Positions 1 to 64,000 of a stretch of DNA of 64,000 nucleotides are shown in pieces (the first letter of the stretch is position 1; every line of letters starts with the position of its first letter). The notes beneath the pieces were generated by a model that made no database searches, was not told where the DNA came from, and saw nothing but the letters and a program-made list of their open reading frames with translations. The translations under genes and the position numbers were made by a program. Source of the DNA: Alphaproteobacteria bacterium. Its GTDB lineage: Bacteria; Pseudomonadota; Alphaproteobacteria; Sphingomonadales; Sphingomonadaceae. The stretch covers positions 1-64,000 of the forward strand of contig JAFAZW010000035.1 in NCBI GenBank assembly GCA_019239415.1. Direction: 5' to 3'.

Positions 1-1328
1 TGATCAAGGGCAATGACGATGGCAGCGTATCGCTTCTCGCGCCGGACGGCAAAGTCGCCCGCACGGTCGCAAAGGGCGGCTTCGAGGCCGGCGGCGACCG
101 CTCCATTTTCTTCACATTGCTGCTGCTGGTCGGCCTGTCGGCGGTGACCGTCGGCAACGGCTTCTTCAAGCCGAACATCTCGACCATCGTCGGCTCGCTC
201 TACGATCAAGGCGACCGGCGGCGCGATGCCGGCTTCACGATCTTCTACATGGGGATCAACCTCGGCTCGCTCTTCTCGCAGCTCCTTTGCCCGTTCCTCG
301 CCGACAATGTCGGCTGGTGGGCGGGCTTCGGCCTCGCGGCGCTCGGCATGCTCTTCTCGTGGAGCCTCATCCAGTTCGACGGCGGCAGGCTCGCGGGGTA
401 CGGCGAGCCGCCGGTGCGGGACGGGCCGGACCGGTCGCTGCTCATCTACGTCTGCGCCGCGGTGGCGGTGCCGGTGGTGCTGTTCCTCTTCTGGAACCTG
501 ATGGGTACGCAGAAGCCCCCGCCGGGCGCCGGCATCGTCGGCTACATCCTGTCGCTCTCGATCATGGGCAAGGTGCTGTTCGGGACGTTCCTCGTCAGCG
601 TCCCCGCCATCCTCGTCTGGTCGTACAAGGCGGGCGACAGCCGCGAGTTCCAGATGATGGTCGCGGCCATGGTGCTGATCGTCTTCAACGTGGTGTTCTG
701 GACCTTGTTCGAGCAGGCGGGCTCGTCCCTCACGCTGTTCGCGGACCGCAATACCGACCTCTCGATCTTCGGCCTGTTCAGCATCTCCGCCGGCCAGACG
801 CAGTTCTTCAACGCCTTCTTCATCGTCGCGCTCGCGCCGCTGTTCAGCATGATGTGGAACGGCATGGCGCGGGCCGGAATCGAGCCGACCATCCCGATCA
901 AGTTCGCGGTGGCGCTGATGGGCGTCGGCGCGGGCTTCCTGTTCCTCGTCTGGGGCACGAAGTTCGCGGGCGCCGATTTCAAGGTCGGGATCTGGTGGCT
1001 CGCCGGCCTCTACCTCATCCACTCCGCCGCGGAGCTGTGCATCTCGCCGGTGGGCCTGTCGATGATCACCAAGCTGTCGATCGCGCGGATCGTCGGGCTG
1101 ATGATGGGCGTCTGGTTCCTGTCGATCTCGGTCGCGCAATATGTCGCGGGCGTCGTCGCGCAGGTCGCCAGCGTCGAGACGGTCGGCGGCCAGGTGACCA
1201 ACCTCAAGGTCAGCCTCGACACCTATGCCGGCGTGTTCTGGAAGATCGGCATCTACGCGATCGGGATCGGCGTGATCCTGTTCGTCCTGTCCCCGCTGCT
1301 CAAGAAGTGGATGCACGGTGTCAAATAA
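1..1328 (+). CDS. POT/PTR-family peptide:H+ symporter (5' end outside window)
   Basis: This gene encodes a proton-coupled di/tripeptide importer of the inner membrane (major facilitator superfamily, POT/PTR2). The frame is open from base 3 through the window edge, so the N-terminus is missing. A TTG at 117 is only an internal codon. Family marks are GNGFFKPNIS after an early membrane helix, FYMGINLGSL shortly after, and FWTLFEQAGSS in the middle, which match the PTR signatures. About ten hydrophobic segments are visible in the roughly 440 residues present. The stop lies 11 bases inside the next gene, an amidohydrolase, so import and hydrolysis of peptides or acylated amino acids are probably coupled. 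The exact substrate cannot be read from the sequence. Confidence 0.88.
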   Translation, partial: IKGNDDGSVSLLAPDGKVARTVAKGGFEAGGDRSIFFTLLLLVGLSAVTVGNGFFKPNISTIVGSLYDQGDRRRDAGFTIFYMGINLGSLFSQLLCPFLADNVGWWAGFGLAALGMLFSWSLIQFDGGRLAGYGEPPVRDGPDRSLLIYVCAAVAVPVVLFLFWNLMGTQKPPPGAGIVGYILSLSIMGKVLFGTFLVSVPAILVWSYKAGDSREFQMMVAAMVLIVFNVVFWTLFEQAGSSLTLFADRNTDLSIFGLFSISAGQTQFFNAFFIVALAPLFSMMWNGMARAGIEPTIPIKFAVALMGVGAGFLFLVWGTKFAGADFKVGIWWLAGLYLIHSAAELCISPVGLSMITKLSIARIVGLMMGVWFLSISVAQYVAGVVAQVASVETVGGQVTNLKVSLDTYAGVFWKIGIYAIGIGVILFVLSPLLKKWMHGVK

Positions 1329-2730
1329 ATCCTGGCTGTTCGTTCCCGCGATCGCCGTGCTGGTCGGCTGCGCGAGCGCCGCGCCGCCGCCGCCGCGCGA
1401 GGCCGCCGCGCCGGCCGCCCCGCCCAAGACCTATTCGCGCGATCCCTATCCCTCGACCTACCGCGCTTATCCCGGGGTGCTGACGGCGATCGTCGGGGGG
1501 ACGGTGTTCGACGGCGAGGGCCGGCGCATCGACAACGGCATCGTCATCCTCGCCGACGGCGTCGTGCGCGCGGTCGGCGGGGCCGACACGCCGATCCCGG
1601 ACGGCGCGACGCGGATCGACGCGCGCGGCAAGTGGGTGACGCCGGGGGTGATCGACATCCACTCGCACCTCGGCGACTATCCCTCGCCGGCCGTCGAGGC
1701 GCACCAGGACGGCAACGAGGTGACGGGCCCCGTCCATCCCGACGTCTGGGCCGAGCACAGCGTTTGGCCGCAGGACCCCGGCTTCACCCGCGCGCTGATG
1801 AACGGGGGCGTCACCAGCCTCGAGATCCTGCCCGGCTCGGCGAACCTGTTCGGCGGCCGCTCGGTGGTGCTCAAGAACGTGCCGGCGCGCACCGTCCAGC
1901 AGATGAAGTTCCCGGGCGCGCCCTACGGCCTCAAGATGGCCTGCGGCGAGAATCCGAAGCGCGTCTACGGCAGCCGCAACCAGATGCCGGGCAGCCGCAT
2001 GGGCAATATCGCCCTCGACCGCGCCACCTGGGCGCGGGCGGTCGAGTACAAAAGACGGTGGGACAAATATGAGCGCGACGGCGGCGAGCCGCCGGCGCGC
2101 GACATCGGCATGGACACGCTGCGCGGCGTGCTCGCCGGCGAGATCCTCGTCCAAAACCATTGCTACCGCGCCGACGAGATGGCCAACGTCATCGATATGG
2201 CCAAGGAGTTCGGCTACAAGGTCGCCGCCTTCCACCACGCGGTCGAGGCCTACAAGATCGCCGACCTGCTGCGCGACAATCATATCTGCGCGGCGATGTG
2301 GGCCGACTGGTACGGCTTCAAGATGGAAGCCTATGACGGGATCGAGGAGAATATCCCGCTCGTCCACAAGGCCGGCGGCTGCGCGATCGTCCATTCCGAC
2401 GATCCGAACGGCATCCAGCGCCTCTACCAGGAAGCGGCCAAGGCGCAGGCGGCGGGGCGGCGGATCGGCATCGATGTGCCGGACGAGGTCGTCTGGACCT
2501 GGCTCAGCTCCAATCCGGCCCGCGCGCTCGGCATCGACGCCAGGACCGGGAGCCTCAGGCCGGGCAAGATGGCGGACGTGGTGCTGTGGAACGGCAATCC
2601 GCTGAGCGTCTACACGCGGCCCGAGCGGGTGTGGGTGGACGGCGCGCTGATGTACGACGCCAACGACCCGAGGCGGCGGCCGGTCACCGATTTCGAGCTA
2701 GGCCAGCCGGGCGAAGGGGATGTGAAGTGA
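1318..2730 (+). CDS. Amidohydrolase-superfamily lipoprotein, metal-dependent
   Basis: This is a metal-dependent amidohydrolase of the imidazolonepropionase/prolidase-like branch, 470 aa. The GTG start overlaps the transporter end by 11 bp. The N-terminus is a lipoprotein signal with lipobox LVGC (Cys about residue 18), followed by a Pro/Ala-rich tether, so the enzyme probably sits at the outer face of a membrane. The metal site is visible: HSH at residues 115-117, later FHH and HSDD. The C-terminal part ends with the usual SLRPGKMADVVLW returning beta-sandwich motif. Together with the peptide transporter this suggests hydrolysis of a dipeptide or acyl-amino acid. It ends with ATGA overlap onto a degenerate paralogue. 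Confidence 0.85.
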   Translation: MSNKSWLFVPAIAVLVGCASAAPPPPREAAAPAAPPKTYSRDPYPSTYRAYPGVLTAIVGGTVFDGEGRRIDNGIVILADGVVRAVGGADTPIPDGATRIDARGKWVTPGVIDIHSHLGDYPSPAVEAHQDGNEVTGPVHPDVWAEHSVWPQDPGFTRALMNGGVTSLEILPGSANLFGGRSVVLKNVPARTVQQMKFPGAPYGLKMACGENPKRVYGSRNQMPGSRMGNIALDRATWARAVEYKRRWDKYERDGGEPPARDIGMDTLRGVLAGEILVQNHCYRADEMANVIDMAKEFGYKVAAFHHAVEAYKIADLLRDNHICAAMWADWYGFKMEAYDGIEENIPLVHKAGGCAIVHSDDPNGIQRLYQEAAKAQAAGRRIGIDVPDEVVWTWLSSNPARALGIDARTGSLRPGKMADVVLWNGNPLSVYTRPERVWVDGALMYDANDPRRRPVTDFELGQPGEGDVK

Positions 2731-4259
2731 TGGGCGCGCGGAAAGCACATGGCCTCGTTCCGCAGGCACCCGTTCGGGCTGAGCCTGTCGAAGCCCTGTC
2801 CTTCACTTCTTCCATCAAGAGAAGGACAGCCCTTCGACAAGCTCAGGGCGAACGGTGGTTCTTGCGGTCTCTCCTTGCCCTCCTTGCTGGCGGGGCCGCT
2901 CTCGCCGCGGCGCCCGCCGCCGCGCAGACGGTGGCGATCGCGGGCGGCACCGTCGCGCTCGGTGACGGGTCCGAGCCGATCCAGGGCGGCATCGTCGTCA
3001 TCCGCGACGGGCGCATCGTCGCCGCGGGCCGCGGCGTGGCGGTGCCGGCGGGGGCGCAGGTGGTCGACGCGACCGGCAAATGGGTGACGCCGGGGATCGT
3101 CGCCGGCTTCTCGCGGGTCGGGCTGGTCGAGGTCGACGCGGTCGACGCGGCGAACGACGTGTCGGCGCGCAACTCGCCGTTCAGCGCGGCGATCGACGTC
3201 GCGCCGGCGATCAATCCCAAGGCGCAGCCGATCGCCGTCAACCGCGCCGGCGGCGTCACCCGCGCCATCGTCGCCCCGGGGACGGCGAAGAGCATCTTCG
3301 CGGGCCAGGGGGCGGTGATCGACCTCGGCGCCGACATGAACCCGATCACCCGGGCGCGGGCCTTCCAGTTCGTCGAGTTCGGCGAGGACGGCACGCAGGA
3401 TGCCGGCGGCAGCCGCGCGGCCGCGCACGTCCTGTTCCGCAATGCGCTGAGGGAAGCGGCCGATCTGGGGCGGCGGACCGGCGTCTCCTCCTCCGGCGCG
3501 GCGCGGGCGGCGACGGCGAACGACCAGCGCACCCTGCCGCTCGAGGACCAGCCGGACAACAGCCTGCTCGCCGCGGGGCGGACGCGGCCGCAGGACGTGC
3601 TCCTGACCCGCTTCGACGCGGCGGCTCTGGTGCCGGTCCTGCAGGGGCGGCAGTTGCTGATGGTCCATGTCGAGCGGGCCAGCGACATCCTGCAGACGCT
3701 GGCGCTGAGGAAGGAATTCCCCAACCTGCGGCTCGTCCTGGTCGGCGCGGCGGAAGGTTGGACGGTGGCGAAGGACATCGCCGCCGCCGGCGTGCCGGTG
3801 ATCGCCTCGGCGCTCGACGACCTGCCCAACAGCTTCGAGGAGCTCGCCTCGACCCAGTCGAACATCGGCCGGATGCGGGCCGCCGGCGTCCACGTCTCGA
3901 TCGGCATGATCGGCGACAATGAGGCGCGGCAGGTGCGTCAGGCGCGGCAATATGCCGGCAACCTCGTCGCGATCGCGCGGCTGCCCGGCGCCACCGGCCT
4001 CACCTGGGGCCAGGCGCTCGAGACGATCACCTCGGCGCCGGCCGAGGCGGTGGGGCTGGGCGGCGAGATCGGCTCGCTGCGGCCCGGCCGGCGCGCCGAT
4101 GTGGTGGTGTGGGACAAGGATCCGCTCGAGAACGGCGCGGCGGCGCAGCTGGTGCTGATCGACGGCGTCCAGCAGCCGCTTTCCAACCACCAGACGAAGC
4201 TCAGGGACCGCTACCGGACGCTGCCGGAAGGAGCGCTGCCGAAAGCATACGACCGTTGA
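2730..4259 (+). CDS. Degenerate amidohydrolase paralogue with repeat-derived leader
   Basis: The fold is that of the preceding amidohydrolase: an IAGGTVALGDG start, WVTPGI strand, and SLRPGRRADVVVW end. The HxH metal motif that should follow WVTPGI is absent (AGFSRVG stands there), and the HSDD aspartate is replaced by GMIGDNEA. It is therefore probably not an independent metallohydrolase but a partner or pseudo-enzyme. The ATG at 2730 overlaps the previous stop. About 12-44 residues of its N-terminus are encoded by a 91-bp palindromic repeat (2767-2857). A clean signal peptide (RSLLALLAGG...AAAQ) begins only after it, and a TTG at 2862 would be the natural start. Length is 509 aa from ATG and about 465 aa from TTG. 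Confidence 0.75.
   Translation: MGARKAHGLVPQAPVRAEPVEALSFTSSIKRRTALRQAQGERWFLRSLLALLAGGAALAAAPAAAQTVAIAGGTVALGDGSEPIQGGIVVIRDGRIVAAGRGVAVPAGAQVVDATGKWVTPGIVAGFSRVGLVEVDAVDAANDVSARNSPFSAAIDVAPAINPKAQPIAVNRAGGVTRAIVAPGTAKSIFAGQGAVIDLGADMNPITRARAFQFVEFGEDGTQDAGGSRAAAHVLFRNALREAADLGRRTGVSSSGAARAATANDQRTLPLEDQPDNSLLAAGRTRPQDVLLTRFDAAALVPVLQGRQLLMVHVERASDILQTLALRKEFPNLRLVLVGAAEGWTVAKDIAAAGVPVIASALDDLPNSFEELASTQSNIGRMRAAGVHVSIGMIGDNEARQVRQARQYAGNLVAIARLPGATGLTWGQALETITSAPAEAVGLGGEIGSLRPGRRADVVVWDKDPLENGAAAQLVLIDGVQQPLSNHQTKLRDRYRTLPEGALPKAYDR
2767..2857. repeat. Palindromic repeat inserted in a coding leader
   Basis: This is a 91-bp inverted repeat with arms of about 37 bases (2767-2804 and 2821-2857) carrying the core CCCTTCGACAAGCTCAGGG. 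It lies entirely inside the amidohydrolase reading frame, between its ATG and its signal peptide, and is translated without a stop. Sequences of this type are common dispersed intergenic palindromes in sphingomonads. Confidence 0.8.
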
Positions 4260-4954
4260 CGTCGACGGTCGGCCTCGCGCTCGCGATGCTGGCCTTCGTC
4301 GGCAGCCACTTCCTCCTGTCGCACCCGTACCGACGGACCCTGGTCGGCCATTTCGGCGAGGCGGGATTCGCCGGGGTCTATGCCATCGTCGCGGTGCTGA
4401 CCTTGCTGTGGGTGATCGTCGCCTGGAACACTGCGAGCGATTCGCTGCCGGTATGGATCGCGCCGGGCTGGTGGTGGCCGGCGGCGAGCGGGCTGATGCT
4501 CGTCGCCTCGATCCTGCTGGTCGGGTCGTTCGTCCGCAATCCCGCCTTTCCGCATCCCGGGGCGCAGAAGCTGGCGGCCCGGCCGGCGACCGGGGTGTTC
4601 GCGATCACGCGGCACCCGATGAACATGGCCTTCGCGCTGTGGGCGCTGGTCCACCTGTCGCTGTGGTGGTCCGCGCGCAACCTCATCGTCGCGGCCGGCA
4701 TCCTCGTCCTCGCCGTCGGCGGCTCGATCGGCCAGGACTTGAAGAAGCGCGCCGTGCAGGGGCGCAGCTGGGGCGAGTGGGAGCGGCGAACGTCGCTGGT
4801 GCCGTTCGCGGCTCTCATCCGCGGCCGGGCCAAGTGGAAGGACGCGGCGCCCGGGTGGATCGCCCTGGTCGGCGGGCTCCTGTTCTGGCTCCTCGTCACC
4901 GCCTTCCACGCGACGACGGTGTCCCCGCTGGCGTGGATCTACCAGAATAGCTGA
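4256..4954 (+). CDS. NnrU-family membrane protein
   Basis: A 232-aa integral membrane protein with about six hydrophobic helices, resembling NnrU (named from denitrifiers) and, through TRHPMNMAFALWAL, the isoprenylcysteine methyltransferase-like membrane fold. The biochemical role of NnrU proteins is not established. The start is a TTG at 4256 that overlaps the stop of the previous gene (TTGA), giving an N-terminus that runs straight into the first helix. No nitric-oxide or nitrite genes are nearby, so the denitrification link suggested by the family name is not supported here. It is the last gene of the amidohydrolase operon. Confidence 0.75.
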   Translation: MTSTVGLALAMLAFVGSHFLLSHPYRRTLVGHFGEAGFAGVYAIVAVLTLLWVIVAWNTASDSLPVWIAPGWWWPAASGLMLVASILLVGSFVRNPAFPHPGAQKLAARPATGVFAITRHPMNMAFALWALVHLSLWWSARNLIVAAGILVLAVGGSIGQDLKKRAVQGRSWGEWERRTSLVPFAALIRGRAKWKDAAPGWIALVGGLLFWLLVTAFHATTVSPLAWIYQNS

Positions 4955-5011
4955 ACCTCCACGTCCGCCGGCGCGGCGGAGTGACTGTCACTCCCGCTAT
5001 GGCGGTGCCGG

Positions 5012-6316
5012 TCAGAACCAGGTGGCGACGAGGCAGAAGGTGGCGGCGAAGGTGATGGCGGTCGTCGCCCAGCCGAGGAGGTTGGTGGCGCGGTTGTTGC
5101 GGCGCGAGCCCATCACCTGCTTGCGGTTGGTGAGCAGCATCATCACGACGAGCAGAGGCGGGACGGAGAAGCCCTGGACGATGCCGGACCAGACGAGGGC
5201 GCGCATCGGGTTGAAGCCCAGGAAGTTGAGCCCGACCGCGAGCGCCGTCACCAGGAAGATGATCAGATAGAAGAGCCGGTTGTCGCGCGGATGGTCGTGG
5301 AGGCTCGCCTCCCGGCCGAGGCCCTGGACGACGTCGTAGGCGGCACCGGTGGTCATCACCGGGACGGCGAGGAAGCCGACGCCGACGATGCCGGCGACGA
5401 ACAGCCAGGTCGCGCCGGCGCCGGCCAGCGGCGTGAGCGCGGCGGCGGCCTGGGCGGCGGTCTCGACCTCGGTCTGACCGGCGGCGTGGAGCGTGACGCC
5501 CGTCGCCATGAGGATGAAGTAGAGGATCAAATTGCAGAAGATCATGCCGATCAGCACGTCGCGCTGGGTGCGCTGCAGCTCGCGCTTGCTGGTGCCCTTG
5601 CGCTCGAACACGCGGCGGCGGCCCATGGCGATCTGCTCCTCCACCTCCTGGTTCGACTGCCAGGTGTAGACATAGGCGGAGAGCGACGTGCCGATGCAGG
5701 CGACGACGATGCCGAAGAAATCGGCGTCGAAGCGGATGCTGGGAATGACGGTGCTGCGCAGCACCGACAGGGGATCGGGCTTCGCCAGGATCGCGGCGGC
5801 GACGTAGGCGAAGAGGATCAAGGCCAGCCAGCGGAAGATGCCGCGGATGAGGCTGTAGGAGCCGAAATACTGGATCGCGTAGATGATGGCGGCCGTCGCC
5901 AGGACGAGGATCGGGATGGGAAGCGGGATGAGGAGGTTCATCGCCGAGCCGATGCCGCCGAGGTCGGCCGCCGCCTCGATGATGTTGCCGAGAAAGGCGA
6001 GGCTGACGAGCGGCATCAGCACCCAGCCCGGAAACTGGTCGCGGATGCAGGCGAACAAGCCCTTGCCGTAGACCTGGCCGATCTTCGCCGACAGGTAGAC
6101 GACGATGTACATCATCGGCAGCAGGACCGGCGCGATCCACAGCATGCCGAGGCCGAATTTGGCGCCGGCACTGGAATAGGTGCCGATCGCGGAGGGGTCG
6201 TCGTCGGCGGCGCCGGTGATGACGCCGGAGCCGATCACCTTGAACAGGCTCGGCCGCCCGGCGATCGCCTCGGCATCGTAGCGCGAGTCGAGGGGTTCGC
6301 GGACGCTATCGGGCAT
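5012..6316 (-). CDS. Nramp-like divalent metal transporter, atypical metal motif
   Basis: A 434-aa inner-membrane transporter of the Nramp/MntH superfamily with about 11 helices. The first-helix region reads GAADDDPSAIGTYS (residues 36-48), where classical Nramps have DPGN. The aspartate and proline are kept but glycine-asparagine is changed to Ser-Ala. The sixth-helix motif that normally contains Met-Pro-His reads GTSLSAYVYTWQS (209-221), so the metal-coordinating methionine is absent. In studied Nramp relatives, losing that methionine changes selectivity away from Mn/Fe, for instance towards Mg. The cargo here is therefore uncertain. It is a single gene on the minus strand, converging with the NnrU gene. 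Confidence 0.85.
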   Translation of the reverse strand: MPDSVREPLDSRYDAEAIAGRPSLFKVIGSGVITGAADDDPSAIGTYSSAGAKFGLGMLWIAPVLLPMMYIVVYLSAKIGQVYGKGLFACIRDQFPGWVLMPLVSLAFLGNIIEAAADLGGIGSAMNLLIPLPIPILVLATAAIIYAIQYFGSYSLIRGIFRWLALILFAYVAAAILAKPDPLSVLRSTVIPSIRFDADFFGIVVACIGTSLSAYVYTWQSNQEVEEQIAMGRRRVFERKGTSKRELQRTQRDVLIGMIFCNLILYFILMATGVTLHAAGQTEVETAAQAAAALTPLAGAGATWLFVAGIVGVGFLAVPVMTTGAAYDVVQGLGREASLHDHPRDNRLFYLIIFLVTALAVGLNFLGFNPMRALVWSGIVQGFSVPPLLVVMMLLTNRKQVMGSRRNNRATNLLGWATTAITFAATFCLVATWF

Positions 6317-6350
6317 CCGCCGACAACCGCCGGGGCGGCCGGCGGTTCAT

Positions 6351-7628
6351 TCAGGCCTGATTATTGTCCTCGTTCAGGAGCCGGTCCTGATCTGTGTTAG
6401 ATTCCAAGGAGATATCGCCGCGCCGCGCGACGGTTGCGGCGACGGCCACGTCCATCGTCACATTGCCGACGGTGCGGAACAGGTCCGGGATGGTCTCGAC
6501 GGCGATGAGCAAGGCGAGCGGCTCGAGGGGGACGCCCATGGCGAGCGCGATCGGCGCGGTGTTGGTGACGAAGCTGACCTGGCCCGGCAGGCTGATCGCG
6601 CTGAAGGTGGTGATCGCCGCGACGACCACGCCCATGGCGATGACGGCAGGCGAGAGGCTCATCCCGTACCAATGGGCGACGTAGAGGACGACGCCCATGT
6701 TCATGCCGGGGCCGGTCGCGCGGAACAGGGCGACGGCGAGGGGGAGGGTGACGCCGGACGCGGCGACGGGGACGCCGAGCTTCTCCGCCGAGCGCAGCAT
6801 CGCGGGAAGCGTGGCGAGCGAGGATTGGGTGCTGAAGCCGACCGCCTGGGCGGGCGCGACCTCGCGGGCGAAGCGGGCGAGCGGCAGGCGGGCGCCGAGC
6901 GCGGCGACGAGGTAGGCAAGGGCGAGGACGACGATCCCGACCGACGAGACGATCGCAATGTAGTGGAGAAGCGCGCCGAAGGCACCGCCGCCGGCGCGGA
7001 CGCCGACCGTGTAGGCGAGGGCGAAGACGCCGATCGGGCCGATCCACAACAGCCAGTTGACGACGACGATCATCGCCTCGGCGACGGCACGGAACAGCGA
7101 AACCACCTGCGCGCGGCCTTCGGCGGAGATGCGCGTCAAGGCGAAGGCGAAGGCGGTGGCGAAGACGACGAGCGGCAGGATCTGGTCGTTCGCCGCGGCG
7201 GAGACGACATTGGCCGGGACGATCGAGCGCAGGAAATCCGCGAAACCGGGGACGGTGTCGATGGGCTTGGCGGTGCTGAGCGCGGACTTGAGGGCCTGCG
7301 CCGCGTCGCCGGGCATCGGGAACAGGCCGAGCAGGAGCGGCACGAGGACGGCGCCGAGAATCGCGGAGAGCCACAGGAGGCCGACCATCCAGGCGAAGGA
7401 ACGCCCGGCGACACGACTGCCCCGCGCCGCCTCCGCGCCTTCGGCGATCGCGGTGACGAGGAGGCCGACGACGAGGGGGACGATGGTCATGCGGAGGCCG
7501 TTCAGCCACAGCTGCCCGACCGGCTCGACGAGATCGGCGGCGCGCGGCCCCCAGGCGGCGTGCGCGGTGGCGATGCCGAGCAGGAGCCCGGCGGCGAGCG
7601 CGGCGAGGATGCGGGCGGCTTGGCTCAT
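6351..7628 (-). CDS. Dicarboxylate/amino acid:cation symporter (DAACS/SDF family)
   Basis: A 425-aa secondary transporter of the glutamate/C4-dicarboxylate family (GltP/DctA fold) in the inner membrane. The family hallmarks are present but altered. The first re-entrant hairpin is QSSLATLP, the seventh-helix NMDGT is GMNMGVVLY, and the last helix carries DLFRTVGNVTMD with the substrate-binding acidic and arginine positions. The changed NMDG motif makes the ion coupling or substrate hard to predict. The start ATG at 7628 leads directly into a hydrophobic helix. It is separated from the metal transporter by 34 bp and probably co-transcribed with it. Confidence 0.87.
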   Translation of the reverse strand: MSQAARILAALAAGLLLGIATAHAAWGPRAADLVEPVGQLWLNGLRMTIVPLVVGLLVTAIAEGAEAARGSRVAGRSFAWMVGLLWLSAILGAVLVPLLLGLFPMPGDAAQALKSALSTAKPIDTVPGFADFLRSIVPANVVSAAANDQILPLVVFATAFAFALTRISAEGRAQVVSLFRAVAEAMIVVVNWLLWIGPIGVFALAYTVGVRAGGGAFGALLHYIAIVSSVGIVVLALAYLVAALGARLPLARFAREVAPAQAVGFSTQSSLATLPAMLRSAEKLGVPVAASGVTLPLAVALFRATGPGMNMGVVLYVAHWYGMSLSPAVIAMGVVVAAITTFSAISLPGQVSFVTNTAPIALAMGVPLEPLALLIAVETIPDLFRTVGNVTMDVAVAATVARRGDISLESNTDQDRLLNEDNNQA

Positions 7629-7912
7629 GGCACGGGGTGTAGCGGCGGGTGGTGCTCCGGGGAAGGCAGGTCACGCGCGCCGTTCACGCCGTCCGATCGA
7701 CGAGTCGCGTTGCGATTCCGTCGAGGGAGGATGCCGATCCATATCGGGTCAATTGGACCGTCGACGAGCGAGATTCTCATCATCTTGCGGCCGCTTTTAT
7801 TGCGTTTCGGAGGGAAGCTATAAGAAACTGCTCGGAAATGGATTAGCACTATGGACATTCCAGACGACCAAGGCTCCATTTGTCACAGTCTCTTATACCA
7901 GAGGAGCATGAG
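7629..7912. other. Intergenic region, becoming AT-rich towards the next gene
   Basis: No convincing gene is seen. Base composition falls sharply from about 7780 onward (stretches such as TTTTATTGCGTTTCG), continuing into the foreign-looking gene that follows. The promoter of that gene presumably lies here, but I cannot pick a confident -35/-10 pair. Confidence 0.5.
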
Positions 7913-8712
7913 ATGGGCTGGAGCGATTGGCTAAGCATTGCCGGAGACACGGTTGATCTCATCTCTCGCATAAGCAAGCAATTTGGAGATGCTAGGAACA
8001 CCCCTGGCACCCCCGTGAACTTGACGACTTTGTCATGGACTCAAAACTCAGATGGCACGATTGTCGCAAGAAATAATGATATTAATAACGCTGTAGCGGT
8101 ATCATACAATATGATCTTCGAGGGAGGGGGGGGCTCACTACCCAACCTCTATTGCGCGTCGTCCAGCCCAACGCGTCCTATGATGCCACAACCGATCTGC
8201 AGACATATGCGAGTGGCACGATAACCCTGACTGCAGTGAATCCACAGACCGCGCGAACGGGTAACACTCCGATTCAACAGGCAGTGGGCACTCTCATCCG
8301 GCGGATGACGGCGTCGACAACCGTCAATCTCGGTTTCGCGACCGCGACCTTCGCCGTCGGCTCGGGGCTATCCTACCTCCTGGTGAGCGGTGCGACCGTC
8401 AATGGTGGCAGCGTTTCGATCAGCGGACCGGGGGGCTTTGCTTTCAACGGAACTCTCAACGCCCCGCCCCCGCCTTCGCCTCCTCCTCCTCCTCCTCCGC
8501 CTCCCCCTCCTTCAAAGGCTTCGCACGCGAGCTCGCTCAAGTCTCGCGAAGCGGCCGATGCGAACGCCTGGTGGGTGGACATCCCGCCGGGAATCGAGAT
8601 GTCCGGCGAGCTGAGAGATGTGAGCCTGTCACTTCTCGTCGACCAGACCACGATCGACGAAGCGGCGGCCGCGGGCAGCGCGAAGCAGCACGGCAAGCGA
8701 GGCCGACGCTAA
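7913..8712 (+). pseudogene. AT-rich gene of unknown function, frameshifted at a G8 run
   Basis: Two overlapping frames (7913-8224 and about 8120-8712) join into one protein of about 265 aa if one G is added to the eight-G run at 8126-8133. GAGGAG six bases upstream of ATG 7913 is a good ribosome site. The joined protein has an N-terminal amphipathic stretch, a beta-rich Thr/Ser/Asn middle, a poly-Pro linker of 15-20 residues, and a charged C-terminus ending KQHGKRGRR. The first half uses AT-rich codons (runs of AAT, GAT, ATT) unlike all neighbours, which suggests horizontal transfer. I do not recognise the family. The frameshift could be a sequencing error, a dead gene, or slippage-based switching. 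Confidence 0.5.
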
Positions 8713-8824
8713 GCCAAGGTCCCGCCCTGCCAGCCCGTCGAAGGCGACGCTCGCTTCTCGGACAGGAAGCCGCTATCCGGGGCCGCGCCTCCGCCAGCGG
8801 AAGGCGAGCAGGACCGCAGGTAGA

Positions 8825-10159
<1,335 letters not shown>

Positions 10160-10173
10160 TGTCGCCCGCAAAG

Positions 10174-10257
10174 CGTCACCCCGGACTTGATGCGGGGTCC
10201 GCCTTTCCCTTTCGTGCGCCGGAACGAGGTGGACCCCGGGCCAAGTCCGGGGTGACG
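10174..10257. repeat. Palindromic repeat, CCCCGGACTTGAT family
   Basis: Inverted repeat with arms 10174-10200 and 10231-10257 (CGTCACCCCGGACTTGAT ... AAGTCCGGGGTGACG). It fills most of the gap after glmM and may act as a transcript end. The same family occurs at 14829-14864 (half), 20428-20512 and 30903-30991. Confidence 0.85.
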
Positions 10258-10280
10258 GCTCTTGCCGTGAAGGCTGGGCG

Positions 10281-10508
10281 ATGCTGGAGCTGAGGCCGGA
10301 TTGCGAGCGCTGCGGGCGCGACCTGCCGCCGGACAGCGCGGAGGCGCGGATCTGCAGGTTCGAATGCACCTTCTGCGCGGCGTGCGTGGACGGGCCGCTC
10401 GCCGGGACCTGCCCCAATTGCGGCGGCAATTTCGAGCGGCGGCCGATCCGGCCGGCGGAGAAGCTGGCGCGCTACCCGGCCTCGACGCAGCGCAAGGGGC
10501 CGCGGTGA
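10281..10508 (+). CDS. DUF1272 small zinc-ribbon-like protein
   Basis: A 75-aa cytoplasmic protein matching DUF1272 over its whole length: it begins MLELRPDCERCGRDLP, then has ICRFECTFCAACV and CPNCGGNF, ending with RPIR. Seven cysteines in CxxC-type pairs make a zinc-binding fold very likely. The function of the family is unknown. Its stop overlaps the GTG start of thiD (GTGA), so translation is coupled. Confidence 0.85.
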   Translation: MLELRPDCERCGRDLPPDSAEARICRFECTFCAACVDGPLAGTCPNCGGNFERRPIRPAEKLARYPASTQRKGPR

Positions 10509-11290
10509 TCGAGGAAAGGCGGCCCCCGCCGCGCGTCCTCGTCGTCGCCGGCTCGGACAGCGGCGGCGGCGCCGGTATCCAGGCGGACATCAAGACGATC
10601 ACGATGCTGGGCGGCTTCGCGACGACCGCGATCACCGCCGTCACCGCGCAAAATACGCTCGGCGTCTCCGCGGTGATGCCGGTGCCCGCCGAGATGGTGC
10701 TCGCGCAGATCGACGCGGTGCTCTCCGACATCGGCGCGGACGCGGTGAAGATCGGGATGATCGGCTCGGCCGCGACCGCGGAGGCGGTGGCAGAGCGGCT
10801 GGCACGCGTGTCGGTACCGATCGTGTTCGACCCCGTGATGGTGGCGACGAGCGGCTCGGAACTGGCCGACGCCGCGACGATCGCGGCGTTCGGAAGGCTG
10901 ATGCGGATCGCCTCCGTGGTGACCCCCAACCTTCCCGAGCTCGCGGCGCTGGGCGGCGAGGAAGCGGTGCTCGCCCATGGCTGCCACCTGCTCGCCAAGG
11001 GTGGGCACGGCGAGGGTTGGGAAATCGTCGATGCGATCGTCTCGCCGGACGGGGCCCGCTGGGAGCTGCGCGGGAAGCGCTTCGACACCGAGGACACCCA
11101 CGGGACCGGCTGCACGATGGCCAGCGCGCTGGCCTGCGGCCTCGGTGCGGGGCTGTCGATCCAGCAGGCGTTCGAGCAGGCCGTGCGGTTCGTGCGGACC
11201 GCCATCCTCGAGGCGCCCGGCTTCGGCGGCGGCTGCGGCCCGATCGGCCACCAGGGCGTCACCGACTTTCGCTGGAACGATCTCGACTAA
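10505..11290 (+). CDS. thiD: Hydroxymethylpyrimidine/phosphomethylpyrimidine kinase ThiD
   Basis: Phosphorylates HMP and HMP-phosphate to HMP-diphosphate for thiamine synthesis or salvage (ribokinase-like fold). 261 aa from the GTG at 10505. The substrate loop AGSDSGGGAGIQADIK lies near the N-terminus. VFDPVMVATSG is in the middle, and the anion-hole/catalytic stretch THGTGCTMASALA contains the catalytic Cys/Asp region. No thiamin-pyrophosphate riboswitch is seen upstream, and no other thi genes are nearby. The gene follows DUF1272 with a 4-bp overlap. Confidence 0.95.
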   Translation: MIEERRPPPRVLVVAGSDSGGGAGIQADIKTITMLGGFATTAITAVTAQNTLGVSAVMPVPAEMVLAQIDAVLSDIGADAVKIGMIGSAATAEAVAERLARVSVPIVFDPVMVATSGSELADAATIAAFGRLMRIASVVTPNLPELAALGGEEAVLAHGCHLLAKGGHGEGWEIVDAIVSPDGARWELRGKRFDTEDTHGTGCTMASALACGLGAGLSIQQAFEQAVRFVRTAILEAPGFGGGCGPIGHQGVTDFRWNDLD

Positions 11291-11353
11291 TCCACAACTA
11301 CTTGCGCCGCACCCTCTATCCCGCACGCCGGGGGCCTCCTACACCATGCGGCC

Positions 11354-11993
11354 ATGGCCCGCCCCTGCTTCAAGCTCGAGAAGATCCATCCGGAGCCGCT
11401 CGCCGGGGTGGACGAGGCGGGGTGCGCGCCGCTCGCCGGGCCGGTGGTGGCGGCGGCGGTGGTGCTCGACCGCACCCGCTTCCCGCGCGGCATCGACGAT
11501 TCGAAGGTCGTCCCGGCGAAGGAGCGCGAGGCGATCTGCGCCCGGCTGTACAAGGTGGCGCGGGTCGGCGTCGGCATGGCTTCGGTCGAGGAGATCGACC
11601 GGCTCAACATCTACTGGGCGCGGATGCTGGCGATGAGCCGCGCGGTCGATGCGCTCGGGTTCGAGCCGGCGATGGTGCTGGTCGACGGGAATCGCTGCCC
11701 GAAATGGCAGCGCCCGTCGCTGGCGATCGTCGACGGCGACGCCAAGTGCCGCTCGATCGCCGCCGCCTCGATCGTCGCCAAGGTGACCCGCGACCGCATC
11801 ATGGCCGAGCATGCCCGCGACTGGCCGGGTTATGGCTGGGAGCGCAACAAGGGCTATGGCACGCCCGAGCATCATGAGGGGTTGGCGAAGCACGGCCTGA
11901 CCCCGCTCCACCGCCGCAGCTTCGCGCCGGTGCGGGCGCTGATGGCGAGTGCGGGCGGCCCGGCGGCGATGCCGCAGCAGTTGCTGGACCTCT

Positions 11994-11995
<2 letters not shown>
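11354..11995 (+). CDS. rnhB: Ribonuclease HII
   Basis: Removes misincorporated ribonucleotides and RNA primers from DNA. 213 aa. The catalytic signature is GVDEAGCAPLAGPVVAA at residues 18-34, with the Asp-Glu pair kept but the usual Arg-Gly after GVDEAG replaced by Cys-Ala. The third and fourth acidic residues are in VLVDGN and the DAKCRSIAAASIVAKV helix. The C-terminus has GYGTPEHHEGLAKHG. The stop codon lies in the first GANTC site of the cluster that precedes ccrM. Confidence 0.95.
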
Positions 11996-13316
<1,321 letters not shown>

Positions 13317-13423
13317 GCTCGGCCCGGCGCAATCGTTAAGCCGCCAAAATGGACGAGAGTTGCGTTTAGCCACTCGACAGAATCGCCAAAGCGTAGCAGA
13401 TTGGCCTCGGCGATCGTCCCTTC

Positions 13424-13620
13424 ACGCCTAACGCCTGCGCGCCTTTGACCACGGGAGACGTGTGGGAGCCCCTTTAGGCGTCGAAGGGCCCGGCCATATG
13501 CCATGCCCCACATGGCGGTTCGGGCCATCGGAGACACTCAGTTACCCTGCTGACCTTCGAAAAGAGGCGGTCGCCACCTCTTTCCCTCGCGCTCTCTCTG
13601 CGGAACGCCCGCCTGCGGGC
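13424..13620 (+). ncRNA. Candidate structured RNA between ccrM and folP
   Basis: The 359-bp gap between ccrM and folP has no gene but several strong helices in order. ACGCCTAA (13424) pairs with TTAGGCGT (13474). GGCCCG (13487) pairs with CGGGCC (13521), enclosing GCCATG/CATGGC. AAAGAGG (13561) pairs with CCTCTTT (13577). GCCCGC (13607) pairs with GCGGGC (13615), a terminator-like hairpin. Several single-stranded joints are AT-containing. This looks like a roughly 200-nt RNA on the plus strand, perhaps 6S-like. I cannot match it to a family and the strand is inferred from the final hairpin. Confidence 0.35.
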
Positions 13621-13675
13621 TTGATCTGCGCCTTCACCGCGGCGAACAGCGGGTACGGGAAAAGCGGAGGCGCGG

Positions 13676-14755
13676 GTGTCGGAACGTCATTATCTGCGGC
13701 CGGTGGGCTTCGTCGACGCGCCGTTCGGGCTCGACGGCCAGGTCGCGCGGCTCGCCGGCGGGCTCGGCTGGTTCTCGGCGGTCGAGATCGCCGCGGTCGC
13801 CGGCGGCCGGATCGTGGGGGTCGAGCTTGTCCCGATTTCGGACGCCGCGGCGGCGGCCGAGCGGCTCGGCCTCGGCGAGACCTGGCGCAACCTGGTCGCG
13901 CCGCGGGCGCCGCTGACGCTCGGCGCGCGGGTGGTGCGGCTCGACCAGCCCCAGGTCGTCGGCATCGTCAACGCGACTCCGGACAGCTTCTCGGACGGCG
14001 GCCGTTTCGCCGGGGCGGACGATGCCGCCGAGGCCGGCCACCGGATGGCCGCCGCCGGCGCCGCGATCATCGACGTCGGCGGCGAATCGACCCGGCCGGG
14101 CGCGAAGCCGGTGTGGGAGGGCGACGAGATCGCCCGCGTCGAGCCGGTGATCCGCTCGCTCGCCGCCGCGGGCGCGGCCGTGTCCATCGATACGCGCAAG
14201 GCGGCGGTGATGGCGGCGGCGCTGGCGGCGGGGGCGGCGATGGTCAACGACGTGTCCGCCCTGACCTTCGACCCGCGGTCGGCGGCGGCGGTGGCGGCGG
14301 CGGCGTGCCCGGTGGTGCTGATGCACCATCTCGGCACCCCCGAGACGATGCAGGCAGCGCCCGCCTATGACGACCCGGTCCTGTTCGCCGTCTACGACTG
14401 GCTGGCCGCGCGCGTCGCGGCGGCCGAGGCGGCGGGGATCGCCCGCGCGCGGATCGTCGTCGACCCCGGCCTCGGCTTCGGCAAGACGGTGCAGCACAAC
14501 CTCCAGCTGCTGAACGGCCTTGCCATGCTCCACGGCCTCGGCTGCGCGGTGATGGTCGGCGCCAGCCGCAAGCGGATGATCGGCGCGCTGTCGGGCGAAG
14601 CGGGGGTCGACGAGCGGCTGGCGGGCTCGCTCGCGCTGGCACTCAAGGCGGCCGGGCAGGGGGCGCAGCTGCTGCGCGTCCACGACGTGCCGGAGACGGT
14701 GCAGGCGCTCCGGGTCTGGCGGGGGCTGAGGGACGCGGCGCTGGCGCCGCAGTGA
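13676..14755 (+). CDS. folP: Dihydropteroate synthase FolP
   Basis: Condenses p-aminobenzoate with hydroxymethyldihydropterin diphosphate in folate synthesis; it is the sulfonamide target. 359 aa from GTG 13676. The core TIM barrel starts at about residue 90 with VVGIVNATPDSFSDGG, then IDVGGESTRPGA, VSIDTRK, MHHLGTPETMQ, and DPGLGFGKT. The roughly 85-residue N-terminal extension (begins MSERHYLRPVGFVDAPFG) is longer than the textbook enzyme, and I believe it is shared by sphingomonad homologues. It stands alone, with the structured gap upstream. Confidence 0.95.
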   Translation: MSERHYLRPVGFVDAPFGLDGQVARLAGGLGWFSAVEIAAVAGGRIVGVELVPISDAAAAAERLGLGETWRNLVAPRAPLTLGARVVRLDQPQVVGIVNATPDSFSDGGRFAGADDAAEAGHRMAAAGAAIIDVGGESTRPGAKPVWEGDEIARVEPVIRSLAAAGAAVSIDTRKAAVMAAALAAGAAMVNDVSALTFDPRSAAAVAAAACPVVLMHHLGTPETMQAAPAYDDPVLFAVYDWLAARVAAAEAAGIARARIVVDPGLGFGKTVQHNLQLLNGLAMLHGLGCAVMVGASRKRMIGALSGEAGVDERLAGSLALALKAAGQGAQLLRVHDVPETVQALRVWRGLRDAALAPQ

Positions 14756-14828
14756 GGGAAATAGAGCGCGGACGATTCGAGCAGAACCATCCCCGCATCC
14801 ACCTTTTCCGTTTAGCGCGATGGCTTGA

Positions 14829-14864
14829 AGAAGGTGGATCCCGGATCAGATCCGGGGCGACGTT
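14829..14864. repeat. Half copy of the CCCCGGACTTGAT-type palindrome
   Basis: GAAGGTGGATCCCGGATCAG followed by ATCCGGGGCGACG matches one arm of the repeat at 20428-20512. It lies in the gap after folP. Confidence 0.6.
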
Positions 14865-14884
14865 CAACGCGAACGCATCGCCCG

Positions 14885-15037
14885 CTATTTCCTGTGGCTG
14901 TCGGCGACGATCTCGATCGGCTGTGCCGCCTGGCGGCGCGCGCGGCGGCGGGAGCGCAGGACGAGGATGCGGGCGGCGGCGATCGCGGCGATCACCGCAA
15001 GGATCAGGAGGTAGGCGATGAGCTTGCGCGTCTCCAT
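14885..15037 (-). CDS. Small single-span membrane protein, unknown function
   Basis: A 50-aa protein from ATG 15037: METRK, one hydrophobic helix LIAYLLILAVIAAIAAARIL, then an Arg-rich cytoplasmic tail and a short polar end. An upstream in-frame start at 15073 would add 12 polar residues. It is divergent from the SDR gene and convergent with folP. The helix and positive tail look like a genuine small membrane protein, but no family is recognised. Confidence 0.45.
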   Translation of the reverse strand: METRKLIAYLLILAVIAAIAAARILVLRSRRRARRQAAQPIEIVADSHRK

Positions 15038-15147
15038 GGCGGGCCGATGCGTCCTTTCCGATCCGTTGCTCAAGTGAACTTAGTGCAATGCAGCATAAGC
15101 TACCACACCTGCTTTCGGCTTGGGGCCGCGGCTGCTAGCCTCCGCCG

Positions 15148-15903
15148 ATGAGCGACTTCCACAACGCCGTCGCACTCGTTTCGGGTGCAGCCTCCGGCAT
15201 CGGCGCCGCCACCGCCGCCCGGCTCGCCGCCGGCGGAGCGCGCAAGCTGATCCTCGTCGACACCGACGAGGACCGGCTGCGCGACTTCGCCTTCACCCTG
15301 CCGTGCGAGCGGCAGCCGCTGATCGGCGACGTCGCCGACCCCGAGCTGTGGCGCGAGGCGGACCTCACCGGCCTCACCCACGCGGCGGTCAATGCCGGCA
15401 TCGGCGCCGGCGCGCCGATCCTGGACGCGAGCTTCGAGGACTGGCGGCGGGTGCTGTCGGTCAACCTCCACGCCGCCTTCCTGACGCTCCAGGCCGCGAT
15501 GCGGGCGATGCAGGGGCGCGGCGGCAGCATCGTCCTCACCGCCTCGGTCGCGGGGCTGAAGGCGGAGGCCGGCATCGCCGCCTACGGCGCGTCGAAGGCG
15601 GCCGTCATCCACCTCGCGCGGATCGCCGCGAAGGAAGGCGGGCCGCTCGGCATCCGCGTCAACGCGATCGCGCCGGGCGGCGTCGAGACGCCGATCTGGC
15701 ACGGGGTGCCGATGTTCGCCCAGCTCGTCGAGCGCACCGGCAGCGAGGCGGCGGCCTTCCAGGCGATGGGCGCGGCGGCGGGCGGGGCAGGGCGGTTCGC
15801 GCGGCCCGAGGAGATTGCCGGCCAGATCGCCTTCCTGCTTTCCGACGCCGCCGCCTTCGTCACCGGCGCCTGCCTCGTCAGCGACGGCGGATATAGTTTG
15901 TAG
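15148..15903 (+). CDS. SDR-family oxidoreductase
   Basis: A 251-aa NAD(P)-dependent classical short-chain dehydrogenase. The nucleotide motif SGAASGIGAATA is at about residues 12-23, NAGIGAGAPI in the middle, a serine strand GGSIVLTASVAG, and the active-site YGASK. The C-terminus AAFVTGACLVSDGGYSL is typical. An acidic residue after the second strand (VDTDEDR) favours NAD over NADP. No pathway neighbours help to name the substrate. Confidence 0.88.
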   Translation: MSDFHNAVALVSGAASGIGAATAARLAAGGARKLILVDTDEDRLRDFAFTLPCERQPLIGDVADPELWREADLTGLTHAAVNAGIGAGAPILDASFEDWRRVLSVNLHAAFLTLQAAMRAMQGRGGSIVLTASVAGLKAEAGIAAYGASKAAVIHLARIAAKEGGPLGIRVNAIAPGGVETPIWHGVPMFAQLVERTGSEAAAFQAMGAAAGGAGRFARPEEIAGQIAFLLSDAAAFVTGACLVSDGGYSL

Positions 15904-15926
15904 GGACGCGGCGGGGCGGCGCGGGT

Positions 15927-15990
15927 GGGGACAGTCACCGGCCCCGCAGGCTGTGCGAATCGGTTCGGCCCTTGAGGCCGGTGACTGTCC
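15927..15990. repeat. Palindromic repeat of the GGGGACAGTCAC family
   Basis: Inverted repeat GGGGACAGTCACCGGCC (15927-15943) and GGCCGGTGACTGTCC (15976-15990) just after the SDR stop. It is a short variant of the nested elements at 33241, 49419 and 54619. Confidence 0.75.
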
Positions 15991-16056
15991 TTCGCGAGTC
16001 GGCCGAATCGCGGCTTTCGGCACCCGCCGGATTTATTTGCGCGCGCGATTTTCCTG

Positions 16057-16151
16057 TAGGCGATGTCCTATTTTCGGCGGTTAAGCGGGAAGAATAGGAA
16101 ATCTCCTATCTGGAAAAAGCGCTTGACAGCGTCACGCTCACATGGCACAAT
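16057..16151 (+). promoter_or_regulatory. Strong promoter with paired palindromes, twin of the GTA promoter
   Basis: In order: TAGGC-GATG-TCCTA (16057-16070), AATAGGA-AATC-TCCTAT (16093-16109), TTGACA (16123-16128), a 17-bp spacer, then CACAAT (16146-16151). The two palindromes are 38 bp apart centre to centre, and the second lies 21.5 bp before the -35. Both distances are identical in the promoter of the GTA cluster at 52938-53032. The first transcribed bases (TCATCGTCGAAAAGTG) are conserved too. The palindromes are probably activator or repressor sites. Confidence 0.75.
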
Positions 16152-16203
16152 CCTGTCATCGTCGAAAAGTGTGTCCGCAGGGCAGCTGCCCGCCGCCCGC
16201 CGC

Positions 16204-16296
16204 GTGAAGGGGGACGCCTGCTTCCTCAGGAGGTTGCGGGGGCGCGTGGGGAGGCTGGTGAAGCGTAAGCCGGTGGCGAGGGAGAACGATGGCTGA
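16204..16296 (+). CDS. Possible 30-aa basic leader ORF
   Basis: GTG-started ORF of 30 codons, rich in Arg/Lys (ends VKRKPVARENDG), the first frame after the strong promoter. Its end overlaps ATG 16289. Support is only position and the KPV motif that recurs at the end of the 40-aa ORF at 16309. It may be a leader peptide or chance. Confidence 0.25.
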   Translation: MKGDACFLRRLRGRVGRLVKRKPVARENDG

Positions 16297-16402
16297 CCTG
16301 GTGTTGCGATGGCTGCCCGCGCAACTCCCGTTAGGCGTACGGCTCCTCCTGTTGGCGGTAATTTTGCCAGGCGCAGGCGTCGCTTCTGGGGCATCAGGCT
16401 GA
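16289..16402 (+). CDS. Possible 37-aa hydrophobic peptide ORF
   Basis: ATG 16289 has a good Shine-Dalgarno sequence (GAGGGAGA). The product has one membrane span (GVRLLLLAVILPGAGVA) and a short N-terminal amphipathic part. It overlaps the 40-aa ORF at 16309 in another frame, so either only one is real or both are made. The good ribosome site favours this one, and the chain of overlaps favours the other. Confidence 0.35.
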   Translation: MADLVLRWLPAQLPLGVRLLLLAVILPGAGVASGASG

Positions 16403-16431
16403 GGTACAAGCCGGTGGAGAAGCCGGAGTGA
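16309..16431 (+). CDS. Tiny basic ORF (40 aa), first member of GTGA-linked chain
   Basis: ATG 16309, 40 aa, with an Arg-rich middle (FARRRRRFWGIRLRYK) and the end KPVEKPE. Its stop shares the GTGA with the next ORF. A second, decayed copy of the same end (QPVEQPE followed by a mutated overlap) lies at about 16818-16840. That recurrence is the main evidence that this frame is translated. No family is recognised. Confidence 0.4.
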   Translation: MAARATPVRRTAPPVGGNFARRRRRFWGIRLRYKPVEKPE

Positions 16432-16547
16432 CGCACGATCAGATGGCCTATGCGGCGTTGTTCGGGCTCGTGTGCCTTGTAGCCGTGCTGGTGGACATAC
16501 GGCAGCAGCTCAGGCGGATCGCGGACGCGGTGGGGAAGCCGGAGTGA
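16428..16547 (+). CDS. Tiny single-span membrane protein (39 aa)
   Basis: GTG start at 16428 overlapping the previous stop (GTGA). MTHDQMAYAALFGLVCLVAV gives one hydrophobic helix, then a charged amphipathic tail DIRQQLRRIADAVGKPE. It overlaps the next ORF by another GTGA. The size and topology resemble small phage-type membrane peptides (holin-like or regulatory), but this is inference. Confidence 0.5.
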   Translation: MTHDQMAYAALFGLVCLVAVLVDIRQQLRRIADAVGKPE

Positions 16548-16687
16548 GATGGATCGAACTGGAGCCCGAACCGCCTGAAGGAGGCTTGAAGATCAGCGCC
16601 AACCGGCTCGGTTGCATAACCCTGTGCGCCGCCTTGGCCCTCCTAGCGGGGCTTGCCTCTTACGGGGTCTACCGCCTCATTTACTGA
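16544..16687 (+). CDS. Tiny single-span membrane protein (47 aa)
   Basis: GTG 16544 overlaps the stop of the 39-aa ORF. It has a polar, Pro/Glu-rich N-terminus (MRWIELEPEPPEGGLK) followed by one C-terminal membrane helix (ITLCAALALLAGLASYGVY). It is the last member of the coupled chain under the 16057-16151 promoter. I do not recognise a family. Translation coupling and shared topology with its neighbour argue for a real operon of membrane micropeptides. Confidence 0.5.
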   Translation: MRWIELEPEPPEGGLKISANRLGCITLCAALALLAGLASYGVYRLIY

Positions 16688-16712
16688 GTGGGTTTGCAAA
16701 CTCCACGATCGC

Positions 16713-16742
16713 GACAATCCTGTCATCGTCGAAAAGTGCGTC
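16713..16742 (+). promoter_or_regulatory. Partial third copy of the promoter/leader
   Basis: GACAATCCTGTCATCGTCGA followed by AAAGTGCGTCC repeats the -10 and first transcribed bases of the promoters at 16057 and 52938, but the -35 and both palindromes are missing. It is probably the left end of a decayed duplication whose ORF (ATG 16751) also ends in a QPVEQPE motif. Confidence 0.55.
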
Positions 16743-16836
16743 CCGGGCTCATGTACGTCGGGTCCGCCCCCGACGATCCGGCGCGGCAGAGGGGCGCGGG
16801 AAAGCGGGTGCCGCACCAGCCGGTGGAGCAGCCCGA

Positions 16837-17255
16837 GCGAGGATCGCCTTCGCCCTGTTCGCCCTCGCCCTGGGCGGCGCGCCGGCGATGGCCGATCCGC
16901 CGCTGCCGCGTCCGGATTACCTCGCTTCCCTCCCCGAGCGGCAATGGGCTTTCGCCGAGAAGCTCTGGGAGGAGCGGCGGCCTTGCACGCCGCAGCTTTG
17001 CGAGGCCGGCTACCGCGGTGGCGCCCTGCTTGTGTCGGTCGTCAGGGGCCTGAACTACTTTCAGGCCGTCGCCGGGGTGAAAGGCTGCGCGACGGTCAGC
17101 GAGGAGCGTGTGCGGGCAGACCATCCTGCCCGAGCGACCGCGCAACGGCGCCTCGCCATCGTGTCCAAGCTCGCGGTCGGCGTGGCCGCGGCCGTGCGAT
17201 CCGCGTGCGAGGTGCGCGCGCATCCCCGGAGACGGCGCGGCTGCGGGCGCTGTGA
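16837..17255 (+). pseudogene. Decayed secreted-protein gene with lost start codon
   Basis: The frame from 16837 reads a near-perfect signal peptide (RIAFALFALALGGAPAMA) and a mature protein with LPERQWAFAEKLWEERRPC and QLCEAGYRGG. The codon where the start should be is GCG. GTG there would recreate a GTGA overlap with the upstream ORF ending QPVEQPE, exactly as in the neighbouring chain, so one T-to-C change removed a stop and a start together. Near 17215 a GCGCGCGC run appears to have gained two bases. Without them the protein would end SPETARLRAL. As it stands, the frame runs on into a repeat at 17343. Confidence 0.4.
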
Positions 17256-17321
17256 CCGGGGCGGGGCTGTCAAGGCCATGCTCGCCACGAAGACGGCCGA
17301 CGGCAAAGCGCGGTGGGCAGT

Positions 17322-17631
17322 TCAGTGCACTGTCACCGTATGAGATACCTACTACGGTGACAGTGCATTCAATTCGCCGGGACCGCGGCCGCGCGCGGCT
17401 GGCGGCGTAGCGGCCGGGCGCAGTTAGGTGCACTGTCGAGGACTGGCGCGGCTGGGAGCGGGGGGTCGCGGGAGAGTTCAGTGCACTGTCACCGTATGAG
17501 GTGCTTATTACGGTGACAGTGCATTTAATTCGCCGGGGGCGATCAGGTGCACTGTCAGCGGAATTGCTGGGCCGCCGGGAGTTAAGTGCACTGTCACCGT
17601 ATGAGATGCTTACTACGGTGACAGTGCACTC
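17322..17631. repeat. Three full and two half copies of AGTGCACTGTCACCG palindrome
   Basis: Full copies are at 17322-17371, 17477-17530 and 17582-17631. Each has AGTGCACTGTCACCGTA, about 12 variable bases, then TACGGTGACAGTGCA(C/T)T. Half copies (GGTGCACTGTC) are at 17427 and 17546. Further copies are at 20289-20343, 20579-20634 and 48394-48450. Arms of 15-17 bases would form strong hairpins. No gene lies between 17256 and 17860. Confidence 0.9.
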
Positions 17632-17860
17632 AGCATGCCCAAGCATGATCGTTTCCTCGGGATCGCGTCACGGCTACCGCCATGCTGAACGTCTTTCAGC
17701 GCCCAGGGTGGACACGGCAGAGCGGGTGGAGACCTGGACCGTGAAACAAGTTCAGGGTGACGGCAGCGGCGCGGCCGCGCCGGTGCTTCATCCTGAGGCG
17801 ATCGAGCTCGAGGCGAGTGAAAGTACATGTCCCCTGGCGGGTGGAAGTGAGGTCCCTCCA
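17632..17860. other. Gap without a recognisable gene
   Basis: About 230 bp between the last palindrome and the hydrolase stop. It contains one GAAAGTACATGTCCCC arm (17820-17835) of the GGGACA repeat family and nothing else I can support. Confidence 0.5.
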
Positions 17861-18928
17861 TCAGCGGTCGAATGTCTTCAGGAAGCGGACGAGGCCGGTC
17901 ATGTAGGCGTCCTGGTCGTCGTACATCGCCATGTGGCTGCCGTTGGGGGCGAGGAGGAACTCGCCCTTCGGAAGGCGGCGTGCCATCCCCGCCATCCAGT
18001 TCGGGTCCATCGTGTCGTGGGTGGCGCCGATCACCAGCGTCGGGACGGCGATGCGGTGGAGGTCGGCCGAGCGGTCCCAACGTTCGAGGACGCCGCTCGC
18101 GGCCAGCTCGCTCGGGCCCTGCATCAGCGTGTAGACGTGGGCGTTGACGCGGTTCATTGAGCGCAGCACCGGCTCGGGCCAGGCGGCGAACGGCCGGCGC
18201 AGGAAATGCCGTTCGTAATGCATCGGGATCAACGTGCCCATGTAGCGCGGGTCGTCGGTCTTGCGCGCCGCCTCCAGCGCTTTGACGAGGGCGAGCTGCT
18301 TCGGGTCCATCGCCGGCATCAGCACCGTCGCGGCGTAGCGGTTGTAGGCGGGCACCGAGTCCATCATGTTCGAGATCACCAGGCATTTGAGGTTGGCCTG
18401 GTATTTGAGGGCATATTCGATCGCGAGCAGGCCGCCCCAGCTGTGGCCGAACAGGCAGAAGTTCGACGCGTCGAGGCCGAGCGCCGTCCTGACCTGCTCG
18501 ACCTCCTCGACGAAGCGCGCCGTCTGCCACAGCCGGTCGTCGTCGGGGCGGTCGGAGAGCCCGGCGCCGAGCTGGTCGTAGTAGAAATATTCGATGCCGG
18601 CGGCGGGGAGGAAGCTGTCCATCGCCTCGAGATAATCGTGGCCCATGGCGGGGCCGCCGTGGAGGAGCAGGACCTTGAGGCGCGGGTTGTTGCCGACGCG
18701 CCTGGTCCAGACGTGGAACCGGCCGGCAGGGGTGGCGACCTCGACCATCCTGGCGCCGCCGCTCCACGCGTCGGGACGGCCGGCGCGGCTGTAATAGTCG
18801 GGCGCAGGCCCGGCGGCGGCGGCGGCGGGGGCGCCCGCGAGGAGCGGCACCAGCAGGAGGAGGGCGGCGAGGGCGGAGCCTGTCTTCTGGTGCAGGGAAG
18901 CTGCGGCGCGAACGGCAGGTCTGCTCAT
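17861..18928 (-). CDS. Secreted proline-iminopeptidase-like alpha/beta hydrolase
   Basis: A 355-aa alpha/beta-hydrolase resembling proline iminopeptidases: oxyanion region LLLHGGPAMGHDYLE, nucleophile elbow GHSWGG, acid in GATHDTMDPNW and histidine in PNGSHMAMYDD. A long N-terminal signal (AALLLLVPLLAGAPAAAAA) sends it to the periplasm. It probably trims N-terminal residues from short peptides. ATG 18928 overlaps the stop of the upstream secreted protein gene (ATGA), so the two form an operon. Confidence 0.85.
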   Translation of the reverse strand: MSRPAVRAAASLHQKTGSALAALLLLVPLLAGAPAAAAAGPAPDYYSRAGRPDAWSGGARMVEVATPAGRFHVWTRRVGNNPRLKVLLLHGGPAMGHDYLEAMDSFLPAAGIEYFYYDQLGAGLSDRPDDDRLWQTARFVEEVEQVRTALGLDASNFCLFGHSWGGLLAIEYALKYQANLKCLVISNMMDSVPAYNRYAATVLMPAMDPKQLALVKALEAARKTDDPRYMGTLIPMHYERHFLRRPFAAWPEPVLRSMNRVNAHVYTLMQGPSELAASGVLERWDRSADLHRIAVPTLVIGATHDTMDPNWMAGMARRLPKGEFLLAPNGSHMAMYDDQDAYMTGLVRFLKTFDR

Positions 18929-19713
18929 GGCGGAGTCTCCGGAGGGAAGGGGTCGCATTCGAACATCGGCCCGCTGTAGCGGATCTCGATCCTGCGGACG
19001 CGCATCGGGTCGGCGGGCTCGCTGGCGACCATGACGGCCCAGGCGCTGCACCGCCCCGGTCCGGTGAAGACGGTCGTCCCGATGCACTCCAGCCTCGCGG
19101 GGCAATGCATGCCGCGGGGGTGAAGCGACCCGGTGCTCGTCGCCTCGATCAGCGATGCCGCTTCCTTCGCGGTGGGGCAGTAGGCGATCCTGCCGCAGAC
19201 GATGTGGACGATCGGTGAGGCCGGCTTGCTCAGCGCCTGCACCGCGACGCCGAGGCTCCTCACGGCGCGGTCGGCCTCGTCGATCGAGCCCGCCTCGAAC
19301 CCGGCGCCGGTCTGGGCCGGGTCGGCGCAGGCCCTGTCGAGGGCGGCGCCCGAGAGATCCCACCGCGGTTTGCGGTCGAGGCCGAGGACGACGTGGTAGA
19401 GCGAGGTCGCGGCGACGGACCGGATGCGCGCCGGTTCCCCGACGCGCGGCGCGGCAGCCCCGCGGGAGGTCGCGACCTCGATATCGACGAGATTGCTCGT
19501 GCACAGGCCGGCATGGTCGGTGGCGCGCGGCCGCGTCCACAGCGACAGCGCGCCGCCGCCGTCGGGCTCGTCCCGGTAGTAGCTGCGCTCCGCCTCGAGG
19601 AGCAGCTGCCTCAGGACGGGCTCGGCGAGGTCCCGCGCTTTCGGGTCGACCGCCTGGGCCGCGGCGGGCGCGGCGATCGCGGCCATGCAGGACAGCGCGA
19701 GCGCGTGCTTCAT
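18925..19713 (-). CDS. Secreted protein of unknown function
   Basis: A 262-aa protein with a signal peptide cleaved after SCMAAIAAPAAAQA. The mature part has six or more cysteines (LCTSN, ACADPAQ, IVCGRIAYCPT, HCPARLECIG, FECDPFPP), suggesting disulfides in the periplasm. No family is recognised. Its stop overlaps the start of the peptidase gene downstream, so the two products may work in the same compartment. Confidence 0.7.
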   Translation of the reverse strand: MKHALALSCMAAIAAPAAAQAVDPKARDLAEPVLRQLLLEAERSYYRDEPDGGGALSLWTRPRATDHAGLCTSNLVDIEVATSRGAAAPRVGEPARIRSVAATSLYHVVLGLDRKPRWDLSGAALDRACADPAQTGAGFEAGSIDEADRAVRSLGVAVQALSKPASPIVHIVCGRIAYCPTAKEAASLIEATSTGSLHPRGMHCPARLECIGTTVFTGPGRCSAWAVMVASEPADPMRVRRIEIRYSGPMFECDPFPPETPP

Positions 19714-19845
19714 TGCCCCTCCTGCCGCTCAGGATGGCGTGGCGCCAGTGGAGCGTCAATCGGGGCGCGGGCGCGCGGACGCTATTGTCACCGACCCCGT
19801 GCGCTGGTGCGGTCCGTCGACGGCGCGCGCGGTCGGCGAGGGTCC

Positions 19846-20121
19846 CTACAGGAGCAGGTCCCGCTCCTCGGGGTGCGTGTCGATATAATGGCGGACGAAG
19901 GGACAGGTGGCGACGACCCTGAGGCCCTGGCGGCGGACGTCGGCGAGGGCGGCGGCGATCAGGCGCTTGCCGATGCCGCGGCCTCCGAGGGCCGCGGGCA
20001 CCTCGGTGTGGTAGAAGGTGAGGTGGTCGTCGTGGCGGCGGTAGGCGGCGATCGCCGTGGCACCGTCGACGGTCAGCTCATACTGGCCGCGTTCCGGATT
20101 GTCGGTGACTTCGCCGTCCAT
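19846..20121 (-). CDS. Small GNAT-family N-acetyltransferase
   Basis: A 91-aa protein of the short YjdJ-like acetyltransferase group. The acetyl-CoA loop is PAALGGRGIGKRLIAAAL, then VVATCPFVRHYIDTHPEE. ATG 20121 is chosen because the family begins there; an upstream start would add 50 Arg-rich residues with no family match. The substrate is unknown. It is a single gene with repeats upstream. Confidence 0.8.
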   Translation of the reverse strand: MDGEVTDNPERGQYELTVDGATAIAAYRRHDDHLTFYHTEVPAALGGRGIGKRLIAAALADVRRQGLRVVATCPFVRHYIDTHPEERDLLL

Positions 20122-20288
20122 CGCCGGGCTCCCTGCCGTGGCGCCGCAACCGTTCCGCCGAGCGCGTCGCAGCCGTCTCGCGCGCTCCCGCGCCAAACGC
20201 AAGACCAGGGCCGCGATGGGGTCGGCCCGGACCGGAGGCGGCCGGTCCGCCGTGCGCTGAAGTCGGCGCATTGGGGGCGCGGTGGGCG

Positions 20289-20697
20289 ATTCAGTGCACT
20301 GTCACCGTATGACGTGCCTGTTACGGTGACAGTGCACTGAATTCGTCGGACGGGCGGCCGCCGCCGCGGCTTGGGGCGTAGCGTGGCGGGCAATTGAGTG
20401 CACTGTCACCGGAATTCCGGGGATTCTCGTCATGCCGGACTTGATCCGGCATCCACCTTCTTCTCTCGGTGCAGTAGGGAAGGTGGACCCCGGATCAAGT
20501 CCGGGGTGACGTTCCTGTTCCACTCACCCCTCCCAACGAAGGCCTCACGCCGCGGCCTTATCGGCTGGATGACCTGGCAATTAAGTGCACTGTCACCGTA
20601 TGACGTACCTATTACGGTGACAGTGCACTCAATTCGCCGGGTCGTTGGCCGCCGGGACTGGAGCGTCGCGGGGAATTGAGTGCACTGTCACCGGATT
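20289..20697. repeat. Repeat cluster: two full AGTGCACTG palindromes, two halves, one CCCCGGACTT palindrome
   Basis: Full AGTGCACTGTCACCG palindromes are at 20289-20343 and 20579-20634, with half copies at 20392-20415 and 20672-20697. A CCGGACTTGATCCGG palindrome (20428-20512) sits between them. The 585-bp gap between the GNAT and the monooxygenase holds no gene. Confidence 0.88.
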
Positions 20698-20706
20698 ATG
20701 GTGGCG

Positions 20707-21747
20707 TCACGCCGCCGCCGCCTTCATCGGCTGGATGACCTGGGCGGCGAAGCGGTCCATTTCCTCGGCCTGGGGGCTGCACTGGAGGAGGAGGAGGTCG
20801 AGGCCGGCCGCTTCATATTCCTCGATGCGCGCGCGGACCTGCTCGGGCGTGCCGACGAAGTTGGGGCGGAGGCCGCGGTTGGAGACGGAATATTCCTGGA
20901 GCTTCAGCTCGCGCTCGAGCTCGGTGCCGGACAGCCACTGGTCGAAATTGTCGAAGCCCCTGGGCGGGCTGGGCGGGAGCGCGGTGATGCGGGCGAGCTC
21001 GCGCTTCGCCTCGGCCTCGGAGTCGCGGACGATGACGTAGCCGGCCATGCCGTAGCGCATCGGGCCCTTGCCGGCCTTGTCGCGGCGGGCGCTCATGTCG
21101 GCGATCTTGGGGGCGATCGCCTCGACCGGGTCGCCGTGCATGACATAGGCGTCGCATTGCCCGGCGATCATCGTCTTGGCCGCCTCGCTCTCGCCGCCGG
21201 CATAGATGGTGGGGCGCGGCTTCGCGACGGGCTTGGGCTCGCAGATGGCGTTGTCGAGGCGGTAGCGCCGGCCCTCGTAGGTGAAGCGCTTGTGGGTCCA
21301 GAGGCCGTCGACGACGTCGAGCCACTCGCTGGTGCGGGCGTAGCGGTCGTCGTGCTGGTCGAAGTCGAGGCCGTATTGCGTCGCCTCGTCGGCCCACCAG
21401 GAGGAGACGACGTTGAGGGCGAGGCGGCCGCCGCTGATCCGGTCGATGTTCGCCGCCTGCTTGGCGAAGAGGGCAGGCTGGTGGAAGTTGGGGCGGACGG
21501 CGACCATCAGCTCGAGGCTGTTCGTGACCGCGGCGAGGGCCGCGGCGGTCGACCAGGCGTCGAGCGCCGGTTCCTCGACGCCCTTGATGTCGTTCAGGTT
21601 CAGCTCGGCGATGAGGCTGAGGTCCCAGCCCGTCTCCTCGGCGCGTTGCGTGAGGCGGCGGACATAGTCCCAGCTCGCCTCCATGCCTTCGTCCTGGAGG
21701 TTGCGAAGCCAGCCGCCGAAAACGGGCATCCAGTAACCGAAACGCAT
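20707..21747 (-). CDS. LLM-class flavin-dependent monooxygenase
   Basis: A 346-aa bacterial luciferase-like (TIM barrel) oxidoreductase that would use reduced FMN and oxygen. Starts MRFGYWMPVFGGWLRN. It contains VRPNFHQPALFAKQAANIDRIS, then GGRLALNVVSSWW, the alkanesulfonate/dimethylsulfone monooxygenase type of core, and a C-terminal FVGTPEQVRARIEEY. One base separates its ATG from the stop of the upstream ATP-grasp gene. The substrate is unknown. The relation to sulfonate or pyrimidine monooxygenases is at family level only, and no flavin reductase is nearby. Confidence 0.85.
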   Translation of the reverse strand: MRFGYWMPVFGGWLRNLQDEGMEASWDYVRRLTQRAEETGWDLSLIAELNLNDIKGVEEPALDAWSTAAALAAVTNSLELMVAVRPNFHQPALFAKQAANIDRISGGRLALNVVSSWWADEATQYGLDFDQHDDRYARTSEWLDVVDGLWTHKRFTYEGRRYRLDNAICEPKPVAKPRPTIYAGGESEAAKTMIAGQCDAYVMHGDPVEAIAPKIADMSARRDKAGKGPMRYGMAGYVIVRDSEAEAKRELARITALPPSPPRGFDNFDQWLSGTELERELKLQEYSVSNRGLRPNFVGTPEQVRARIEEYEAAGLDLLLLQCSPQAEEMDRFAAQVIQPMKAAAA

Positions 21748-21748
21748 C

Positions 21749-22663
21749 TCAGCGTGTCTCCTCGAGGACGGCTTGCAGATAGTCGACGAGCCGGTCGTGC
21801 GGGTCCCAGCCGAGCACGTCCAGCGGTTTCGCGACGAAATTGGAGAGGGCGTTGATGTCGTAGAAGCGCGGGGTGCCGTCGCGGTCGTCGACGAGATATT
21901 CGACGCCGCCGACGGCAAGGCCGGTCGCCCGGGCGATGCGCTCGGCGGCTTCGATCAGCTCGGCGGGCGGGGTGACGGCGGTCATGCGGATCGGGCCGCG
22001 GGCGACGGCGCAGGCGTCGGCCGGGCAGAGATCGAAGCTGTCGCCGGCGCTCTCGACTTCGATCGCGTAGAGGAACCGGCCGCCCAGCGTCTCGACGCGG
22101 GTGATGACGCCGCCGCGGGGCGGGACGTAATCCTGGACGAGGAGGACGGAATCGACGCTGTCCGGGACAGTGTTGTCGCGGATGGAGGCGGCGAGTTCCT
22201 CCTCGCTCGAATAACGGGCGATGCCGGCGCCGGAGCCGCCGATATTCGCCTTGACCATGAGCGGCCAGCCCATGGTGCGGGCGGCGGCGACGAGATCCTC
22301 CTTGCGGTGGACGATGCGGGTGGCGGGGATCGCATAGCCGAGGCGGGCGATCAGCGAGAGCTGGCGGGCTTTGGAGCTGTCGACGGCGATGATTTCGGCG
22401 CCGTTCAGCACCTTCGCGCCGTTGGCGGCCCAATGGTCGAACAGGCTCGCCGCGTAGAAGATGCCGTGCTCGCTCTCGCGCAGGAAGGAGGACATGGCGA
22501 CGCGGCTGAGGACGAGCGGGGCCGGGAGGGCGCGCGAGACGGGATCGAAGCTGTGGTCGGAGAGGCGGATCGCCTCGTACGAGACGCCGTGGCGCTCGAG
22601 CGCGGCCCAGAGGGGCTGGAACCATTGCGGATGCTCATAGAGCACCGCGAGATCGGGTTTCAT
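21749..22663 (-). CDS. RimK-like ATP-grasp ligase
   Basis: A 304-aa ATP-grasp enzyme, by resemblance a carboxylate-amine/thiol ligase like RimK. After an N-terminal preATP domain come WPLMVKANIGGSGAGIARY (ATP-binding loop), VLLVQDYVPPRGGVITRVE, and the Mg-site FYDINALSNF near residue 275. The start is ATG 22663. It is tightly linked to the flavin monooxygenase downstream (1-bp gap). The pair may ligate and then oxidise a small molecule or peptide. No precursor peptide or transporter is seen nearby. Confidence 0.8.
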   Translation of the reverse strand: MKPDLAVLYEHPQWFQPLWAALERHGVSYEAIRLSDHSFDPVSRALPAPLVLSRVAMSSFLRESEHGIFYAASLFDHWAANGAKVLNGAEIIAVDSSKARQLSLIARLGYAIPATRIVHRKEDLVAAARTMGWPLMVKANIGGSGAGIARYSSEEELAASIRDNTVPDSVDSVLLVQDYVPPRGGVITRVETLGGRFLYAIEVESAGDSFDLCPADACAVARGPIRMTAVTPPAELIEAAERIARATGLAVGGVEYLVDDRDGTPRFYDINALSNFVAKPLDVLGWDPHDRLVDYLQAVLEETR

Positions 22664-22743
22664 GGGAAAGCCTGTACGTCGTGGACGGGCGCCATGTGTG
22701 GGCTGGCGGGGCGGATTGGAAGAGCCGGGCACAGCCTATTTGG

Positions 22744-22792
22744 CTGTCCCCGTTACGGTCGTGGTGACGGGGACGGTCAATAGACTGTCCCC
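22744..22792. repeat. Short inverted repeat of the GGGGACAG family
   Basis: CTGTCCCCGTTACGGTC followed by GTGACGGGGACGG and a further ACTGTCCCCT form overlapping hairpins between the divergent ATP-grasp and hisN genes. Confidence 0.6.
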
Positions 22793-22840
22793 TCCGTCCG
22801 GCGCTTGACCTTTGCGGTGGCGGGCCCTCAGGAGGGGGCG

Positions 22841-23608
22841 ATGGCGGATCTCGACACCTTTGCCGTCTTCGCGGACCGGCTCGCCGATGCGGCGCGGGCG
22901 GAGACGCTGGAGCGGTGGCGCAGCGGCTGCGCGGCGGAGGGCAAGGCCGGCGGCGCCGGCTTCGATCCGGTGACGGAAGCGGACCGCGGCGCCGAGCGGG
23001 CGATGCGGGCGCTGATCGAGGCGGAGTTTCCCGACCACGGCATCTCGGGCGAGGAATATGGCGACCGGCCGGCGCGGGGGCGCTGGGCGTGGAGCCTCGA
23101 TCCGGTCGACGGGACGCGGTCGTTCATCTGCCGGCTGCCGACCTGGACGACGCTCATTGCTTTGCTCGACGAGGGGCGGCCGGTGCTGGGGGTGATCGAC
23201 GCGCCCGTGCTGGGGGAGCGGTATGTCGGCTGGGGGGAGGCGACGTGGCGGAACGGCGAGCGGGTGCGGGCGAACGGGTGCCGGACGTTGGCGGAGGCGC
23301 GGGTGTCGACCACCGATCCGTACCTGTTCGAGGATCGCGACGTGTGGGAGCGGATCGCATCCCGAGCGAAGACGACCCGCTATGGGCATGACGGCTACGG
23401 CTATGCCTGCGTGGCGGGCGGAGGTCTCGACCTGGTCATCGAGTGCGGACTGATGCCGCACGACTACAATGCGCTGGTGCCTGTGGTCCGGGGCGCCGGC
23501 GGGTGGATCGGGAACTGGGAGGGCGGCGAGGACCTTCAGGAGGGCCGGGTGATCGCCGCCGCGTCGCGGGAATTGTACGAGGAGGCGATCAAGCTGGTGA
23601 ACTCGTGA
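22841..23608 (+). CDS. hisN: Histidinol-phosphatase HisN (inositol monophosphatase fold)
   Basis: Dephosphorylates histidinol-phosphate, the eighth step of histidine synthesis. 255 aa from ATG 22841 behind GGAGGGGG. The Mg-binding motifs are GEEYGDRPA and DPVDGTRSF, and the later CGLMPHDYNALVPVVRGAGG has the HisN-type DLMPYDF pattern rather than the WDxAA of inositol phosphatases. It lies end-to-end with the his operon (convergent, repeat between), and no PHP-type phosphatase is present there. It completes the pathway. Confidence 0.88.
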   Translation: MADLDTFAVFADRLADAARAETLERWRSGCAAEGKAGGAGFDPVTEADRGAERAMRALIEAEFPDHGISGEEYGDRPARGRWAWSLDPVDGTRSFICRLPTWTTLIALLDEGRPVLGVIDAPVLGERYVGWGEATWRNGERVRANGCRTLAEARVSTTDPYLFEDRDVWERIASRAKTTRYGHDGYGYACVAGGGLDLVIECGLMPHDYNALVPVVRGAGGWIGNWEGGEDLQEGRVIAAASRELYEEAIKLVNS

Positions 23609-23611
23609 ATC

Positions 23612-23741
23612 GTTCGTCCCGAGCCCTTCGACGCCGCCTGTCGGCGTCGCTCTGGATAAACTTCGGCCGGAGGCCGAAGTCGAGGGGCGCTGGCACCCAC
23701 TCATCACACGCGCCCCTCGACTTCGCTTGGGACGAACGGAT
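23612..23741. repeat. Palindromic repeat between hisN and hisIE
   Basis: Outer arms GTTCGTCCC / GGGACGAAC with an inner pair CCTCGACTTCG / CGAAGTCGAGG. It fills the convergent gap and may terminate both transcripts. Related to the 2767-2857 element through GCCCTTCGAC. Confidence 0.75.
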
Positions 23742-23742
23742 T

Positions 23743-24384
23743 TCAGGCTCTGCCCGCATGACGCTTTTGCAGCACCTCGATCACCTCGTCCCAGCCCAAG
23801 CCCCTGGCCCGCATGAGGACGGTCAGGTGGTAGAGGAGATCGGCCATCTCCTCCGCCGTGCCGGCGGCGTCGCGGGTGACGGCGGCGAGGGCGGTTTCGA
23901 CGCCTTCCTCGCCGACCTTCTGGGCGATGCGGGGGAGGCCTTCGCCGAGCAGGCGGGCGGTGTAGCTTTCCTCCGGCGGGGCGGCGGCGCGCCGGGCGAC
24001 GATGGCGGCGAGCTCGGCGAGCCAGGCGGGGCCTTGCGGGCCGTCGCCGCCGAAGCAGCTGGTCGTGCCGAGATGGCAGGTGGGGCCCTCGGCGTCGGCG
24101 AGGACGAGGAGGGCGTCGGCGTCGCAATCCTCGTGGACGGCGGCGACGCGGAGGACGTTCCCGCTCGTCTCGCCTTTTTGCCAGAGACGCTGCTTCGAGC
24201 GGCTCCAGAAGGTGGCGAGGCCGGTGGCGAGCGTCGCGGCGAGGGCGTCGCGGTCCATGTAGCCGAGCATGAGCAGGCGGCCCGTCGCGCGGTCCTGCAC
24301 GGCGGCGGGGAGGAGCCCGTCCATCTTGTCCCAGGCGAGGGAGTCGAGGTCGGCTCCGGTCAGCGGCGCATTTCGATCCCGCAT
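23743..24384 (-). CDS. hisIE: Bifunctional phosphoribosyl-AMP cyclohydrolase / phosphoribosyl-ATP pyrophosphohydrolase
   Basis: Carries out steps 2 and 3 of histidine synthesis. 213 aa. The HisI domain is residues 1-115: [19 protein letters not shown], the DCDADALL metal site, and [12 protein letters not shown]. The HisE domain is residues 125-213: [39 protein letters not shown] 24384 lies 25 bp inside the end of hisF, so it is the last, coupled gene of the operon. HisI and HisE are separate proteins in many alphaproteobacteria and are fused here. Confidence 0.95.
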
Positions 24385-25127
24385 GCCGCGAGATACTCCT
24401 TCAGGTCCGGGATGGCGATGAGGCGGTCGTGGAAGACGGTGGCGGCCAGCGCTCCGCTGGCATCGGCGTCGAGGAAAGCGGCGCGGAAATGCTCGGGCGC
24501 GCCGGCGCCCCCCGAGGCGATCACCGGAACGGTGACGGCGTCGGCGACCGCTTTCGTATGGGCGATGTCGTAGCCGCCGCGGACGCCGTCGTGGCGCATG
24601 CAGTTGAGGACCACCTCGCCGGCGCCGCGCCCGGTCGCCTCGCGTACCCAGTCGAGGGTGCGGCGGCCGGTGTCGCGGGTGGCTTGCGGGGAGCCGGTGT
24701 ACTGCTTCACCCAATAGTCGCCGTCCGCCGCGAAGCTGTCGACGCCGAGGACGATGCACTGAGCGCCGAAGTCGCGGGCGAGCTCCGCGATCAGGTCCGG
24801 ACGCTCGAGGGCCGGGGAGTTGATCGACACCTTGTCGGCGCCGGCGTCGAGGCAGCGGGCGGCGTCGTCGCGGGTGCGGATGCCGCCGGCGACGGCGAAG
24901 GGGATGTCGATGACGCGGGCGATGCGGCGGACCCATGAGGGGTCGAGGCTGCGGCCTTCCGCCGAGGCGGCGATGTCGTAGAAGACCAGCTCGTCGGCGC
25001 CTTCGGCCGAGTAGCGCAGCGCCGATTCGACGATGTCGCCGGCGTCGCGATGGTCGCGGAACTGGATTCCTTTCACCACCCGCCCGGCGAGGACGTCGAG
25101 GCAGGGGATGATCCTACGCGCAGGCAC
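24360..25127 (-). CDS. hisF: Imidazole glycerol phosphate synthase cyclase subunit
   Basis: Uses ammonia from HisH to form imidazole glycerol phosphate and AICAR. 255 aa TIM barrel. Starts at GTG 25127 with [20 protein letters not shown], where the catalytic Asp is in CLDV. It has [21 protein letters not shown], and [13 protein letters not shown]. It overlaps hisA by 14 bp upstream and hisIE by 25 bp downstream. Confidence 0.96.
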
Positions 25128-25830
25128 TGAGCGCCTCGGCGAGGGTGAAGCGGCCTTCCCAGAGCGCCTTGCCGACGACGGCCCCGGCGACGGCGAGGCG
25201 GCTGAGGTCGTCGAGGGAGGAGACGCCGCCCGAGGCCTGGATGGCAAGGTGGGGGAGCCGGCGGGCGGCCGCTTCGAGCAGCGCGAAATTGGGTCCCTGC
25301 AGCATGCCGTCGCGGCCGATGTCGGTGAGGAGGAGGTGGCGCGCCTCGGGGTAGCGGGCGGCGGCGTCCCAGAGGCTGAGGCCGCTGTCCTCGGTCCAGC
25401 CGGCGGTGGCGACGATGGGGGCGCCGTCGATCATCCGCACGTCGAGGGAGAGGGTGATGCGCTCGCCGCCGAACTCGGCGAGGACGGCGTGGGTCAGGTC
25501 CGGATCCTTGACGGCGAGGCTGCCGACGACGACCCGCGCGGCGCCGGCGTCCAGCAGGCGGGCGATGTGGTCGCGGGTGCGCAGGCCGCCGGCGACCTGG
25601 AGGTGGAGCGGGGCCTCGGCGGCGAGGCGGGCGAGGCGCGCGTGCTGGACCGGGGCGCCGGCTCTGGCGCCGTCGAGGTCGACGACGTGCGCCCAGCTTG
25701 CCCCCGCCGCGGCGAAGGCGGCGAGCGCCTCGCCGGGGTCGGCCGGATAGGCGGTGACCTCGTCGAAGCGGCCCTGCGCGAGGCGGACGACGCGGCCGCC
25801 CATCAGGTCCATGGCGGGGTAGAGGATCAT
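25114..25830 (-). CDS. hisA: Phosphoribosyl-formimino-AICAR-phosphate isomerase HisA
   Basis: Amadori isomerase of histidine synthesis. 238 aa half-barrel duplicate of HisF. Starts [20 protein letters not shown] with the catalytic Asp in AMDL, then [13 protein letters not shown], the second Asp in [14 protein letters not shown], and [17 protein letters not shown] overlap with hisH. Confidence 0.96.
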
Positions 25831-26408
25831 GACGCGAGGAAGGCTTCGAGGAAGCGGGCGCCGGCCGGGCCCGAGCGCTCGGGGTGGAATTGGGCGCCCC
25901 ACCAATTGCCTTGGCGGATCACGGCCGGGATCGGCCGGCCGTAGGCGGCGGTGGCGACCGTCTCCGGCACGGGGTCGCAGGCGAAGCTGTGGGCGAAGTA
26001 GACATAGTCGCCGTCGGCGAGGCCGATGGCGGGGTCGTCGACGGCGAGCTTGCTCCAGCCCATGTGGGGGACGGGGCGGCCGGGGGCCGGATCGAGGCGG
26101 CGGACGCGGCCGGCGACGATGCCGAGGCAGTCGGTCTCCTCCTCGTCGCTCGCCTCGAAGAGGAGCTGCATGCCGAGGCAGATGCCGAGGACAGGCTGGG
26201 TGAGGGCGCGCAGCGGCTCGACCAGGCCGCGGGCGCGGATCTCGTCCATCGCATAGCCGGCGGCGCCGACGCCGGGGAGGATGACCTTGTCCGCGACGGC
26301 GATTTCGGCCGGGTCGGAGGTGGTGCGGGGGGTGAGGCCGAAGCGCTCGAAGGCGATGGCGACCGAGCCGATATTGCCGCAGCCGACGTCGACGATGGCG
26401 AGATTCAT
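25827..26408 (-). CDS. hisH: Imidazole glycerol phosphate synthase glutaminase subunit
   Basis: Class I glutamine amidotransferase that feeds ammonia to HisF. 193 aa. The nucleophile Cys is in GICLGMQLLFE, and the catalytic His-Glu pair in QFHPERSG. The oxyanion region is LPGVGAAGYAM. The upstream gap to hisCB (142 bp) is filled by a palindromic repeat, so this is the one loosely spaced junction of the operon. Confidence 0.96.
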   Translation of the reverse strand: MNLAIVDVGCGNIGSVAIAFERFGLTPRTTSDPAEIAVADKVILPGVGAAGYAMDEIRARGLVEPLRALTQPVLGICLGMQLLFEASDEEETDCLGIVAGRVRRLDPAPGRPVPHMGWSKLAVDDPAIGLADGDYVYFAHSFACDPVPETVATAAYGRPIPAVIRQGNWWGAQFHPERSGPAGARFLEAFLAS

Positions 26409-26548
26409 GCTCCCCTCCCGGGAAGGGAGGGGCTGGGGGTGGGTAGGCGGGCGGAGCGAGACTTTCCGCTCAATCCGAGGTTCAATCCGGCTTCGCCGGA
26501 CCCACCCCCGGCCCCTCCCTTCCAGGGAGGGGAGGTGGAACCGCGCAC
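26408..26548. repeat. Palindromic repeat in the hisCB-hisH gap
   Basis: Arms CTCCCGGGAAGGGAGGGGC followed by TGGGGGTGGGT, and ACCCACCCCCGGCCCCTCCC followed by TTCCAGGGAGGGGAG. The same element lies at 28225-28352 at the end of hisD, so it has entered one operon twice. Confidence 0.88.
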
Positions 26549-26550
26549 GA

Positions 26551-28206
26551 TCACAACACCCCCTTGGTGCTGGGCAGCGCGTCGCCTTCGCGTTTCAGGG
26601 CCTGGCGGAGGGCGCGGCCGAAGGCCTTGAAGCAGGCTTCGGTCTTGTGGTGGTCGTTCGCCCCGGCGACCTTGACGTGGATTGCGGCGCCGAGCGAGTC
26701 GGCGAGCGAGCGGAAGACGTGGGGGGTCATCTCGGTCGGATAGGCGCCGATATGGCTGGCCTCGAAGCTCCCTTCGAAGACGCTGTAGGGGCGTCCGGAA
26801 AGGTCGATGAGCACCTGCGCTTCGGCTTCGTCCATCGGCAGCGCGAAGCCGAAGCGGCCGATGCCGCGGCGGTCGCCGAGCGCGCGGGAGAGGGCGGCGC
26901 CGAAGGCGAGCGCGCAATCCTCGACGCTGTGGTGGCCGTCGATGTCGAGGTCGCCGTCGCAGGCGAGGACGAGGCTGAAGCCGCCATGGGCCGCGACCTG
27001 GTCGAGCATATGGTCGTAGAAGGGGATGCCGGTGGCGATGCGGCGCGGGGCGGCGGCGTCGAGATCGACGGCGACCGCGATCCTCGTCTCCTTCGTGTCG
27101 CGGACCAGCTCGGCGCGGCGGGCGGGGGCGTCGTCCGTCGCGACGCCGAAGGCGCGCAGCGCGGCGGCATTCTCGGCGTCGGTGCCGATGGTGAGGCGCA
27201 GCCCGCCGGGCGTCGCATTGGGGCGGAAGCGGGCGCGGATGCCGAGGCGGCGGAGCCTGTCGGCGAGCGCGGCCGGATCGTCGACCTCGAGGAAGAGGAA
27301 GTTGCCGCCGCCGTTGCGTACCGCCTTCACGAGCGGGGAGCGTTCGAGCACCGGCGCGAGGCGGTCGCGCGCCGCCTTCAAGCGGGCGATCCGCTCCTCG
27401 TGGACGGCGCGGCGGGCGGGGGCGAGGGCGGCGAGCGCGGCTTCGATCGACAGGCTGGGGAGCGGGTAGGGCGGCAAGGCGCGGGCGGCGACGGCGATCA
27501 GCTCCGGGTTGGCGATCGCGCAGCCGATGCGGGCGCCGGCGAGGCCGAAGGCCTTGGAGAGAGTCTTGAGGACGACGAGGTTGTCGCGGCGGACCGCCTC
27601 GGCGGCGAGGCTCGGGGTTTCGGAGAATTCCAGATAGGCTTCGTCGAGGACGACGAGCGTCTCGGGCAAGGCGTCGGCGACCTCGAGCACGTCGGCCGCG
27701 GCGATGGGGTTGCCGGTCGGGTTGTTGGGCGAGCAGAGGAAGGCGAGCTTGAGGTTCGGCGCGTCCGCGACCGCGGCCAGGAAGGCATCCGCCGCGAAGT
27801 CGAAATCCTCGTCGAGCTTCGTCTCGATCAGCCGCGCCCCCTGCAGCCCGGCGAAGTGGGCGTAGGCGGAGAAGGTGGGCGTGCAGATCGAGACGGCGTC
27901 TTCGCCGGGGCGGCAGAAGGCGCGGACGAGGACGTCGATCGCGTCGTCGGCGCCGCGGCTGACGAAGAGGTTGTCGGGCGCGACGCCGTAAAGGGCCGCC
28001 ATCGCCTGCTTGAGGCGGGCCGGCTGAGGCTCGGGGTAGCGGTTGAGGCCGGCCGCGAGCGCCCCTTCGCTGAGCGGCGGGTACGGGTTCTCGTTGGCGT
28101 CGAGCTTGATCGCATCGGGGCCGAAGGCGTCGTTGGCCCGGGCCGCGATGTCGAACGGCGCGAGGGCGAGGATTTCGGGCCGGGCGAGGCGGGCGGCGAG
28201 GCTCAT
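26551..28206 (-). CDS. hisCB: HisC-HisB fusion: histidinol-phosphate aminotransferase / IGP dehydratase
   Basis: One 551-aa frame carries two enzymes. Residues 1-355 are HisC (PLP aminotransferase): [29 protein letters not shown], and the lysine loop [13 protein letters not shown]. Residues about 366-551 are His[25 protein letters not shown], and [13 protein letters not shown], with all metal histidines. No ATG, GTG or TTG codon lies in the junction ([19 protein letters not shown]), so a separate HisB start is unlikely. The usual E. coli HisB fusion is phosphatase-dehydratase, which this is not. ATG 28206 overlaps the hisD stop. Confidence 0.93.
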
Positions 28207-29624
28207 GAACCGCTTCCCCGTTCGACTCCCCTCCCGGGAAGGGAGGGGCTGGGGGTGGGTGCGCGGAGCGCATTTTCGGACTCCGTGTTGCGGCCGGCTC
28301 CGCCGGGACCCACCCCTGGCCCCTCCCTTGCAGGGAGGGGGAGGGCGCGAGCGTCGGCGGCGCGCGCGTGTGCTTCCAGCCCTTCCAGCCTCGCGAGCAC
28401 GGCGGCGGGACCGGCGATGCGGTGCGCCGCTTCGGGCGTGACGGTCTGGACGCTCATCGCCTTGAGGAAGGTGTGGACGGAGACGCCGCTCCAGGCGCGG
28501 GCGGCGCCGTCGGTGGGGAGGACGTGGCTCGAGCCGGCGAGATAGTCGCCGAACGTCTCGGCGGCGAGGCCGCCGGCGAAGACGGCGCCGGCGTTGCGGA
28601 CGAGGGGGAGGAGCGGCTCGGGATCGGCGACGGCGAGCGAGAGATGCTCGGGGGCGTAGGCGTTGGCGATCGCGATGGTCTCGTCGAAGTCGGCGGCGAT
28701 GAGAATGCGGGCGTGGGCGAGCGCGGCCTGCGCCGTCGCGGCGCGCGGGAGGGTGGCGGCGCGGGCGCGGATCTCGGCCTCGGCGGCACGGGCGAAGGCG
28801 AGGGAGGAGGTGACGAGGAGAACCTGTGCGGAGGCGTCGTGCTCGGCCTGGCTGAGGAGGTCGGCGGCGACCATGGCGGGATCGGCGCTCGCATCGGCGA
28901 TCACGAGGAGCTCGCTGGGGCCGGCCGGCATGTCTATCGCGGGGCCGCCGGGGAGGCTGGCGACGTAGGTCTTGGCTTCGGCGACGAAGGCGTTGCCGGG
29001 ACCGCAGATCTTGGCGACGCGGGGGATCGCGCCGGCGCCGAAAGCGAGGGCGGCGATCGCCTGGGCGCCGCCGGCCGTCCAGATCGCGTCGATGCCGCAC
29101 AGCCCGGCGGCCAAGGCGATGACGGGGTCGAGGCCGCCGTCGGGGCGCGGCGGCGTCACCGCGACGATGTCGCCGACGCCGGCGGCGCGGGCGGGAAGGG
29201 CGAGCATCAGCAGGGTCGAGAAGAGGGGGGTCCTGCCGCCCGGTATGTAGAGGCCGATCCGGTCGATCGGGCGCCAGACCTTGCGGACGACGAGGCCCGG
29301 CATCGTCTCGACGGCGCGCTCGGCGGGGAGGCTGCCCTCGTGGAAGGCACGGACGTTGCGCGCCGCCAGTTCGATCGCCGCGACCTGCTCGGGGGCGAGG
29401 GTACGGCGCGCCGCGGCCGCGATCGGGGCGATCTCGACGCGGCGCGGCGCTTCGCCGTCGAGGCGTATGGCGTGGGCGGCGAGGCCGTCCCAGCCGCGGG
29501 CGCGGACGTCGTCGACGATCGCGCGGACCGCCGCCTGCAGCGCCGCGTCGCTGCGCTGCGCCGGGCGGGCGAGAGCGGCGGCGCGGCCGGCTTCGTCGAG
29601 CTCGGACCAGCGGAGGGTCTTCAC
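28203..29624 (-). CDS. hisD: Histidinol dehydrogenase with repeat-encoded tail
   Basis: Zn/NAD enzyme for the last two oxidations to histidine. 473 aa against a usual 430. It has [34 protein letters not shown], the zinc site [10 protein letters not shown], the catalytic YAPEHLSLA, and [16 protein letters not shown]. The normal protein would end near HARAADARA. The following roughly 46 residues (Pro/Gly/Arg-rich, such as [15 protein letters not shown]) are encoded by a palindromic repeat at 28225-28352 and are not part of the fold. It overlaps hisCB and lies next to hisG. Confidence 0.95.
28225..28352. repeat. Palindromic repeat inside the hisD 3' end
   Basis: Second copy of the 26408 element. 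It lies within the hisD reading frame and encodes its C-terminal tail, with the true stop about 20 bases beyond. Confidence 0.85.
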
Positions 29625-30511
29625 AGCATCATCTTTTCGATGGGCACGACGAGGATCGCCGAGGCGCCGGCGTCCTTCAGCTTCTGGAGGGTCTCCCAGA
29701 AGACCGACTCCTGGCAGACGGCGTGGACGGCGAAATGGCCCGGGCGGCCGTGCAGCGGAACGATGGTCGGCGCCTCGGCGCCGGGCAGGATGGCGGTGAT
29801 TCGCTTCAGCGCCTCGCCCGGCGCGTTCATCATGATGTATTTGGAATCGCGGGTGGCGAGGACGCCTTCGATGCGGCTCAGCAGCCGCTCGCCGAGATCG
29901 GCCTGCGCCGGGGCGATCGGCCGGGTGGTGCGGATCAGCACCGCCTCGCTGTCGAGAACGGTTTCCACCGCGCGCAGGCCGTTCGCCTCGAGCGTCGCCC
30001 CGGTCGAGACGAGGTCGCAGATGAAGCCGGCGATCTGGAGGCGCGGGGCGAGCTCGACCGCGCCGTTCATGGTGACCACCGTCGCCTCGACGCCGGCGTC
30101 GGCGAGGAAGCGGCGGACGATGTTGGGATAGGAGGTGGCAATGCGGGCGCCGGCGAGGGAGCGGGGCCCCTGATAGGGCGTCGCCTCGGGCGCGGCGATG
30201 CGCAGGCTGCAGCGCCCGAAGCCGAGCTTCGCCACCGTCTCGAAGCCGCCGCCGCCGGCGCCGAGCGTGAATTCGTCGAGGACGTTGCCGCCGACGATGC
30301 CGAACTCGCAGGCGCCGTCGGCGACGAAGGTGGGGATGTCGTCGTCGCGCACGAACATGAGGTCGGCGGCGAAATTCTCGACGCGGGCGGTCAGCGCGTT
30401 CTTGCCTTCCTGGATGCGCAGGCCCGCATCCTTGAGCAGGCCGCGGCTCAAGTCGGAGAGACGCCCCGATTTCTGGATGGCGATGTGGAGGCGGTCGCGG
30501 TCAGCCAGCAT
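29621..30511 (-). CDS. hisG: ATP phosphoribosyltransferase, long form HisG
   Basis: First and feedback-regulated step: ATP plus PRPP to phosphoribosyl-ATP. 296 aa. The start ATG 30511 has GGAGG 6 bp upstream; a second ATG at 30523 is possible. [11 protein letters not shown] and [11 protein letters not shown] are at the N-terminus, and the PRPP loop is [16 protein letters not shown]. The last roughly 75 residues ([20 protein letters not shown] ... [11 protein letters not shown]) form the ACT-like regulatory domain, so it is the long form and needs no HisZ. It overlaps hisD by 4 bp and the TrpR-like gene upstream by 11 bp. Confidence 0.95.
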
Positions 30512-30833
30512 CGGAGCCTCCATTGAGGGCGTCGAGCGCCCGGCGGTAACCCAGATGCGGCTCCTGGCGCAGGAAGCGGGCGACGCGGACCACGGTGGTC
30601 GTGCTGACGCCGGTCGCCTCGTGGATGTCGCGGTAGGAGAGGCCGGTGCCGTCGAGCAGGCGCGCGACATGCCAGCGCTCGGCGAGGGTGCGGATCTCCT
30701 GCGGCGTGCAGAGGTCGGTGAGCAGCTTCGCCATCTCCGCCGGGTCGCGCGGGGTGAGGAGCGCGGCGCACAGGTCCGCACTCAGCGCGGCGGCGTCGCG
30801 GGTGGGGACAGGCGGGGCGAGGCGGGCGGTCAT
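30501..30833 (-). CDS. YerC/TrpR-like DNA-binding protein, probable his regulator
   Basis: A 110-aa protein of the TrpR superfamily (YerC/YecD group). The helix-turn-helix is visible in AERWHVARLLDGTGLSYRDI followed by HEATGVSTTTVVRVARFL. It is the first gene of the his operon, overlapping hisG. TrpR-family histidine regulators (HisR) have been inferred in other proteobacteria, so autoregulation of his genes is likely. The short region before its ATG contains TTAGCACACTGTAA, a near-palindrome (TTA...TAA ends) that could be an operator. Histidine as corepressor is inference. Confidence 0.8.
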   Translation of the reverse strand: MTARLAPPVPTRDAAALSADLCAALLTPRDPAEMAKLLTDLCTPQEIRTLAERWHVARLLDGTGLSYRDIHEATGVSTTTVVRVARFLRQEPHLGYRRALDALNGGSDAG

Positions 30834-30902
30834 GTTGTTACAGTGTGCTAATACGATGGGACGCGGCTAGGCGCTTCCAGCGCATGCGTCAAGCCCCGAC
30901 TT

Positions 30903-30991
30903 CGTCACCCCGGACTTGATCCGGGGCCCCCCTTCACTTCAAGTGCGCTGAGGCGAGAAGAAGGTGGATGCCGGATCAAGTCCGGCATGAC
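30903..30991. repeat. Palindromic repeat, CCCCGGACTTGAT family
   Basis: CGTCACCCCGGACTTGATCC at 30903 and a matching GGATCAAGTCCGGCATGACA arm ending at 30991. It lies between the divergent his operon and the DUF1003 gene, so it could separate their promoters. Confidence 0.85.
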
Positions 30992-31026
30992 AGACCCGAT
31001 CAGGGCCCTGACCAAAGGGGGATGAC

Positions 31027-31581
31027 ATGACCAAATCCGTCGAGGAGCTGGCGCAGCGATTTCTGGGGCGCGACGCGCGGGAGCTGGGGAAGCGGGAGCT
31101 CCGGGTCTTGCGGACGATGGCGGAGCGCCAGCCGGTGAGCATCGACCTTCATACCGCCGAGCGACCGGACGGCTTCTGGGACCGGCTCGCCGACCATGTC
31201 GCGGCCGTCGGCGGCTCGTGGAGTTTCATCTTCGGCTTTTTCATCGTCCTCCTCGCCTGGGTGACGGTGAACGGCAGCGCGCTGCTCGGGCGCGGGCTGG
31301 TCTTCGATCCCTATCCCTTCATCTTCCTCAACCTGATGCTGTCGATGCTCGCGGCGATCCAGGCGCCGATCATCATGATGAGCCAGAACCGCGCGGCCGA
31401 TAAGGACCGCGAGGCGGCGGCGCACGATTACGAGGTGAACCTTCGCGCCGAGCTCGAGATCATGCGGCTGCACGAGAAGATGGACGCGATGCGCGCCGAG
31501 CAGCTCGCGACCCTGATCCGGCACCAGAGCGAGATGCTGGAGCTGATGCGGGGCGGGGGTGGCCGGGGAGGAGGTGGCTGA
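31027..31581 (+). CDS. DUF1003 membrane protein
   Basis: A 184-aa protein with two central membrane helices (GSWSFIFGFFIVLLAWVTVN and YPFIFLNLMLSMLAAIQAPI). The sequence around them, ending APIIMMSQNRAADKDREAA, is typical of DUF1003. A cytoplasmic coiled-coil follows (NLRAELEIMRLHEKMDAMRA) and a Gly-rich end. The function of DUF1003 proteins is unknown. The start ATG 31027 has GGGGGATG before it. Confidence 0.85.
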   Translation: MTKSVEELAQRFLGRDARELGKRELRVLRTMAERQPVSIDLHTAERPDGFWDRLADHVAAVGGSWSFIFGFFIVLLAWVTVNGSALLGRGLVFDPYPFIFLNLMLSMLAAIQAPIIMMSQNRAADKDREAAAHDYEVNLRAELEIMRLHEKMDAMRAEQLATLIRHQSEMLELMRGGGGRGGGG

Positions 31582-31598
31582 TCGGCTGGATCGATACC

Positions 31599-31693
31599 GT
31601 CATCCCGGCGTAAGCCGGGATCTCCGCGCTGGGTAGACTCGGGGCTTCCTGCGGCTCTTTCTCCAGGAGATCCCGGCTTTCGCCGGGATGACG
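31599..31693. repeat. Palindromic repeat, CATCCCGGCGNAAGCCGGGAT family
   Basis: Arms GTCATCCCGGCGTAAGCCGG and CCGGCTTTCGCCGGGATGAC, about 95 bp in all, between DUF1003 and the response-regulator stop. Sister copies are at 51662-51748 and 56583-56668. Confidence 0.88.
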
Positions 31694-31721
31694 GGAGGGG
31701 CCGGCGTGGGCTTCTGTTCGC

Positions 31722-33179
<1,458 letters not shown>

Positions 33180-33240
33180 ATGTCCCCTCTTGGCTCAGGT
33201 GGGACGCTTGTAGGCGGGCGGGGTAAAGGCCGGCTTAAGA

Positions 33241-33340
33241 GGGGACAGTCACTTCCGGCGCGGCGGTGGAAGAGGGGACAGTCACTTTCAGGCAGGCCGT
33301 GTGAGAGCGTTCACGGCGGTGCGTGAAAGTGACTGTCCCC
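33241..33340. repeat. Nested palindrome, GGGGACAGTCAC family
   Basis: GGGGACAGTCACTT appears twice (33241 and 33275) and is answered by AAAGTGACTGTCCCC (33326-33340). It is a REPIN-like arrangement. Full sister elements are at 49419-49548 and 54619-54745. Confidence 0.85.
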
Positions 33341-33405
33341 AGCGCTTCCCTATCCGCGGCCGCGTTGATAGAAGGGCCGCCGACGGGCTTTGGCAGAGGA
33401 TCGAA

Positions 33406-33543
33406 ATGGCGGCGCAAGGCGAGATCGACAAGGAAACGGCCGTGCACCGGCAGGGCTATGAGCGGTTCATCTCGATGTTCCGGATGGGCGCGGTGATCTG
33501 CTTCATCCTCGCCTTCATCGTCATCCTGCTCATCTCGAAATAA
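33406..33543 (+). CDS. aa3-type cytochrome c oxidase subunit IV-like protein
   Basis: A 45-aa protein: a short polar start (MAAQGEIDKETAVHRQGYE) then one membrane helix (FRMGAVICFILAFIVILLIS). It matches the bacterial aa3 oxidase subunit IV family, whose role in the oxidase is minor. It stands 10 bp before pntAA, an arrangement often seen in sphingomonads. The oxidase genes themselves are elsewhere. Confidence 0.75.
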   Translation: MAAQGEIDKETAVHRQGYERFISMFRMGAVICFILAFIVILLISK

Positions 33544-33553
33544 CAGCGCGCCG

Positions 33554-34672
33554 GTGAAGCTCGCGGTCCTCAAGGAAGCGACGGACGGCGAGCGGCGGGT
33601 CGCGGCCACCCCCGAGACGGTCAAGAAGTTCCTCGCGCTGGGTGCGAGCGTCGCGGTCGAGGCCGGGGCGGGCGCAGCCGCGTCGATCGCCGATGCGGAG
33701 TATGAGGCCGCCGGCGCGGCGGTCGGGCCGCGGGCCGCGACGCTGGCGGGCGCCGACGCCGTGCTCGGAGTGCAGGGGCCGGATCCGGCCGCGCTGGCGG
33801 GCGCCCATCCGGGGGCGCTGGTCGTGGCGGCGCTCGATCCCTTCCGCCAGCGGGCGCGGGTCGACGCCTATGCGGCGGCGGGGCTGGAAGCGCTGGCGAT
33901 GGAGTTCATGCCGCGCATCACCCGCGCCCAGTCGATGGACATATTGTCCTCGCAGTCGAACCTGGCGGGCTACAAGGCGGTGCTCGACGCGGCGGCGGAA
34001 TATGGCCGGGCGCTGCCGATGATGATGACCGCGGCGGGGACGATCCCCGCGGCGCGGGTGTTCGTGATGGGCGTCGGCGTCGCCGGCCTGCAGGCGATCG
34101 CGACGGCGCGGCGGCTGGGCGCCATCGTCTCGGCGACCGACGTCAGGCCCGAGACGCGCGAGCAGATCGAGAGCCTCGGCGCCAAGGCGGTGTTCGCCGA
34201 GGGGCTCGAGGCGAGCGGCACCGGCGGCTATGCGGCCGAGCTCACCGACGAGCAGAAGGCGAAGCAGGGGGAGCTCGTCTCCGGTCATATCGCCAGGCAG
34301 GACATCGTCATCACCACGGCCTTGATCCCGGGCCGGCCGGCGCCGCGGCTGATCTCGGACGCGCAGGTGGCGACGATGCGGCCGGGCTCGGTGATCGTCG
34401 ACCTCGCCGTCGAGCAGGGCGGCAATGTCGAGGGCTCCGAAGCCGGGCAGGTGGTGGAGCGGCACGGGGTCAAGCTCGTCGGCCACCGCAATGTGCCGGG
34501 CCGCCTCGCCGCCGACGCCTCGGCCCTCTACGCCCGCAACCTCTATAATTTCCTGTCGGCCTTCTGGGACAAGGAAGCGGGGCGGGTGGTGCTGCCGGAC
34601 GACGACGAGATCGTGAAGGGCGTTCGGCTGACGCGCGGCGGCGAAGTGGTCAGCGAGAGGCTGAAAGGGTGA
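33554..34672 (+). CDS. pntAA: NAD(P) transhydrogenase subunit alpha part 1 (NAD-binding)
   Basis: Domain I of proton-translocating transhydrogenase, which uses the proton gradient to make NADPH from NADH. 372 aa, soluble. GTG 33554, MKLAVLKEATDGERRVAATP. The mobile-loop/RQD-type region is QSMDILSSQSNLAGYKA, and the NAD-binding motif is VFVMGVGVAGLQAIATARRL. The alpha subunit is split in two in this lineage; the membrane half (pntAB) follows after an inserted hicAB module. Confidence 0.95.
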   Translation: MKLAVLKEATDGERRVAATPETVKKFLALGASVAVEAGAGAAASIADAEYEAAGAAVGPRAATLAGADAVLGVQGPDPAALAGAHPGALVVAALDPFRQRARVDAYAAAGLEALAMEFMPRITRAQSMDILSSQSNLAGYKAVLDAAAEYGRALPMMMTAAGTIPAARVFVMGVGVAGLQAIATARRLGAIVSATDVRPETREQIESLGAKAVFAEGLEASGTGGYAAELTDEQKAKQGELVSGHIARQDIVITTALIPGRPAPRLISDAQVATMRPGSVIVDLAVEQGGNVEGSEAGQVVERHGVKLVGHRNVPGRLAADASALYARNLYNFLSAFWDKEAGRVVLPDDDEIVKGVRLTRGGEVVSERLKG

Positions 34673-34690
34673 GGGGGATGCTCGACCGTC

Positions 34691-34940
34691 GTGGCAGCCG
34701 GTGACAAACTCCTGGAGCGCATGCGGGCCAATCCCCGTGACTGGCGTATCGAGGACGTGGAAACGATCTGCAGGGCGTTCGGCATCAACTGCTCAGCCCC
34801 AAGGAAAGGATCGCATTACAAGGTGAAGCATGCCAGCATGGCCGAAAATCCTGACGATCCCGGCCAACCGGCCGATCAAGCCGGTCTATGTGCGGGACCT
34901 GGTTCGGTTCGTCGATGCGGTACGGAAGGCGGGACGATGA
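34691..34940 (+). pseudogene. hicA: HicA-like toxin gene with +1 frameshift
   Basis: From GTG 34691 the product starts like a HicA RNA-cleaving toxin (DKLLERMRANPRDWRIEDVE, then SAPRKGSHYKV with the catalytic His). At the AAAA of 34845-34848 one extra A shifts the frame. Removing it gives ILTIPANRPIKPVYVRDLVR and FVDAVRKAGR, the normal HicA ending, with a stop at 34938-34940 overlapping the hicB ATG. As read, the frame instead continues through into hicB, making a 153-residue HicA-HicB read-through. The toxin is probably dead, unless this is a sequencing error. Confidence 0.8.
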
Positions 34941-35152
34941 AACCCCAGGATTACGAACTCGACATTCGGCCGCTTGCTCCGGAGGACGGCGGCGGCTTCG
35001 TCGCCGTCGCCCCGGAGCTGCCGGGCTGCCGCTCGGACGGCGAGACGCCCGAGGAGGCGCTCCGCAACGCTTACGATGCCATTGCGTGCTGGTTGGAGGC
35101 CGCGGAGGAAATGGGCCGGCCGGTTCCCGCGCCGCGCCGGCGCGCGGCCTGA
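34937..35152 (+). CDS. hicB: HicB-family antitoxin
   Basis: A 71-aa protein with the HicB partial RNase-H fold: YELDIRPLAPEDGGGFVAVA and PELPGCRSDGETPEEALRNA. No C-terminal DNA-binding domain is visible. The ATG overlaps the ancestral hicA stop. It is intact although its toxin is frameshifted. The module stands inside the pnt operon between the two halves of the alpha subunit, so its expression is tied to transhydrogenase transcription. Confidence 0.85.
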   Translation: MKPQDYELDIRPLAPEDGGGFVAVAPELPGCRSDGETPEEALRNAYDAIACWLEAAEEMGRPVPAPRRRAA

Positions 35153-35163
35153 GAGGTAGGCCG

Positions 35164-35448
35164 ATGGACTTCATCTCGATCCTGTCGATCTTCGTGCTGG
35201 CCTGCTTCGTCGGCTATTTCGTGGTGTGGGGGGTGACGCCGGCGCTGCATACGCCGCTGATGTCGGTGACCAACGCGATCTCGTCGGTGATCATCGTCGG
35301 GGCGCTCATCGCGGCGGCGGCGGCGGGGGCACCCGGCGCGAAGTGGCTCGGGCTGCTCGCAGTGGTGCTCGCCAGCGTCAACATCTTCGGCGGCTTCGCG
35401 GTGACGGCGCGGATGCTCGCCATGTACAAGAAGAAGGAGCGGCGCTGA
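35164..35448 (+). CDS. pntAB: NAD(P) transhydrogenase subunit alpha part 2 (membrane)
   Basis: 94-aa membrane part of domain II of the alpha subunit, with three helices: FISILSIFVLACFVGYFVVW, LMSVTNAISSVIIVGALIAA, and LGLLAVVLASVNIFGGFAVT. The last contains the conserved NIFGGF motif. It ends in a basic KKKERR tail. The stop overlaps the pntB ATG. Confidence 0.95.
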   Translation: MDFISILSIFVLACFVGYFVVWGVTPALHTPLMSVTNAISSVIIVGALIAAAAAGAPGAKWLGLLAVVLASVNIFGGFAVTARMLAMYKKKERR

Positions 35449-36974
35449 TGCACGAGGGCGCTGCCGTGCCCGCCTGGGCGATGCTTGCCTATCTCGTGTC
35501 GGGCGTCTGCTTCATCCTCGCCCTGCGCGGGCTGTCCAGCCCCGAGAGCGCGCGGCGGGGCAACCGGTTCGGCATCGCCGGGATGGTGCTCGCCGTCGTG
35601 ACGACCCTCGTCGTCCACGTCCCCTATCTCGCCGATCAGGAGCCCGTGACGGTCGCCGCGAAGTGGCACGACGTCGAGTGGACCGTGCTGGCCGAGATCC
35701 TGGCCGCGATCGCCGTCGGCGCCGCGATCGGCGTCGTCACGGCACGGCGGATCGCGATGACGGCGATGCCGCAGCTGGTGGCGGCGTTCCACAGCCTGGT
35801 CGGCCTCGCGGCGGTGCTGGTCGCGGCGGCGGCCTACATCAATCCGAGCGCCTTCGGCATCGCCGACCGGGTGGTCTTCTCAATAACCTACCTGACCGAG
35901 CACCCGCCCGTCACGACCTCGTCGATCCTCTGGAACATTCACCGCATCAGCCGGGTCGAGATGGGCCTGGGCGCGGCGATCGGCGCGATCACCTTTTCGG
36001 GGTCGGTAATCGCCTTCCTCAAATTGAACGGCAACATGTCGGGCAAGCCGATCCTGCTGCCGGGCCGGCACGTCATCAACCTCGGGACGCTGGCGGCGAT
36101 CCTCGGCCTCATCGCCTATTTCACCACCGACCAGGCGCCGTGGGTGTTCTTCACGGCGGTCGCGCTGTCCTTCGCGATCGGCTTCCTGCTGATCATTCCG
36201 ATCGGCGGCGCCGACATGCCGGTCGTCGTGTCGATGCTGAACAGCTATTCCGGGTGGGCGGCGGCGGCGATGGGGTTCACGCTCCACAACACGGCGATGA
36301 TCGTCACGGGCGCGCTGGTCGGCTCGTCGGGCGCGATCCTCTCCTACATCATGTGCCGGGCGATGAACCGCAGCTTCATCTCGGTGATCGCCGGCGGCTT
36401 CGGCGGCGACGCGGTGGCGGCGGGCGGCGGGGCGGCGATCGACCGGCCGTGGAAGCGCGGATCGGCGGAGGACGCGGCCTTCCTGATGAGCCAGGCCGAG
36501 CAGGTCATCATCGTCCCCGGCTACGGCATGGCGGTCGCGCAGGCGCAGCATGCGCTCCGCGAGATGGCCGACGTCCTCAAGAAGGAGGGCGTGACCGTCA
36601 GATATGCAATCCACCCGGTGGCCGGACGCATGCCGGGCCATATGAACGTGCTGCTCGCCGAGGCCAACGTCCCTTATGACGAGGTGTTCGAGCTCGAGGA
36701 CATCAATTCTGAGTTCGCCCGGACCGACGTTGCGTTCGTCATCGGGGCCAACGACGTCACCAACCCGGCCGCCAAGACCGACAAGTCCTCGCCCATCTAC
36801 GGCATGCCGGTGCTCGACGTCGAGAAAGCCAAGACGGTGCTGTTCGTGAAGCGCTCGATGGGCGGTGTCGGCTATGCCGGCGTCGACAACGAGCTGTTCT
36901 ACCGCGACAACACGATGATGCTGCTCGCGGACGCCAAGAAGATGGTCGAGGAAATCGTCAAGGCGCTGGGCTGA
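35448..36974 (+). CDS. pntB: NAD(P) transhydrogenase subunit beta
   Basis: 508 aa: about nine membrane helices (domain II, proton path) in residues 1-300, followed by the NADP-binding domain III. The latter has VIIVPGYGMAVAQAQHALRE, YAIHPVAGRMPGHMNVLLAE, and VIGANDVTNPAAK. With PntAA and PntAB it forms the complete energy-linked transhydrogenase. It starts with ATGA overlap on pntAB. Confidence 0.96.
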   Translation: MHEGAAVPAWAMLAYLVSGVCFILALRGLSSPESARRGNRFGIAGMVLAVVTTLVVHVPYLADQEPVTVAAKWHDVEWTVLAEILAAIAVGAAIGVVTARRIAMTAMPQLVAAFHSLVGLAAVLVAAAAYINPSAFGIADRVVFSITYLTEHPPVTTSSILWNIHRISRVEMGLGAAIGAITFSGSVIAFLKLNGNMSGKPILLPGRHVINLGTLAAILGLIAYFTTDQAPWVFFTAVALSFAIGFLLIIPIGGADMPVVVSMLNSYSGWAAAAMGFTLHNTAMIVTGALVGSSGAILSYIMCRAMNRSFISVIAGGFGGDAVAAGGGAAIDRPWKRGSAEDAAFLMSQAEQVIIVPGYGMAVAQAQHALREMADVLKKEGVTVRYAIHPVAGRMPGHMNVLLAEANVPYDEVFELEDINSEFARTDVAFVIGANDVTNPAAKTDKSSPIYGMPVLDVEKAKTVLFVKRSMGGVGYAGVDNELFYRDNTMMLLADAKKMVEEIVKALG

Positions 36975-36976
36975 GG

Positions 36977-37879
36977 GTGGCTGGGCGCGGGTTCAGCACC
37001 GGGGCCATTCTCGACGGTGCTTTCGGCCTGGTCCGGGGCCATCCGGGCGCGGTCGTCGCCTGGTGCCTTGTCGAGACGATGGCCGCGGCGGCCATGACGC
37101 TCGTCCTGCGGCCGATGGATCGCATGCAGGCGATGCAAGTAGGCGCCGCGGCGCCGGCAAGCTTCCAAGGCCTGGGCAGCGTGTTCGTCGCGCAGCTCCT
37201 CGCGGCCTGCCTGTTCGCGATATTGACGACGGCGGCGTTTCGCGCGGTATTGCGGCCGGAGGACCGCGGCTTCGCCTTCGTCCGGCTCGGCGGAGACGAG
37301 CTGCGGCTGATCGCGCTCACCTTGCTGTTCGGCGTGGCGGTCTACCTCGCGCTCCTCTTCGGTACCCTCATCTTCGTCGTGCTCGGGCTCGCGGTCGGCG
37401 GCAGCGGCAGTCTCGAAACGGTCGCGGTCGCCACCGTCGTCGGGATGGTGCTGACCATAGCGGTCTGCGTATGGCTGGAGGTGCGGCTCGCGCTCGCCTT
37501 CCCGCTGACCCTGCTGCGCCGGCGCTTCGTTCTCGCGGAGAGCTGGCGCCTCACCCGCGGACGCTTCTGGCCGATGTTCGCAGCGTTGCTCGTCCTCTTC
37601 CTCATCCTCCTGGTCCTGTTCGCCGCCGCCGCGGCGCTGACCCAGGGCTCCTATTGGGCAACGATAGTGGGCGGCGGCGGCTTCGGGGCGGACGGCGTGC
37701 GCGAGGCCGCCGTCCGCCAGGCGGCCGCGCAGCTCGTCCTGTCGCCGATGACGGTCGTCCGCTGGATCGTGTCGGGGATCGCCGGGGGCTTCACGGTCGC
37801 GCTCCTCGGAGGGGGGACGGCAACGGCGGCGCGTCTCCTCACCCAGGATCTCGACCGGATCGCAGAAACCTTCGCCTGA
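36977..37879 (+). CDS. Polytopic membrane protein of unknown function
   Basis: A 300-aa protein with six or so membrane helices (GAVVAWCLVETMAAAAMTLV, LLFGVAVYLALLFGTLIFVV, FAALLVLFLILLVLFAAAAA among them) and an N-terminal FSTGAILDGAFGLVRGHPG segment. Glycerophosphoryl-diester-type membrane domains have a similar layout, but I cannot assign a family. GTG 36977 is 2 bp after pntB, so it is probably co-transcribed. Confidence 0.7.
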   Translation: MAGRGFSTGAILDGAFGLVRGHPGAVVAWCLVETMAAAAMTLVLRPMDRMQAMQVGAAAPASFQGLGSVFVAQLLAACLFAILTTAAFRAVLRPEDRGFAFVRLGGDELRLIALTLLFGVAVYLALLFGTLIFVVLGLAVGGSGSLETVAVATVVGMVLTIAVCVWLEVRLALAFPLTLLRRRFVLAESWRLTRGRFWPMFAALLVLFLILLVLFAAAAALTQGSYWATIVGGGGFGADGVREAAVRQAAAQLVLSPMTVVRWIVSGIAGGFTVALLGGGTATAARLLTQDLDRIAETFA

Positions 37880-38008
37880 GCGGCTGTTTCCCGCACGCCA
37901 CAGCCGGTCCCGATAGTGAGGCTCCCCGGCCCGTGCCGCTTGCAAAACCGGCGCCCAGGCCCTTCGAAAGCCTCAAGGACTTGGGTGCGAGATTCGAAGG
38001 GCGGCGGC

Positions 38009-38698
38009 GTGCGCAAGCTGGGGATGATCGGCGGGACGAGCTGGCACTCGACCGCCATGTATTACGATCAGATCAACAAGGGCGTGGCGAGAAAGCTCGG
38101 CGGGCTCTCGTCCGCGCGGCTCATCCTCGAGAGCCTCAACCTCGCCGAAGTCGCCCCCCTTCAACTCGCGGGCGAGTGGGGCAGCGTGGCGGAAATCCTC
38201 GCCGGCGCGGCGCGGCGGCTGGAGGCGGCGGGAGCGGAGGGGCTGATCATCTGCTCCAACACCGGTCACAAGGTCGCGGCGGAGGTCGAGGGCGCCGTCG
38301 GCATTCCGCTCCTCCACATGGGCGACGCGGTCGGCGCGCGGCTGGCCGAGGATGGCGTCAAGCGCGCCGGCCTGCTCGGCACCCGCTTCACCATGGCCGA
38401 ACCGTTCGTGCGCGAGCGGATCGAGGCCCGCGGGGTGGCGCTGACGCCGCCGGCCGCGGCGACCGCGCAGGAGATCGACCGGATCATCTTCGAGGAGCTC
38501 GCCAAGGGGCTGGTGACCCGCAATTCGCAGCGGCGGCTGAAGACCTGCCTGACGGAGATGGGCCAGGCGCGCCAGCAGGCCGTGGTGCTCGCCTGCACCG
38601 AGCTGGTCCTGCTCGTCGATCCGGTGGCGAACGTCCTGCCGGTCTACGATACCACCGCGCTGCACGCCAAGGCGGCGGTCGAGTGGATCACGGCCTGA
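38009..38698 (+). CDS. Aspartate/glutamate racemase family protein
   Basis: 229-aa PLP-independent racemase fold. GTG 38009 gives VRKLGMIGGTSWHSTAMYY, the family start. The two catalytic cysteines are in LIICSNTGHKVA (about residue 80) and VVLACTELVLL (about 192). The end is PVYDTTALHAKAAVEW. This is the YgeA-like amino-acid racemase group; the substrate, aspartate or a broader range, is not determined. Confidence 0.87.
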   Translation: MRKLGMIGGTSWHSTAMYYDQINKGVARKLGGLSSARLILESLNLAEVAPLQLAGEWGSVAEILAGAARRLEAAGAEGLIICSNTGHKVAAEVEGAVGIPLLHMGDAVGARLAEDGVKRAGLLGTRFTMAEPFVRERIEARGVALTPPAAATAQEIDRIIFEELAKGLVTRNSQRRLKTCLTEMGQARQQAVVLACTELVLLVDPVANVLPVYDTTALHAKAAVEWITA

Positions 38699-38866
38699 CC
38701 GTTTCATCCGGAACGGACGCCGTTTAGCGACAGGTTTTCCGCGGGCTGGGGACTAATCGCCGACCGCAGAATCGCAGCGCGAGGGAGAAGGGCGCCACCC
38801 GCGGGCCGCGAGGCCCCCCACGACCGGCTTGCCGCCGACGCGCCGTCGTGTGAAGATGGCACCGAA

Positions 38867-39856
38867 ATGGACCAGCTCGGGCCTCAACTTTCCTCCGGAT
38901 CGGTGGCAATCTCCGCCACGGGGATGGGCATATGGGGGAGTCGGGCCGTGGTGGAAGAGGATTTCGAATATAGCGCGCGCGGCTCGCTGTTTCTCGCGGC
39001 GCAGACCGAGGCGGGCGAGCGCCGTTGGCGCGAGGCGGCGCGGATCGCCGGTTGCCGGGTGAGCGCGGCGGTCCGGCTCGACGCGGCACCGCAGCGGATC
39101 GGGGCGCAACTCGCCACCGACGTCTTCATCGTCGATGTGGAGCGGGAGCAGGCGGCGCTGCCCGCGACGATCGACATGGTCCGCCGTGCCGCCGAGGCGC
39201 GGGAATGCCCGGCCCTGATCGCCGCTCCGTCGGCGATGATCGACGCCGTGACGGGGGCTTTGGCGGAACCCCGGATCGCCTATCTGATCGACGCGGATGC
39301 GCGCGATCGGGCGCTGGCGCTCGCCATCGCCCTTGAGCCGTCGCCGCCCAGCCTGCACGACGTCGCCAAGGGCCAGGCGACGGCGAAGCTCCAGCAGCTG
39401 AGCGAGGAGGTGGGCCGGATCGCGTCGATCCTGGCGGCCCTGTCCGAAGACGAGGCGGCCGCGGCGGCCGTCGCCGGGGTCGAGTGCGGCGAGATGGGCG
39501 CCGACGAGCGGATCGAATCGGCGCAGATCCGTGCCATCATCCGGGCGCGGCGGCTGCGCGACCATTTCTTCCACCCCGAGCTGTTCGCCGACCCCGCCTG
39601 GGACATGCTGCTCGACCTGATGGCGGCGCGGCTCGAGAAGCAGCGGGTCGCGGTCTCGAGCCTGTGCATCGCCGCGGCGGTGCCGCCGACGACGGCGCTG
39701 AGGTGGATCAAGGCGCTGTGCGACCAGGGCATCTTCGTGCGCCTGGCCGACCCGGAGGACGGTCGGCGCGTGTTCATCGAGCTCGCCGAGCACAGCGCGG
39801 CGGCGATGGAGAATTACCTCAAGGCGGCGCAGCGCGTGTCGGCGCTGCTCGTCTGA
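38867..39856 (+). CDS. Regulator with C-terminal MarR-like winged helix
   Basis: 329 aa. The N-terminal 130 residues look like a degenerate receiver or Rossmann-type domain (DVFIVDVEREQ, ALIAAPSAMI, IAYLIDADARDRALALAIAL). A central coiled segment follows (AKLQQLSEEVGRIASILAAL). The C-terminal winged helix is VAVSSLCIAAAVPPTTALRW and IKALCDQGIFVRLADPEDGR, ending RVFIEL. I believe such proteins are common in sphingomonads but their targets are unknown. The stop abuts a tRNA on the other strand without a gap. Confidence 0.75.
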   Translation: MDQLGPQLSSGSVAISATGMGIWGSRAVVEEDFEYSARGSLFLAAQTEAGERRWREAARIAGCRVSAAVRLDAAPQRIGAQLATDVFIVDVEREQAALPATIDMVRRAAEARECPALIAAPSAMIDAVTGALAEPRIAYLIDADARDRALALAIALEPSPPSLHDVAKGQATAKLQQLSEEVGRIASILAALSEDEAAAAAVAGVECGEMGADERIESAQIRAIIRARRLRDHFFHPELFADPAWDMLLDLMAARLEKQRVAVSSLCIAAAVPPTTALRWIKALCDQGIFVRLADPEDGRRVFIELAEHSAAAMENYLKAAQRVSALLV

Positions 39857-39932
39857 TGGTGGGCGCTGACGGGCTCGAACCGCCGACCCTCTCGGTGTAA
39901 ACGAGATGCTCTACCAGCTGAGCTAAGCGCCC
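39857..39932 (-). tRNA. tRNA-Val (anticodon TAC)
   Basis: 76 nt with encoded CCA. Acceptor GGGCGCT/AGCGCCC, D-arm TTAGCTCAGCTGGTAGAGC, anticodon stem TCTCG/CGAGA with loop TTTACAC (anticodon TAC), and T-arm GGTTCGAGCCC. Its 3' end touches the stop codon of the winged-helix gene. No integrase or attachment-site duplication is seen beside it. Confidence 0.95.
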
Positions 39933-39981
39933 TTTCGGCCCGCGCTTCCCACGGCGCCGGCTGCCGGTCAAGCGGCGCCGG

Positions 39982-40545
39982 TCAGAGCGGGCGGAGGAGG
40001 CGAGTCGCGACGGCGAGCCAGGGCGGGTCGGCGAGCACCGTCTGACGGCCACCGGCGCCGAGCGGCAGGAGATGGAGCTTGCCCTCCTCGCGACCGATCA
40101 GGCGGGCGAAGAGGAAGCGGCCGGCGGGCCGGGGAACGAGCACGTCGCGGTTCATCGCCTGCCCGAACTCCGCCGGCGGGAGCCGGCGGCACCAGAGCTC
40201 GTCGCCGCTGCGATAATCGCCGATGCCCGCGGCGACGGCGACGGCGACCATGCCCGGCTCCGGCCGCGGCGGCACAACCACGCTGGCGCGACGCGGCGCG
40301 TGGGCGCCGTCATGCTCGAGCAGGGCCGCGACCGGGACGTCCTCGCGGTCGGGCAGCTTGACGAGATCGCCCGCCTCGACGCCGAGCGCGCCGGCGATGC
40401 GGTTCAGCCAGCCGACCGAGACGGTGCGGGTCCCCGTCTCGAGGCGGCCGATCGTCTGCGGCGTGGTCGGCGGATCGCAGCGGTCGGCGACGTCCTGCAG
40501 GGTCATCTTCTTCGCGCGGCGGACCTCGCGGATGCGGGTGATCAT
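39982..40545 (-). CDS. XRE-family regulator with S24-like C-terminus
   Basis: 187 aa. The N-terminal Cro/CI helix-turn-helix is IREVRRAKKMTLQDVADRCD and TTPQTIGRLETGTRTVSVG. The C-terminal half has GDYRSGDELWCRRLPPAEFG and RFLFARLIGREEGKLHLLPL, like the beta-barrel of LexA/CI-type peptidase domains, although a catalytic Ser/Lys pair is not obvious. It is divergent from the DUF6456 gene, which it might regulate. Confidence 0.75.
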   Translation of the reverse strand: MITRIREVRRAKKMTLQDVADRCDPPTTPQTIGRLETGTRTVSVGWLNRIAGALGVEAGDLVKLPDREDVPVAALLEHDGAHAPRRASVVVPPRPEPGMVAVAVAAGIGDYRSGDELWCRRLPPAEFGQAMNRDVLVPRPAGRFLFARLIGREEGKLHLLPLGAGGRQTVLADPPWLAVATRLLRPL

Positions 40546-40645
40546 GGCGGCCTCCCCAACCAGTGCGGTTATTTCACTTTCCTACACCCTCTCCGGAATG
40601 GCAAGAGAGGATTGAGGTGATTCGCGCTATGTTCCGGAGGATGGG

Positions 40646-41155
40646 ATGAGACCAGGCAAGGTGAGGAAGAACCGGCTGCTCGCGGAGCGGCCGCTGCCGC
40701 AGGACGGGTCGGGCCGCGGGCGACGTCCGGGGCGGCTGCGGCCGGCGCGGTCGGTGACGGTCAACCTCGCCGATTCGCCGCTCGGCTGGCTGCACGATCG
40801 CGGCCACGTCACCGCGCGCCAGTTCGCGGCGGGCGAGCAGCTCCGCCTCGACTGGGAGAAGGCCGCGCTGGCGCCGGTGGTGACAATGCAGTGGGACGCC
40901 CCGCCGCTCGGCAAGCAGACCCGGCTTGCCCCCGAGGAGGCGACGCCGACGATGCGCCAGGTCGCCGCCCGCCGCCGGTTCGACGCCGCCACGGCGGCGG
41001 TGGGGCCGGGGCTGCGCGACATCCTCTGGCGCGTCGTCTGCGCCGGCGAGGGGATGCGCGACGCGGAGACGGCGCTCGGCTGGCCGGTGCGGGCGGGCAA
41101 GCTCGTGCTGGGCATGGCGCTGGACCGGCTCGCCGATCATTATCGCATGCGGTGA
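40646..41155 (+). CDS. DUF6456 protein
   Basis: 169 aa. A basic N-terminus (RPGKVRKNRLLAERPLPQDG) is followed by the DUF6456 core: NLADSPLGWLHDRGHVTARQ, FAAGEQLRLDWEKA, RRRFDAATAAVGPGLRDILW, and a helix-turn-helix-like end (GMRDAETALGWPVRAGKLVL). It is probably DNA-binding. From memory, DUF6456-type domains occur in alphaproteobacterial activators related to GTA control, so it deserves comparison with GafA/GafY. That link is unverified. Confidence 0.7.
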   Translation: MRPGKVRKNRLLAERPLPQDGSGRGRRPGRLRPARSVTVNLADSPLGWLHDRGHVTARQFAAGEQLRLDWEKAALAPVVTMQWDAPPLGKQTRLAPEEATPTMRQVAARRRFDAATAAVGPGLRDILWRVVCAGEGMRDAETALGWPVRAGKLVLGMALDRLADHYRMR

Positions 41156-41207
41156 CGGGTTGCGCGGCGACCGCCGAGGCGGCAACCTTACCGCACGGGA
41201 GAAGCTC

Positions 41208-41534
41208 GTGGTGCCAGTCGCTTACCTGATCCAGGCCGCCGCCCCGGCGCCAGCCGTGACGCCGAGCGACTTCCAGCTCAAGCCGGCCGCACCGGGCGTG
41301 GCGACGACACAGCGCTGCCCCGAGCCGCGGCCCGGCGAGATCCTGGTCTGCGGCCGTCGCGGCCAGGGCCAGCGGCTGACGGCGTTGCCGCCGCCGCCCG
41401 GCGCGAGGCCGAAGGGTCATGCCGGCGTCGATCTCGGCGGCGGCGCGCGCGCCGAGCCGCATATGCATGAGGTGGGGATGCCGCAGGGACGGGTTTCGAA
41501 GCGGTTCACGATCGATTTCCTCTTTCCCTTCTGA
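41208..41534 (+). CDS. Small protein with CP...EILVCGRR motif
   Basis: A 108-aa protein from GTG 41208 (GGGAGA upstream). The N-terminus is mildly hydrophobic (VPVAYLIQAAAPAPAV) and may be a weak export signal. The motif RCPEPRPGEILVCGRR is a recurrent feature of secreted sphingomonad/Caulobacter proteins of unknown role, with two cysteines likely to pair. It ends FTIDFLFPF. Confidence 0.6.
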   Translation: MVPVAYLIQAAAPAPAVTPSDFQLKPAAPGVATTQRCPEPRPGEILVCGRRGQGQRLTALPPPPGARPKGHAGVDLGGGARAEPHMHEVGMPQGRVSKRFTIDFLFPF

Positions 41535-41639
41535 CCGGCCGACGCCGTTTCGACGCGCCGAACGGCAGCCCCGTCGCGCGCGGCTCGCACCGCCCGGCCG
41601 CCTCCACCATCCGGGCAGGCGGGCAGCGGGAGATTCGGG

Positions 41640-42083
41640 ATGGAGCAGATCGAGGCGCTCGTGCGCACGCTGGAAGATGCCTGGAACGGCCGGGATGCGG
41701 CCGCCTTCGCGGCGCCCTTCGCCGGGGATGCGGAGTTCATCCACATCCTGGGCGGCGGCGGCACCGGGCGCGCGGCGATCGAGGCGGGCCATGCGGCGCT
41801 GTTCCGCACCCTCTATGCCCGGAGCGAGGTCGCCTACACGATCGTGCGGGTGATGCGCCTCGCCGACCAGGCGGCGGCGGTGCTGCTTCACCAGCGGCTG
41901 CAGTTCGAAGCGGGCGGCGAATGGCAGGAGATCGAATGCCGGCCGACCCTGGTGGCGACGCGGGGGCCGGCCGGCGCCTGGTCGATCCGGCTGTTCCAGA
42001 ATACGCATGTGGCGGGCAGCGGCACCGCCGCGGCGGCCGCTGCGGCGATCGCCGCGGAGCACCCGCACCGGCCGACTGGCTAG
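41640..42083 (+). CDS. SnoaL-like (DUF4440/SgcJ) protein
   Basis: 147 aa with an NTF2-like cone fold: IEALVRTLEDAWNGRDAAAF, FAGDAEFIHILGGGGTGRAA, and GAWSIRLFQNTHV. This family includes ketosteroid-isomerase-like enzymes and many small-molecule binders; the function here is unknown. The Ala-rich C-terminus is probably disordered. Confidence 0.78.
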   Translation: MEQIEALVRTLEDAWNGRDAAAFAAPFAGDAEFIHILGGGGTGRAAIEAGHAALFRTLYARSEVAYTIVRVMRLADQAAAVLLHQRLQFEAGGEWQEIECRPTLVATRGPAGAWSIRLFQNTHVAGSGTAAAAAAAIAAEHPHRPTG

Positions 42084-42191
42084 ACCCGCGCCGCCCTCAT
42101 CTCCCGCGCCGGCAAAGCCGCCGGGGGGCGGAACAAGGCGAGGGGCATGCAGGCGTAGCCGAGGAGGGAGCAGCTCCCGGGTTCGACCCGC

Positions 42192-42527
42192 TCAGCGCGG
42201 CAGCGACCAGGTCAGCTGGCCGTTGGCGGAGCCGGCGGTGGGCCTGCCGCGCGCATCGCGGGCGGGATGGAAGCGGGCGCGCGAGGAGAGGAGGCGGCAG
42301 GTCGCCGCGTCGAGGAGCGCCGTCCCGCTCGAAGCCCGGATGACGCAGGCGGTCACGCGGCCGGTCGGCGCCACCTGGAGCGTGAAGCGTACGGTCCCGG
42401 CGAGGCCCTGCGCGCGGGCCGCGGCCGGATAGTCGTCGAGCGAGACGAGCCGCTGATAGGCCGCCTTCGGCACGGGCGGCGCCACGGCCGGCGCGGCGGC
42501 GATGGCGAGGAGGAAGAAGAGGGACAT
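42192..42527 (-). CDS. Small TonB C-terminal domain protein
   Basis: A 111-aa exported protein. A signal peptide (FFLLAIAAAPAVA) is followed by the TonB carboxy-terminal fold: YPAAARAQGLAGTVRFTLQV and APTGRVTACVIRASSGTALL. No long Pro-rich spanning segment is present, so it is not a full TonB. It may bind an outer-membrane receptor or serve in a related periplasmic role. Confidence 0.75.
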   Translation of the reverse strand: MSLFFLLAIAAAPAVAPPVPKAAYQRLVSLDDYPAAARAQGLAGTVRFTLQVAPTGRVTACVIRASSGTALLDAATCRLLSSRARFHPARDARGRPTAGSANGQLTWSLPR

Positions 42528-42589
42528 CGAACCTCCTTTCGCGGCATGTCGCGTCGACAGGGCAGAGCGAGACTCCCATCGCCCATCCG

Positions 42590-43456
42590 CTAGGCCCCGT
42601 CGCCGACGCGGAAATAGGCTTCCGCGTCGCTGAAAATCTCCTTGGCCAATCCGAAACGGCGTCGCGCAAGCTTCACAAAAGCGCGACCGCACGCCGCCTG
42701 CGGCATCCTGTCGGCGGTGAGCGTCGCCAACGTCCGATCGATGGTCGCCGCCCGCGCGGGCGTATCGAGCCGCATCTGCAGCCAGGGAAAGAGGCCGCAG
42801 ATCGTCCGGAAGCGGTCGGCAATGAGGTCGGATCGATTGAGCTGGAAGACGTCGATCGTCGCGAGCGCGCGCTCGCGGCCGAAGCCCTCGCGCTGCTTCG
42901 GCACCGCGACGACGCCGAGGAAGCTGATGAACTTTTCCGGATCCTCGCGATACGGACATATCAGGAAGGGCCGCTCGGCCCGGTCCAGCGTGGCGACGGA
43001 GTGCGGCGCGCTTCCGCGCGTCCCCGCGATCGGGAAAATGTTGGACTTGCAGACCGTGTTGCAGGGTTTGCAGGCGCTGGAATAATTGGTGAGGGCGTAG
43101 GCGAGCCAATAATAGCCCGGCGAGGCGCCGCCCGTGCGCCCATCCAGGAGATCGAAGACCGGCGAGGTAGAGGGCGGCCACGGCTTCACCGCATTCTTCG
43201 GCCGGAAATGCTCGACATCCTGTTCGATCGCGCCGACCTCCTCGCCGGCGAGGCTGCGCTCGCAGAAGATGCACTTGAAATGCTGCAGGCGCATGTAGAC
43301 TCGTTTCACGTCACCCCAGATCGAGCTTTTCTCCGCGTAGCGGCCGGCGGCGAGCAGCGCGCGGGTGCGGCTGCGCGCCCGTTCCTGCCACGTCGGGTCG
43401 TGCGCGGCGACGGCCGCCGCGATCGCCGCGGCGGTCGCCTGGCGGTAGCGGATCAC
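42590..43456 (-). CDS. HNH endonuclease of Septu-like (PtuB) type
   Basis: 288 aa. The HNH core is CIFCERSLAG (first Cys pair), IEQDVEHFRPK (metal His), WLAYALTNYSSACKPCN (Asn and second Cys pair) and KSNIFPI. This arrangement is that of TIGR02646/PtuB nucleases paired with AAA-15 ATPases. The GTG start at 43456 overlaps the ATPase stop (GTGA), so the two are co-translated. It probably degrades DNA when phage infection is sensed by the partner ATPase. The defence role is family knowledge, not shown here. Confidence 0.8.
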   Translation of the reverse strand: MIRYRQATAAAIAAAVAAHDPTWQERARSRTRALLAAGRYAEKSSIWGDVKRVYMRLQHFKCIFCERSLAGEEVGAIEQDVEHFRPKNAVKPWPPSTSPVFDLLDGRTGGASPGYYWLAYALTNYSSACKPCNTVCKSNIFPIAGTRGSAPHSVATLDRAERPFLICPYREDPEKFISFLGVVAVPKQREGFGRERALATIDVFQLNRSDLIADRFRTICGLFPWLQMRLDTPARAATIDRTLATLTADRMPQAACGRAFVKLARRRFGLAKEIFSDAEAYFRVGDGA

Positions 43457-44745
43457 CGCGCGAGCTTTCCCGCGGCGCGACGCTTCTCCAGCGGGGCGTC
43501 CGCCTCGTCGACGATCGCTGCGGCGCCGCGCGACGCGCCGCGCATGAATGCCAGCGCCGCCGCCGCGTCGCCGAGCTCCGCGTCGCGGACGAGACGGTCG
43601 AGCTTGCGCTTGAAGGACTGGTCGCGCGTCGAATCGAGACCGAACAGGTTGGAGCGCAGGATCTGGTCCGCGCTGAGCCCGAACACCTCCTCGTCGGGGC
43701 GGCGGATGATGGGAAAACCACGCCGCCGCTCGACCACATGGATGTTCGCGCGCTCGAGCGTTCCCACCACCAGGGGGCTGTGGGTGGTGAACAGGAATTG
43801 GAGGTTCGGGAGCTTCCTGGCGAGAGTCGGGATGATCGTTCGCTGCCATTCGGGGTGGATGTGTAGATCGATCTCGTCGACCATGACGACGCCCCGGCAG
43901 TCCTGGAGCGCGAGCTCCGGTTCGCGGCTGACCGCGATGCACAGGTGCTGGAGCAGGTCGCTTACCCAGCCAATGTAAGCGCGATACCCATCGGAGAGGG
44001 CGCCGAAGGGCACCGTCGTGCTGTGGAAAGCGAAGAGGTATTCGCCGTTTTCCATGCGGCCGGTGAAGCGGAGGCTCTTCGGCAGAAGCGCGCCGAGCAG
44101 TGCGATCGCTTCATCGTGCCGCCTCCGGTTGCGGTGTCGCCACTCGGGCAGCCACGCGCTGAGCGGGGTTAGCGTGAAATGGTCCTCGAAGAGCGATGCG
44201 ACGCGCTCATACCTGACGTGGCGCAGCTTGCGACGTGTCGCGCCGTCGGCCGTGGATTCGACGTCGACCCGGCGTGTCGCGCCATAGCCGACGAAAAAGA
44301 AGGCCGCGGAATCGTCGTAGAACAGCCGTTCAAATTGCGGCGCCCCAACGTCCCCCTGCTGGACGAACTCGACGTCGCCGCGCCGGACGATCAGCACGCG
44401 CATGGTCGCTTTGCCCGCGGCGGGCCCGTCCGGCCAGACGTCCTGCTCGTCGAGGGCGAGGTCGACTTTGACGGCCGCTTCCTCGATGCGGCCGCGGGCG
44501 CTGCGCCGGATCAAGGAATAGGGGCGGTAGCCCGAGGAGGCGATCAGCGGCGAGAGCAAGGAGAGGGCCGTTGCATCGAGTATCGTGCTCTTGCCGGACC
44601 CGTTGATGCCGAGCATCACGTTGACGTTCCTGAGCCGCGGCAGCGGCTCGTCTCCCCGGCGACGCCGCAGCGCCGGGTGGAGCAAGCCTATTTCGGCCTT
44701 CGAGAAGGAGCGGAGATTCTCGATGCGGAGCGATTCAACATACAT
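43453..44745 (-). CDS. AAA-15 ATPase of Septu-like (PtuA) type
   Basis: A 430-aa ABC/SMC-like ATPase. MYVESLRIENLRSFSKAEI start, Walker A MLGINGSGKST, a signature-like GALSDGYRAYIGW, Walker B GVVMVDEIDLHIHPEW, and switch FLFTTHSPLVV. Such OLD/PtuA-like ATPases pair with a nuclease in anti-phage systems. Here the nuclease is the adjacent HNH protein. No reverse transcriptase or msr-msd RNA of a retron is seen around it. Confidence 0.82.
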   Translation of the reverse strand: MYVESLRIENLRSFSKAEIGLLHPALRRRRGDEPLPRLRNVNVMLGINGSGKSTILDATALSLLSPLIASSGYRPYSLIRRSARGRIEEAAVKVDLALDEQDVWPDGPAAGKATMRVLIVRRGDVEFVQQGDVGAPQFERLFYDDSAAFFFVGYGATRRVDVESTADGATRRKLRHVRYERVASLFEDHFTLTPLSAWLPEWRHRNRRRHDEAIALLGALLPKSLRFTGRMENGEYLFAFHSTTVPFGALSDGYRAYIGWVSDLLQHLCIAVSREPELALQDCRGVVMVDEIDLHIHPEWQRTIIPTLARKLPNLQFLFTTHSPLVVGTLERANIHVVERRRGFPIIRRPDEEVFGLSADQILRSNLFGLDSTRDQSFKRKLDRLVRDAELGDAAAALAFMRGASRGAAAIVDEADAPLEKRRAAGKLAR

Positions 44746-44836
44746 GGAGAGTGGATCCCGCCCGGGACTGAGGAGGCAGCCGCGAGCCTACTAGCGTGCC
44801 GCGGCGTCCGCACCAGAAATCTCACCCGCGCGCCCG

Positions 44837-46138
44837 TCACCGCTGCTCCCGCGACAGCCGGGTCATGAGGATGGCGGCGCGCTTGGCCTGGCGCGGGATC
44901 GTCGACAGGTCGACCGTCTCGCCGGGGGCATGGTCGCCGTGGCTGGCGGTGCCGAGGCCGACCAGGCCGGGCTCGAGCTCGGCGACGAAGCTGATGTCGC
45001 CGGCACCGCGTTTCAGGGGATCGAGCAGCCCCATCTCGGCGAGGCCGAGATCGCGGTTGACCAGATTGAGGCGGTCGAGGAGCGCCTTGTTCGCCGGGGC
45101 CGGCGCCATCGGCGGATAGGGCTCGTCGAAGCTTATCTCCGCGCCGGTGCCGGGCAGGTGCCTGCCGACGATCTCGCGCATCTTCGCGCGCACCCGTTCC
45201 TCCTGCTCGCGGCTCAACGTGCGGATGTCGCCGCGGGCGATGGCGACGGGCGGAATGATGTTGGTCTTGCCGGTCGCCTCGCCCCGGATGTGGGCGTCAT
45301 CGAGAGTGGCGGTGGCGCCACCGACGACGAGGCCGACATTGTAGGTGAGGTTCGGCTCCGGGAGCGCGCGGCGGAATTCGTCGAGGATGCGGACCAGCTC
45401 GTAGATCGCGCCATAGCCGGCATTGCCGCCGAAGATGCCGGACGAGTGGCCGGTGCGGCCGGTCGCGCGCACGTCCCAGCCGCCGGCGCTGCGCCGGGCG
45501 ATCGAACCCATGTCGCGGCCGCCCTCCTGCGCGAGGCCTTCGAAGTCGAGCGCGACGTCGGTGGCGCGGCCGGCGGCGACGAGATCGCGGCGCGAGACGG
45601 CGATCGGTCGGCCGGCTTCCTCTTCGTCGCCGGTGAGGACGATTGTGATGTCGGCCGCGGCGAGCGTCCCCGCCGCCTGCATCGCGCGGAGCGCGGCGAC
45701 CATGACGACGAGGCCCCCCTTGTCGTCGCTGGCGCCGGGGCCCTCGGCGTGGGTGGCGTCCTTGCGGACGTAATGCTGGAAGGGCGAATCGGGCTCGAAC
45801 ACGGTGTCGAGGTGGCCGATCAGCAGCATGCGCCTGCCGCGGCCATTGCCCTTGTGGGTTGCGACGAGGTGGCCGGCGCGGCCGACCTCGGCCATCGGCA
45901 CCCAGCGGACCGCGAAGCCGAGCGGCTCCAGCTCGGCCCGCATCATCCGGCCGACCGCCTCGACGCCGGCGAGATTGCGCGAGCCGCTATTCTGGTTGAC
46001 GAGCTTCTCGAGCAGGACCTCGCCGCGCGGCAGCTCGGCGTCGACGGTGGCGGCGATCTTCTTCTCGGGTCCCGAAAGGCCGGCGTGGGACGGGGTCGCG
46101 GCGGCGAGGAGCAGGAGCAAGGGGAGGCAGCGGCGCAT
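44837..46138 (-). CDS. Secreted M20-family metallopeptidase
   Basis: A 433-aa zinc carboxypeptidase-like enzyme. Signal peptide RRCLPLLLLLAAATPSHA from ATG 46138. The metal ligands are in LLIGHLDTVFEP, GASDDKGGL (bridging Asp), LTGDEEEAG (catalytic Glu) and GTASHGDHAPGE. The dimerisation domain carries TGRTGHSSGIFG. It is similar to the glutamate-carboxypeptidase/M20A group; the periplasmic substrate is unknown. Confidence 0.9.
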   Translation of the reverse strand: MRRCLPLLLLLAAATPSHAGLSGPEKKIAATVDAELPRGEVLLEKLVNQNSGSRNLAGVEAVGRMMRAELEPLGFAVRWVPMAEVGRAGHLVATHKGNGRGRRMLLIGHLDTVFEPDSPFQHYVRKDATHAEGPGASDDKGGLVVMVAALRAMQAAGTLAAADITIVLTGDEEEAGRPIAVSRRDLVAAGRATDVALDFEGLAQEGGRDMGSIARRSAGGWDVRATGRTGHSSGIFGGNAGYGAIYELVRILDEFRRALPEPNLTYNVGLVVGGATATLDDAHIRGEATGKTNIIPPVAIARGDIRTLSREQEERVRAKMREIVGRHLPGTGAEISFDEPYPPMAPAPANKALLDRLNLVNRDLGLAEMGLLDPLKRGAGDISFVAELEPGLVGLGTASHGDHAPGETVDLSTIPRQAKRAAILMTRLSREQR

Positions 46139-46225
46139 GGCATCTTCCGAAGGGGGCGGTTTGGTGGGCCTCATCGCGCGTGCTAAGCGTTGGGGCAAGC
46201 GTCCGCAGCCTGCGACGGAGGGTCA

Positions 46226-46612
46226 ATGCGCCGTTCGATGCTCGTCTTGTTCGCCCTGCTCGCGGCCGCGCCGGCGGCGGCGCAGGAATGGCCGGCGGCG
46301 CCCGAATATGACGTGCTGCTGACCAGCTATGCGATCCGCCCCCCGGTGCTGCGGCTGAAGGCGGGCGAGCCGGTGAAGCTGCGCTTCGTCAACAATTCGA
46401 ACGAGCCGCACCGCTTCGCCGCCTCGGCCTTCTTCGCGCGCGCCGAGCTGCGCGGGCGGGACCGCGAGCTGGTGCGGCGGGGCGAAGTGGCGGTGCCGCC
46501 GCTGTCGGAGCGGACGGTGGCGCTGGTACCGCGGGCGGGCCGTTATCCGATGCGCGGCGCGCCGCTCGCCCAGCGGCTGCTCGGCATGCACGGGCACATC
46601 GTCGTCGAGTGA
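46226..46612 (+). CDS. Cupredoxin-fold secreted protein lacking the type-1 Cys
   Basis: 128 aa with signal peptide MRRSMLVLFALLAAAPAAAQ. The mature part has LRLKAGEPVKLRFVNNSNEP and HRFAAS, and ends GMHGHIVVE. This is the cupredoxin layout with His and Met candidates, but the copper-ligand Cys of type-1 sites is absent. It may bind copper differently or only keep the fold. The start ATG 46226 follows GGAGGGTCA. Confidence 0.7.
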   Translation: MRRSMLVLFALLAAAPAAAQEWPAAPEYDVLLTSYAIRPPVLRLKAGEPVKLRFVNNSNEPHRFAASAFFARAELRGRDRELVRRGEVAVPPLSERTVALVPRAGRYPMRGAPLAQRLLGMHGHIVVE

Positions 46613-46623
46613 GGAGGGAGCGG

Positions 46624-46995
46624 ATGGGCAAGAAGAAGGACAAGAGAGCCAAGGGCGACAAGGGCGCGAAGGAGATTGCCGGCGTCAAGGTGCCCAAGGG
46701 GCTGCGCAAGGCGGGCAAGGCGGCGCGCAAGCTGGCCGAGCAGCCGGTGGTCAGCGAGGCGGTGGCGGCGGCCCTCCTCGCCGCGGCGGCGGCGCTGCGC
46801 GATCCGCCGGCGACGAAGAAGGGCGCCAAGGCGGCCGGCGACGCCGCGGGCGAGGCCGCGGCCGGCGCCGGCAAGCAGGCGAGCGTGCTCGGCGATGCCC
46901 TCAAGTCGATCGCGATCGACGTGGCGCGGCGCACCGTCGAGGCGTGGAGCGAGAGCGCCAAGCCGCCGAAGAAGGGCGGCGGCGGCGGGCGCTGA
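46624..46995 (+). CDS. Lys/Ala-rich basic protein, unknown
   Basis: A 123-aa protein. The N-terminus is very Lys-rich (MGKKKDKRAKGDKGAKE), the middle is a helical Ala-rich segment (PVVSEAVAAALLAAAAALRD), and the end is Gly/Lys-rich. The amino-acid bias resembles histone-H1-like DNA-binding proteins, but no family is recognised. It begins 11 bp after the cupredoxin gene with GAGGGAGC upstream. Confidence 0.55.
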   Translation: MGKKKDKRAKGDKGAKEIAGVKVPKGLRKAGKAARKLAEQPVVSEAVAAALLAAAAALRDPPATKKGAKAAGDAAGEAAAGAGKQASVLGDALKSIAIDVARRTVEAWSESAKPPKKGGGGGR

Positions 46996-48393
46996 CGCGC
47001 CGTCGTTTTACCCCCGTTATCCTCGTTATCCACAGACGGATTCCGCTTTTCCGAATCGGTCAGGCGTGACAGCTTTCGGGTGTGGACGGAGGCGAAGACC
47101 CGCAAGGGCCGGAGCCGAAGACCACCCGCCGAGGCGGACGAGGATGCGGTCGCTCCCCAAGGAAGGCCGCTTTCCCGGAAGCCGAAAGCGAGGGCGCTTC
47201 GAACGGCGCCGGTCCGACGCGCAAGCCGAGGGTCGATGTGGTTCGAGACGCCGGCCGAGCCGCAGCGGGATCCGCGAGGATCGTGACGAGGTGACGCCGC
47301 ATGCCGGCCGCGAAAGGGATGGGAATCGCCCCGGACCTGGAGAGGCCGACAGGGTCCCGGCCGAAGCTTTCACGAGCTTCGGCCAGGGCTCACCCTCCGA
47401 GGCGAGCGAAGGGCCCGCGCCCCGAGCGAGCGGCGGAGGTGGAGACGGACAGGCTTCGGCCCGACCGCCTCCGAACGGATCTGCGGCGAGGATTTCGGTT
47501 CTCCTCGAGGGTCCGGCGGTGCGAGGGATCGGGGTTCGCCTCGATCGCGAGGCCGCGAAACGGGTTCCGGCGAAGGCGCCTTGCGCCGACGGCAGGATCC
47601 GGCGGTTGGGAGGATCGGAGCTCGCTGCGATCGCCAGGCCGCGAAACGGGTCGCTGCGGAGGCTTCGGTCTTCCTGCGGTCCGGCGGTTCAAGGGATCGG
47701 GGTTCGCTTCGATCGCCAGGCCGCGAAACGGGTCGGAACGGTCGTGCGGGTTCGCCCCTGCGATCTGTCGGTCCGGCGATCGGGCAGCGGGGTTCGCTTC
47801 GATGCCGGGATCGCGAAGGCGCAGCGTTGCGGCGGGCTTGCTCGCCGAGCGGCGCCAGGCGGCGAGGGTCGGACGCTTCGGCGTCGGATCCGGACCGACC
47901 GAGGGGGACGGCGGGGCCGCAAGGCCTCCGGCGGAACCCGGGGACGGCGAAAGGCGAGGGCTTGCCCTCGACGCGGCCGGCCTCTTCGAGGCGAGGCGTC
48001 CTGCGCGAGCAGGCCGGCACGCTTCGGAAACGGGACACGGGCAATGAGGCCTCGGCCTTGCCCCGACCCGCAGGGAACCGCCCAGGCCTCACGGCCTGGA
48101 CGGGACCCACGGGGACCGGAGACGGCATCCGCCGTCCCGCGGTGCCCACCCACCCAGCGGGTGATGGCCCCGCCGAGGCGCGGGCGATCGTGAGCCTGGG
48201 ACATTGGGGGCTGGCGGCGACGTCAGCCCCCATTTTGGTTTTGGGGCGAAGGGATCGTTCGCCCAGGCGCTCGGCGCCCGGCGCCGATCCCGGTGACAGT
48301 GCACGTAGTCGGGCGGGGTCGGCAGCGGCCCCGACCGCACAGGCTGGCGGTGCGAGAGGCGCGCCGCACGCGCGCTGATCAGGGCACCGCCAC
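46996..48393. other. 1.4-kb region without a recognisable gene
   Basis: All six frames have long open stretches, but none gives a protein that looks real (Arg/Pro/Gly-rich, no start with a ribosome site, no motif). Contents are a perfect DnaA-box sequence TTATCCACA at 47026-47034, the imperfect tandem repeats at 47511-47860, and a CGGTGACAGTGCACG half palindrome at 48289-48305. It may be a decayed locus or a non-coding RNA region. Confidence 0.55.
47511..47860. repeat. Four imperfect tandem repeats of 82-92 bp
   Basis: Units begin with TCCGGCGGT (or TCCGGCGAT) at 47512, 47598, 47680 and 47772. Each continues with a GGGATCGGGGTTCGC-like stretch and TCGATCGCCAGGCCGCGAAA. The spacing is not a constant multiple of three, so a repeated protein is unlikely. 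Confidence 0.65.
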
Positions 48394-48590
48394 CGAATAA
48401 GTGCACTGTCACCGTATCTGTTTCGATTGCGGTGACAGTGCACTTATTCAGGGGGCGGACAGGCGGAACGCGGCGCAGCGTCCCGGGGCGGCCGGCTCAG
48501 CGCGCGATAAGGGCACTTTCACCGAATTCAGTGCACTGTCACCGGATCTGATTACGTGCACTGTCGCCGGATCATATCTGTCCTGTCGCC
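48394..48590. repeat. AGTGCACTGTCACCG palindromes: one full, degenerate halves
   Basis: The full copy at 48394-48450 has ATAAGTGCACTGTCACCG and CGGTGACAGTGCACTTAT arms. At 48523-48590 three degenerate arms follow (GTGCACTGTCACCGGATC, GTGCACTGTCGCCGGATC, CTGTCGCCGGATC), a decaying array. Confidence 0.85.
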
Positions 48591-48593
48591 GGA

Positions 48594-48794
48594 TCAGAGG
48601 CGCACCGACTGGAGGACCTGGAGGATGTCGAGGGCGTTGCCGCCGGGGCTCATCACGGCCTGGGCCTGATTGTCGGCGATGGCCTTTTCGTAGACGCGCC
48701 TGCGCAGGCCGGGATCGCTCTTGTCGAGCTCCTCGAGCAGCGCGTCGACGAGAACCCAGCCCGCCATCCCGATCGCTTCCGCCGTCCGCGCCAT
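48594..48794 (-). CDS. Small helical protein of unknown function
   Basis: A 66-aa protein from ATG 48794 with AGG five bases upstream; a GTG at 48812 would add six residues. It is predicted helical (GWVLVDALLEELDKSDPGLR, ALDILQVLQSV) and soluble. No family is recognised. It is flanked by palindromic repeats on both sides. Confidence 0.5.
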   Translation of the reverse strand: MARTAEAIGMAGWVLVDALLEELDKSDPGLRRRVYEKAIADNQAQAVMSPGGNALDILQVLQSVRL

Positions 48795-48944
48795 GTCCTT
48801 GCTCCCAAACACTGAGTGACTGTCACTCGACCGTTCGCCGGGGCCCTAGCGGCACGGGCCGGGCGGGGGAAGGGCTGCGCGCGCCCTGGGGCGGCGGTTG
48901 ATTCGGCGCCGCAATGTGCGATGATGCGGTCGGGAGGGCGGCAC

Positions 48945-49415
48945 ATGTTTCTGCGCGGCGACAAGGCGGCGGGGGCGGGAGCGTCCGGCGCGGAATTCTC
49001 GTTCATCGGCCCCGAGGTGGTCGTCACCGGCAACATCGCCACCGAGGGCCGGCTGCACGTCGACGGCCGCATCGTCGGCGACGTGCGCTGCGGCGTGCTG
49101 AGCCAGGGCGAGAGCGGCGCGGTGATCGGCAACATCGTCGCCGGCGAGGCGCGGCTCGCGGGCCTCGTCGACGGCGCGGTCGAGGCCGGCGCGCTGTCGC
49201 TCGAGGGAAGCGCGCGGGTGACCGGCGACATCCTCTACGAAAGCGTGGGCATCGCCCGCGGCGCCGAGGTCGAGGGCCGCCTCAAGCGCCGCCGCTCGGC
49301 CGATGACGGCTCGGCGGCGGCGAAGAGCGAGGCGACGGCGGCGAAGCCGGCGCGCACGGCGAAGCCGCAGGTCGCGGAGCTGTTCACCCCGCCGGAAGCG
49401 GAGGCGGCGGAGTAG
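48945..49415 (+). CDS. Bactofilin-family cytoskeletal protein
   Basis: 156 aa. The central beta-helix has the bactofilin periodic pattern: VTGNIATEGRLHVDGRIVGD, VIGNIVAGEARLAGLVDGAV, and SLEGSARVTGDILYESVGIA. Flexible Ala/Lys-rich ends flank it. Bactofilins polymerise on the inner membrane and help cell shape or stalk/envelope synthesis. ATG 48945 is chosen for its GGGAGGGCGG site; ATGs at 48921 and 48924 are upstream alternatives. No M23 peptidase partner is next to it. Confidence 0.88.
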   Translation: MFLRGDKAAGAGASGAEFSFIGPEVVVTGNIATEGRLHVDGRIVGDVRCGVLSQGESGAVIGNIVAGEARLAGLVDGAVEAGALSLEGSARVTGDILYESVGIARGAEVEGRLKRRRSADDGSAAAKSEATAAKPARTAKPQVAELFTPPEAEAAE

Positions 49416-49418
49416 GGA

Positions 49419-49548
49419 AGGGACAGTCACTTTCACCCGCGGAGGGCTGAGGGGACAGTCACTTTCACCCGCGGCGGTGCCGAGTCTCGACCGGCCATGT
49501 GGAAAGTGACTGTCCCCGCTCCAACCGCCGTGGAAAGCGACTGTCCCT
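49419..49548. repeat. Nested REPIN-like palindrome, GGGGACAGTCAC family
   Basis: GGGACAGTCACTTTCACCCG occurs twice (49419, 49452) and is answered by GGAAAGTGACTGTCCCC (49501) and GGAAAGCGACTGTCCC (49532). The order is arm1-arm2-loop-arm2'-arm1', 130 bp. Confidence 0.9.
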
Positions 49549-49610
49549 AGCGCGGCGTCAACCATCGGCGGCAACGCCGCGCTAAGCGGCGCGGGCCGAT
49601 CCTGTCGGCC

Positions 49611-50147
49611 ATGCGCGGGGGCCTGGCGAGGATCGGACGGATCGCGGCGGCGGCGGGGCTGGCGCTGGCGGCGCCGCTGCTGGCCGGCGGGACCGGGCGC
49701 CTCGACCATCTCGACGCGCGGCTGCTCGCGGCCCACAATCGCGAGCGGGACGCCCTCGGCCTCGCGCCGCTCGCCTGGGACGCGGGGCTGGCGCGCGACG
49801 CGGCGGCCTGGGCGGCCGAGCTCGCGCGGCGCGGCGAGATCGAGCATGAGGAGGAGGTCGGCGACGCCGACACGTCCGAAGGCGAAAATCTGTGGCAGGG
49901 GACGACGGGCGGCTTCGCCCCCGAGGCGATGGTCGGCCTGTGGATCGCCGAGAAGAAGGATTTCCGGCCGGGGCCGATCCCGGCGGTGAGCCGCACCGGC
50001 CGCTTCGAGGATGTCGGCCACTACACCCAATTGGTGTGGCGCGCCACCGACCGCGTCGGCTGCGCGCTGGCGCGGGGCGCGCGCGACGAGATGCTGGTCT
50101 GCCGCTACCGCACCGCCGGCAACGTCGAGGGCGAGCGGCCCTTCTGA
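49611..50147 (+). CDS. Secreted CAP-domain (SCP/PR-1-like) protein
   Basis: 178 aa. Signal sequence RIAAAAGLALAAPLLAGG. The CAP fold shows LLAAHNRERDALGLAPLAWD, a histidine in EIEHEEEVGD, GENLW, and VGHYTQLVWRATDRVGCALA with C/Y near the end (VCRYRTAGN). CAP proteins bind lipids or act at the envelope; the bacterial role is mostly unknown. Confidence 0.88.
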   Translation: MRGGLARIGRIAAAAGLALAAPLLAGGTGRLDHLDARLLAAHNRERDALGLAPLAWDAGLARDAAAWAAELARRGEIEHEEEVGDADTSEGENLWQGTTGGFAPEAMVGLWIAEKKDFRPGPIPAVSRTGRFEDVGHYTQLVWRATDRVGCALARGARDEMLVCRYRTAGNVEGERPF

Positions 50148-50263
50148 CCGCCGGCACGGATTTGCGACAACTTGTTCATGCGCGGCTCATCGCCTTTCGT
50201 GCTAAGAGCCGCGCGGGGATGACGCGAGGGTGCGCACACCCTCGTCCATGGGAGATTATCGAG

Positions 50264-50701
50264 ATGCTCAAAGGCCTTGGCGCCGGCGCTGCCGCCGCGC
50301 TCTTCACGCTCGCCGCGCCCGCGGCCGCGCAACCCATGGCGCAGTCCGCTCCGGCTCCGGCGCAGGCGCCGACTCCCCCGACCATCGAGCGCGCCCAGGG
50401 CGAGGAGATGATCAAGGGGATGTTCGCGCAGGTCGACGCCAATCACGACGGCGTCGCCGACGCCGCCGAGCAGGCCGCGGTGCTCGAGCAGGTGAAGGCG
50501 CAGGGCGCGCCCGAGACGGCGCTCGCCGCCATCCGCCGCATCTTCGCCGAAGGCACCGGACCGGACGGCAAGCTGACCCTCGCCTCGTTCACCAAGGCGC
50601 GGATGACCGCCTTCGACAAGGCCGACACCAACCACGACGGCAAGCTCGACCCCGCCGAGCAGGAAGCGGCGCGCGTCGCCGCCGAGAAGCCCAAATCCTA
50701 A
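50264..50701 (+). CDS. Exported EF-hand calcium-binding protein
   Basis: 145 aa. Signal peptide (AAALFTLAAPAAAQ), a Pro/Ala-rich linker, then EF-hand loops DANHDGVADAAE (near residue 63) and DTNHDGKLDPAE (near residue 125), both with the Asp-rich calcium pattern. ATG 50264 has GGAGATTATCGAG upstream. It is followed by a second EF-hand gene of the same architecture, probably by duplication. Confidence 0.85.
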   Translation: MLKGLGAGAAAALFTLAAPAAAQPMAQSAPAPAQAPTPPTIERAQGEEMIKGMFAQVDANHDGVADAAEQAAVLEQVKAQGAPETALAAIRRIFAEGTGPDGKLTLASFTKARMTAFDKADTNHDGKLDPAEQEAARVAAEKPKS

Positions 50702-50743
50702 GAGCGCCCGCGCGGCGCCGCGACCCGATGAGGAGTTGAGACG

Positions 50744-51205
50744 ATGAAGATCCTTTTGCTCGCCGCGACGACCCTGCTCGCCGCCGCCCCCGCCGCCGCC
50801 CAGCCGCCGCAGGCCCCCCCGGCTCCGCCACAGGCGGCGCCGGCGCCGCAAGGCGGGCCCGAGGCGCGCGGCCCGCAGGGCGACATCACCCGCGCCCAGG
50901 CGGAGCAGAATGTCCGTGCGCAGCTCGGCCGGCTCGACGCCGACCATGACGGCGTCATCACCGACAAGGAGATCGAGAAGATCATCGACACGATCGCCAC
51001 CGCCGGCGGCCCCGCCCAGATCGGCGACCGGCTGCACCAGCTGATGAAGGAGTTCGGCCATGACGGCCGGATGGCGATCGACGACGTCGTCAAGGCCCGC
51101 CTCGCCCAGTTCGACGCCGCCGACACCAATCATGACGGCAAGCTCGACCAGGCCGAGCGGCAGGCGGCGATGGCGGCGATGCGCGGCAACGCGCCGCGGG
51201 GGTGA
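50744..51205 (+). CDS. Exported EF-hand calcium-binding protein
   Basis: 153 aa. Signal peptide MKILLLAATTLLAAAPAAAQ, a Pro-rich linker, then EF loops DADHDGVITDKE and DTNHDGKLDQAE, with a third degenerate one around EFGHDGRMAIDD. AGGAGTTGAG precedes ATG 50744. It is paralogous to the gene before it and likely senses or buffers calcium in the periplasm. Confidence 0.85.
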   Translation: MKILLLAATTLLAAAPAAAQPPQAPPAPPQAAPAPQGGPEARGPQGDITRAQAEQNVRAQLGRLDADHDGVITDKEIEKIIDTIATAGGPAQIGDRLHQLMKEFGHDGRMAIDDVVKARLAQFDAADTNHDGKLDQAERQAAMAAMRGNAPRG

Positions 51206-51277
51206 GGCGAATCGGGGACATGTACTCGTCCGTGTCCCCTTGCTTGCGCTGCGGGCGGTGGCGACTATCTCGCAATC

Positions 51278-51625
51278 ATGATGCGGGGGCTCATCCTTAT
51301 CGCCGCCTTGCTGCTGGCGGGCGCCGCGCCGCCGCCGGCTTCGGTCGGCGGGGTGTGGGATCTCACGTGGAAGAATGCGCACGGCGAGACGCGCGGCGCC
51401 TGGCTGCTGATGCGCCAGCAGGGACGGCACGTCGACGCCGAGCTGCACGGGCGGCACAACGTCAACGCGTCGGGGCTCGTCGAGGGCAGCCGGGTCGAGC
51501 TCAGGGGCTCGCGGCTGCTCATCCCCTACCGGATCGTCGCGCGGGTCGCGGGCGACCGGATCGAGGGCGGAGTCAGCGCGCCAGGGTTCGAGCGCCGCTT
51601 CACGGGGCAGCGGCGGCGGGGGTAA
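51278..51625 (+). CDS. Small secreted protein, beta-rich, unknown
   Basis: 115 aa. Signal peptide MMRGLILIAALLLAGAA. The mature part is beta-strand-rich (VGGVWDLTWKNAHGETRGAW, IPYRIVARVAGDRIEGGV), resembling small lipocalin-like or avidin-like strands, but no family is assigned. A GGGGACATGTACTCG repeat fragment lies just upstream (51216-51241). Confidence 0.6.
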   Translation: MMRGLILIAALLLAGAAPPPASVGGVWDLTWKNAHGETRGAWLLMRQQGRHVDAELHGRHNVNASGLVEGSRVELRGSRLLIPYRIVARVAGDRIEGGVSAPGFERRFTGQRRRG

Positions 51626-51661
51626 CGGCGGAGTCGCACGGCGCGGCCTCCATGTCATGCC

Positions 51662-51748
51662 CCGTCATCCCGGCGGAAGCCGGGATCCCCTGTCGGAAAG
51701 ACGCCGGAACGGTCTCCTGGAGATCCCGGCTTTCGCCGGGATGACGGG
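51662..51748. repeat. Palindromic repeat, CATCCCGGCG family
   Basis: CCGTCATCCCGGCGGAAGCC and CGGCTTTCGCCGGGATGACG arms around an 87-bp unit, between a secreted protein gene and the channel gene. Confidence 0.88.
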
Positions 51749-51811
51749 TTCCCTTGCCTTGGTCGCCGGGACTGCGGATAGTCGTCGGCTCGGGCGACAA
51801 GGGGCCGGGGA

Positions 51812-52426
51812 ATGAGCGCGACGACGAAGACCGACCACACGCTCGAGCGGCTCGTCTTCTTCTCCGACGCGGTGTTCGCCATCGCCATCACCTTGCTGGT
51901 GCTCGAGATCAAGGTGCCGGTGCTGCCCAAGGGCTCGCCCGACGCGCTCTACTGGCAGGCGCTCCTCGACCTCATTCCGAGCTTCATGGGCTATGTGCTG
52001 AGCTTCGCGGTGATCGGCGTGTTCTGGATCGGCCACCACCGCGCCTTCGCGATGGCGGGGCGCTATTCGGGCCGCATCCTCGGCTGGAACATGGGCCTGC
52101 TCTGCGTCATCGCCTTCATGCCGTTCGTCACCGCGTTCGACGCCCACAATCTCAACCAGCACGTGCCGGGCATGGTCTATTGCGGGACCCTGCTCGTCGC
52201 GGGGCTGCTCAACGCGGCGGTGGTGCACGTCGCGACGGGCGCGGCGATGGTGGCGCCGGAAACGGAGACCGCGCGGATCCGCTACGCACGGCGGCGCAGC
52301 CTCAGCGTCATCCTCGGCGCGGCGAGCGCGCTCGTCTTCGCCTATTTCGTGCCGCGCTACGGCCAGCTCGGCCTGGCGACGATCGGCCTGTGGCGCCGCG
52401 TGCTGACCCGGTTGATGACGGCGTAG
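51812..52426 (+). CDS. TMEM175-family (DUF1211) channel-like membrane protein
   Basis: 204 aa with six membrane helices. The first helix carries LERLVFFSDAVFAIAITLLV, the R/FSD signature of bacterial TMEM175 potassium channels (six-helix, tetrameric). FWIGHHRAFAMAGRYSGRIL follows. It is probably a cation leak channel. The start is ATG 51812. Confidence 0.87.
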   Translation: MSATTKTDHTLERLVFFSDAVFAIAITLLVLEIKVPVLPKGSPDALYWQALLDLIPSFMGYVLSFAVIGVFWIGHHRAFAMAGRYSGRILGWNMGLLCVIAFMPFVTAFDAHNLNQHVPGMVYCGTLLVAGLLNAAVVHVATGAAMVAPETETARIRYARRRSLSVILGAASALVFAYFVPRYGQLGLATIGLWRRVLTRLMTA

Positions 52427-52490
52427 GGACACGTACTTTCAGATGCGCGGTGCGAGGGTTTCGCACCCCGCGGGTGAAAGTATGTGTCCC
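52426..52490. repeat. Palindromic repeat, GGGACA variant, between convergent genes
   Basis: GGGACACGTACTTTCA and TGAAAGTATGTGTCCC arms with GCGAGGGTTTCGC at the tip. It exactly bridges the channel stop and the stop of the minus-strand gene, so it may end both transcripts. Confidence 0.8.
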
Positions 52491-52762
52491 TAACGGGCGA
52501 TCGCGTTGGCGGCGAGATTGGCGTCGAGGCGGCCGGGGTCGATCCTGGCGGCAGCGCCCGCCAGCTTGTCGAGCGAGGCGGCAGCGCCTTCGGGCACCGG
52601 CTGCGGCGTCGTGGCGGCGCGGCGCTGCGCCTCGGCCGTCGCGACGGCGGCGAGGACAAAAGCGGGCTCGACCTGCGCCTGCGCCTTGTGGTGCGGCGTC
52701 AAGGCGGGGACGAGGGCGAGGGCGAGCGCGGCCGGCGGAACGAACATCAGGAGCTTCTTCAT
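52490..52762 (-). CDS. Small exported protein, unknown
   Basis: 90 aa. MKKLLMFVPPAALALALVPA signal, then HHKAQAQVEPAFVLAAVATA. The mature part is Ala-rich and helical (GAAASLDKLAGAAARIDPGR). No family is recognised. It is convergent with the channel gene. Confidence 0.5.
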   Translation of the reverse strand: MKKLLMFVPPAALALALVPALTPHHKAQAQVEPAFVLAAVATAEAQRRAATTPQPVPEGAAASLDKLAGAAARIDPGRLDANLAANAIAR

Positions 52763-52937
52763 CGCCGGCCCAACGAACGGGCGGCGGCCAAGTGCCGGAA
52801 AAAATGCGACGACATTCGCCTGCCGTCCGATCGCGACCGCCGGCGGCGCGACTCGCGAGTCGCATGGGGCCGGCGAATCGGCCCCGAATCGGGTGAAAAG
52901 CCGTGCTCCGGAAAAATTTGAATCGCGGTTTTTTCGG

Positions 52938-53032
52938 TAGGAGATTTCCTATTTTTCCCGGTTCAGAGCCGAAAATAGGAATTCTCCTATTTGGAAAAAG
53001 CGCTTGACAGCGTCACGCTCGAAGGGTACAAA
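52938..53032 (+). promoter_or_regulatory. GTA cluster promoter with two TAGGA-N4-TCCTA palindromes
   Basis: TAGGA-GATT-TCCTA (52938-52951) and AATAGGA-ATTC-TCCTATT (52974-52991), then TTGACA (53004-53009), 17 bp, TACAAA (53027-53032). The initially transcribed TCATCGTCGAGAAGTG is shared with the promoter at 16057-16151, as are all distances. It is the likely control point of the GTA head operon; the palindromes are candidate sites for a GafA/GafY-like activator or a repressor. Confidence 0.8.
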
Positions 53033-53087
53033 TAGGTCATCGTCGAGAAGTGCATCCGAAGCGCTTCCTCGGCATCCAAGCAGGTCC

Positions 53088-53117
53088 AGCCGGCGGGGAA
53101 TTCCCGCCGGCTTTTTT
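53088..53117 (+). terminator. Intrinsic terminator in the GTA leader
   Basis: Stem AGCCGGCGGG / CCCGCCGGCT with a 5-base loop and a run of six T. It lies about 50 bp after the predicted transcription start and 31 bp before the terS ATG. Transcripts from the 52938 promoter would normally end here as RNAs of about 75-80 nt unless an antitermination factor acts. Confidence 0.85.
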
Positions 53118-53147
53118 GTTGCCGCCCAGGGGCGGGGGGAGATTGCG

Positions 53148-53783
53148 ATGCGACATTGCTTGCGAGGCAAAAATGGCAAGTTCGCCAGCGCCGAGGCGGC
53201 GAACGACAATGAAGTGGCCGAGGCTGCGACGCCCGTGAAGGCAGCGAACGACAACGAAGCAGGCGCCGCCGCGCCGTCGCCGGCCAGGCCCGCGCGCAAG
53301 CGCGAAGCCCCTGCCGGCAAGGCGAAGACGGCGCGCAACCTGCGCTGGCCGAAGGAGAAGGAGGCGATCTTCTTTCGCGAGCTGGCCATCGTCTGCAACG
53401 TCAGCGCCGCGCTGCGGGCGGCGGGGCTGCTGCGACAGAGCCGCAGCGTCTACGACCGCCGCTCCGACCCCGCATTCCGCGCGCGGTGGGAGGAAGCGCT
53501 CGCCGAGAGCCGGGTGCTGATGGCGCTCGAGCTGCACGAGCGCGCCCGCTTCGGCGACCAGCGGCCGGAGCCGGAAAACGACATCGAGCGCAAGCTCAGG
53601 GCGGTGCCGACCACCCTCGCGCTGCAGCTTCTCAAGCTCTACGAAGCCCGCGCCGCCAGGGCAGCCGTCGCGGTGCCGGCGCAGGCGCCGCGGCCGCGGG
53701 ATCCCGAGGGACGGCGTGAGCGGCGCCGCGCGCTCCTCGAGCGGCTCGCCGAGTTCAACCGCCGCATGGGCGGCGAAGGTTGA
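53148..53783 (+). CDS. GTA small terminase-like protein (g1)
   Basis: 211 aa. The N-terminus is variable and Ala/Asn/Asp-rich (two AANDNE repeats). A central helix-turn-helix follows (FFRELAIVCNVSAALRAAGL, RQSRSVYDRRSDPAFRARWE), then a basic C-terminus. Position before TerL and the HTH identify the RcGTA g1/TerS type, which recognises DNA for packaging. ATG 53148 has GGGGGGAGATTGCG upstream. It follows the leader terminator. TerL starts 10 bp after its stop. Confidence 0.8.
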   Translation: MRHCLRGKNGKFASAEAANDNEVAEAATPVKAANDNEAGAAAPSPARPARKREAPAGKAKTARNLRWPKEKEAIFFRELAIVCNVSAALRAAGLLRQSRSVYDRRSDPAFRARWEEALAESRVLMALELHERARFGDQRPEPENDIERKLRAVPTTLALQLLKLYEARAARAAVAVPAQAPRPRDPEGRRERRRALLERLAEFNRRMGGEG

Positions 53784-53793
53784 GGAGGCGGCG

Positions 53794-55254
53794 ATGATCG
53801 ACACGCTTCGCGCGCTTCCCGAGGCGGAAAAGGAGACGCGCTTTTCGCCCTTCGAGCGGGTGGCGATGATGCCGACAGAGGCGCGGGCGCGCTTCCTCGA
53901 CAGCCTCCCGCCCGCCTTGCGCGAGGAACTGGACCATTGGGGCGGCGCGGCGCGATCCGCTCAAGGGGCGCCCGACGGCGCGTGGCGGGTGTGGCTGGTG
54001 ATGGCGGGCCGGGGCTTCGGCAAGACCCGGGCCGGGGCGGAATGGGTGCTCGACCAGGCCGAGGCGCCGGGGCGGCGGATCGCGCTCGTCGGCGCCACCG
54101 AGGACGAGGCGCGGGCGGTGATGGTCGAGGGGCCGTCGGGGTTGCTCGCCTGCGTCGGCGACGGCGCGCGGCCGGACTGGGAGCCGTCGCTGGGGCGGCT
54201 GACCTGGCCCGGCGGCACCGTTGCCCGGCTCTATTCGGCGGCCAATGCCGAAGCGCTGCGCGGCCCCGAGCACGATTTCGCCTGGTGCGACGAGGTCGGC
54301 AAATGGGCGTCGGCCGACGCCGCCTGGGACAATCTGATGTTCGGCCTCAGGCGCGGGCCGCACCCGCAGGTCCTGGCGACGACGACGCCGCGCGCCACCC
54401 CGCTGATGCGGCGCATCGCGGCGCTGCCGGGGCTGGTGAAGACCAAGGGGCGGACCGCCGACAATCTCGCGCTGGCGCGCAGCGTCGTCGACCATGTCAC
54501 CGGCCTCTACGGCGGCACGCGGCTCGGGCGGCAGGAGCTGGACGGCGAGCTGATCGAGGATGTCGAGGGGAGCCTGTGGCCGCGCGCGCTGATCGAGCGG
54601 TGCCGGTTGCGGGGAATTGGGGACAGTCACCTTTCGCGCGGCGGTGGGGGCGGGGACAGTCACTTTTCGCACGGCAGCGACGATTCGAACGCGACCGCGC
54701 GTGAGAGTGACTGTCCCCTCTCCGCGCGTGAGAGTGACTGTCCCCTTGCCCTGCGCCGCGTCGTGATCGGGGTGGATCCGCCGGCGACGGCGGGGGGCGA
54801 TGCCTGCGGGATCGTCGTGTGCGGGGTCGGCGAGGACGGGATCGGCTACGTGCTCGCCGACGCGACCGTGGCGGGGCTGCGGCCCGAGGGATGGGCGCGG
54901 GCGGTGGTGCGCGCGGCGGCGGCGTGGGACGCCGACCGGGTGGTGATCGAGACCAACCAGGGCGGGGACATGGTCGAGAGCGTGCTGCGCAGCGTCGACT
55001 GCCTGCTGCCGGTGCGGCCGGCGCGGGCGGTGAAGGGCAAGGCGGCGCGGGCCGAGCCGGTCGCCGCCTGGTTCGAGCAGGGCAAGGCGAAGCTCGCCGG
55101 CACCTTCCCGGCGCTCGAGGACGAGCTCGCGGGGATGACGATCGACGGCCGCTACGAGGGCCCAGGCCGCTCGCCGGACCGGGCGGACGCGATGGTCTGG
55201 GCGCTCACCGAATTGCTGCGCGAACGGCCGGTGCCGCGCTTCGCGTTCCTGTGA
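53794..55254 (+). CDS. GTA large terminase (g2) with in-frame repeat insertion
   Basis: 486 aa. ATPase domain: Walker A MAGRGFGKTRAGAEW (residues 70-84), Walker B FAWCDE (162-167), coupling motif ATTTPRATP. Nuclease domain: VVIGVDPPATAGGDACGIVV, ETNQGGDMVES, and SPDRADAMVWAL. Residues about 274-318, between ERCRL and LRRVVIGVD, are encoded by a REPIN-like repeat (54619-54745) and include DSHLSRGGGGGDSHFSHG. They lie at the ATPase-nuclease linker. The frame is kept, so the protein may still work, but the linker is lengthened by about 45 residues. Confidence 0.9.
   Translation: MIDTLRALPEAEKETRFSPFERVAMMPTEARARFLDSLPPALREELDHWGGAARSAQGAPDGAWRVWLVMAGRGFGKTRAGAEWVLDQAEAPGRRIALVGATEDEARAVMVEGPSGLLACVGDGARPDWEPSLGRLTWPGGTVARLYSAANAEALRGPEHDFAWCDEVGKWASADAAWDNLMFGLRRGPHPQVLATTTPRATPLMRRIAALPGLVKTKGRTADNLALARSVVDHVTGLYGGTRLGRQELDGELIEDVEGSLWPRALIERCRLRGIGDSHLSRGGGGGDSHFSHGSDDSNATARESDCPLSARESDCPLALRRVVIGVDPPATAGGDACGIVVCGVGEDGIGYVLADATVAGLRPEGWARAVVRAAAAWDADRVVIETNQGGDMVESVLRSVDCLLPVRPARAVKGKAARAEPVAAWFEQGKAKLAGTFPALEDELAGMTIDGRYEGPGRSPDRADAMVWALTELLRERPVPRFAFL
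54619..54745. repeat. REPIN-like element inside terL
   Basis: GGGGACAGTCAC occurs at 54619 and again at 54653, and GAGAGTGACTGTCCCC at 54703 and 54730. It is the same nested order as at 49419-49548 and is read through in frame with no stop. Confidence 0.9.
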
Positions 55255-55333
55255 GGTCCTTGCGTGGGCGCGCCGAGGCCGTTGCACCGGCGGCGGGTTC
55301 GCGGCTAAGCTCCCGGAAAGAGGAGGAATTCCC

Positions 55334-55822
55334 ATGCGGATTTGGGTCGGGGCCGCCATCGTCGCGGCCGGGTTGACGGCGGCTTCGGCCGGCTTCGCAC
55401 AGGCGGGGGCGCCGCCGGGGCCCGGCGCTCCGGGCTATCCGGGCGGCGTCCCCGGCGCCGGCGATCCCTACGCCCGGCCGAACGAGATGGGCGAGAAGGA
55501 CAGGGTCTTCGACCGCGACGAGCAGATCCGCCGCGGCACCCAGGCCGAGAGCGACCGCCGGGCGGCGGCGGGCGCGCAGGGCGCCCGGCCGGCGGCGGCA
55601 GGCGACCTCAAGGCGGGCGCGGCGGTGGCCGACAAATATGGCCGGCCGCTCGGCACGATCGAAGCGGTCGCGGCCGACGGCGCCGTCGTCGCCACCGCGG
55701 CGGGCAAGGTCAAGGTGCCGCTCGATGCGTTCGGCAAGAACGCCAAGGGGCTGCTCCTCGCCCTCACCAAGCGGGAGTTCGACGCGCTCGTCGCCAAGGC
55801 GAACGCCGCGCCGGCGGGCTAG
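55334..55822 (+). CDS. Secreted protein within the GTA region, unknown
   Basis: 162 aa. Signal peptide VGAAIVAAGLTAASAGFAQA, a Pro/Gly-rich segment, a charged middle (MGEKDRVFDRDEQIRRGTQA), then a PRC-barrel-like C-terminus (ADKYGRPLGTIEAVAADGAV, AGKVKVPLDAF). It is not a known GTA component. It sits between terL and portal, where GTA clusters normally have nothing, so it may be cargo. Confidence 0.6.
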   Translation: MRIWVGAAIVAAGLTAASAGFAQAGAPPGPGAPGYPGGVPGAGDPYARPNEMGEKDRVFDRDEQIRRGTQAESDRRAAAGAQGARPAAAGDLKAGAAVADKYGRPLGTIEAVAADGAVVATAAGKVKVPLDAFGKNAKGLLLALTKREFDALVAKANAAPAG

Positions 55823-55829
55823 GCCACGC

Positions 55830-56063
55830 TCACCGCGGCGGCGCGTCGGGCCGGCCGCCGGTGCGGTCGGCGAGCCAGGCGAGGGCGAGGAGGGTCGGAC
55901 CCCAATAGGGGAAGATGCCGTAGAGCGTGTCGGTGACCGAATGGGCGCGGCCGTCGACGAACAGGAAGATGTGGGCGCAGAAGGCGGCGGCCGCGAGGGT
56001 GGCGAGCCAGCCCGCGACCGACACCGGGTAGAAGATGAGGCCGAGCGGCCGGAACCAGCGCAT
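55830..56063 (-). CDS. Small membrane protein, unknown
   Basis: 77 aa with two helices (LGLIFYPVSVAGWLATLAAA, TLYGIFPYWGPTLLALAWLA) and a polar C-terminus. It lies on the opposite strand inside the GTA region. The coherent topology supports a real gene; the family is not recognised. Confidence 0.6.
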   Translation of the reverse strand: MRWFRPLGLIFYPVSVAGWLATLAAAAFCAHIFLFVDGRAHSVTDTLYGIFPYWGPTLLALAWLADRTGGRPDAPPR

Positions 56064-56244
56064 AAGCGTCTCCCGTCATGGCGTCGTCGCGGCGAGGGTG
56101 GCGCGGCGGCGCGGGCACAGTCCAGCGGCGATACGGTGCGCTTTGGGTGGAGGGACGGTGCAGTAACCTTTGGTTGGGGATTTCGGGACTAAGCTCGGCG
56201 GGCGCGGCCGCGGGGGCGGCCCGGCGCCTGTTGAGGAGATCGGC

Positions 56245-56565
56245 GTGCGGCTTGCGGCATCGCTCGAGCGGGGCAGCGAATATGACCGGCGGCGCTATGC
56301 GCGCTCGGCGGTGATGATCGGCGCGGGCCTCAGAAGCGACGGCGGCGACCGGCCGTCCTCGCCGATCACCGTCGTCGACCTGTCGACCGGCGGCGCCGGC
56401 ATCGAGGCAGGGGTGCATCTGGAAAGCGGGTCGCGGGTGTGGCTGAAGCTGCCCGGCCTGCAGAGCTGGGCGGGACGCGTGGTGTGGTCCGACGGCGGCC
56501 GCGCCGGCCTCGCCTTCGACAGCCCGCTCCATCCGGCGGTGGTGGACAGGTACGCGCGGGGGTGA
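56245..56565 (+). CDS. PilZ-domain c-di-GMP-binding protein
   Basis: 106 aa from GTG 56245 (GAGGAG upstream). The c-di-GMP motif RRRYAR near residue 20 and DLSTGGAGI near residue 50 are the two halves of the PilZ signature, followed by the barrel strands SRVWLKLPGLQSWAGRVVW. It is a free-standing PilZ protein that would respond to cyclic di-GMP. It lies between terL and portal on the same strand. Confidence 0.83.
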   Translation: MRLAASLERGSEYDRRRYARSAVMIGAGLRSDGGDRPSSPITVVDLSTGGAGIEAGVHLESGSRVWLKLPGLQSWAGRVVWSDGGRAGLAFDSPLHPAVVDRYARG

Positions 56566-56582
56566 GGGGCTAAGGCTCCGTT

Positions 56583-56668
56583 CGTCATCCCGGCGGAAGC
56601 CGGGATCTCCCTTCGAAAAAGACGCGGCGGGTCTCCGAGAGATCCCGGCTTGCGCCGGGATGACGGGT
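56583..56668. repeat. Palindromic repeat, CATCCCGGCG family
   Basis: CGTCATCCCGGCGGAAGCCG and CGGCTTGCGCCGGGATGACG arms, 86 bp, between the PilZ gene and the portal gene. Confidence 0.88.
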
Positions 56669-56772
56669 GGGCCGCCGGGATGACGGTTTCGACAAGCCCA
56701 GCCTGAACGGCGACGCGATGCGCGCAGCGCGGCCGCGGCGTCGTCGCGCGTGGACAAGCGAGGAGAGACGCG

Positions 56773-57927
56773 ATGAAATGGTTCGGCCGGAAGGGCTCTT
56801 CCCGGGCCGGGCGGGATGCCGCCCGGCCTTTTCTGTTTCGCGGCTGGAGCGGCGCGCCGCCGGCGGGCGACTGGCCGCGCAGCTACGAGGCGCAGGTGCG
56901 CGAGGCCTATCTCGGCAACCCGGTCGCGCAGCGTTCGGTGCGACTGGTGGCGGAGAGCGTCGCCTGGGCGCCGCTCGCGGCCGATGACGGCGGCGGGGGC
57001 GGCGGCGGAGGGGGCGGCGCCGCGGCGCGGGCGCTGCGGCTCGCCGCGCCGGCGCTGCTCGACGCGGCGGCGTCGCACCTGCTGCTCCACGGCAACGCCT
57101 ATCTGCAGCTGCTCGCCGGCGCCGACGGCGCGCCGGCCGAGCTGTTCGCGCTGAGGCCAGAGCGGGTCAGCGTCGAGCCGGGGCCGGGCGGGTGGCCCGC
57201 GGCCTATGTCTACAAGGCCGGCGAGACGAAGACGCGGCTGCCGGCGCGCGACGGGCTGGGGCGGCCGGCTTTGGTCCACGTCCGCGCGACGCATCCGCTC
57301 GACGATCATTACGGCCTCGGCTCGCTCGGCGCGGCGGCGGGAGCGGTCGCGATCCACAATGCCGCGACGCGGTGGAACAAGGCCCTGCTCGATAATGCGG
57401 CGCGCCCGTCCGGCGCGCTGGTGCTCGGCGACGAGGGCGTGCTGGCGGACGAGCACTATCAACGGCTGAAGGCCGAGCTCGAGGCGGAGTTCGCCGGCGC
57501 CGGCAATGCCGGGCGGCCGATGCTGCTCGCCGGCGGCATGAAATGGGAGGCGATCAGCCTCAGTCCCGCCGACATGGACTTCGTCGGCCTCAAGGCGGCC
57601 GCGGCGCGCGACATCGCGCTCGCCTTCGGGGTGCCGCCGATGCTGCTCGGCCTGCCCGGCGACGCGACCTACGCCAATTACCGCGAGGCCAACCGGGCGC
57701 TGTGGCGGCTGACCGTGCTGCCGCTCGCCGACCGCCTGCTGGGCGCGATCGGCGGCGCGCTCGCCGCCTGGTGGCCGGGGCTCCGGCTGCGGCTCGACAT
57801 CGACCAGGTGACGGCGCTGGCCGAGGACCGCGAGCGGCTGTGGACGCAGGTCAGCGCGGCCGATTTCCTCAGCCGCGAGGAAAAGCGGGCGATGCTGGGC
57901 ATGAGCGCAGAGGGAGGCGAGGGATGA
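56773..57927 (+). CDS. GTA portal protein (g3), HK97 family
   Basis: A 384-aa HK97-type portal, the dodecameric DNA gate of the GTA head. It includes SYEAQVREAYLGNPVAQRSV, LLLHGNAYLQLLAGADGAPA, DHYGLGSLGAAAGAVAIHNA, and LAFGVPPMLLGLPGDATYAN. A ten-residue Gly run (about 76-86) is unusual. The first 25 codons contain an intrinsic-terminator-like hairpin. It ends with ATGA overlap on the g3.5-like gene. Confidence 0.92.
   Translation: MKWFGRKGSSRAGRDAARPFLFRGWSGAPPAGDWPRSYEAQVREAYLGNPVAQRSVRLVAESVAWAPLAADDGGGGGGGGGGAAARALRLAAPALLDAAASHLLLHGNAYLQLLAGADGAPAELFALRPERVSVEPGPGGWPAAYVYKAGETKTRLPARDGLGRPALVHVRATHPLDDHYGLGSLGAAAGAVAIHNAATRWNKALLDNAARPSGALVLGDEGVLADEHYQRLKAELEAEFAGAGNAGRPMLLAGGMKWEAISLSPADMDFVGLKAAAARDIALAFGVPPMLLGLPGDATYANYREANRALWRLTVLPLADRLLGAIGGALAAWWPGLRLRLDIDQVTALAEDRERLWTQVSAADFLSREEKRAMLGMSAEGGEG
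56805..56838 (+). terminator. Terminator-like hairpin inside the portal gene
   Basis: Perfect 10-bp stem GGCCGGGCGG / CCGCCCGGCC with loop GATG, followed by TTTTCTGTTT, 32 bases after the portal ATG. On the sense strand it should stop part of the transcription unless bypassed. Confidence 0.6.
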
Positions 57928-58244
57928 GCGAGCCGCTGAGGGATTCGTCGCTGCTGGCGGTGCTGGCGGCGCAGGCCGAGGCGCGCGGCGCCGACCTCGC
58001 GACCCTGCGCGGGCTGATCGAGGAAGCGAGCGCGATCGGCGCGGAGCGGGCGCTCGGCGCGCTCGGCCTCCGCGACCCCCGCGCGCGGCGCGACATGGAC
58101 GAACTGCGGGAGCTGCTCCAGGCGTGGCGCGACGCGAAGAAGTCGGCGTGGAATGCGGTGGTGACCTGGGCGGTCAGGATCCTGCTCGCCGCTCTGGTCC
58201 TGGGGATGAGCGTCAAGCTCGGCCTGCTGGATCATTTGCGATGA
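57924..58244 (+). CDS. g3.5-like DUF6127 membrane protein
   Basis: 106 aa. A helical N-terminal region (SLLAVLAAQAEARGADLATL, ERALGALGLRDPRARRDMDE) is followed by one C-terminal helix (NAVVTWAVRILLAALVLGMS). It matches by position and layout the small gene between portal and protease in GTA clusters. It overlaps both neighbours by ATGA. Its role is unknown. Confidence 0.75.
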   Translation: MSEPLRDSSLLAVLAAQAEARGADLATLRGLIEEASAIGAERALGALGLRDPRARRDMDELRELLQAWRDAKKSAWNAVVTWAVRILLAALVLGMSVKLGLLDHLR

Positions 58245-58645
58245 GGTTCGCGGGTTATGCGGCGGTGTTCGACCGCCCCGACCGCGGCGGCGACGTGGTC
58301 CGGGCGGGGGCGTTCGCGCGGGCGGTGAAGCAGGGCGGCGGCGCGGTGCGGCTGCTCTGGCAGCACGATCCGAAGCGGCCGATCGGCCGGATCGAATATC
58401 TCAAGGAGGATCGGCGCGGGCTGCGCGTCATCGCCCGGCTCGGCGGCACCCCGGCGGCGCGCGCGGCGGCGGCGCAGCTCAAGGCGGGGCGGGTGCGGGG
58501 GCTGAGCTTCGGTTACGTGGTCCGCGCCGCCAGCGGGCGAGCGCCGCGCGAGCTCGTCGAGCTCGACCTCGTCGAGGTCAGCCTCGTGACCCACCCGATG
58601 CAGCCCAGGGCGCGGGTGCATGCGGTGGAGCCGCCGCCCGGCTGA
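58241..58645 (+). CDS. GTA prohead protease (g4), HK97 family
   Basis: 134 aa. MRFAGYAAVFDRPDRGGDVV start, catalytic His in LLWQHDPKRPIGRI, catalytic Ser in VRGLSFGYVV, and a third residue in LVEVSLVTHPM. It cleaves the scaffold part of the capsid protein during head maturation. ATG 58241 overlaps the preceding stop. The capsid gene lies 2 kb away because three other genes intervene. Confidence 0.9.
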   Translation: MRFAGYAAVFDRPDRGGDVVRAGAFARAVKQGGGAVRLLWQHDPKRPIGRIEYLKEDRRGLRVIARLGGTPAARAAAAQLKAGRVRGLSFGYVVRAASGRAPRELVELDLVEVSLVTHPMQPRARVHAVEPPPG

Positions 58646-58689
58646 CGAGGCCCCGCGGCGACGGCCGGGCTTCCGCCGGGCGAACGCGG

Positions 58690-59298
58690 TCAGCCGATGA
58701 AGCTGCGGGCGGAGGGCGCCTCGCCATATTGCTCGCGGCGCCAGCGTTCGGTCTCGTGCACGATGAGGTCGTAGACCCGCCGCGGCTCGGCGATGCCCTC
58801 AAAGCAGCGGGCGGCGCTGGACGGCCGCCAGGGATTGTAGCCCCGGTTGGTCCAGGGATTGGTCGCCTCCTCGATATCGAACCGGATGGTGCCGCGGCCG
58901 CCGCGCTGCTCGTCAAATTCGAGGACGGGGAGATAGCCGATTTCGAACGACTTCAGGCTCGCCAGCGGCGGGCGGCGCAGCATCAGCACGCGGCGGCTGG
59001 TGACGGCATAGACGAGGCGGCGGCGCAGCAAAGCGTCGACGGCGAAGCGGCCCACGGTGATGTACAGGCCGGCGGCGAGGAAGGGCAGGCCGAAGAGGGT
59101 GAAATCGAGCGGCGCGCCGGCTCTCCAGACGCTGACGTTCCAGAACAATGCGAAGCCGGCCCAGAACAGGCTGAACGGGATCAGGACGATGTCCTGGCGA
59201 CTGAAGCGGACGCCCTGTGCGGGGACGCCCGTCCAGAGCAGCCGCTCGCCGGGCAGGAGGTAGGGCCGCAGGGCCGTCTCGTTGGCGTCGCCGAGCAT
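58690..59298 (-). CDS. Membrane protein with PH-like domain
   Basis: 202 aa. It starts LRPYLLPGERLLWTGVPAQG, typical of bacterial PH-domain membrane proteins, followed by two helices (IVLIPFSLFWAGFALFWNVS, LPFLAAGLYITVG) and then a bPH-like strand set (RRLVYAVTSRRVLMLRRPPL). It is on the opposite strand within the GTA region and not a GTA component. The role is unknown. Confidence 0.65.
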   Translation of the reverse strand: MLGDANETALRPYLLPGERLLWTGVPAQGVRFSRQDIVLIPFSLFWAGFALFWNVSVWRAGAPLDFTLFGLPFLAAGLYITVGRFAVDALLRRRLVYAVTSRRVLMLRRPPLASLKSFEIGYLPVLEFDEQRGGRGTIRFDIEEATNPWTNRGYNPWRPSSAARCFEGIAEPRRVYDLIVHETERWRREQYGEAPSARSFIG

Positions 59299-59413
59299 CG
59301 CACCGGAATCTAGAGCCGGCCCGCGCCGGCTGCCAACCCGATTTCGCTTCCCCCGCCGCGGCAGGCCGGCGGATCCGGGAAGCACCAGCCTGCCCCAGGA
59401 CCGGAGAAACAGG

Positions 59414-59734
59414 ATGACGGAACTGGCGAACCCCGGATGGGGGGCGCTCGCGGCGCTCCTCGTCCTCATCTGGAGGATCGGACATATGACCAATGCAACC
59501 GAAAGGCTCGACGCGTCGGTGGCGCGGATCGCGAAGGACGTCGGCGACGTCGTCGAGCGGATCCGCGGCAATGTCGGCGTCGACAGCGCCGCCGTGCTCG
59601 CCGAGTGCGACAGGCTCGACGCGCTGAGCGAGGCGCTGGAGGGCCTCGGCGAGACCCACGGCGGCGAGGGCGGCGAGACGCCGGCCGCGCCGCAGGGCGA
59701 GCCGACGCCCGAGACGCAGCAGCCGCAGGGCTGA
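59414..59734 (+). CDS. Membrane-anchored small protein, unknown
   Basis: 106 aa. An N-terminal helix (GWGALAALLVLIWRIGHM) is followed by a helical stalk (RLDASVARIAKDVGDVVERI) and an acidic, Pro/Gln-rich tail. No family is recognised. It lies on the GTA strand between protease and capsid. Confidence 0.5.
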   Translation: MTELANPGWGALAALLVLIWRIGHMTNATERLDASVARIAKDVGDVVERIRGNVGVDSAAVLAECDRLDALSEALEGLGETHGGEGGETPAAPQGEPTPETQQPQG

Positions 59735-59786
59735 GGCGCAACCCGCTGGCAGGCCGGGCAAAGCCTGCCGACTTTGCGGTACGGCC

Positions 59787-60221
59787 TCAGGCGGTCGGCG
59801 GCGGCTCGATGGTGAAGCCGGGGACGGGGCGCGTCTCGGGGCCGTCGTGGTACATGTCGATGTAGACTTCGACCGGCCTGGCGCCGGGGCAGGCGACCTG
59901 GAAGAGGTCGACGATGTTGCCGTAGACGCCGGTGCCGACGTTGCCGACGCGGGTCGCCGACGGCGCCTGGCCGTCCGGGCAGCGCAGCCGGTGCAGATAG
60001 GCATATTCGCCCCTGGGCATGTTCTCGCGGACGGGGTTCGCCTTCGAGCCGAGCGGGCTCGCTTCGGCCCTGGCGATCGCCTTGGCGAGCTTGGCGCCTT
60101 CGAGGCCGCCCATGTGGAGCTCGCGCATCATGTCGCGCGCCTGGTTCGGCCGGTTCTGCGCGGCGGCGGGCGCGGCGGCGCAGGTCAGCGCCAGGGCGGC
60201 GGCCAGGACTTTGAGGCTCAT
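59787..60221 (-). CDS. Secreted protein, unknown
   Basis: 144 aa. Signal peptide MSLKVLAAALALTCAAAPAAA. The mature part has LRCPDGQAPSATRVGNVGTG and QVACPGARPVEVYIDMYHDG, with two cysteines likely paired. No family is recognised. It opposes the GTA genes and is the last gene before the capsid. Confidence 0.65.
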   Translation of the reverse strand: MSLKVLAAALALTCAAAPAAAQNRPNQARDMMRELHMGGLEGAKLAKAIARAEASPLGSKANPVRENMPRGEYAYLHRLRCPDGQAPSATRVGNVGTGVYGNIVDLFQVACPGARPVEVYIDMYHDGPETRPVPGFTIEPPPTA

Positions 60222-60360
60222 GCTGTTTCTCCCCACGACCGCGATGGCGCGGCGGCGGCAGGATAAGGGCTGGAGGCGCGACGGCCAAAGCGGAAATGCG
60301 CGGGATGCGGGCCTGAGACTTCATCGCTGGGGCCGCACCCGCAACCAACGCCGCTTTTGC

Positions 60361-60530
60361 ACCCGAAGGCCCGAAGGGCCCGAAGGTGTCGAGGCGGTTC
60401 ATGCGCCGCGGCCAACGAGGCGGCTCGTTCAAAAGGAGAGCGACTGCGTCGCTCTCTCTACTTCGACTTTGTCGATCAGATCCGACCTCTTCACGGCGAC
60501 TGCCCCTTCGGGTCCTTCGGGCCTTCGGGT
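60361..60530. repeat. Large palindrome with CCCGAAGGCCCGAAGG arms
   Basis: ACCCGAAGGCCCGAAGGGCC at 60361 and GGTCCTTCGGGCCTTCGGGT ending at 60530, with inner AGAGCGACTGCGTCGCTCT. It sits in the 425-bp gap before the capsid gene, which has no other gene. Confidence 0.8.
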
Positions 60531-60647
60531 GAAACCTGCGCGGCGGCGACGGGAGGATGAAAGCGGGGGTGAAAGGCGTGCCCACCCCCAACCCCGCGGC
60601 TGATGCGGCGGGGGAAACGTGGCGCGCTCAAGAGCGGGAGACGTGGA

Positions 60648-61772
60648 ATGCTGGAAGTGAAGACGGATGCGCTGGAGGCCTCGTTCGAGGCGCTCGAGCG
60701 GGAGGAGGATGCGCTGGGCGAGCTTCGCGAGGAGCTGGCGCAGCTCAAGGCGCGGCTCGACGCGCAGACGGTGGCGGCCGCACGGCCGGCGCTGTCGGGC
60801 GTGAAGAGCGAGGCGTCGCCCTTCGTCGAGAAATATCTGAGGAAGGGGCTGGAGGCCGGCGTCGAGCTGAAGGCGGTGACCGGCGTCTCGGACACCGCCG
60901 GCGGCTATGCGGTGCCCGAGGAAATCGATGCGACGATCGACCGGCTGCTGACGTCGGTGTCGCCGATCCGGGCGATCGCCAACGTCGTCAAGGTCGGCTC
61001 GGCCGGCTATCGCAAGCTGGTGACGAGCGGCGGGACGGCGTCGGGCTGGGTGTCGGAGGTCGCGGCGCGGCCGGAGACCCAGACGCCGACCTTCAACGAG
61101 ATCGCGCCGCCGTTCGGCGAGCTCTACGCCAATCCGGCGGCGAGCCAGGCGATGCTCGACGACGCGGCGTTCGACGTCGAGGCGTGGCTGGCGAACGAGA
61201 TCGCGACGGAGTTCGCGCGGGCGGAAGGCGCGGCGTTCGTGTCGGGGTCGGGCGCCAACCAGCCGAAGGGCTTTCTGAGCCAGGGGGCGACCGCGCAGAG
61301 CGACGCCAGCCGGGCGTTCGGGACGCTGCAGTTCGTGCCGTCGGGCGCGGCCGGGGCGTTCCTAGCCGGGACGCCGCAGGACCGGCTGATCGACCTCGTC
61401 CAGGCCTTGCGGCCGCCCTACCGGCAGGGCGCGGTGTTCGTGATGAACTCGGCGACGGCGAGCGTCATCCGCAAGTTCAAGACGGCGGACGGCGCGTTCC
61501 TGTGGCAGCCGGGGCTGGTGTCGGGACAGCCCGACACCTTGCTCGGCTATCCGCTGGTCGAGGCCGAGGACATGCCGGACATCGCCGCGGACAGCCTGTC
61601 GATCGCCTTCGGCAACTTCAAGGCGGGCTATCTCATCGCCGAGCGCACCGAGACGCAGATCCTGCGCGATCCCTATACCCACAAGCCGTTCGTCCACTTC
61701 TACGCGACGAAGCGGATCGGGGGGCAGGTTTCGAACAGCGAGGCGATCAAGCTGATGAAGTTCACGGCCTAA
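60648..61772 (+). CDS. GTA major capsid protein (g5), HK97 fold
   Basis: 374 aa. An N-terminal coiled-coil scaffold (ASFEALEREEDALGELREEL) is removed by the protease. The HK97 core has GGYAVPEEIDATIDRLLTSV, VSEVAARPETQTPTFNEIAP, VSGSGANQPKGFLS, and IAFGNFKAGYLIAERTETQI. ATG 60648 follows GGGAGACGTGGA. It is followed by an unusual run of hairpins ending in a terminator. Confidence 0.93.
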   Translation: MLEVKTDALEASFEALEREEDALGELREELAQLKARLDAQTVAAARPALSGVKSEASPFVEKYLRKGLEAGVELKAVTGVSDTAGGYAVPEEIDATIDRLLTSVSPIRAIANVVKVGSAGYRKLVTSGGTASGWVSEVAARPETQTPTFNEIAPPFGELYANPAASQAMLDDAAFDVEAWLANEIATEFARAEGAAFVSGSGANQPKGFLSQGATAQSDASRAFGTLQFVPSGAAGAFLAGTPQDRLIDLVQALRPPYRQGAVFVMNSATASVIRKFKTADGAFLWQPGLVSGQPDTLLGYPLVEAEDMPDIAADSLSIAFGNFKAGYLIAERTETQILRDPYTHKPFVHFYATKRIGGQVSNSEAIKLMKFTA

Positions 61773-61780
61773 GGGCCCTC

Positions 61781-61985
61781 GGAGCAAAGTGGTACTTTGC
61801 TCCGGGTTGCCCCTCCACCAGCCGGCGCCTTCGGCTCCGGCTGGTCATGCTCAGGTGAGGACTGCCCCCGGCAGTCCTCAGCCCGTCCGGGGGACGGGCG
61901 GGCCAGAGCATTCCCCGCCCGGCAAAGCCGTGCGGGGAGGAACTGATACGCCGCCCGGAGTCCCCTCCAGGGCGGCGTTTCTTTT
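61781..61985 (+). terminator. Array of six hairpins ending in an intrinsic terminator
   Basis: Stems in order: GGAGCAAAGT (61781), CCAGCCGG (61818), GAGGACTGCC (61857), GCCCGTCC (61881), CCCCGC (61913), each with its exact complement downstream. Last is CGCCGCCC/GGGCGGCG (61949-61977) followed by TTTCTTTT. The last is a rho-independent terminator 20 bp before the next ATG. The others may stabilise capsid mRNA. Confidence 0.7.
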
Positions 61986-62004
61986 GAGCGAAAGGATCGG
62001 GAAG

Positions 62005-62271
62005 ATGAGCGACGGATTTGCGGGCGTGGTGGACAGCGTCGGGTCGCCGGCGCGGCGGGCGGCGGCGGTGGTGCCGAGCGACACCCAGGCGCTGGCGGAG
62101 GTGCCGAAGGCCTTGTTCGTGGGCACCGGCGGGACGCTGACGATGCGCGGCGTCGGCGGCGGCGCCGACCAGTTGTGGAAGAATGTCGCGGACGGGACGG
62201 TGCTGCCGTTCCGCGCCGAATATGTGCGGGCGACCGGCACGACCGCCGCCGACATATTGGCGCTCTACTGA
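62005..62271 (+). CDS. GTA head-spike-base-like protein (Rcc01079 family)
   Basis: 88 aa. It begins MSDGFAGVVDSVGSPARRAA and continues with AVVPSDTQALAEVPKALFVG and TVLPFRAEYVRATGTTAADI, a pattern I associate with the Rcc01079 spike-base family of RcGTA-like particles. In Rhodobacter this gene is outside the main cluster; here it lies between capsid and adaptor. Its stop overlaps the next ATG by one base. Confidence 0.7.
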   Translation: MSDGFAGVVDSVGSPARRAAAVVPSDTQALAEVPKALFVGTGGTLTMRGVGGGADQLWKNVADGTVLPFRAEYVRATGTTAADILALY

Positions 62272-62804
62272 TGGGCGCGATCGTCGGCGCCGCCAATTGC
62301 GCCGTCGCGGCGGCGGCGGGTGGCGCGTTCACCGTGACCAAGACCGGCGGCGCCGACGGCGTCTCCGACGCCTCCGCCGTGTCGACCGCCGCGATCGCCG
62401 GGGACTTCGTGCTGCGGGTGAAGCCGCTCGGGCCCGGGCTGTTCTTCGCCGGGGTGTCGGCGGTGCCGGCCGCGACGATCGACGAGAGCGGGATCAACCG
62501 GGCGCTGCAGTTCAGCGCCGGCCTCTGCCGCGCGGTCGAATCCGGCGCCTTCCGGCCGGGCAGCTTCGCGCTGGCGACCTATGCCTGGATCCGGCGGAGC
62601 GGCGGCACGATCCAGTATCTGACCGGCCCCGTGCTGGCGACGGCGGCGGTGCGGCGGACGGTGGCGGACGCGGGCGCACCGTTCTTCTTCGACAGTGCGC
62701 TCGCCGCGGCCGGGGTGGGCTTCGAGGTCAAATTCGACGTGCCGGCGGCGTTCGCGCCGCGGCGGCCGGGGCGGCGCGGGCTGACCCTCGGCCTGAGCCT
62801 CTGA
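62271..62804 (+). CDS. GTA-cluster protein of unknown function
   Basis: 177 aa, Ala/Gly-rich and beta-strand-like (FTVTKTGGADGVSDASAVST, AGDFVLRVKPLGPGLFFAGV, GTIQYLTGPVLATAAVRRTV). It is coupled to the spike-base-like gene and precedes the adaptor, so it is probably a particle surface or spike protein. No family is recognised. Confidence 0.55.
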   Translation: MGAIVGAANCAVAAAAGGAFTVTKTGGADGVSDASAVSTAAIAGDFVLRVKPLGPGLFFAGVSAVPAATIDESGINRALQFSAGLCRAVESGAFRPGSFALATYAWIRRSGGTIQYLTGPVLATAAVRRTVADAGAPFFFDSALAAAGVGFEVKFDVPAAFAPRRPGRRGLTLGLSL

Positions 62805-62820
62805 CAGCGGGAGAGACGAG

Positions 62821-63378
62821 ATGATCGAGGGCGATGCGCTGGCGCTGCCGGAGGCGGCGCTGGCGGAGGCGAAGGCGCTGCTGCGCGCCGGCGATGCGGG
62901 GGAAGACGAGGCGATCGCCGCGATGCTGGCGAGCGCGGCCGACCTGTGCGAGCGGTTCACCGGCCAGGTGCTGATCGCGCGCGCGTTCCGCGAGACGCTG
63001 GCGGCGGCGCCCGCCGAGACGCGGCGCAGCCATGGCTGGCGGCGGCTGGCGCGAACGCCGGTGCGGGCGATCGTCGCGGTCGAGCGGCTGGCGGCGGACG
63101 GGGCGGCAACGCCGGTGCCGGCGGGCGAACATGCCATCGACATCGACGCGAACGGCGACGGCTGGATCCGCGCCGACCCGCGGCCGGGGCCGGTGCGCGT
63201 CTCGTTCGAGGCGGGGCTGGCGTCGGATTGGGCCGGCGTGCCGGCGTCGCTGGCGCAGGGCGTGCTGCGGCTGGCGGCGCACTTCTACACCTACCGCACC
63301 GACGCCGGCGCCCAGGCCGAGCCGCCGGCGGCGGTGGCCGCCTTGTGGCGGCCGTGGCGGCGGCTGCGGATCGCATGA
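62821..63378 (+). CDS. GTA head-tail adaptor (g6)
   Basis: 185 aa. The helical N-terminal LPEAALAEAKALLRAGDAGE, then AAMLASAADLCERFTGQVLI, fits phage gp6/RcGTA g6 adaptors that sit under the portal. A beta part follows (GPVRVSFEAGLASDWAGVPA) and an Arg-rich end. GGGAGAGACG precedes ATG 62821. Confidence 0.82.
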   Translation: MIEGDALALPEAALAEAKALLRAGDAGEDEAIAAMLASAADLCERFTGQVLIARAFRETLAAAPAETRRSHGWRRLARTPVRAIVAVERLAADGAATPVPAGEHAIDIDANGDGWIRADPRPGPVRVSFEAGLASDWAGVPASLAQGVLRLAAHFYTYRTDAGAQAEPPAAVAALWRPWRRLRIA

Positions 63379-63391
63379 CGGGAGACGGGCG

Positions 63392-63604
63392 ATGTTCGAA
63401 GAACTGACGGCGCGCGGCGCCGGATATGGCGAGGCGCGGCGACGGGCGCTGCGCGCGCGGCTGGCGGCGGCGCTGCGGGAGGCGGCGCCGCACGGCGTCG
63501 CGATCGAGGAAGTGGAGGCGGGCGTGCGGCTCAGCGGCCGCGGGCTCCGGCGGCGCAGCATCACCGATCCGGCGCTGCGCTGGATCGCCGCGAGGCTGGC
63601 ATGA
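63392..63604 (+). CDS. Small GTA-cluster protein at the g7 position
   Basis: 70 aa. ARGAGYGEARRRALRARLAA and a short beta part (VAIEEVEAGVRLSGRGLRRR). It occupies the place of the head-closure gene g7 (about 110 aa in Rhodobacter) but is shorter, and I cannot confirm homology. Its stop overlaps the next ATG (ATGA). Confidence 0.6.
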   Translation: MFEELTARGAGYGEARRRALRARLAAALREAAPHGVAIEEVEAGVRLSGRGLRRRSITDPALRWIAARLA

Positions 63605-64000
63605 GCGGGGCGGCCGCGGCGCTGCAGGCGGCGGCGCTGGCGCGAGTCGCGGGGCTTGCCGGCCTCTCCGGCGTGTACGAGGCGGCGCCGCTCCAGGCGG
63701 TCTATCCCCATGCGACCGTCGAGGCGGGGCCGGAGACCGACTGGGGCCACAAGAGCGGCGGCGGCGCCGAAGTGCGGCTGGCGGTGACGATCCGCGACGC
63801 CGGCGAGCGGCCGCGCCGGCTGCTCGCCCTGCTCGAGGCGGCGCGCACGGCTCTCGAGGCCGACCTCGCGCCGGAGGGGTGGCAATTGGTCACGCTGTCG
63901 TGGCTGCGCACCCATTGGGCGCGCGAAGGCAAGCCGCCGGTCGGCGCCGACACCGTCTGGGCGGGCGCGGTCGAGTTCCGCGCCCGGCTGCTCAGGGCCG
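63601..64000 (+). CDS. DUF3168 tail-terminator-like protein (g8), 3' truncated by window
   Basis: 133 residues are visible, with no stop before the window edge. It shows ALQAAALARVAGLAGLSGVY, YPHATVEAGPETDWGHKSGG, and VRLAVTIRDAGERPRRLLAL, the DUF3168 pattern of RcGTA g8, which caps the tail at the head interface. The cluster evidently continues with tail genes beyond the window. Confidence 0.85.
   Translation, partial: MSGAAAALQAAALARVAGLAGLSGVYEAAPLQAVYPHATVEAGPETDWGHKSGGGAEVRLAVTIRDAGERPRRLLALLEAARTALEADLAPEGWQLVTLSWLRTHWAREGKPPVGADTVWAGAVEFRARLLRA

Follow-up and report, generated by a model that had tools for sequence, protein, structure and literature searches.

A GTA-type promoter cassette with candidate operators of a lambda-like repressor switch in a sphingomonad genome

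Genes and promoter cassettes of the window

The window is a stretch of 64,000 nucleotides from a genome of the Sphingomonadaceae (contig JAFAZW010000035.1). Its forward strand carries genes for a gp1-like small terminase (53148–53783; phrog_4044, E 3.1e-9), the terminase large subunit (53716–55254), an HK97-type portal (56773–57927), which is the sole match to itself in the genome, and an HK97-type major capsid protein (60603–61772). Terminase, portal and capsid lie in RcGTA-type order, with further genes between terminase and portal; by these genes the cluster is a GTA-type head operon. As had been claimed, a promoter cassette precedes it. In a tree the window TerL falls inside the genus clade on a long branch; this tree is left out of the evidence.

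The original prediction described two cassettes with a common order and common distances, and both are present, at 16 kb and at 53 kb, with equal parts, order and spacing and a likeness far above chance. On the forward strand, the 16 kb cassette consists of an operator pair (16057–16108; TAGGCGATGTCCTA at 16057–16070 and TAGGAAATCTCCTA at 16095–16108), an activator-like CC-N5-GG element, CCTATCTGG (16105–16113), which overlaps the right half-site of palindrome 2, a promoter (16123–16151) with -35 TTGACA, spacer palindrome AGCGTCACGCT (16128–16138) and -10 CACAAT (16146–16151), and a leader, TCATCGTCGAAAAGTG (16156–16171). The 53 kb cassette, on the same strand, has its operator pair at 52938–52989 (TAGGAGATTTCCTA, 52938–52951; TAGGAATTCTCCTA, 52976–52989), its activator-like element CCTATTTGG, again overlapping palindrome 2, at 52986–52994, its promoter at 53004–53032 (-35 TTGACA; the same spacer palindrome, 53009–53019; -10 TACAAA, 53027–53032) and its leader, TCATCGTCGAGAAGTG, at 53037–53052. 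In both, the palindromes are 38 bp apart, the centre of the second lies 21.5 bp from TTGACA (16123 and 53004), the -35/-10 spacer is 17 bp, and TCATCGTCGARAAGTG begins at 16156 and 53037 respectively. Three of the four palindromes are TAGGA-N4-TCCTA as described; the site at 16057 is TAGGC-N4-TCCTA, with one mismatch. To call the -10 elements consensus-like was generous: each matches TATAAT at four of six positions (by eye), and a promoter scan lists the 16 kb promoter, the 53 kb promoter being absent from its list. A second copy of the -10/leader fragment does recur near 16713, as proposed: 16714–16743 (forward strand) matches 16147–16176 over 30 nt at 97% identity, without TTGACA or any other -35.

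By BLAST the two cassettes align over 132 bp (80%, E 3.3e-27). Another contig of this genome carries a third copy (C24:11556–11678; 86% to the 53 kb cassette, E 6.2e-36). All promoter elements are intact in all three. The palindromes are identical at 25/28 positions, while the 24 bp between them have diverged (11/24 identical). Sixty Markov-1 random 64-kb sequences held on average 0.13 sites with at most one mismatch and no pairs 36–40 bp apart; the window has exactly the four sites described. With two mismatches allowed it contains 6 palindromes against 4.2 expected. Significance rests with the palindrome pairs and the full architecture, not with single palindromes. Lone palindromes were rejected as evidence, since the 26 genus genomes hold 27 exact single sites and 53 matches to the reversed pattern. 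For this reason chance may explain the lone sites of genome G309, which stand close to recA, close to a PBP-like gene and some 1 kb ahead of a terminase.

Behind the 16 kb promoter lie three forward-strand micro-ORFs, each with one TM-like segment: m1 (16289–16402, 37 aa), m2 (16428–16547, 39 aa, GTG start, coding-like GC3) and m3 (16544–16687, 47 aa, GTG). The C24 locus likewise encodes small ORFs with TM-like segments, a count that is favoured by the hand-chosen starts of m3 and c24b. The micro-ORFs of both loci have no homologs in the compared DNA; PHROGs gave nothing for m2 and m3, and Pfam nothing for m3 or most of c24a and, for m2, only DUF2448 at 0.011, below the family cut-off. That the 16 kb locus is a lysis or accessory locus is a guess.

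The window also encodes a GafZ-like protein (DUF6456, PF20057; 40646–41155, forward strand). Divergent from it lies an XRE-family HTH gene of 187 aa (HTH_3, E 6.8e-9; 39982–40545, reverse strand), and between the two is AACCAGTGCGGTT, an AACC-N5-GGTT element (40558–40570). Both neighbour and element are found at 15/15 gafZ loci, the element 14 times by regular expression and once by eye. Among the 26 genus genomes, the GafZ family occurs in 15/15 terminase-bearing genomes and 0/11 others. Among the binders that had been proposed, the GafZ/GafA type (DUF6456) is present. For GafY with its DnaA-like HTH the search was negative: PF08299, a search that a diverged GafY could escape, matches one place in the genome, a 711-aa open frame taken for DnaA. 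PDB searches with the XRE and GafZ proteins returned nothing meaningful, and a single-sequence model of the XRE protein, with a pLDDT of 42.8, is of no use.

The core promoter in related genomes

When relatives were searched, the core half of the pattern recurred at GTA genes and the palindrome pair did not. This core consists of the activator-like CC-N5-GG, TTGACA, a palindrome of the AGCGTNACGCT type between -35 and -10, and the leader; by its distribution it is the core, not the palindrome pair, that is the GTA-general part of the cassette. The pattern TTGACANCGNNACGCT has 29 sites in 18/60 related genomes, compared to none for the reversed pattern. Three sites, all in order-level genomes (L124, L142 and L125), were dropped by eye as coding-like and without -10/leader, and are excluded from all counts of 26; the remaining 26 promoter-like sites lie in 16/60 genomes.

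A GTA-type terminase or portal operon follows 21 of the 26 core promoters (within 2.5 kb, terminase 16/26, portal 5/26), or 18/21 in the relatives only. The five with neither gene within 2.5 kb are the two micro-ORF loci of this genome, a promoter where the contig ends (G304:C293), one ahead of a DUF2793 gene instead of a terminase in another genus (G002), and one before a transposase-like ORF (by eye), with a terminase 4.2 kb on (G266). CC-N5-GG lies 8–12 nt upstream in 23/26 (58/1664 at control offsets). The spacer palindrome, identical in both window cassettes, is NCGNNACGCT in the other core promoters. A strong terminator follows within 160 nt in 19/26, against 59/520 random windows and 25/260 shuffles; at 53 kb it is an intrinsic terminator with an 11-bp stem and T run (53088–53117, forward strand), between promoter and first gene. 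Promoter, leader and then terminator is, by analogy, the layout of GafZ/Q-type antitermination. Behind the 16 kb and C24 promoters no terminator was found within 160 nt, which makes antitermination less certain at these two loci.

The idea that two unlinked loci form a regulon is borne out so far as the loci have a promoter type in common, which makes a regulon likely, and C24 adds a third locus. This regulon is split, which counts against the mechanism proposed below: at two further core promoters of this genome (C43, C57) there are neither operators nor a clear CC-N5-GG, and two further terminases (C76, C83) have no core match.

Operators and the S24 switch

The palindrome had been taken for a GTA operator. 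In other genomes, TAGGA-N4-TCCTA sites belong to a repressor switch: they flank a gene encoding an S24 repressor (LexA/CI-like), and a very small Cro-like gene runs divergently from it. All 25 tandem-site places in other genomes adjoin the Cro-like gene and 24/25 adjoin the S24 gene; in the remaining one, L021, a small HTH gene is present and S24 gave no BLAST match. At the S24 gene the sites form a tandem array, mostly no more than about 55 bp before the start codon. Nor is the palindrome GTA-specific. As a general GTA operator it was rejected, being absent at the other 23 core promoters apart from one weak match, and the switch is present in 4/11 genus genomes without GTA-type terminases, and hence is not GTA-dedicated. 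The weak match (G303:C40; score 5.79, same position, TAGGATTTACCAGA) is also the nearest cassette copy from another genome (73% over 115 bp, E 8e-11) and may, from its sequence, be a decayed or half-built form of the cassette.

An operator matrix built from 65 switch sites, all from other genomes, gives the four window sites ranks 1–4 (25.07, 25.07, 24.84 and 15.09; next 5.37) and places both C24 sites top at their locus; its training sites were chosen by the outer TAGG..CCTA letters, which inflates the scores of such sites. Near 40558–40646, at the gafZ promoter, there is no match among the window top 8. Among 298 genomes of the family, only this one has such sites at TTGACA promoters. A GTDB-wide scan for the pair plus TTGAC, which may not cover the records of this genome, gave six matches and no sphingomonad; these (five Parabeggiatoa, Thiomargarita and Thiotrichaceae records and one Bacillota MAG) were set aside as chance. 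Element identity, spacing, conservation, co-occurrence and matrix match are all read directly from the DNA.

The S24 protein matches Peptidase_S24 (1.8e-14) and the phrog_4 repressor family (8.1e-36); its C-terminal domain is of the CI/LexA type, and an N-terminal HTH was read from the alignment by eye. Autocleavage residues are kept (AG 38/39, S 39/39, K 38/39), and this Ala-Gly bond and Ser-Lys dyad mark it as a candidate cleavable repressor of the LexA type. A LexA box, GTTC-N7-GTTC (the motif as given in PMC8565304), lies in the S24/Cro-like intergenic region of 17/21 genus S24 loci, including that of this genome, against 37/1840 control windows; in L005–L029, a biased contrast as these were chosen for outer operator sites, it was found in 0/24. 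An exact box is absent from the window, GTA promoters included. The small protein matches nothing in Pfam or PHROGs and nothing meaningful in the PDB; the label 'Cro-like' rests on size and place, and the fold is putative.

Proposed mechanism and alternatives

We consider it probable that in each cassette a second control, specific to the lineage, is superimposed on a GTA promoter of the phage-late type, a lambda-like switch of the host having captured GTA promoters here. The CC-N5-GG element, whose centre lies about 14 nt before TTGACA, would be bound by a regulator, most probably the product of the XRE gene next to gafZ, and RNA polymerase would start downstream of the -10. GafZ would then load at the spacer palindrome and take the polymerase through the post-leader terminator, allowing transcription of the terminase and head genes. 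In this genome the chromosomal S24 repressor would bind the TAGGA-N4-TCCTA pair at three promoters; because site 2 has its CC half-site in common with the activator element, repressor and activator should exclude each other. DNA damage would lift S24 repression and release the GTA genes, a prediction from sequence which follows from the LexA box at the switch and the retained Ala-Gly/Ser/Lys signature. Each binding event, as well as repression, antitermination and SOS induction, is something we infer. More tentatively, and with the balance slightly against it, a lambda-like SOS switch may have captured the GTA late promoters in one lineage, with operators over the activator site, such that particles and two membrane-micro-ORF loci would be freed directly by damage, as prophages are, while sister species have GafZ-type control only.

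The 16 kb and C24 cassettes could instead be leftovers of lost terminase operons or promoter copies without a role, the 53 kb cassette alone being functional. Such an origin would suit the position of core promoters in relatives, mostly ahead of terminase or portal, the abundance of solitary terminase operons in the genus, the lack of homologs for the micro-ORFs and the lack of a terminator at both loci. It is nevertheless unlikely: the elements are intact at three sites while the sequence between the palindromes has diverged, TM-like micro-ORFs are encoded at both loci, and the core promoter before the DUF2793 gene of G002 suggests that accessory loci under this promoter may exist. Terminase remnants were looked for and rejected, there being no gp1 similarity at E 0.01 and no terminase match at either locus.

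The palindromes might also be activator sites, at which the S24 protein, the Cro-like protein or another binder recruits polymerase to GTA promoters. Class I activators work from positions upstream of the -35. The TAGGA-N4-TCCTA sites lie there, not over the -35, and their placement would suit an activator too; this observation counts against our favoured explanation. Core GTA promoters without CC-N5-GG also exist in this genome. Against activation, however, the tandem sites close to the S24 start codon have an autorepressor layout, the S24 C-terminal domain is that of CI and LexA, the -35 has the full consensus sequence, and the element with which site 2 overlaps already resembles an activator site. 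On these grounds we judge recruitment improbable. Slightly less probable still is that the Cro-like protein, rather than S24, is the main binder at the GTA promoters; its gene accompanies these operators in each of the 25 places, but its fold is putative. A dispersed repeat or assembly artefact, which the roughly 130 bp of similarity might suggest, is very improbable, as the similarity is limited to the stretch from about -100 to +60 relative to the -35, tracks the elements, and has its core repeated at GTA genes of other genomes.

Comparison with known systems

Most of what is known of GTA regulation comes from Rhodobacter and Caulobacter. Phage lambda offers a further comparison, having a CI/Cro switch with a cleavable repressor and Q antitermination with a loading site in the promoter spacer. 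As in lambda, a candidate cleavable repressor here faces a small gene across tandem operators, and promoter, leader and terminator are combined with a spacer site for loading. Unlike in lambda, the switch is chromosomal and has a LexA box inside, and late-type promoters would be direct targets of the repressor. Lambda Q is also drawn on for comparison in PMC11150451.

According to the same paper, the Caulobacter crescentus GTA promoter is controlled by GafY, GafZ and IHF; the palindrome between -35 and -10 is the GafZ binding element, and GafZ reads through a terminator. The sphingomonad promoter resembles it in the activator-like site upstream of the -35, the palindrome between -35 and -10, a downstream terminator to be read through and the DUF6456 gene. 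It differs in its -35, TTGACA instead of a poor AATCAT, and in its terminator, which stands before the first gene rather than after it; this suggests that antitermination works on the same principle with its parts differently ordered. No DnaA-type GafY was found here, an XRE gene lies beside gafZ, and candidate S24 operators, unlike in C. crescentus, sit on the GTA promoters themselves.

The S24 protein also recalls RogA, the LexA-like GTA repressor of Caulobacter described in PMC9632790, in its HTH and S24-like domain, in having paired inverted repeats as operator and in a connection to GTA control. RogA binds at the gafYZ promoter, which holds two GGAA-N4-TTCC repeats, and lacks key cleavage residues; here TAGGA-N4-TCCTA stands at GTA promoters and at the repressor's own gene, and the residues are kept. 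In RcGTA the effect of LexA (Kuchinski 2016, as cited in PMC9638019 and PMC6363796) appears indirect, via CckA. SOS touches GTA output there and is predicted to do so here, where the proposed route would be direct, through an operator.

The core promoter provides a sequence-level definition of a sphingomonad GTA promoter that can be tested in any strain, and the cassettes would exemplify regulatory capture, in which a repressor switch that responds to damage has come to sit on GTA promoters. Confirmation of this would tie GTA release directly to DNA damage, with a bearing on whether GTAs serve to supply repair templates or to spread the lineage.

GTA in the genus looks modular, with several terminase operons under the same antitermination promoter. 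One head operon is accompanied by two to eight dispersed terminase operons in 10/15 genus genomes.

Promoter cassettes of the genome

The two cassettes in the window, at 16057–16151 and 52938–53032, match part by part as had been predicted, and their TAGGA-N4-TCCTA palindromes stand at the positions first proposed, although the one at 16057 carries one mismatch. The likeness of the two cassettes is far above chance (BLAST E 3.3e-27), and no comparable palindrome pair occurs in 60 random 64-kb sequences. The genome as a whole (3.49 Mb in 103 contigs) contains the palindrome in exact form at five places, and the reversed pattern is absent; four of the five fall in three cassettes, the third being located on another contig (C24:11564–11660), while the fifth, on contig C72, adjoins the gene of a LexA/CI-like S24 repressor. 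Identical positions across all three cassettes amount to 25/28 in the palindromes, 6/6 in the -35, 14/17 in the spacer and 16/18 in the leader, compared to 11/24 in the stretch between the palindromes; this difference speaks for selection on the cassette elements.

The original prediction read these cassettes as marks of a GTA regulon with its own operator. That reading is retained in part: the cassettes are real and appear to be a GTA promoter of a known kind, but the palindrome pair is reinterpreted as a putative second layer of control by a repressor, which no other genome in the comparison shows. A search of the open-licence literature found nothing on sphingomonad GTA promoters, on S24 operators at GTA promoters or on multi-terminase GTAs.

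The core promoter

A genus search with the cassette as query shows that the core promoter is present in other species without the palindrome pair. The core pattern, TTGACANCGNNACGCT, occurs 29 times, in 18 of 60 relatives, whereas the reversed pattern does not occur; three of the 29, which resemble coding DNA, were left out by eye, and 26 promoter-like sites in 16 genomes were kept. Sixteen of the 26 lie no more than 2.5 kb before a terminase, and five lie before a portal (in G229, G304, G299, G303 and G312), in head operons without a terminase in front. Of the other five, two stand at the micro-ORF loci of this genome, one at the end of a contig (G304:C293), one in G266 with a terminase 4.2 kb on, and one in G002 in front of a DUF2793 gene. 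CC-N5-GG is found 8–12 nt upstream of the -35 in 23/26 core promoters, against 58/1664 control offsets. From these sequence comparisons, the core promoter is very probably tied to GTA genes. The portal in the window has no exact core promoter match in front, unlike those of the five relatives.

In 19/26 core promoters a terminator with a free energy of -15 kcal/mol or lower follows within 160 nt, versus 59/520 random windows and 25/260 shuffles; that of the 53 kb cassette lies at 53088–53117, before the first gene. Tran and Le showed that GafZ of Caulobacter depends on a palindrome in the -35/-10 spacer and carries transcription past a terminator (PMC11150451), a design matched here by promoter, spacer palindrome, leader and terminator. 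Antitermination at the core promoters is fairly likely.

Between terminase and portal, the window holds genes with no apparent relation to GTA at 55254–56773. The G002 site belongs to another genus (L159:2799–3254, on G002:C1), where the core GTA promoter precedes the DUF2793 gene (E 4.7e-28) rather than a terminase. DUF2793 occurs in GTA tail proteins, and this is possibly an accessory GTA locus.

The palindrome as a probable repressor operator

Of 298 family genomes, only that of the window has one palindrome with TTGACA at 10–18 nt, at its three cassettes. Tandem TAGG-N6-CCTA pairs occur in 25 others, between an S24 gene (24/25 by BLAST, 45–64% identity) and the gene of a ~60-aa Cro-like protein (25/25). 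When scored with a matrix built on 65 sites from other genomes, the four window sites take the top four ranks, by a wide margin over the fifth. Because the relatives' tandem pairs flank the S24 gene and the matrix places the window sites on top, the most probable role of the palindrome is that of operator for an S24/Cro-like switch. The right half-site of palindrome 2 in each of the three cassettes doubles as the CC of the activator-like element, suggesting a model in which repressor and activator would exclude each other at palindrome 2. The nearest outside copy of the cassette (G303:C40) keeps the half-sites only.

S24 genes are present in 19 of 26 genus genomes, namely all 15 with GTA-type terminases and 4/11 without; since these four lack GTA-type terminases, the switch is not GTA-dedicated.

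In other genera (L005–L029, loci chosen by their operators; e.g. L009:1501–1553) the region between the S24 and Cro-like genes frequently contains three operator-like sites ~20 bp apart, an arrangement resembling lambda OR; loci of the window's genus have instead a LexA box, situated farther upstream. An exact operator-like palindrome just upstream of recA (by eye; L080:6607, on G309:C18) could be chance.

A possible link to DNA damage

The LexA/CI cleavage residues are kept in nearly all of the 39 aligned S24 homologs (Ala-Gly in 38, Ser in 39, Lys in 38), in contrast to Caulobacter RogA, reported to be without key residues (PMC9632790). GTTC-N7-GTTC, the LexA motif of alphaproteobacteria (PMC8565304), occurs as an exact box upstream of 17/21 full-length genus S24 loci, this genome included, versus 37/1840 control windows. 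The box is found in 0/24 S24 loci of other genera, which were selected by their operators, and its exact form is absent from the 64-kb window. Direct induction by DNA damage is possible, at even chances or somewhat less.

GafZ and a candidate XRE regulator

The window contains one gene for GafZ (DUF6456), and no second one turned up elsewhere in the genome. DUF6456 scores above cut-off in 15/26 genus genomes, the same 15 that have GTA-type terminases (p about 1e-7 on the assumption, not valid here, that the genomes are independent). In 15/15 the GafZ gene and an XRE gene (~187 aa, HTH_3) point away from each other; the XRE product is 75–83% identical in the 14 relatives. Between the two genes lies AACC-N5-GGTT, the same element as at the GTA promoters, which makes the XRE protein a candidate for a GafY-like role. 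PF08299, the DnaA-type HTH profile sought for GafY, matches one place in the genome, which we take to be DnaA. Homologs of gafA across GTA-containing alphaproteobacterial orders have already been reported (PMC9765227).

Dispersed terminases

The portal gives one strong match in 12/26 genus genomes and a partial match in two more. In the 15 genus genomes with terminases, the window terminase matches one to eight places each: five both in this genome and in G309, eight in G311 and three in G310, which has no portal match. Those of this genome are C86:53716 (window), C76:12592, C83:66390, C43:23312 and C57:33981. The four extra terminases form solitary operons amid unrelated-looking genes; a gp1-like (small terminase) gene accompanies three of them and a core promoter precedes two. 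Across all genomes searched, 16 terminases stand behind a core promoter. Some dispersed places in other genomes may be prophage. At L078:3867–4985 (G309:C15), a SIR2-type-like gene (by eye) lies directly 3' of a terminase.

Micro-ORF loci

The loci behind the 16 kb and C24 cassettes contain no gp1 remnant, and no homology was found between them or to the other loci compared. A TM-like segment is present in 5/5 short ORFs selected at the two loci versus 5/147 window ORFs of 35–70 aa, a comparison in which hand-picking of the ORFs favours the result and the control may include some of them. With TM-like segments in all five, a lysis role is possible. Caulobacter lysis is reported to proceed via LypABC, with no holin-endolysin pair known (PMC13236601). 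The repeated leader at 16714 is without a -35.

Downstream of the micro-ORF locus in the window, a 63-nt repeat occurs three times (17319–17642) with a 17–20-nt inverted repeat (AGTGCACTGTCACCGTA). A 35-nt repeat (71–77% identity; 16397–16840), ending GCCGGAGTGA or similar, lies at the micro-ORF stop/start junctions, a hint of tandem duplication.
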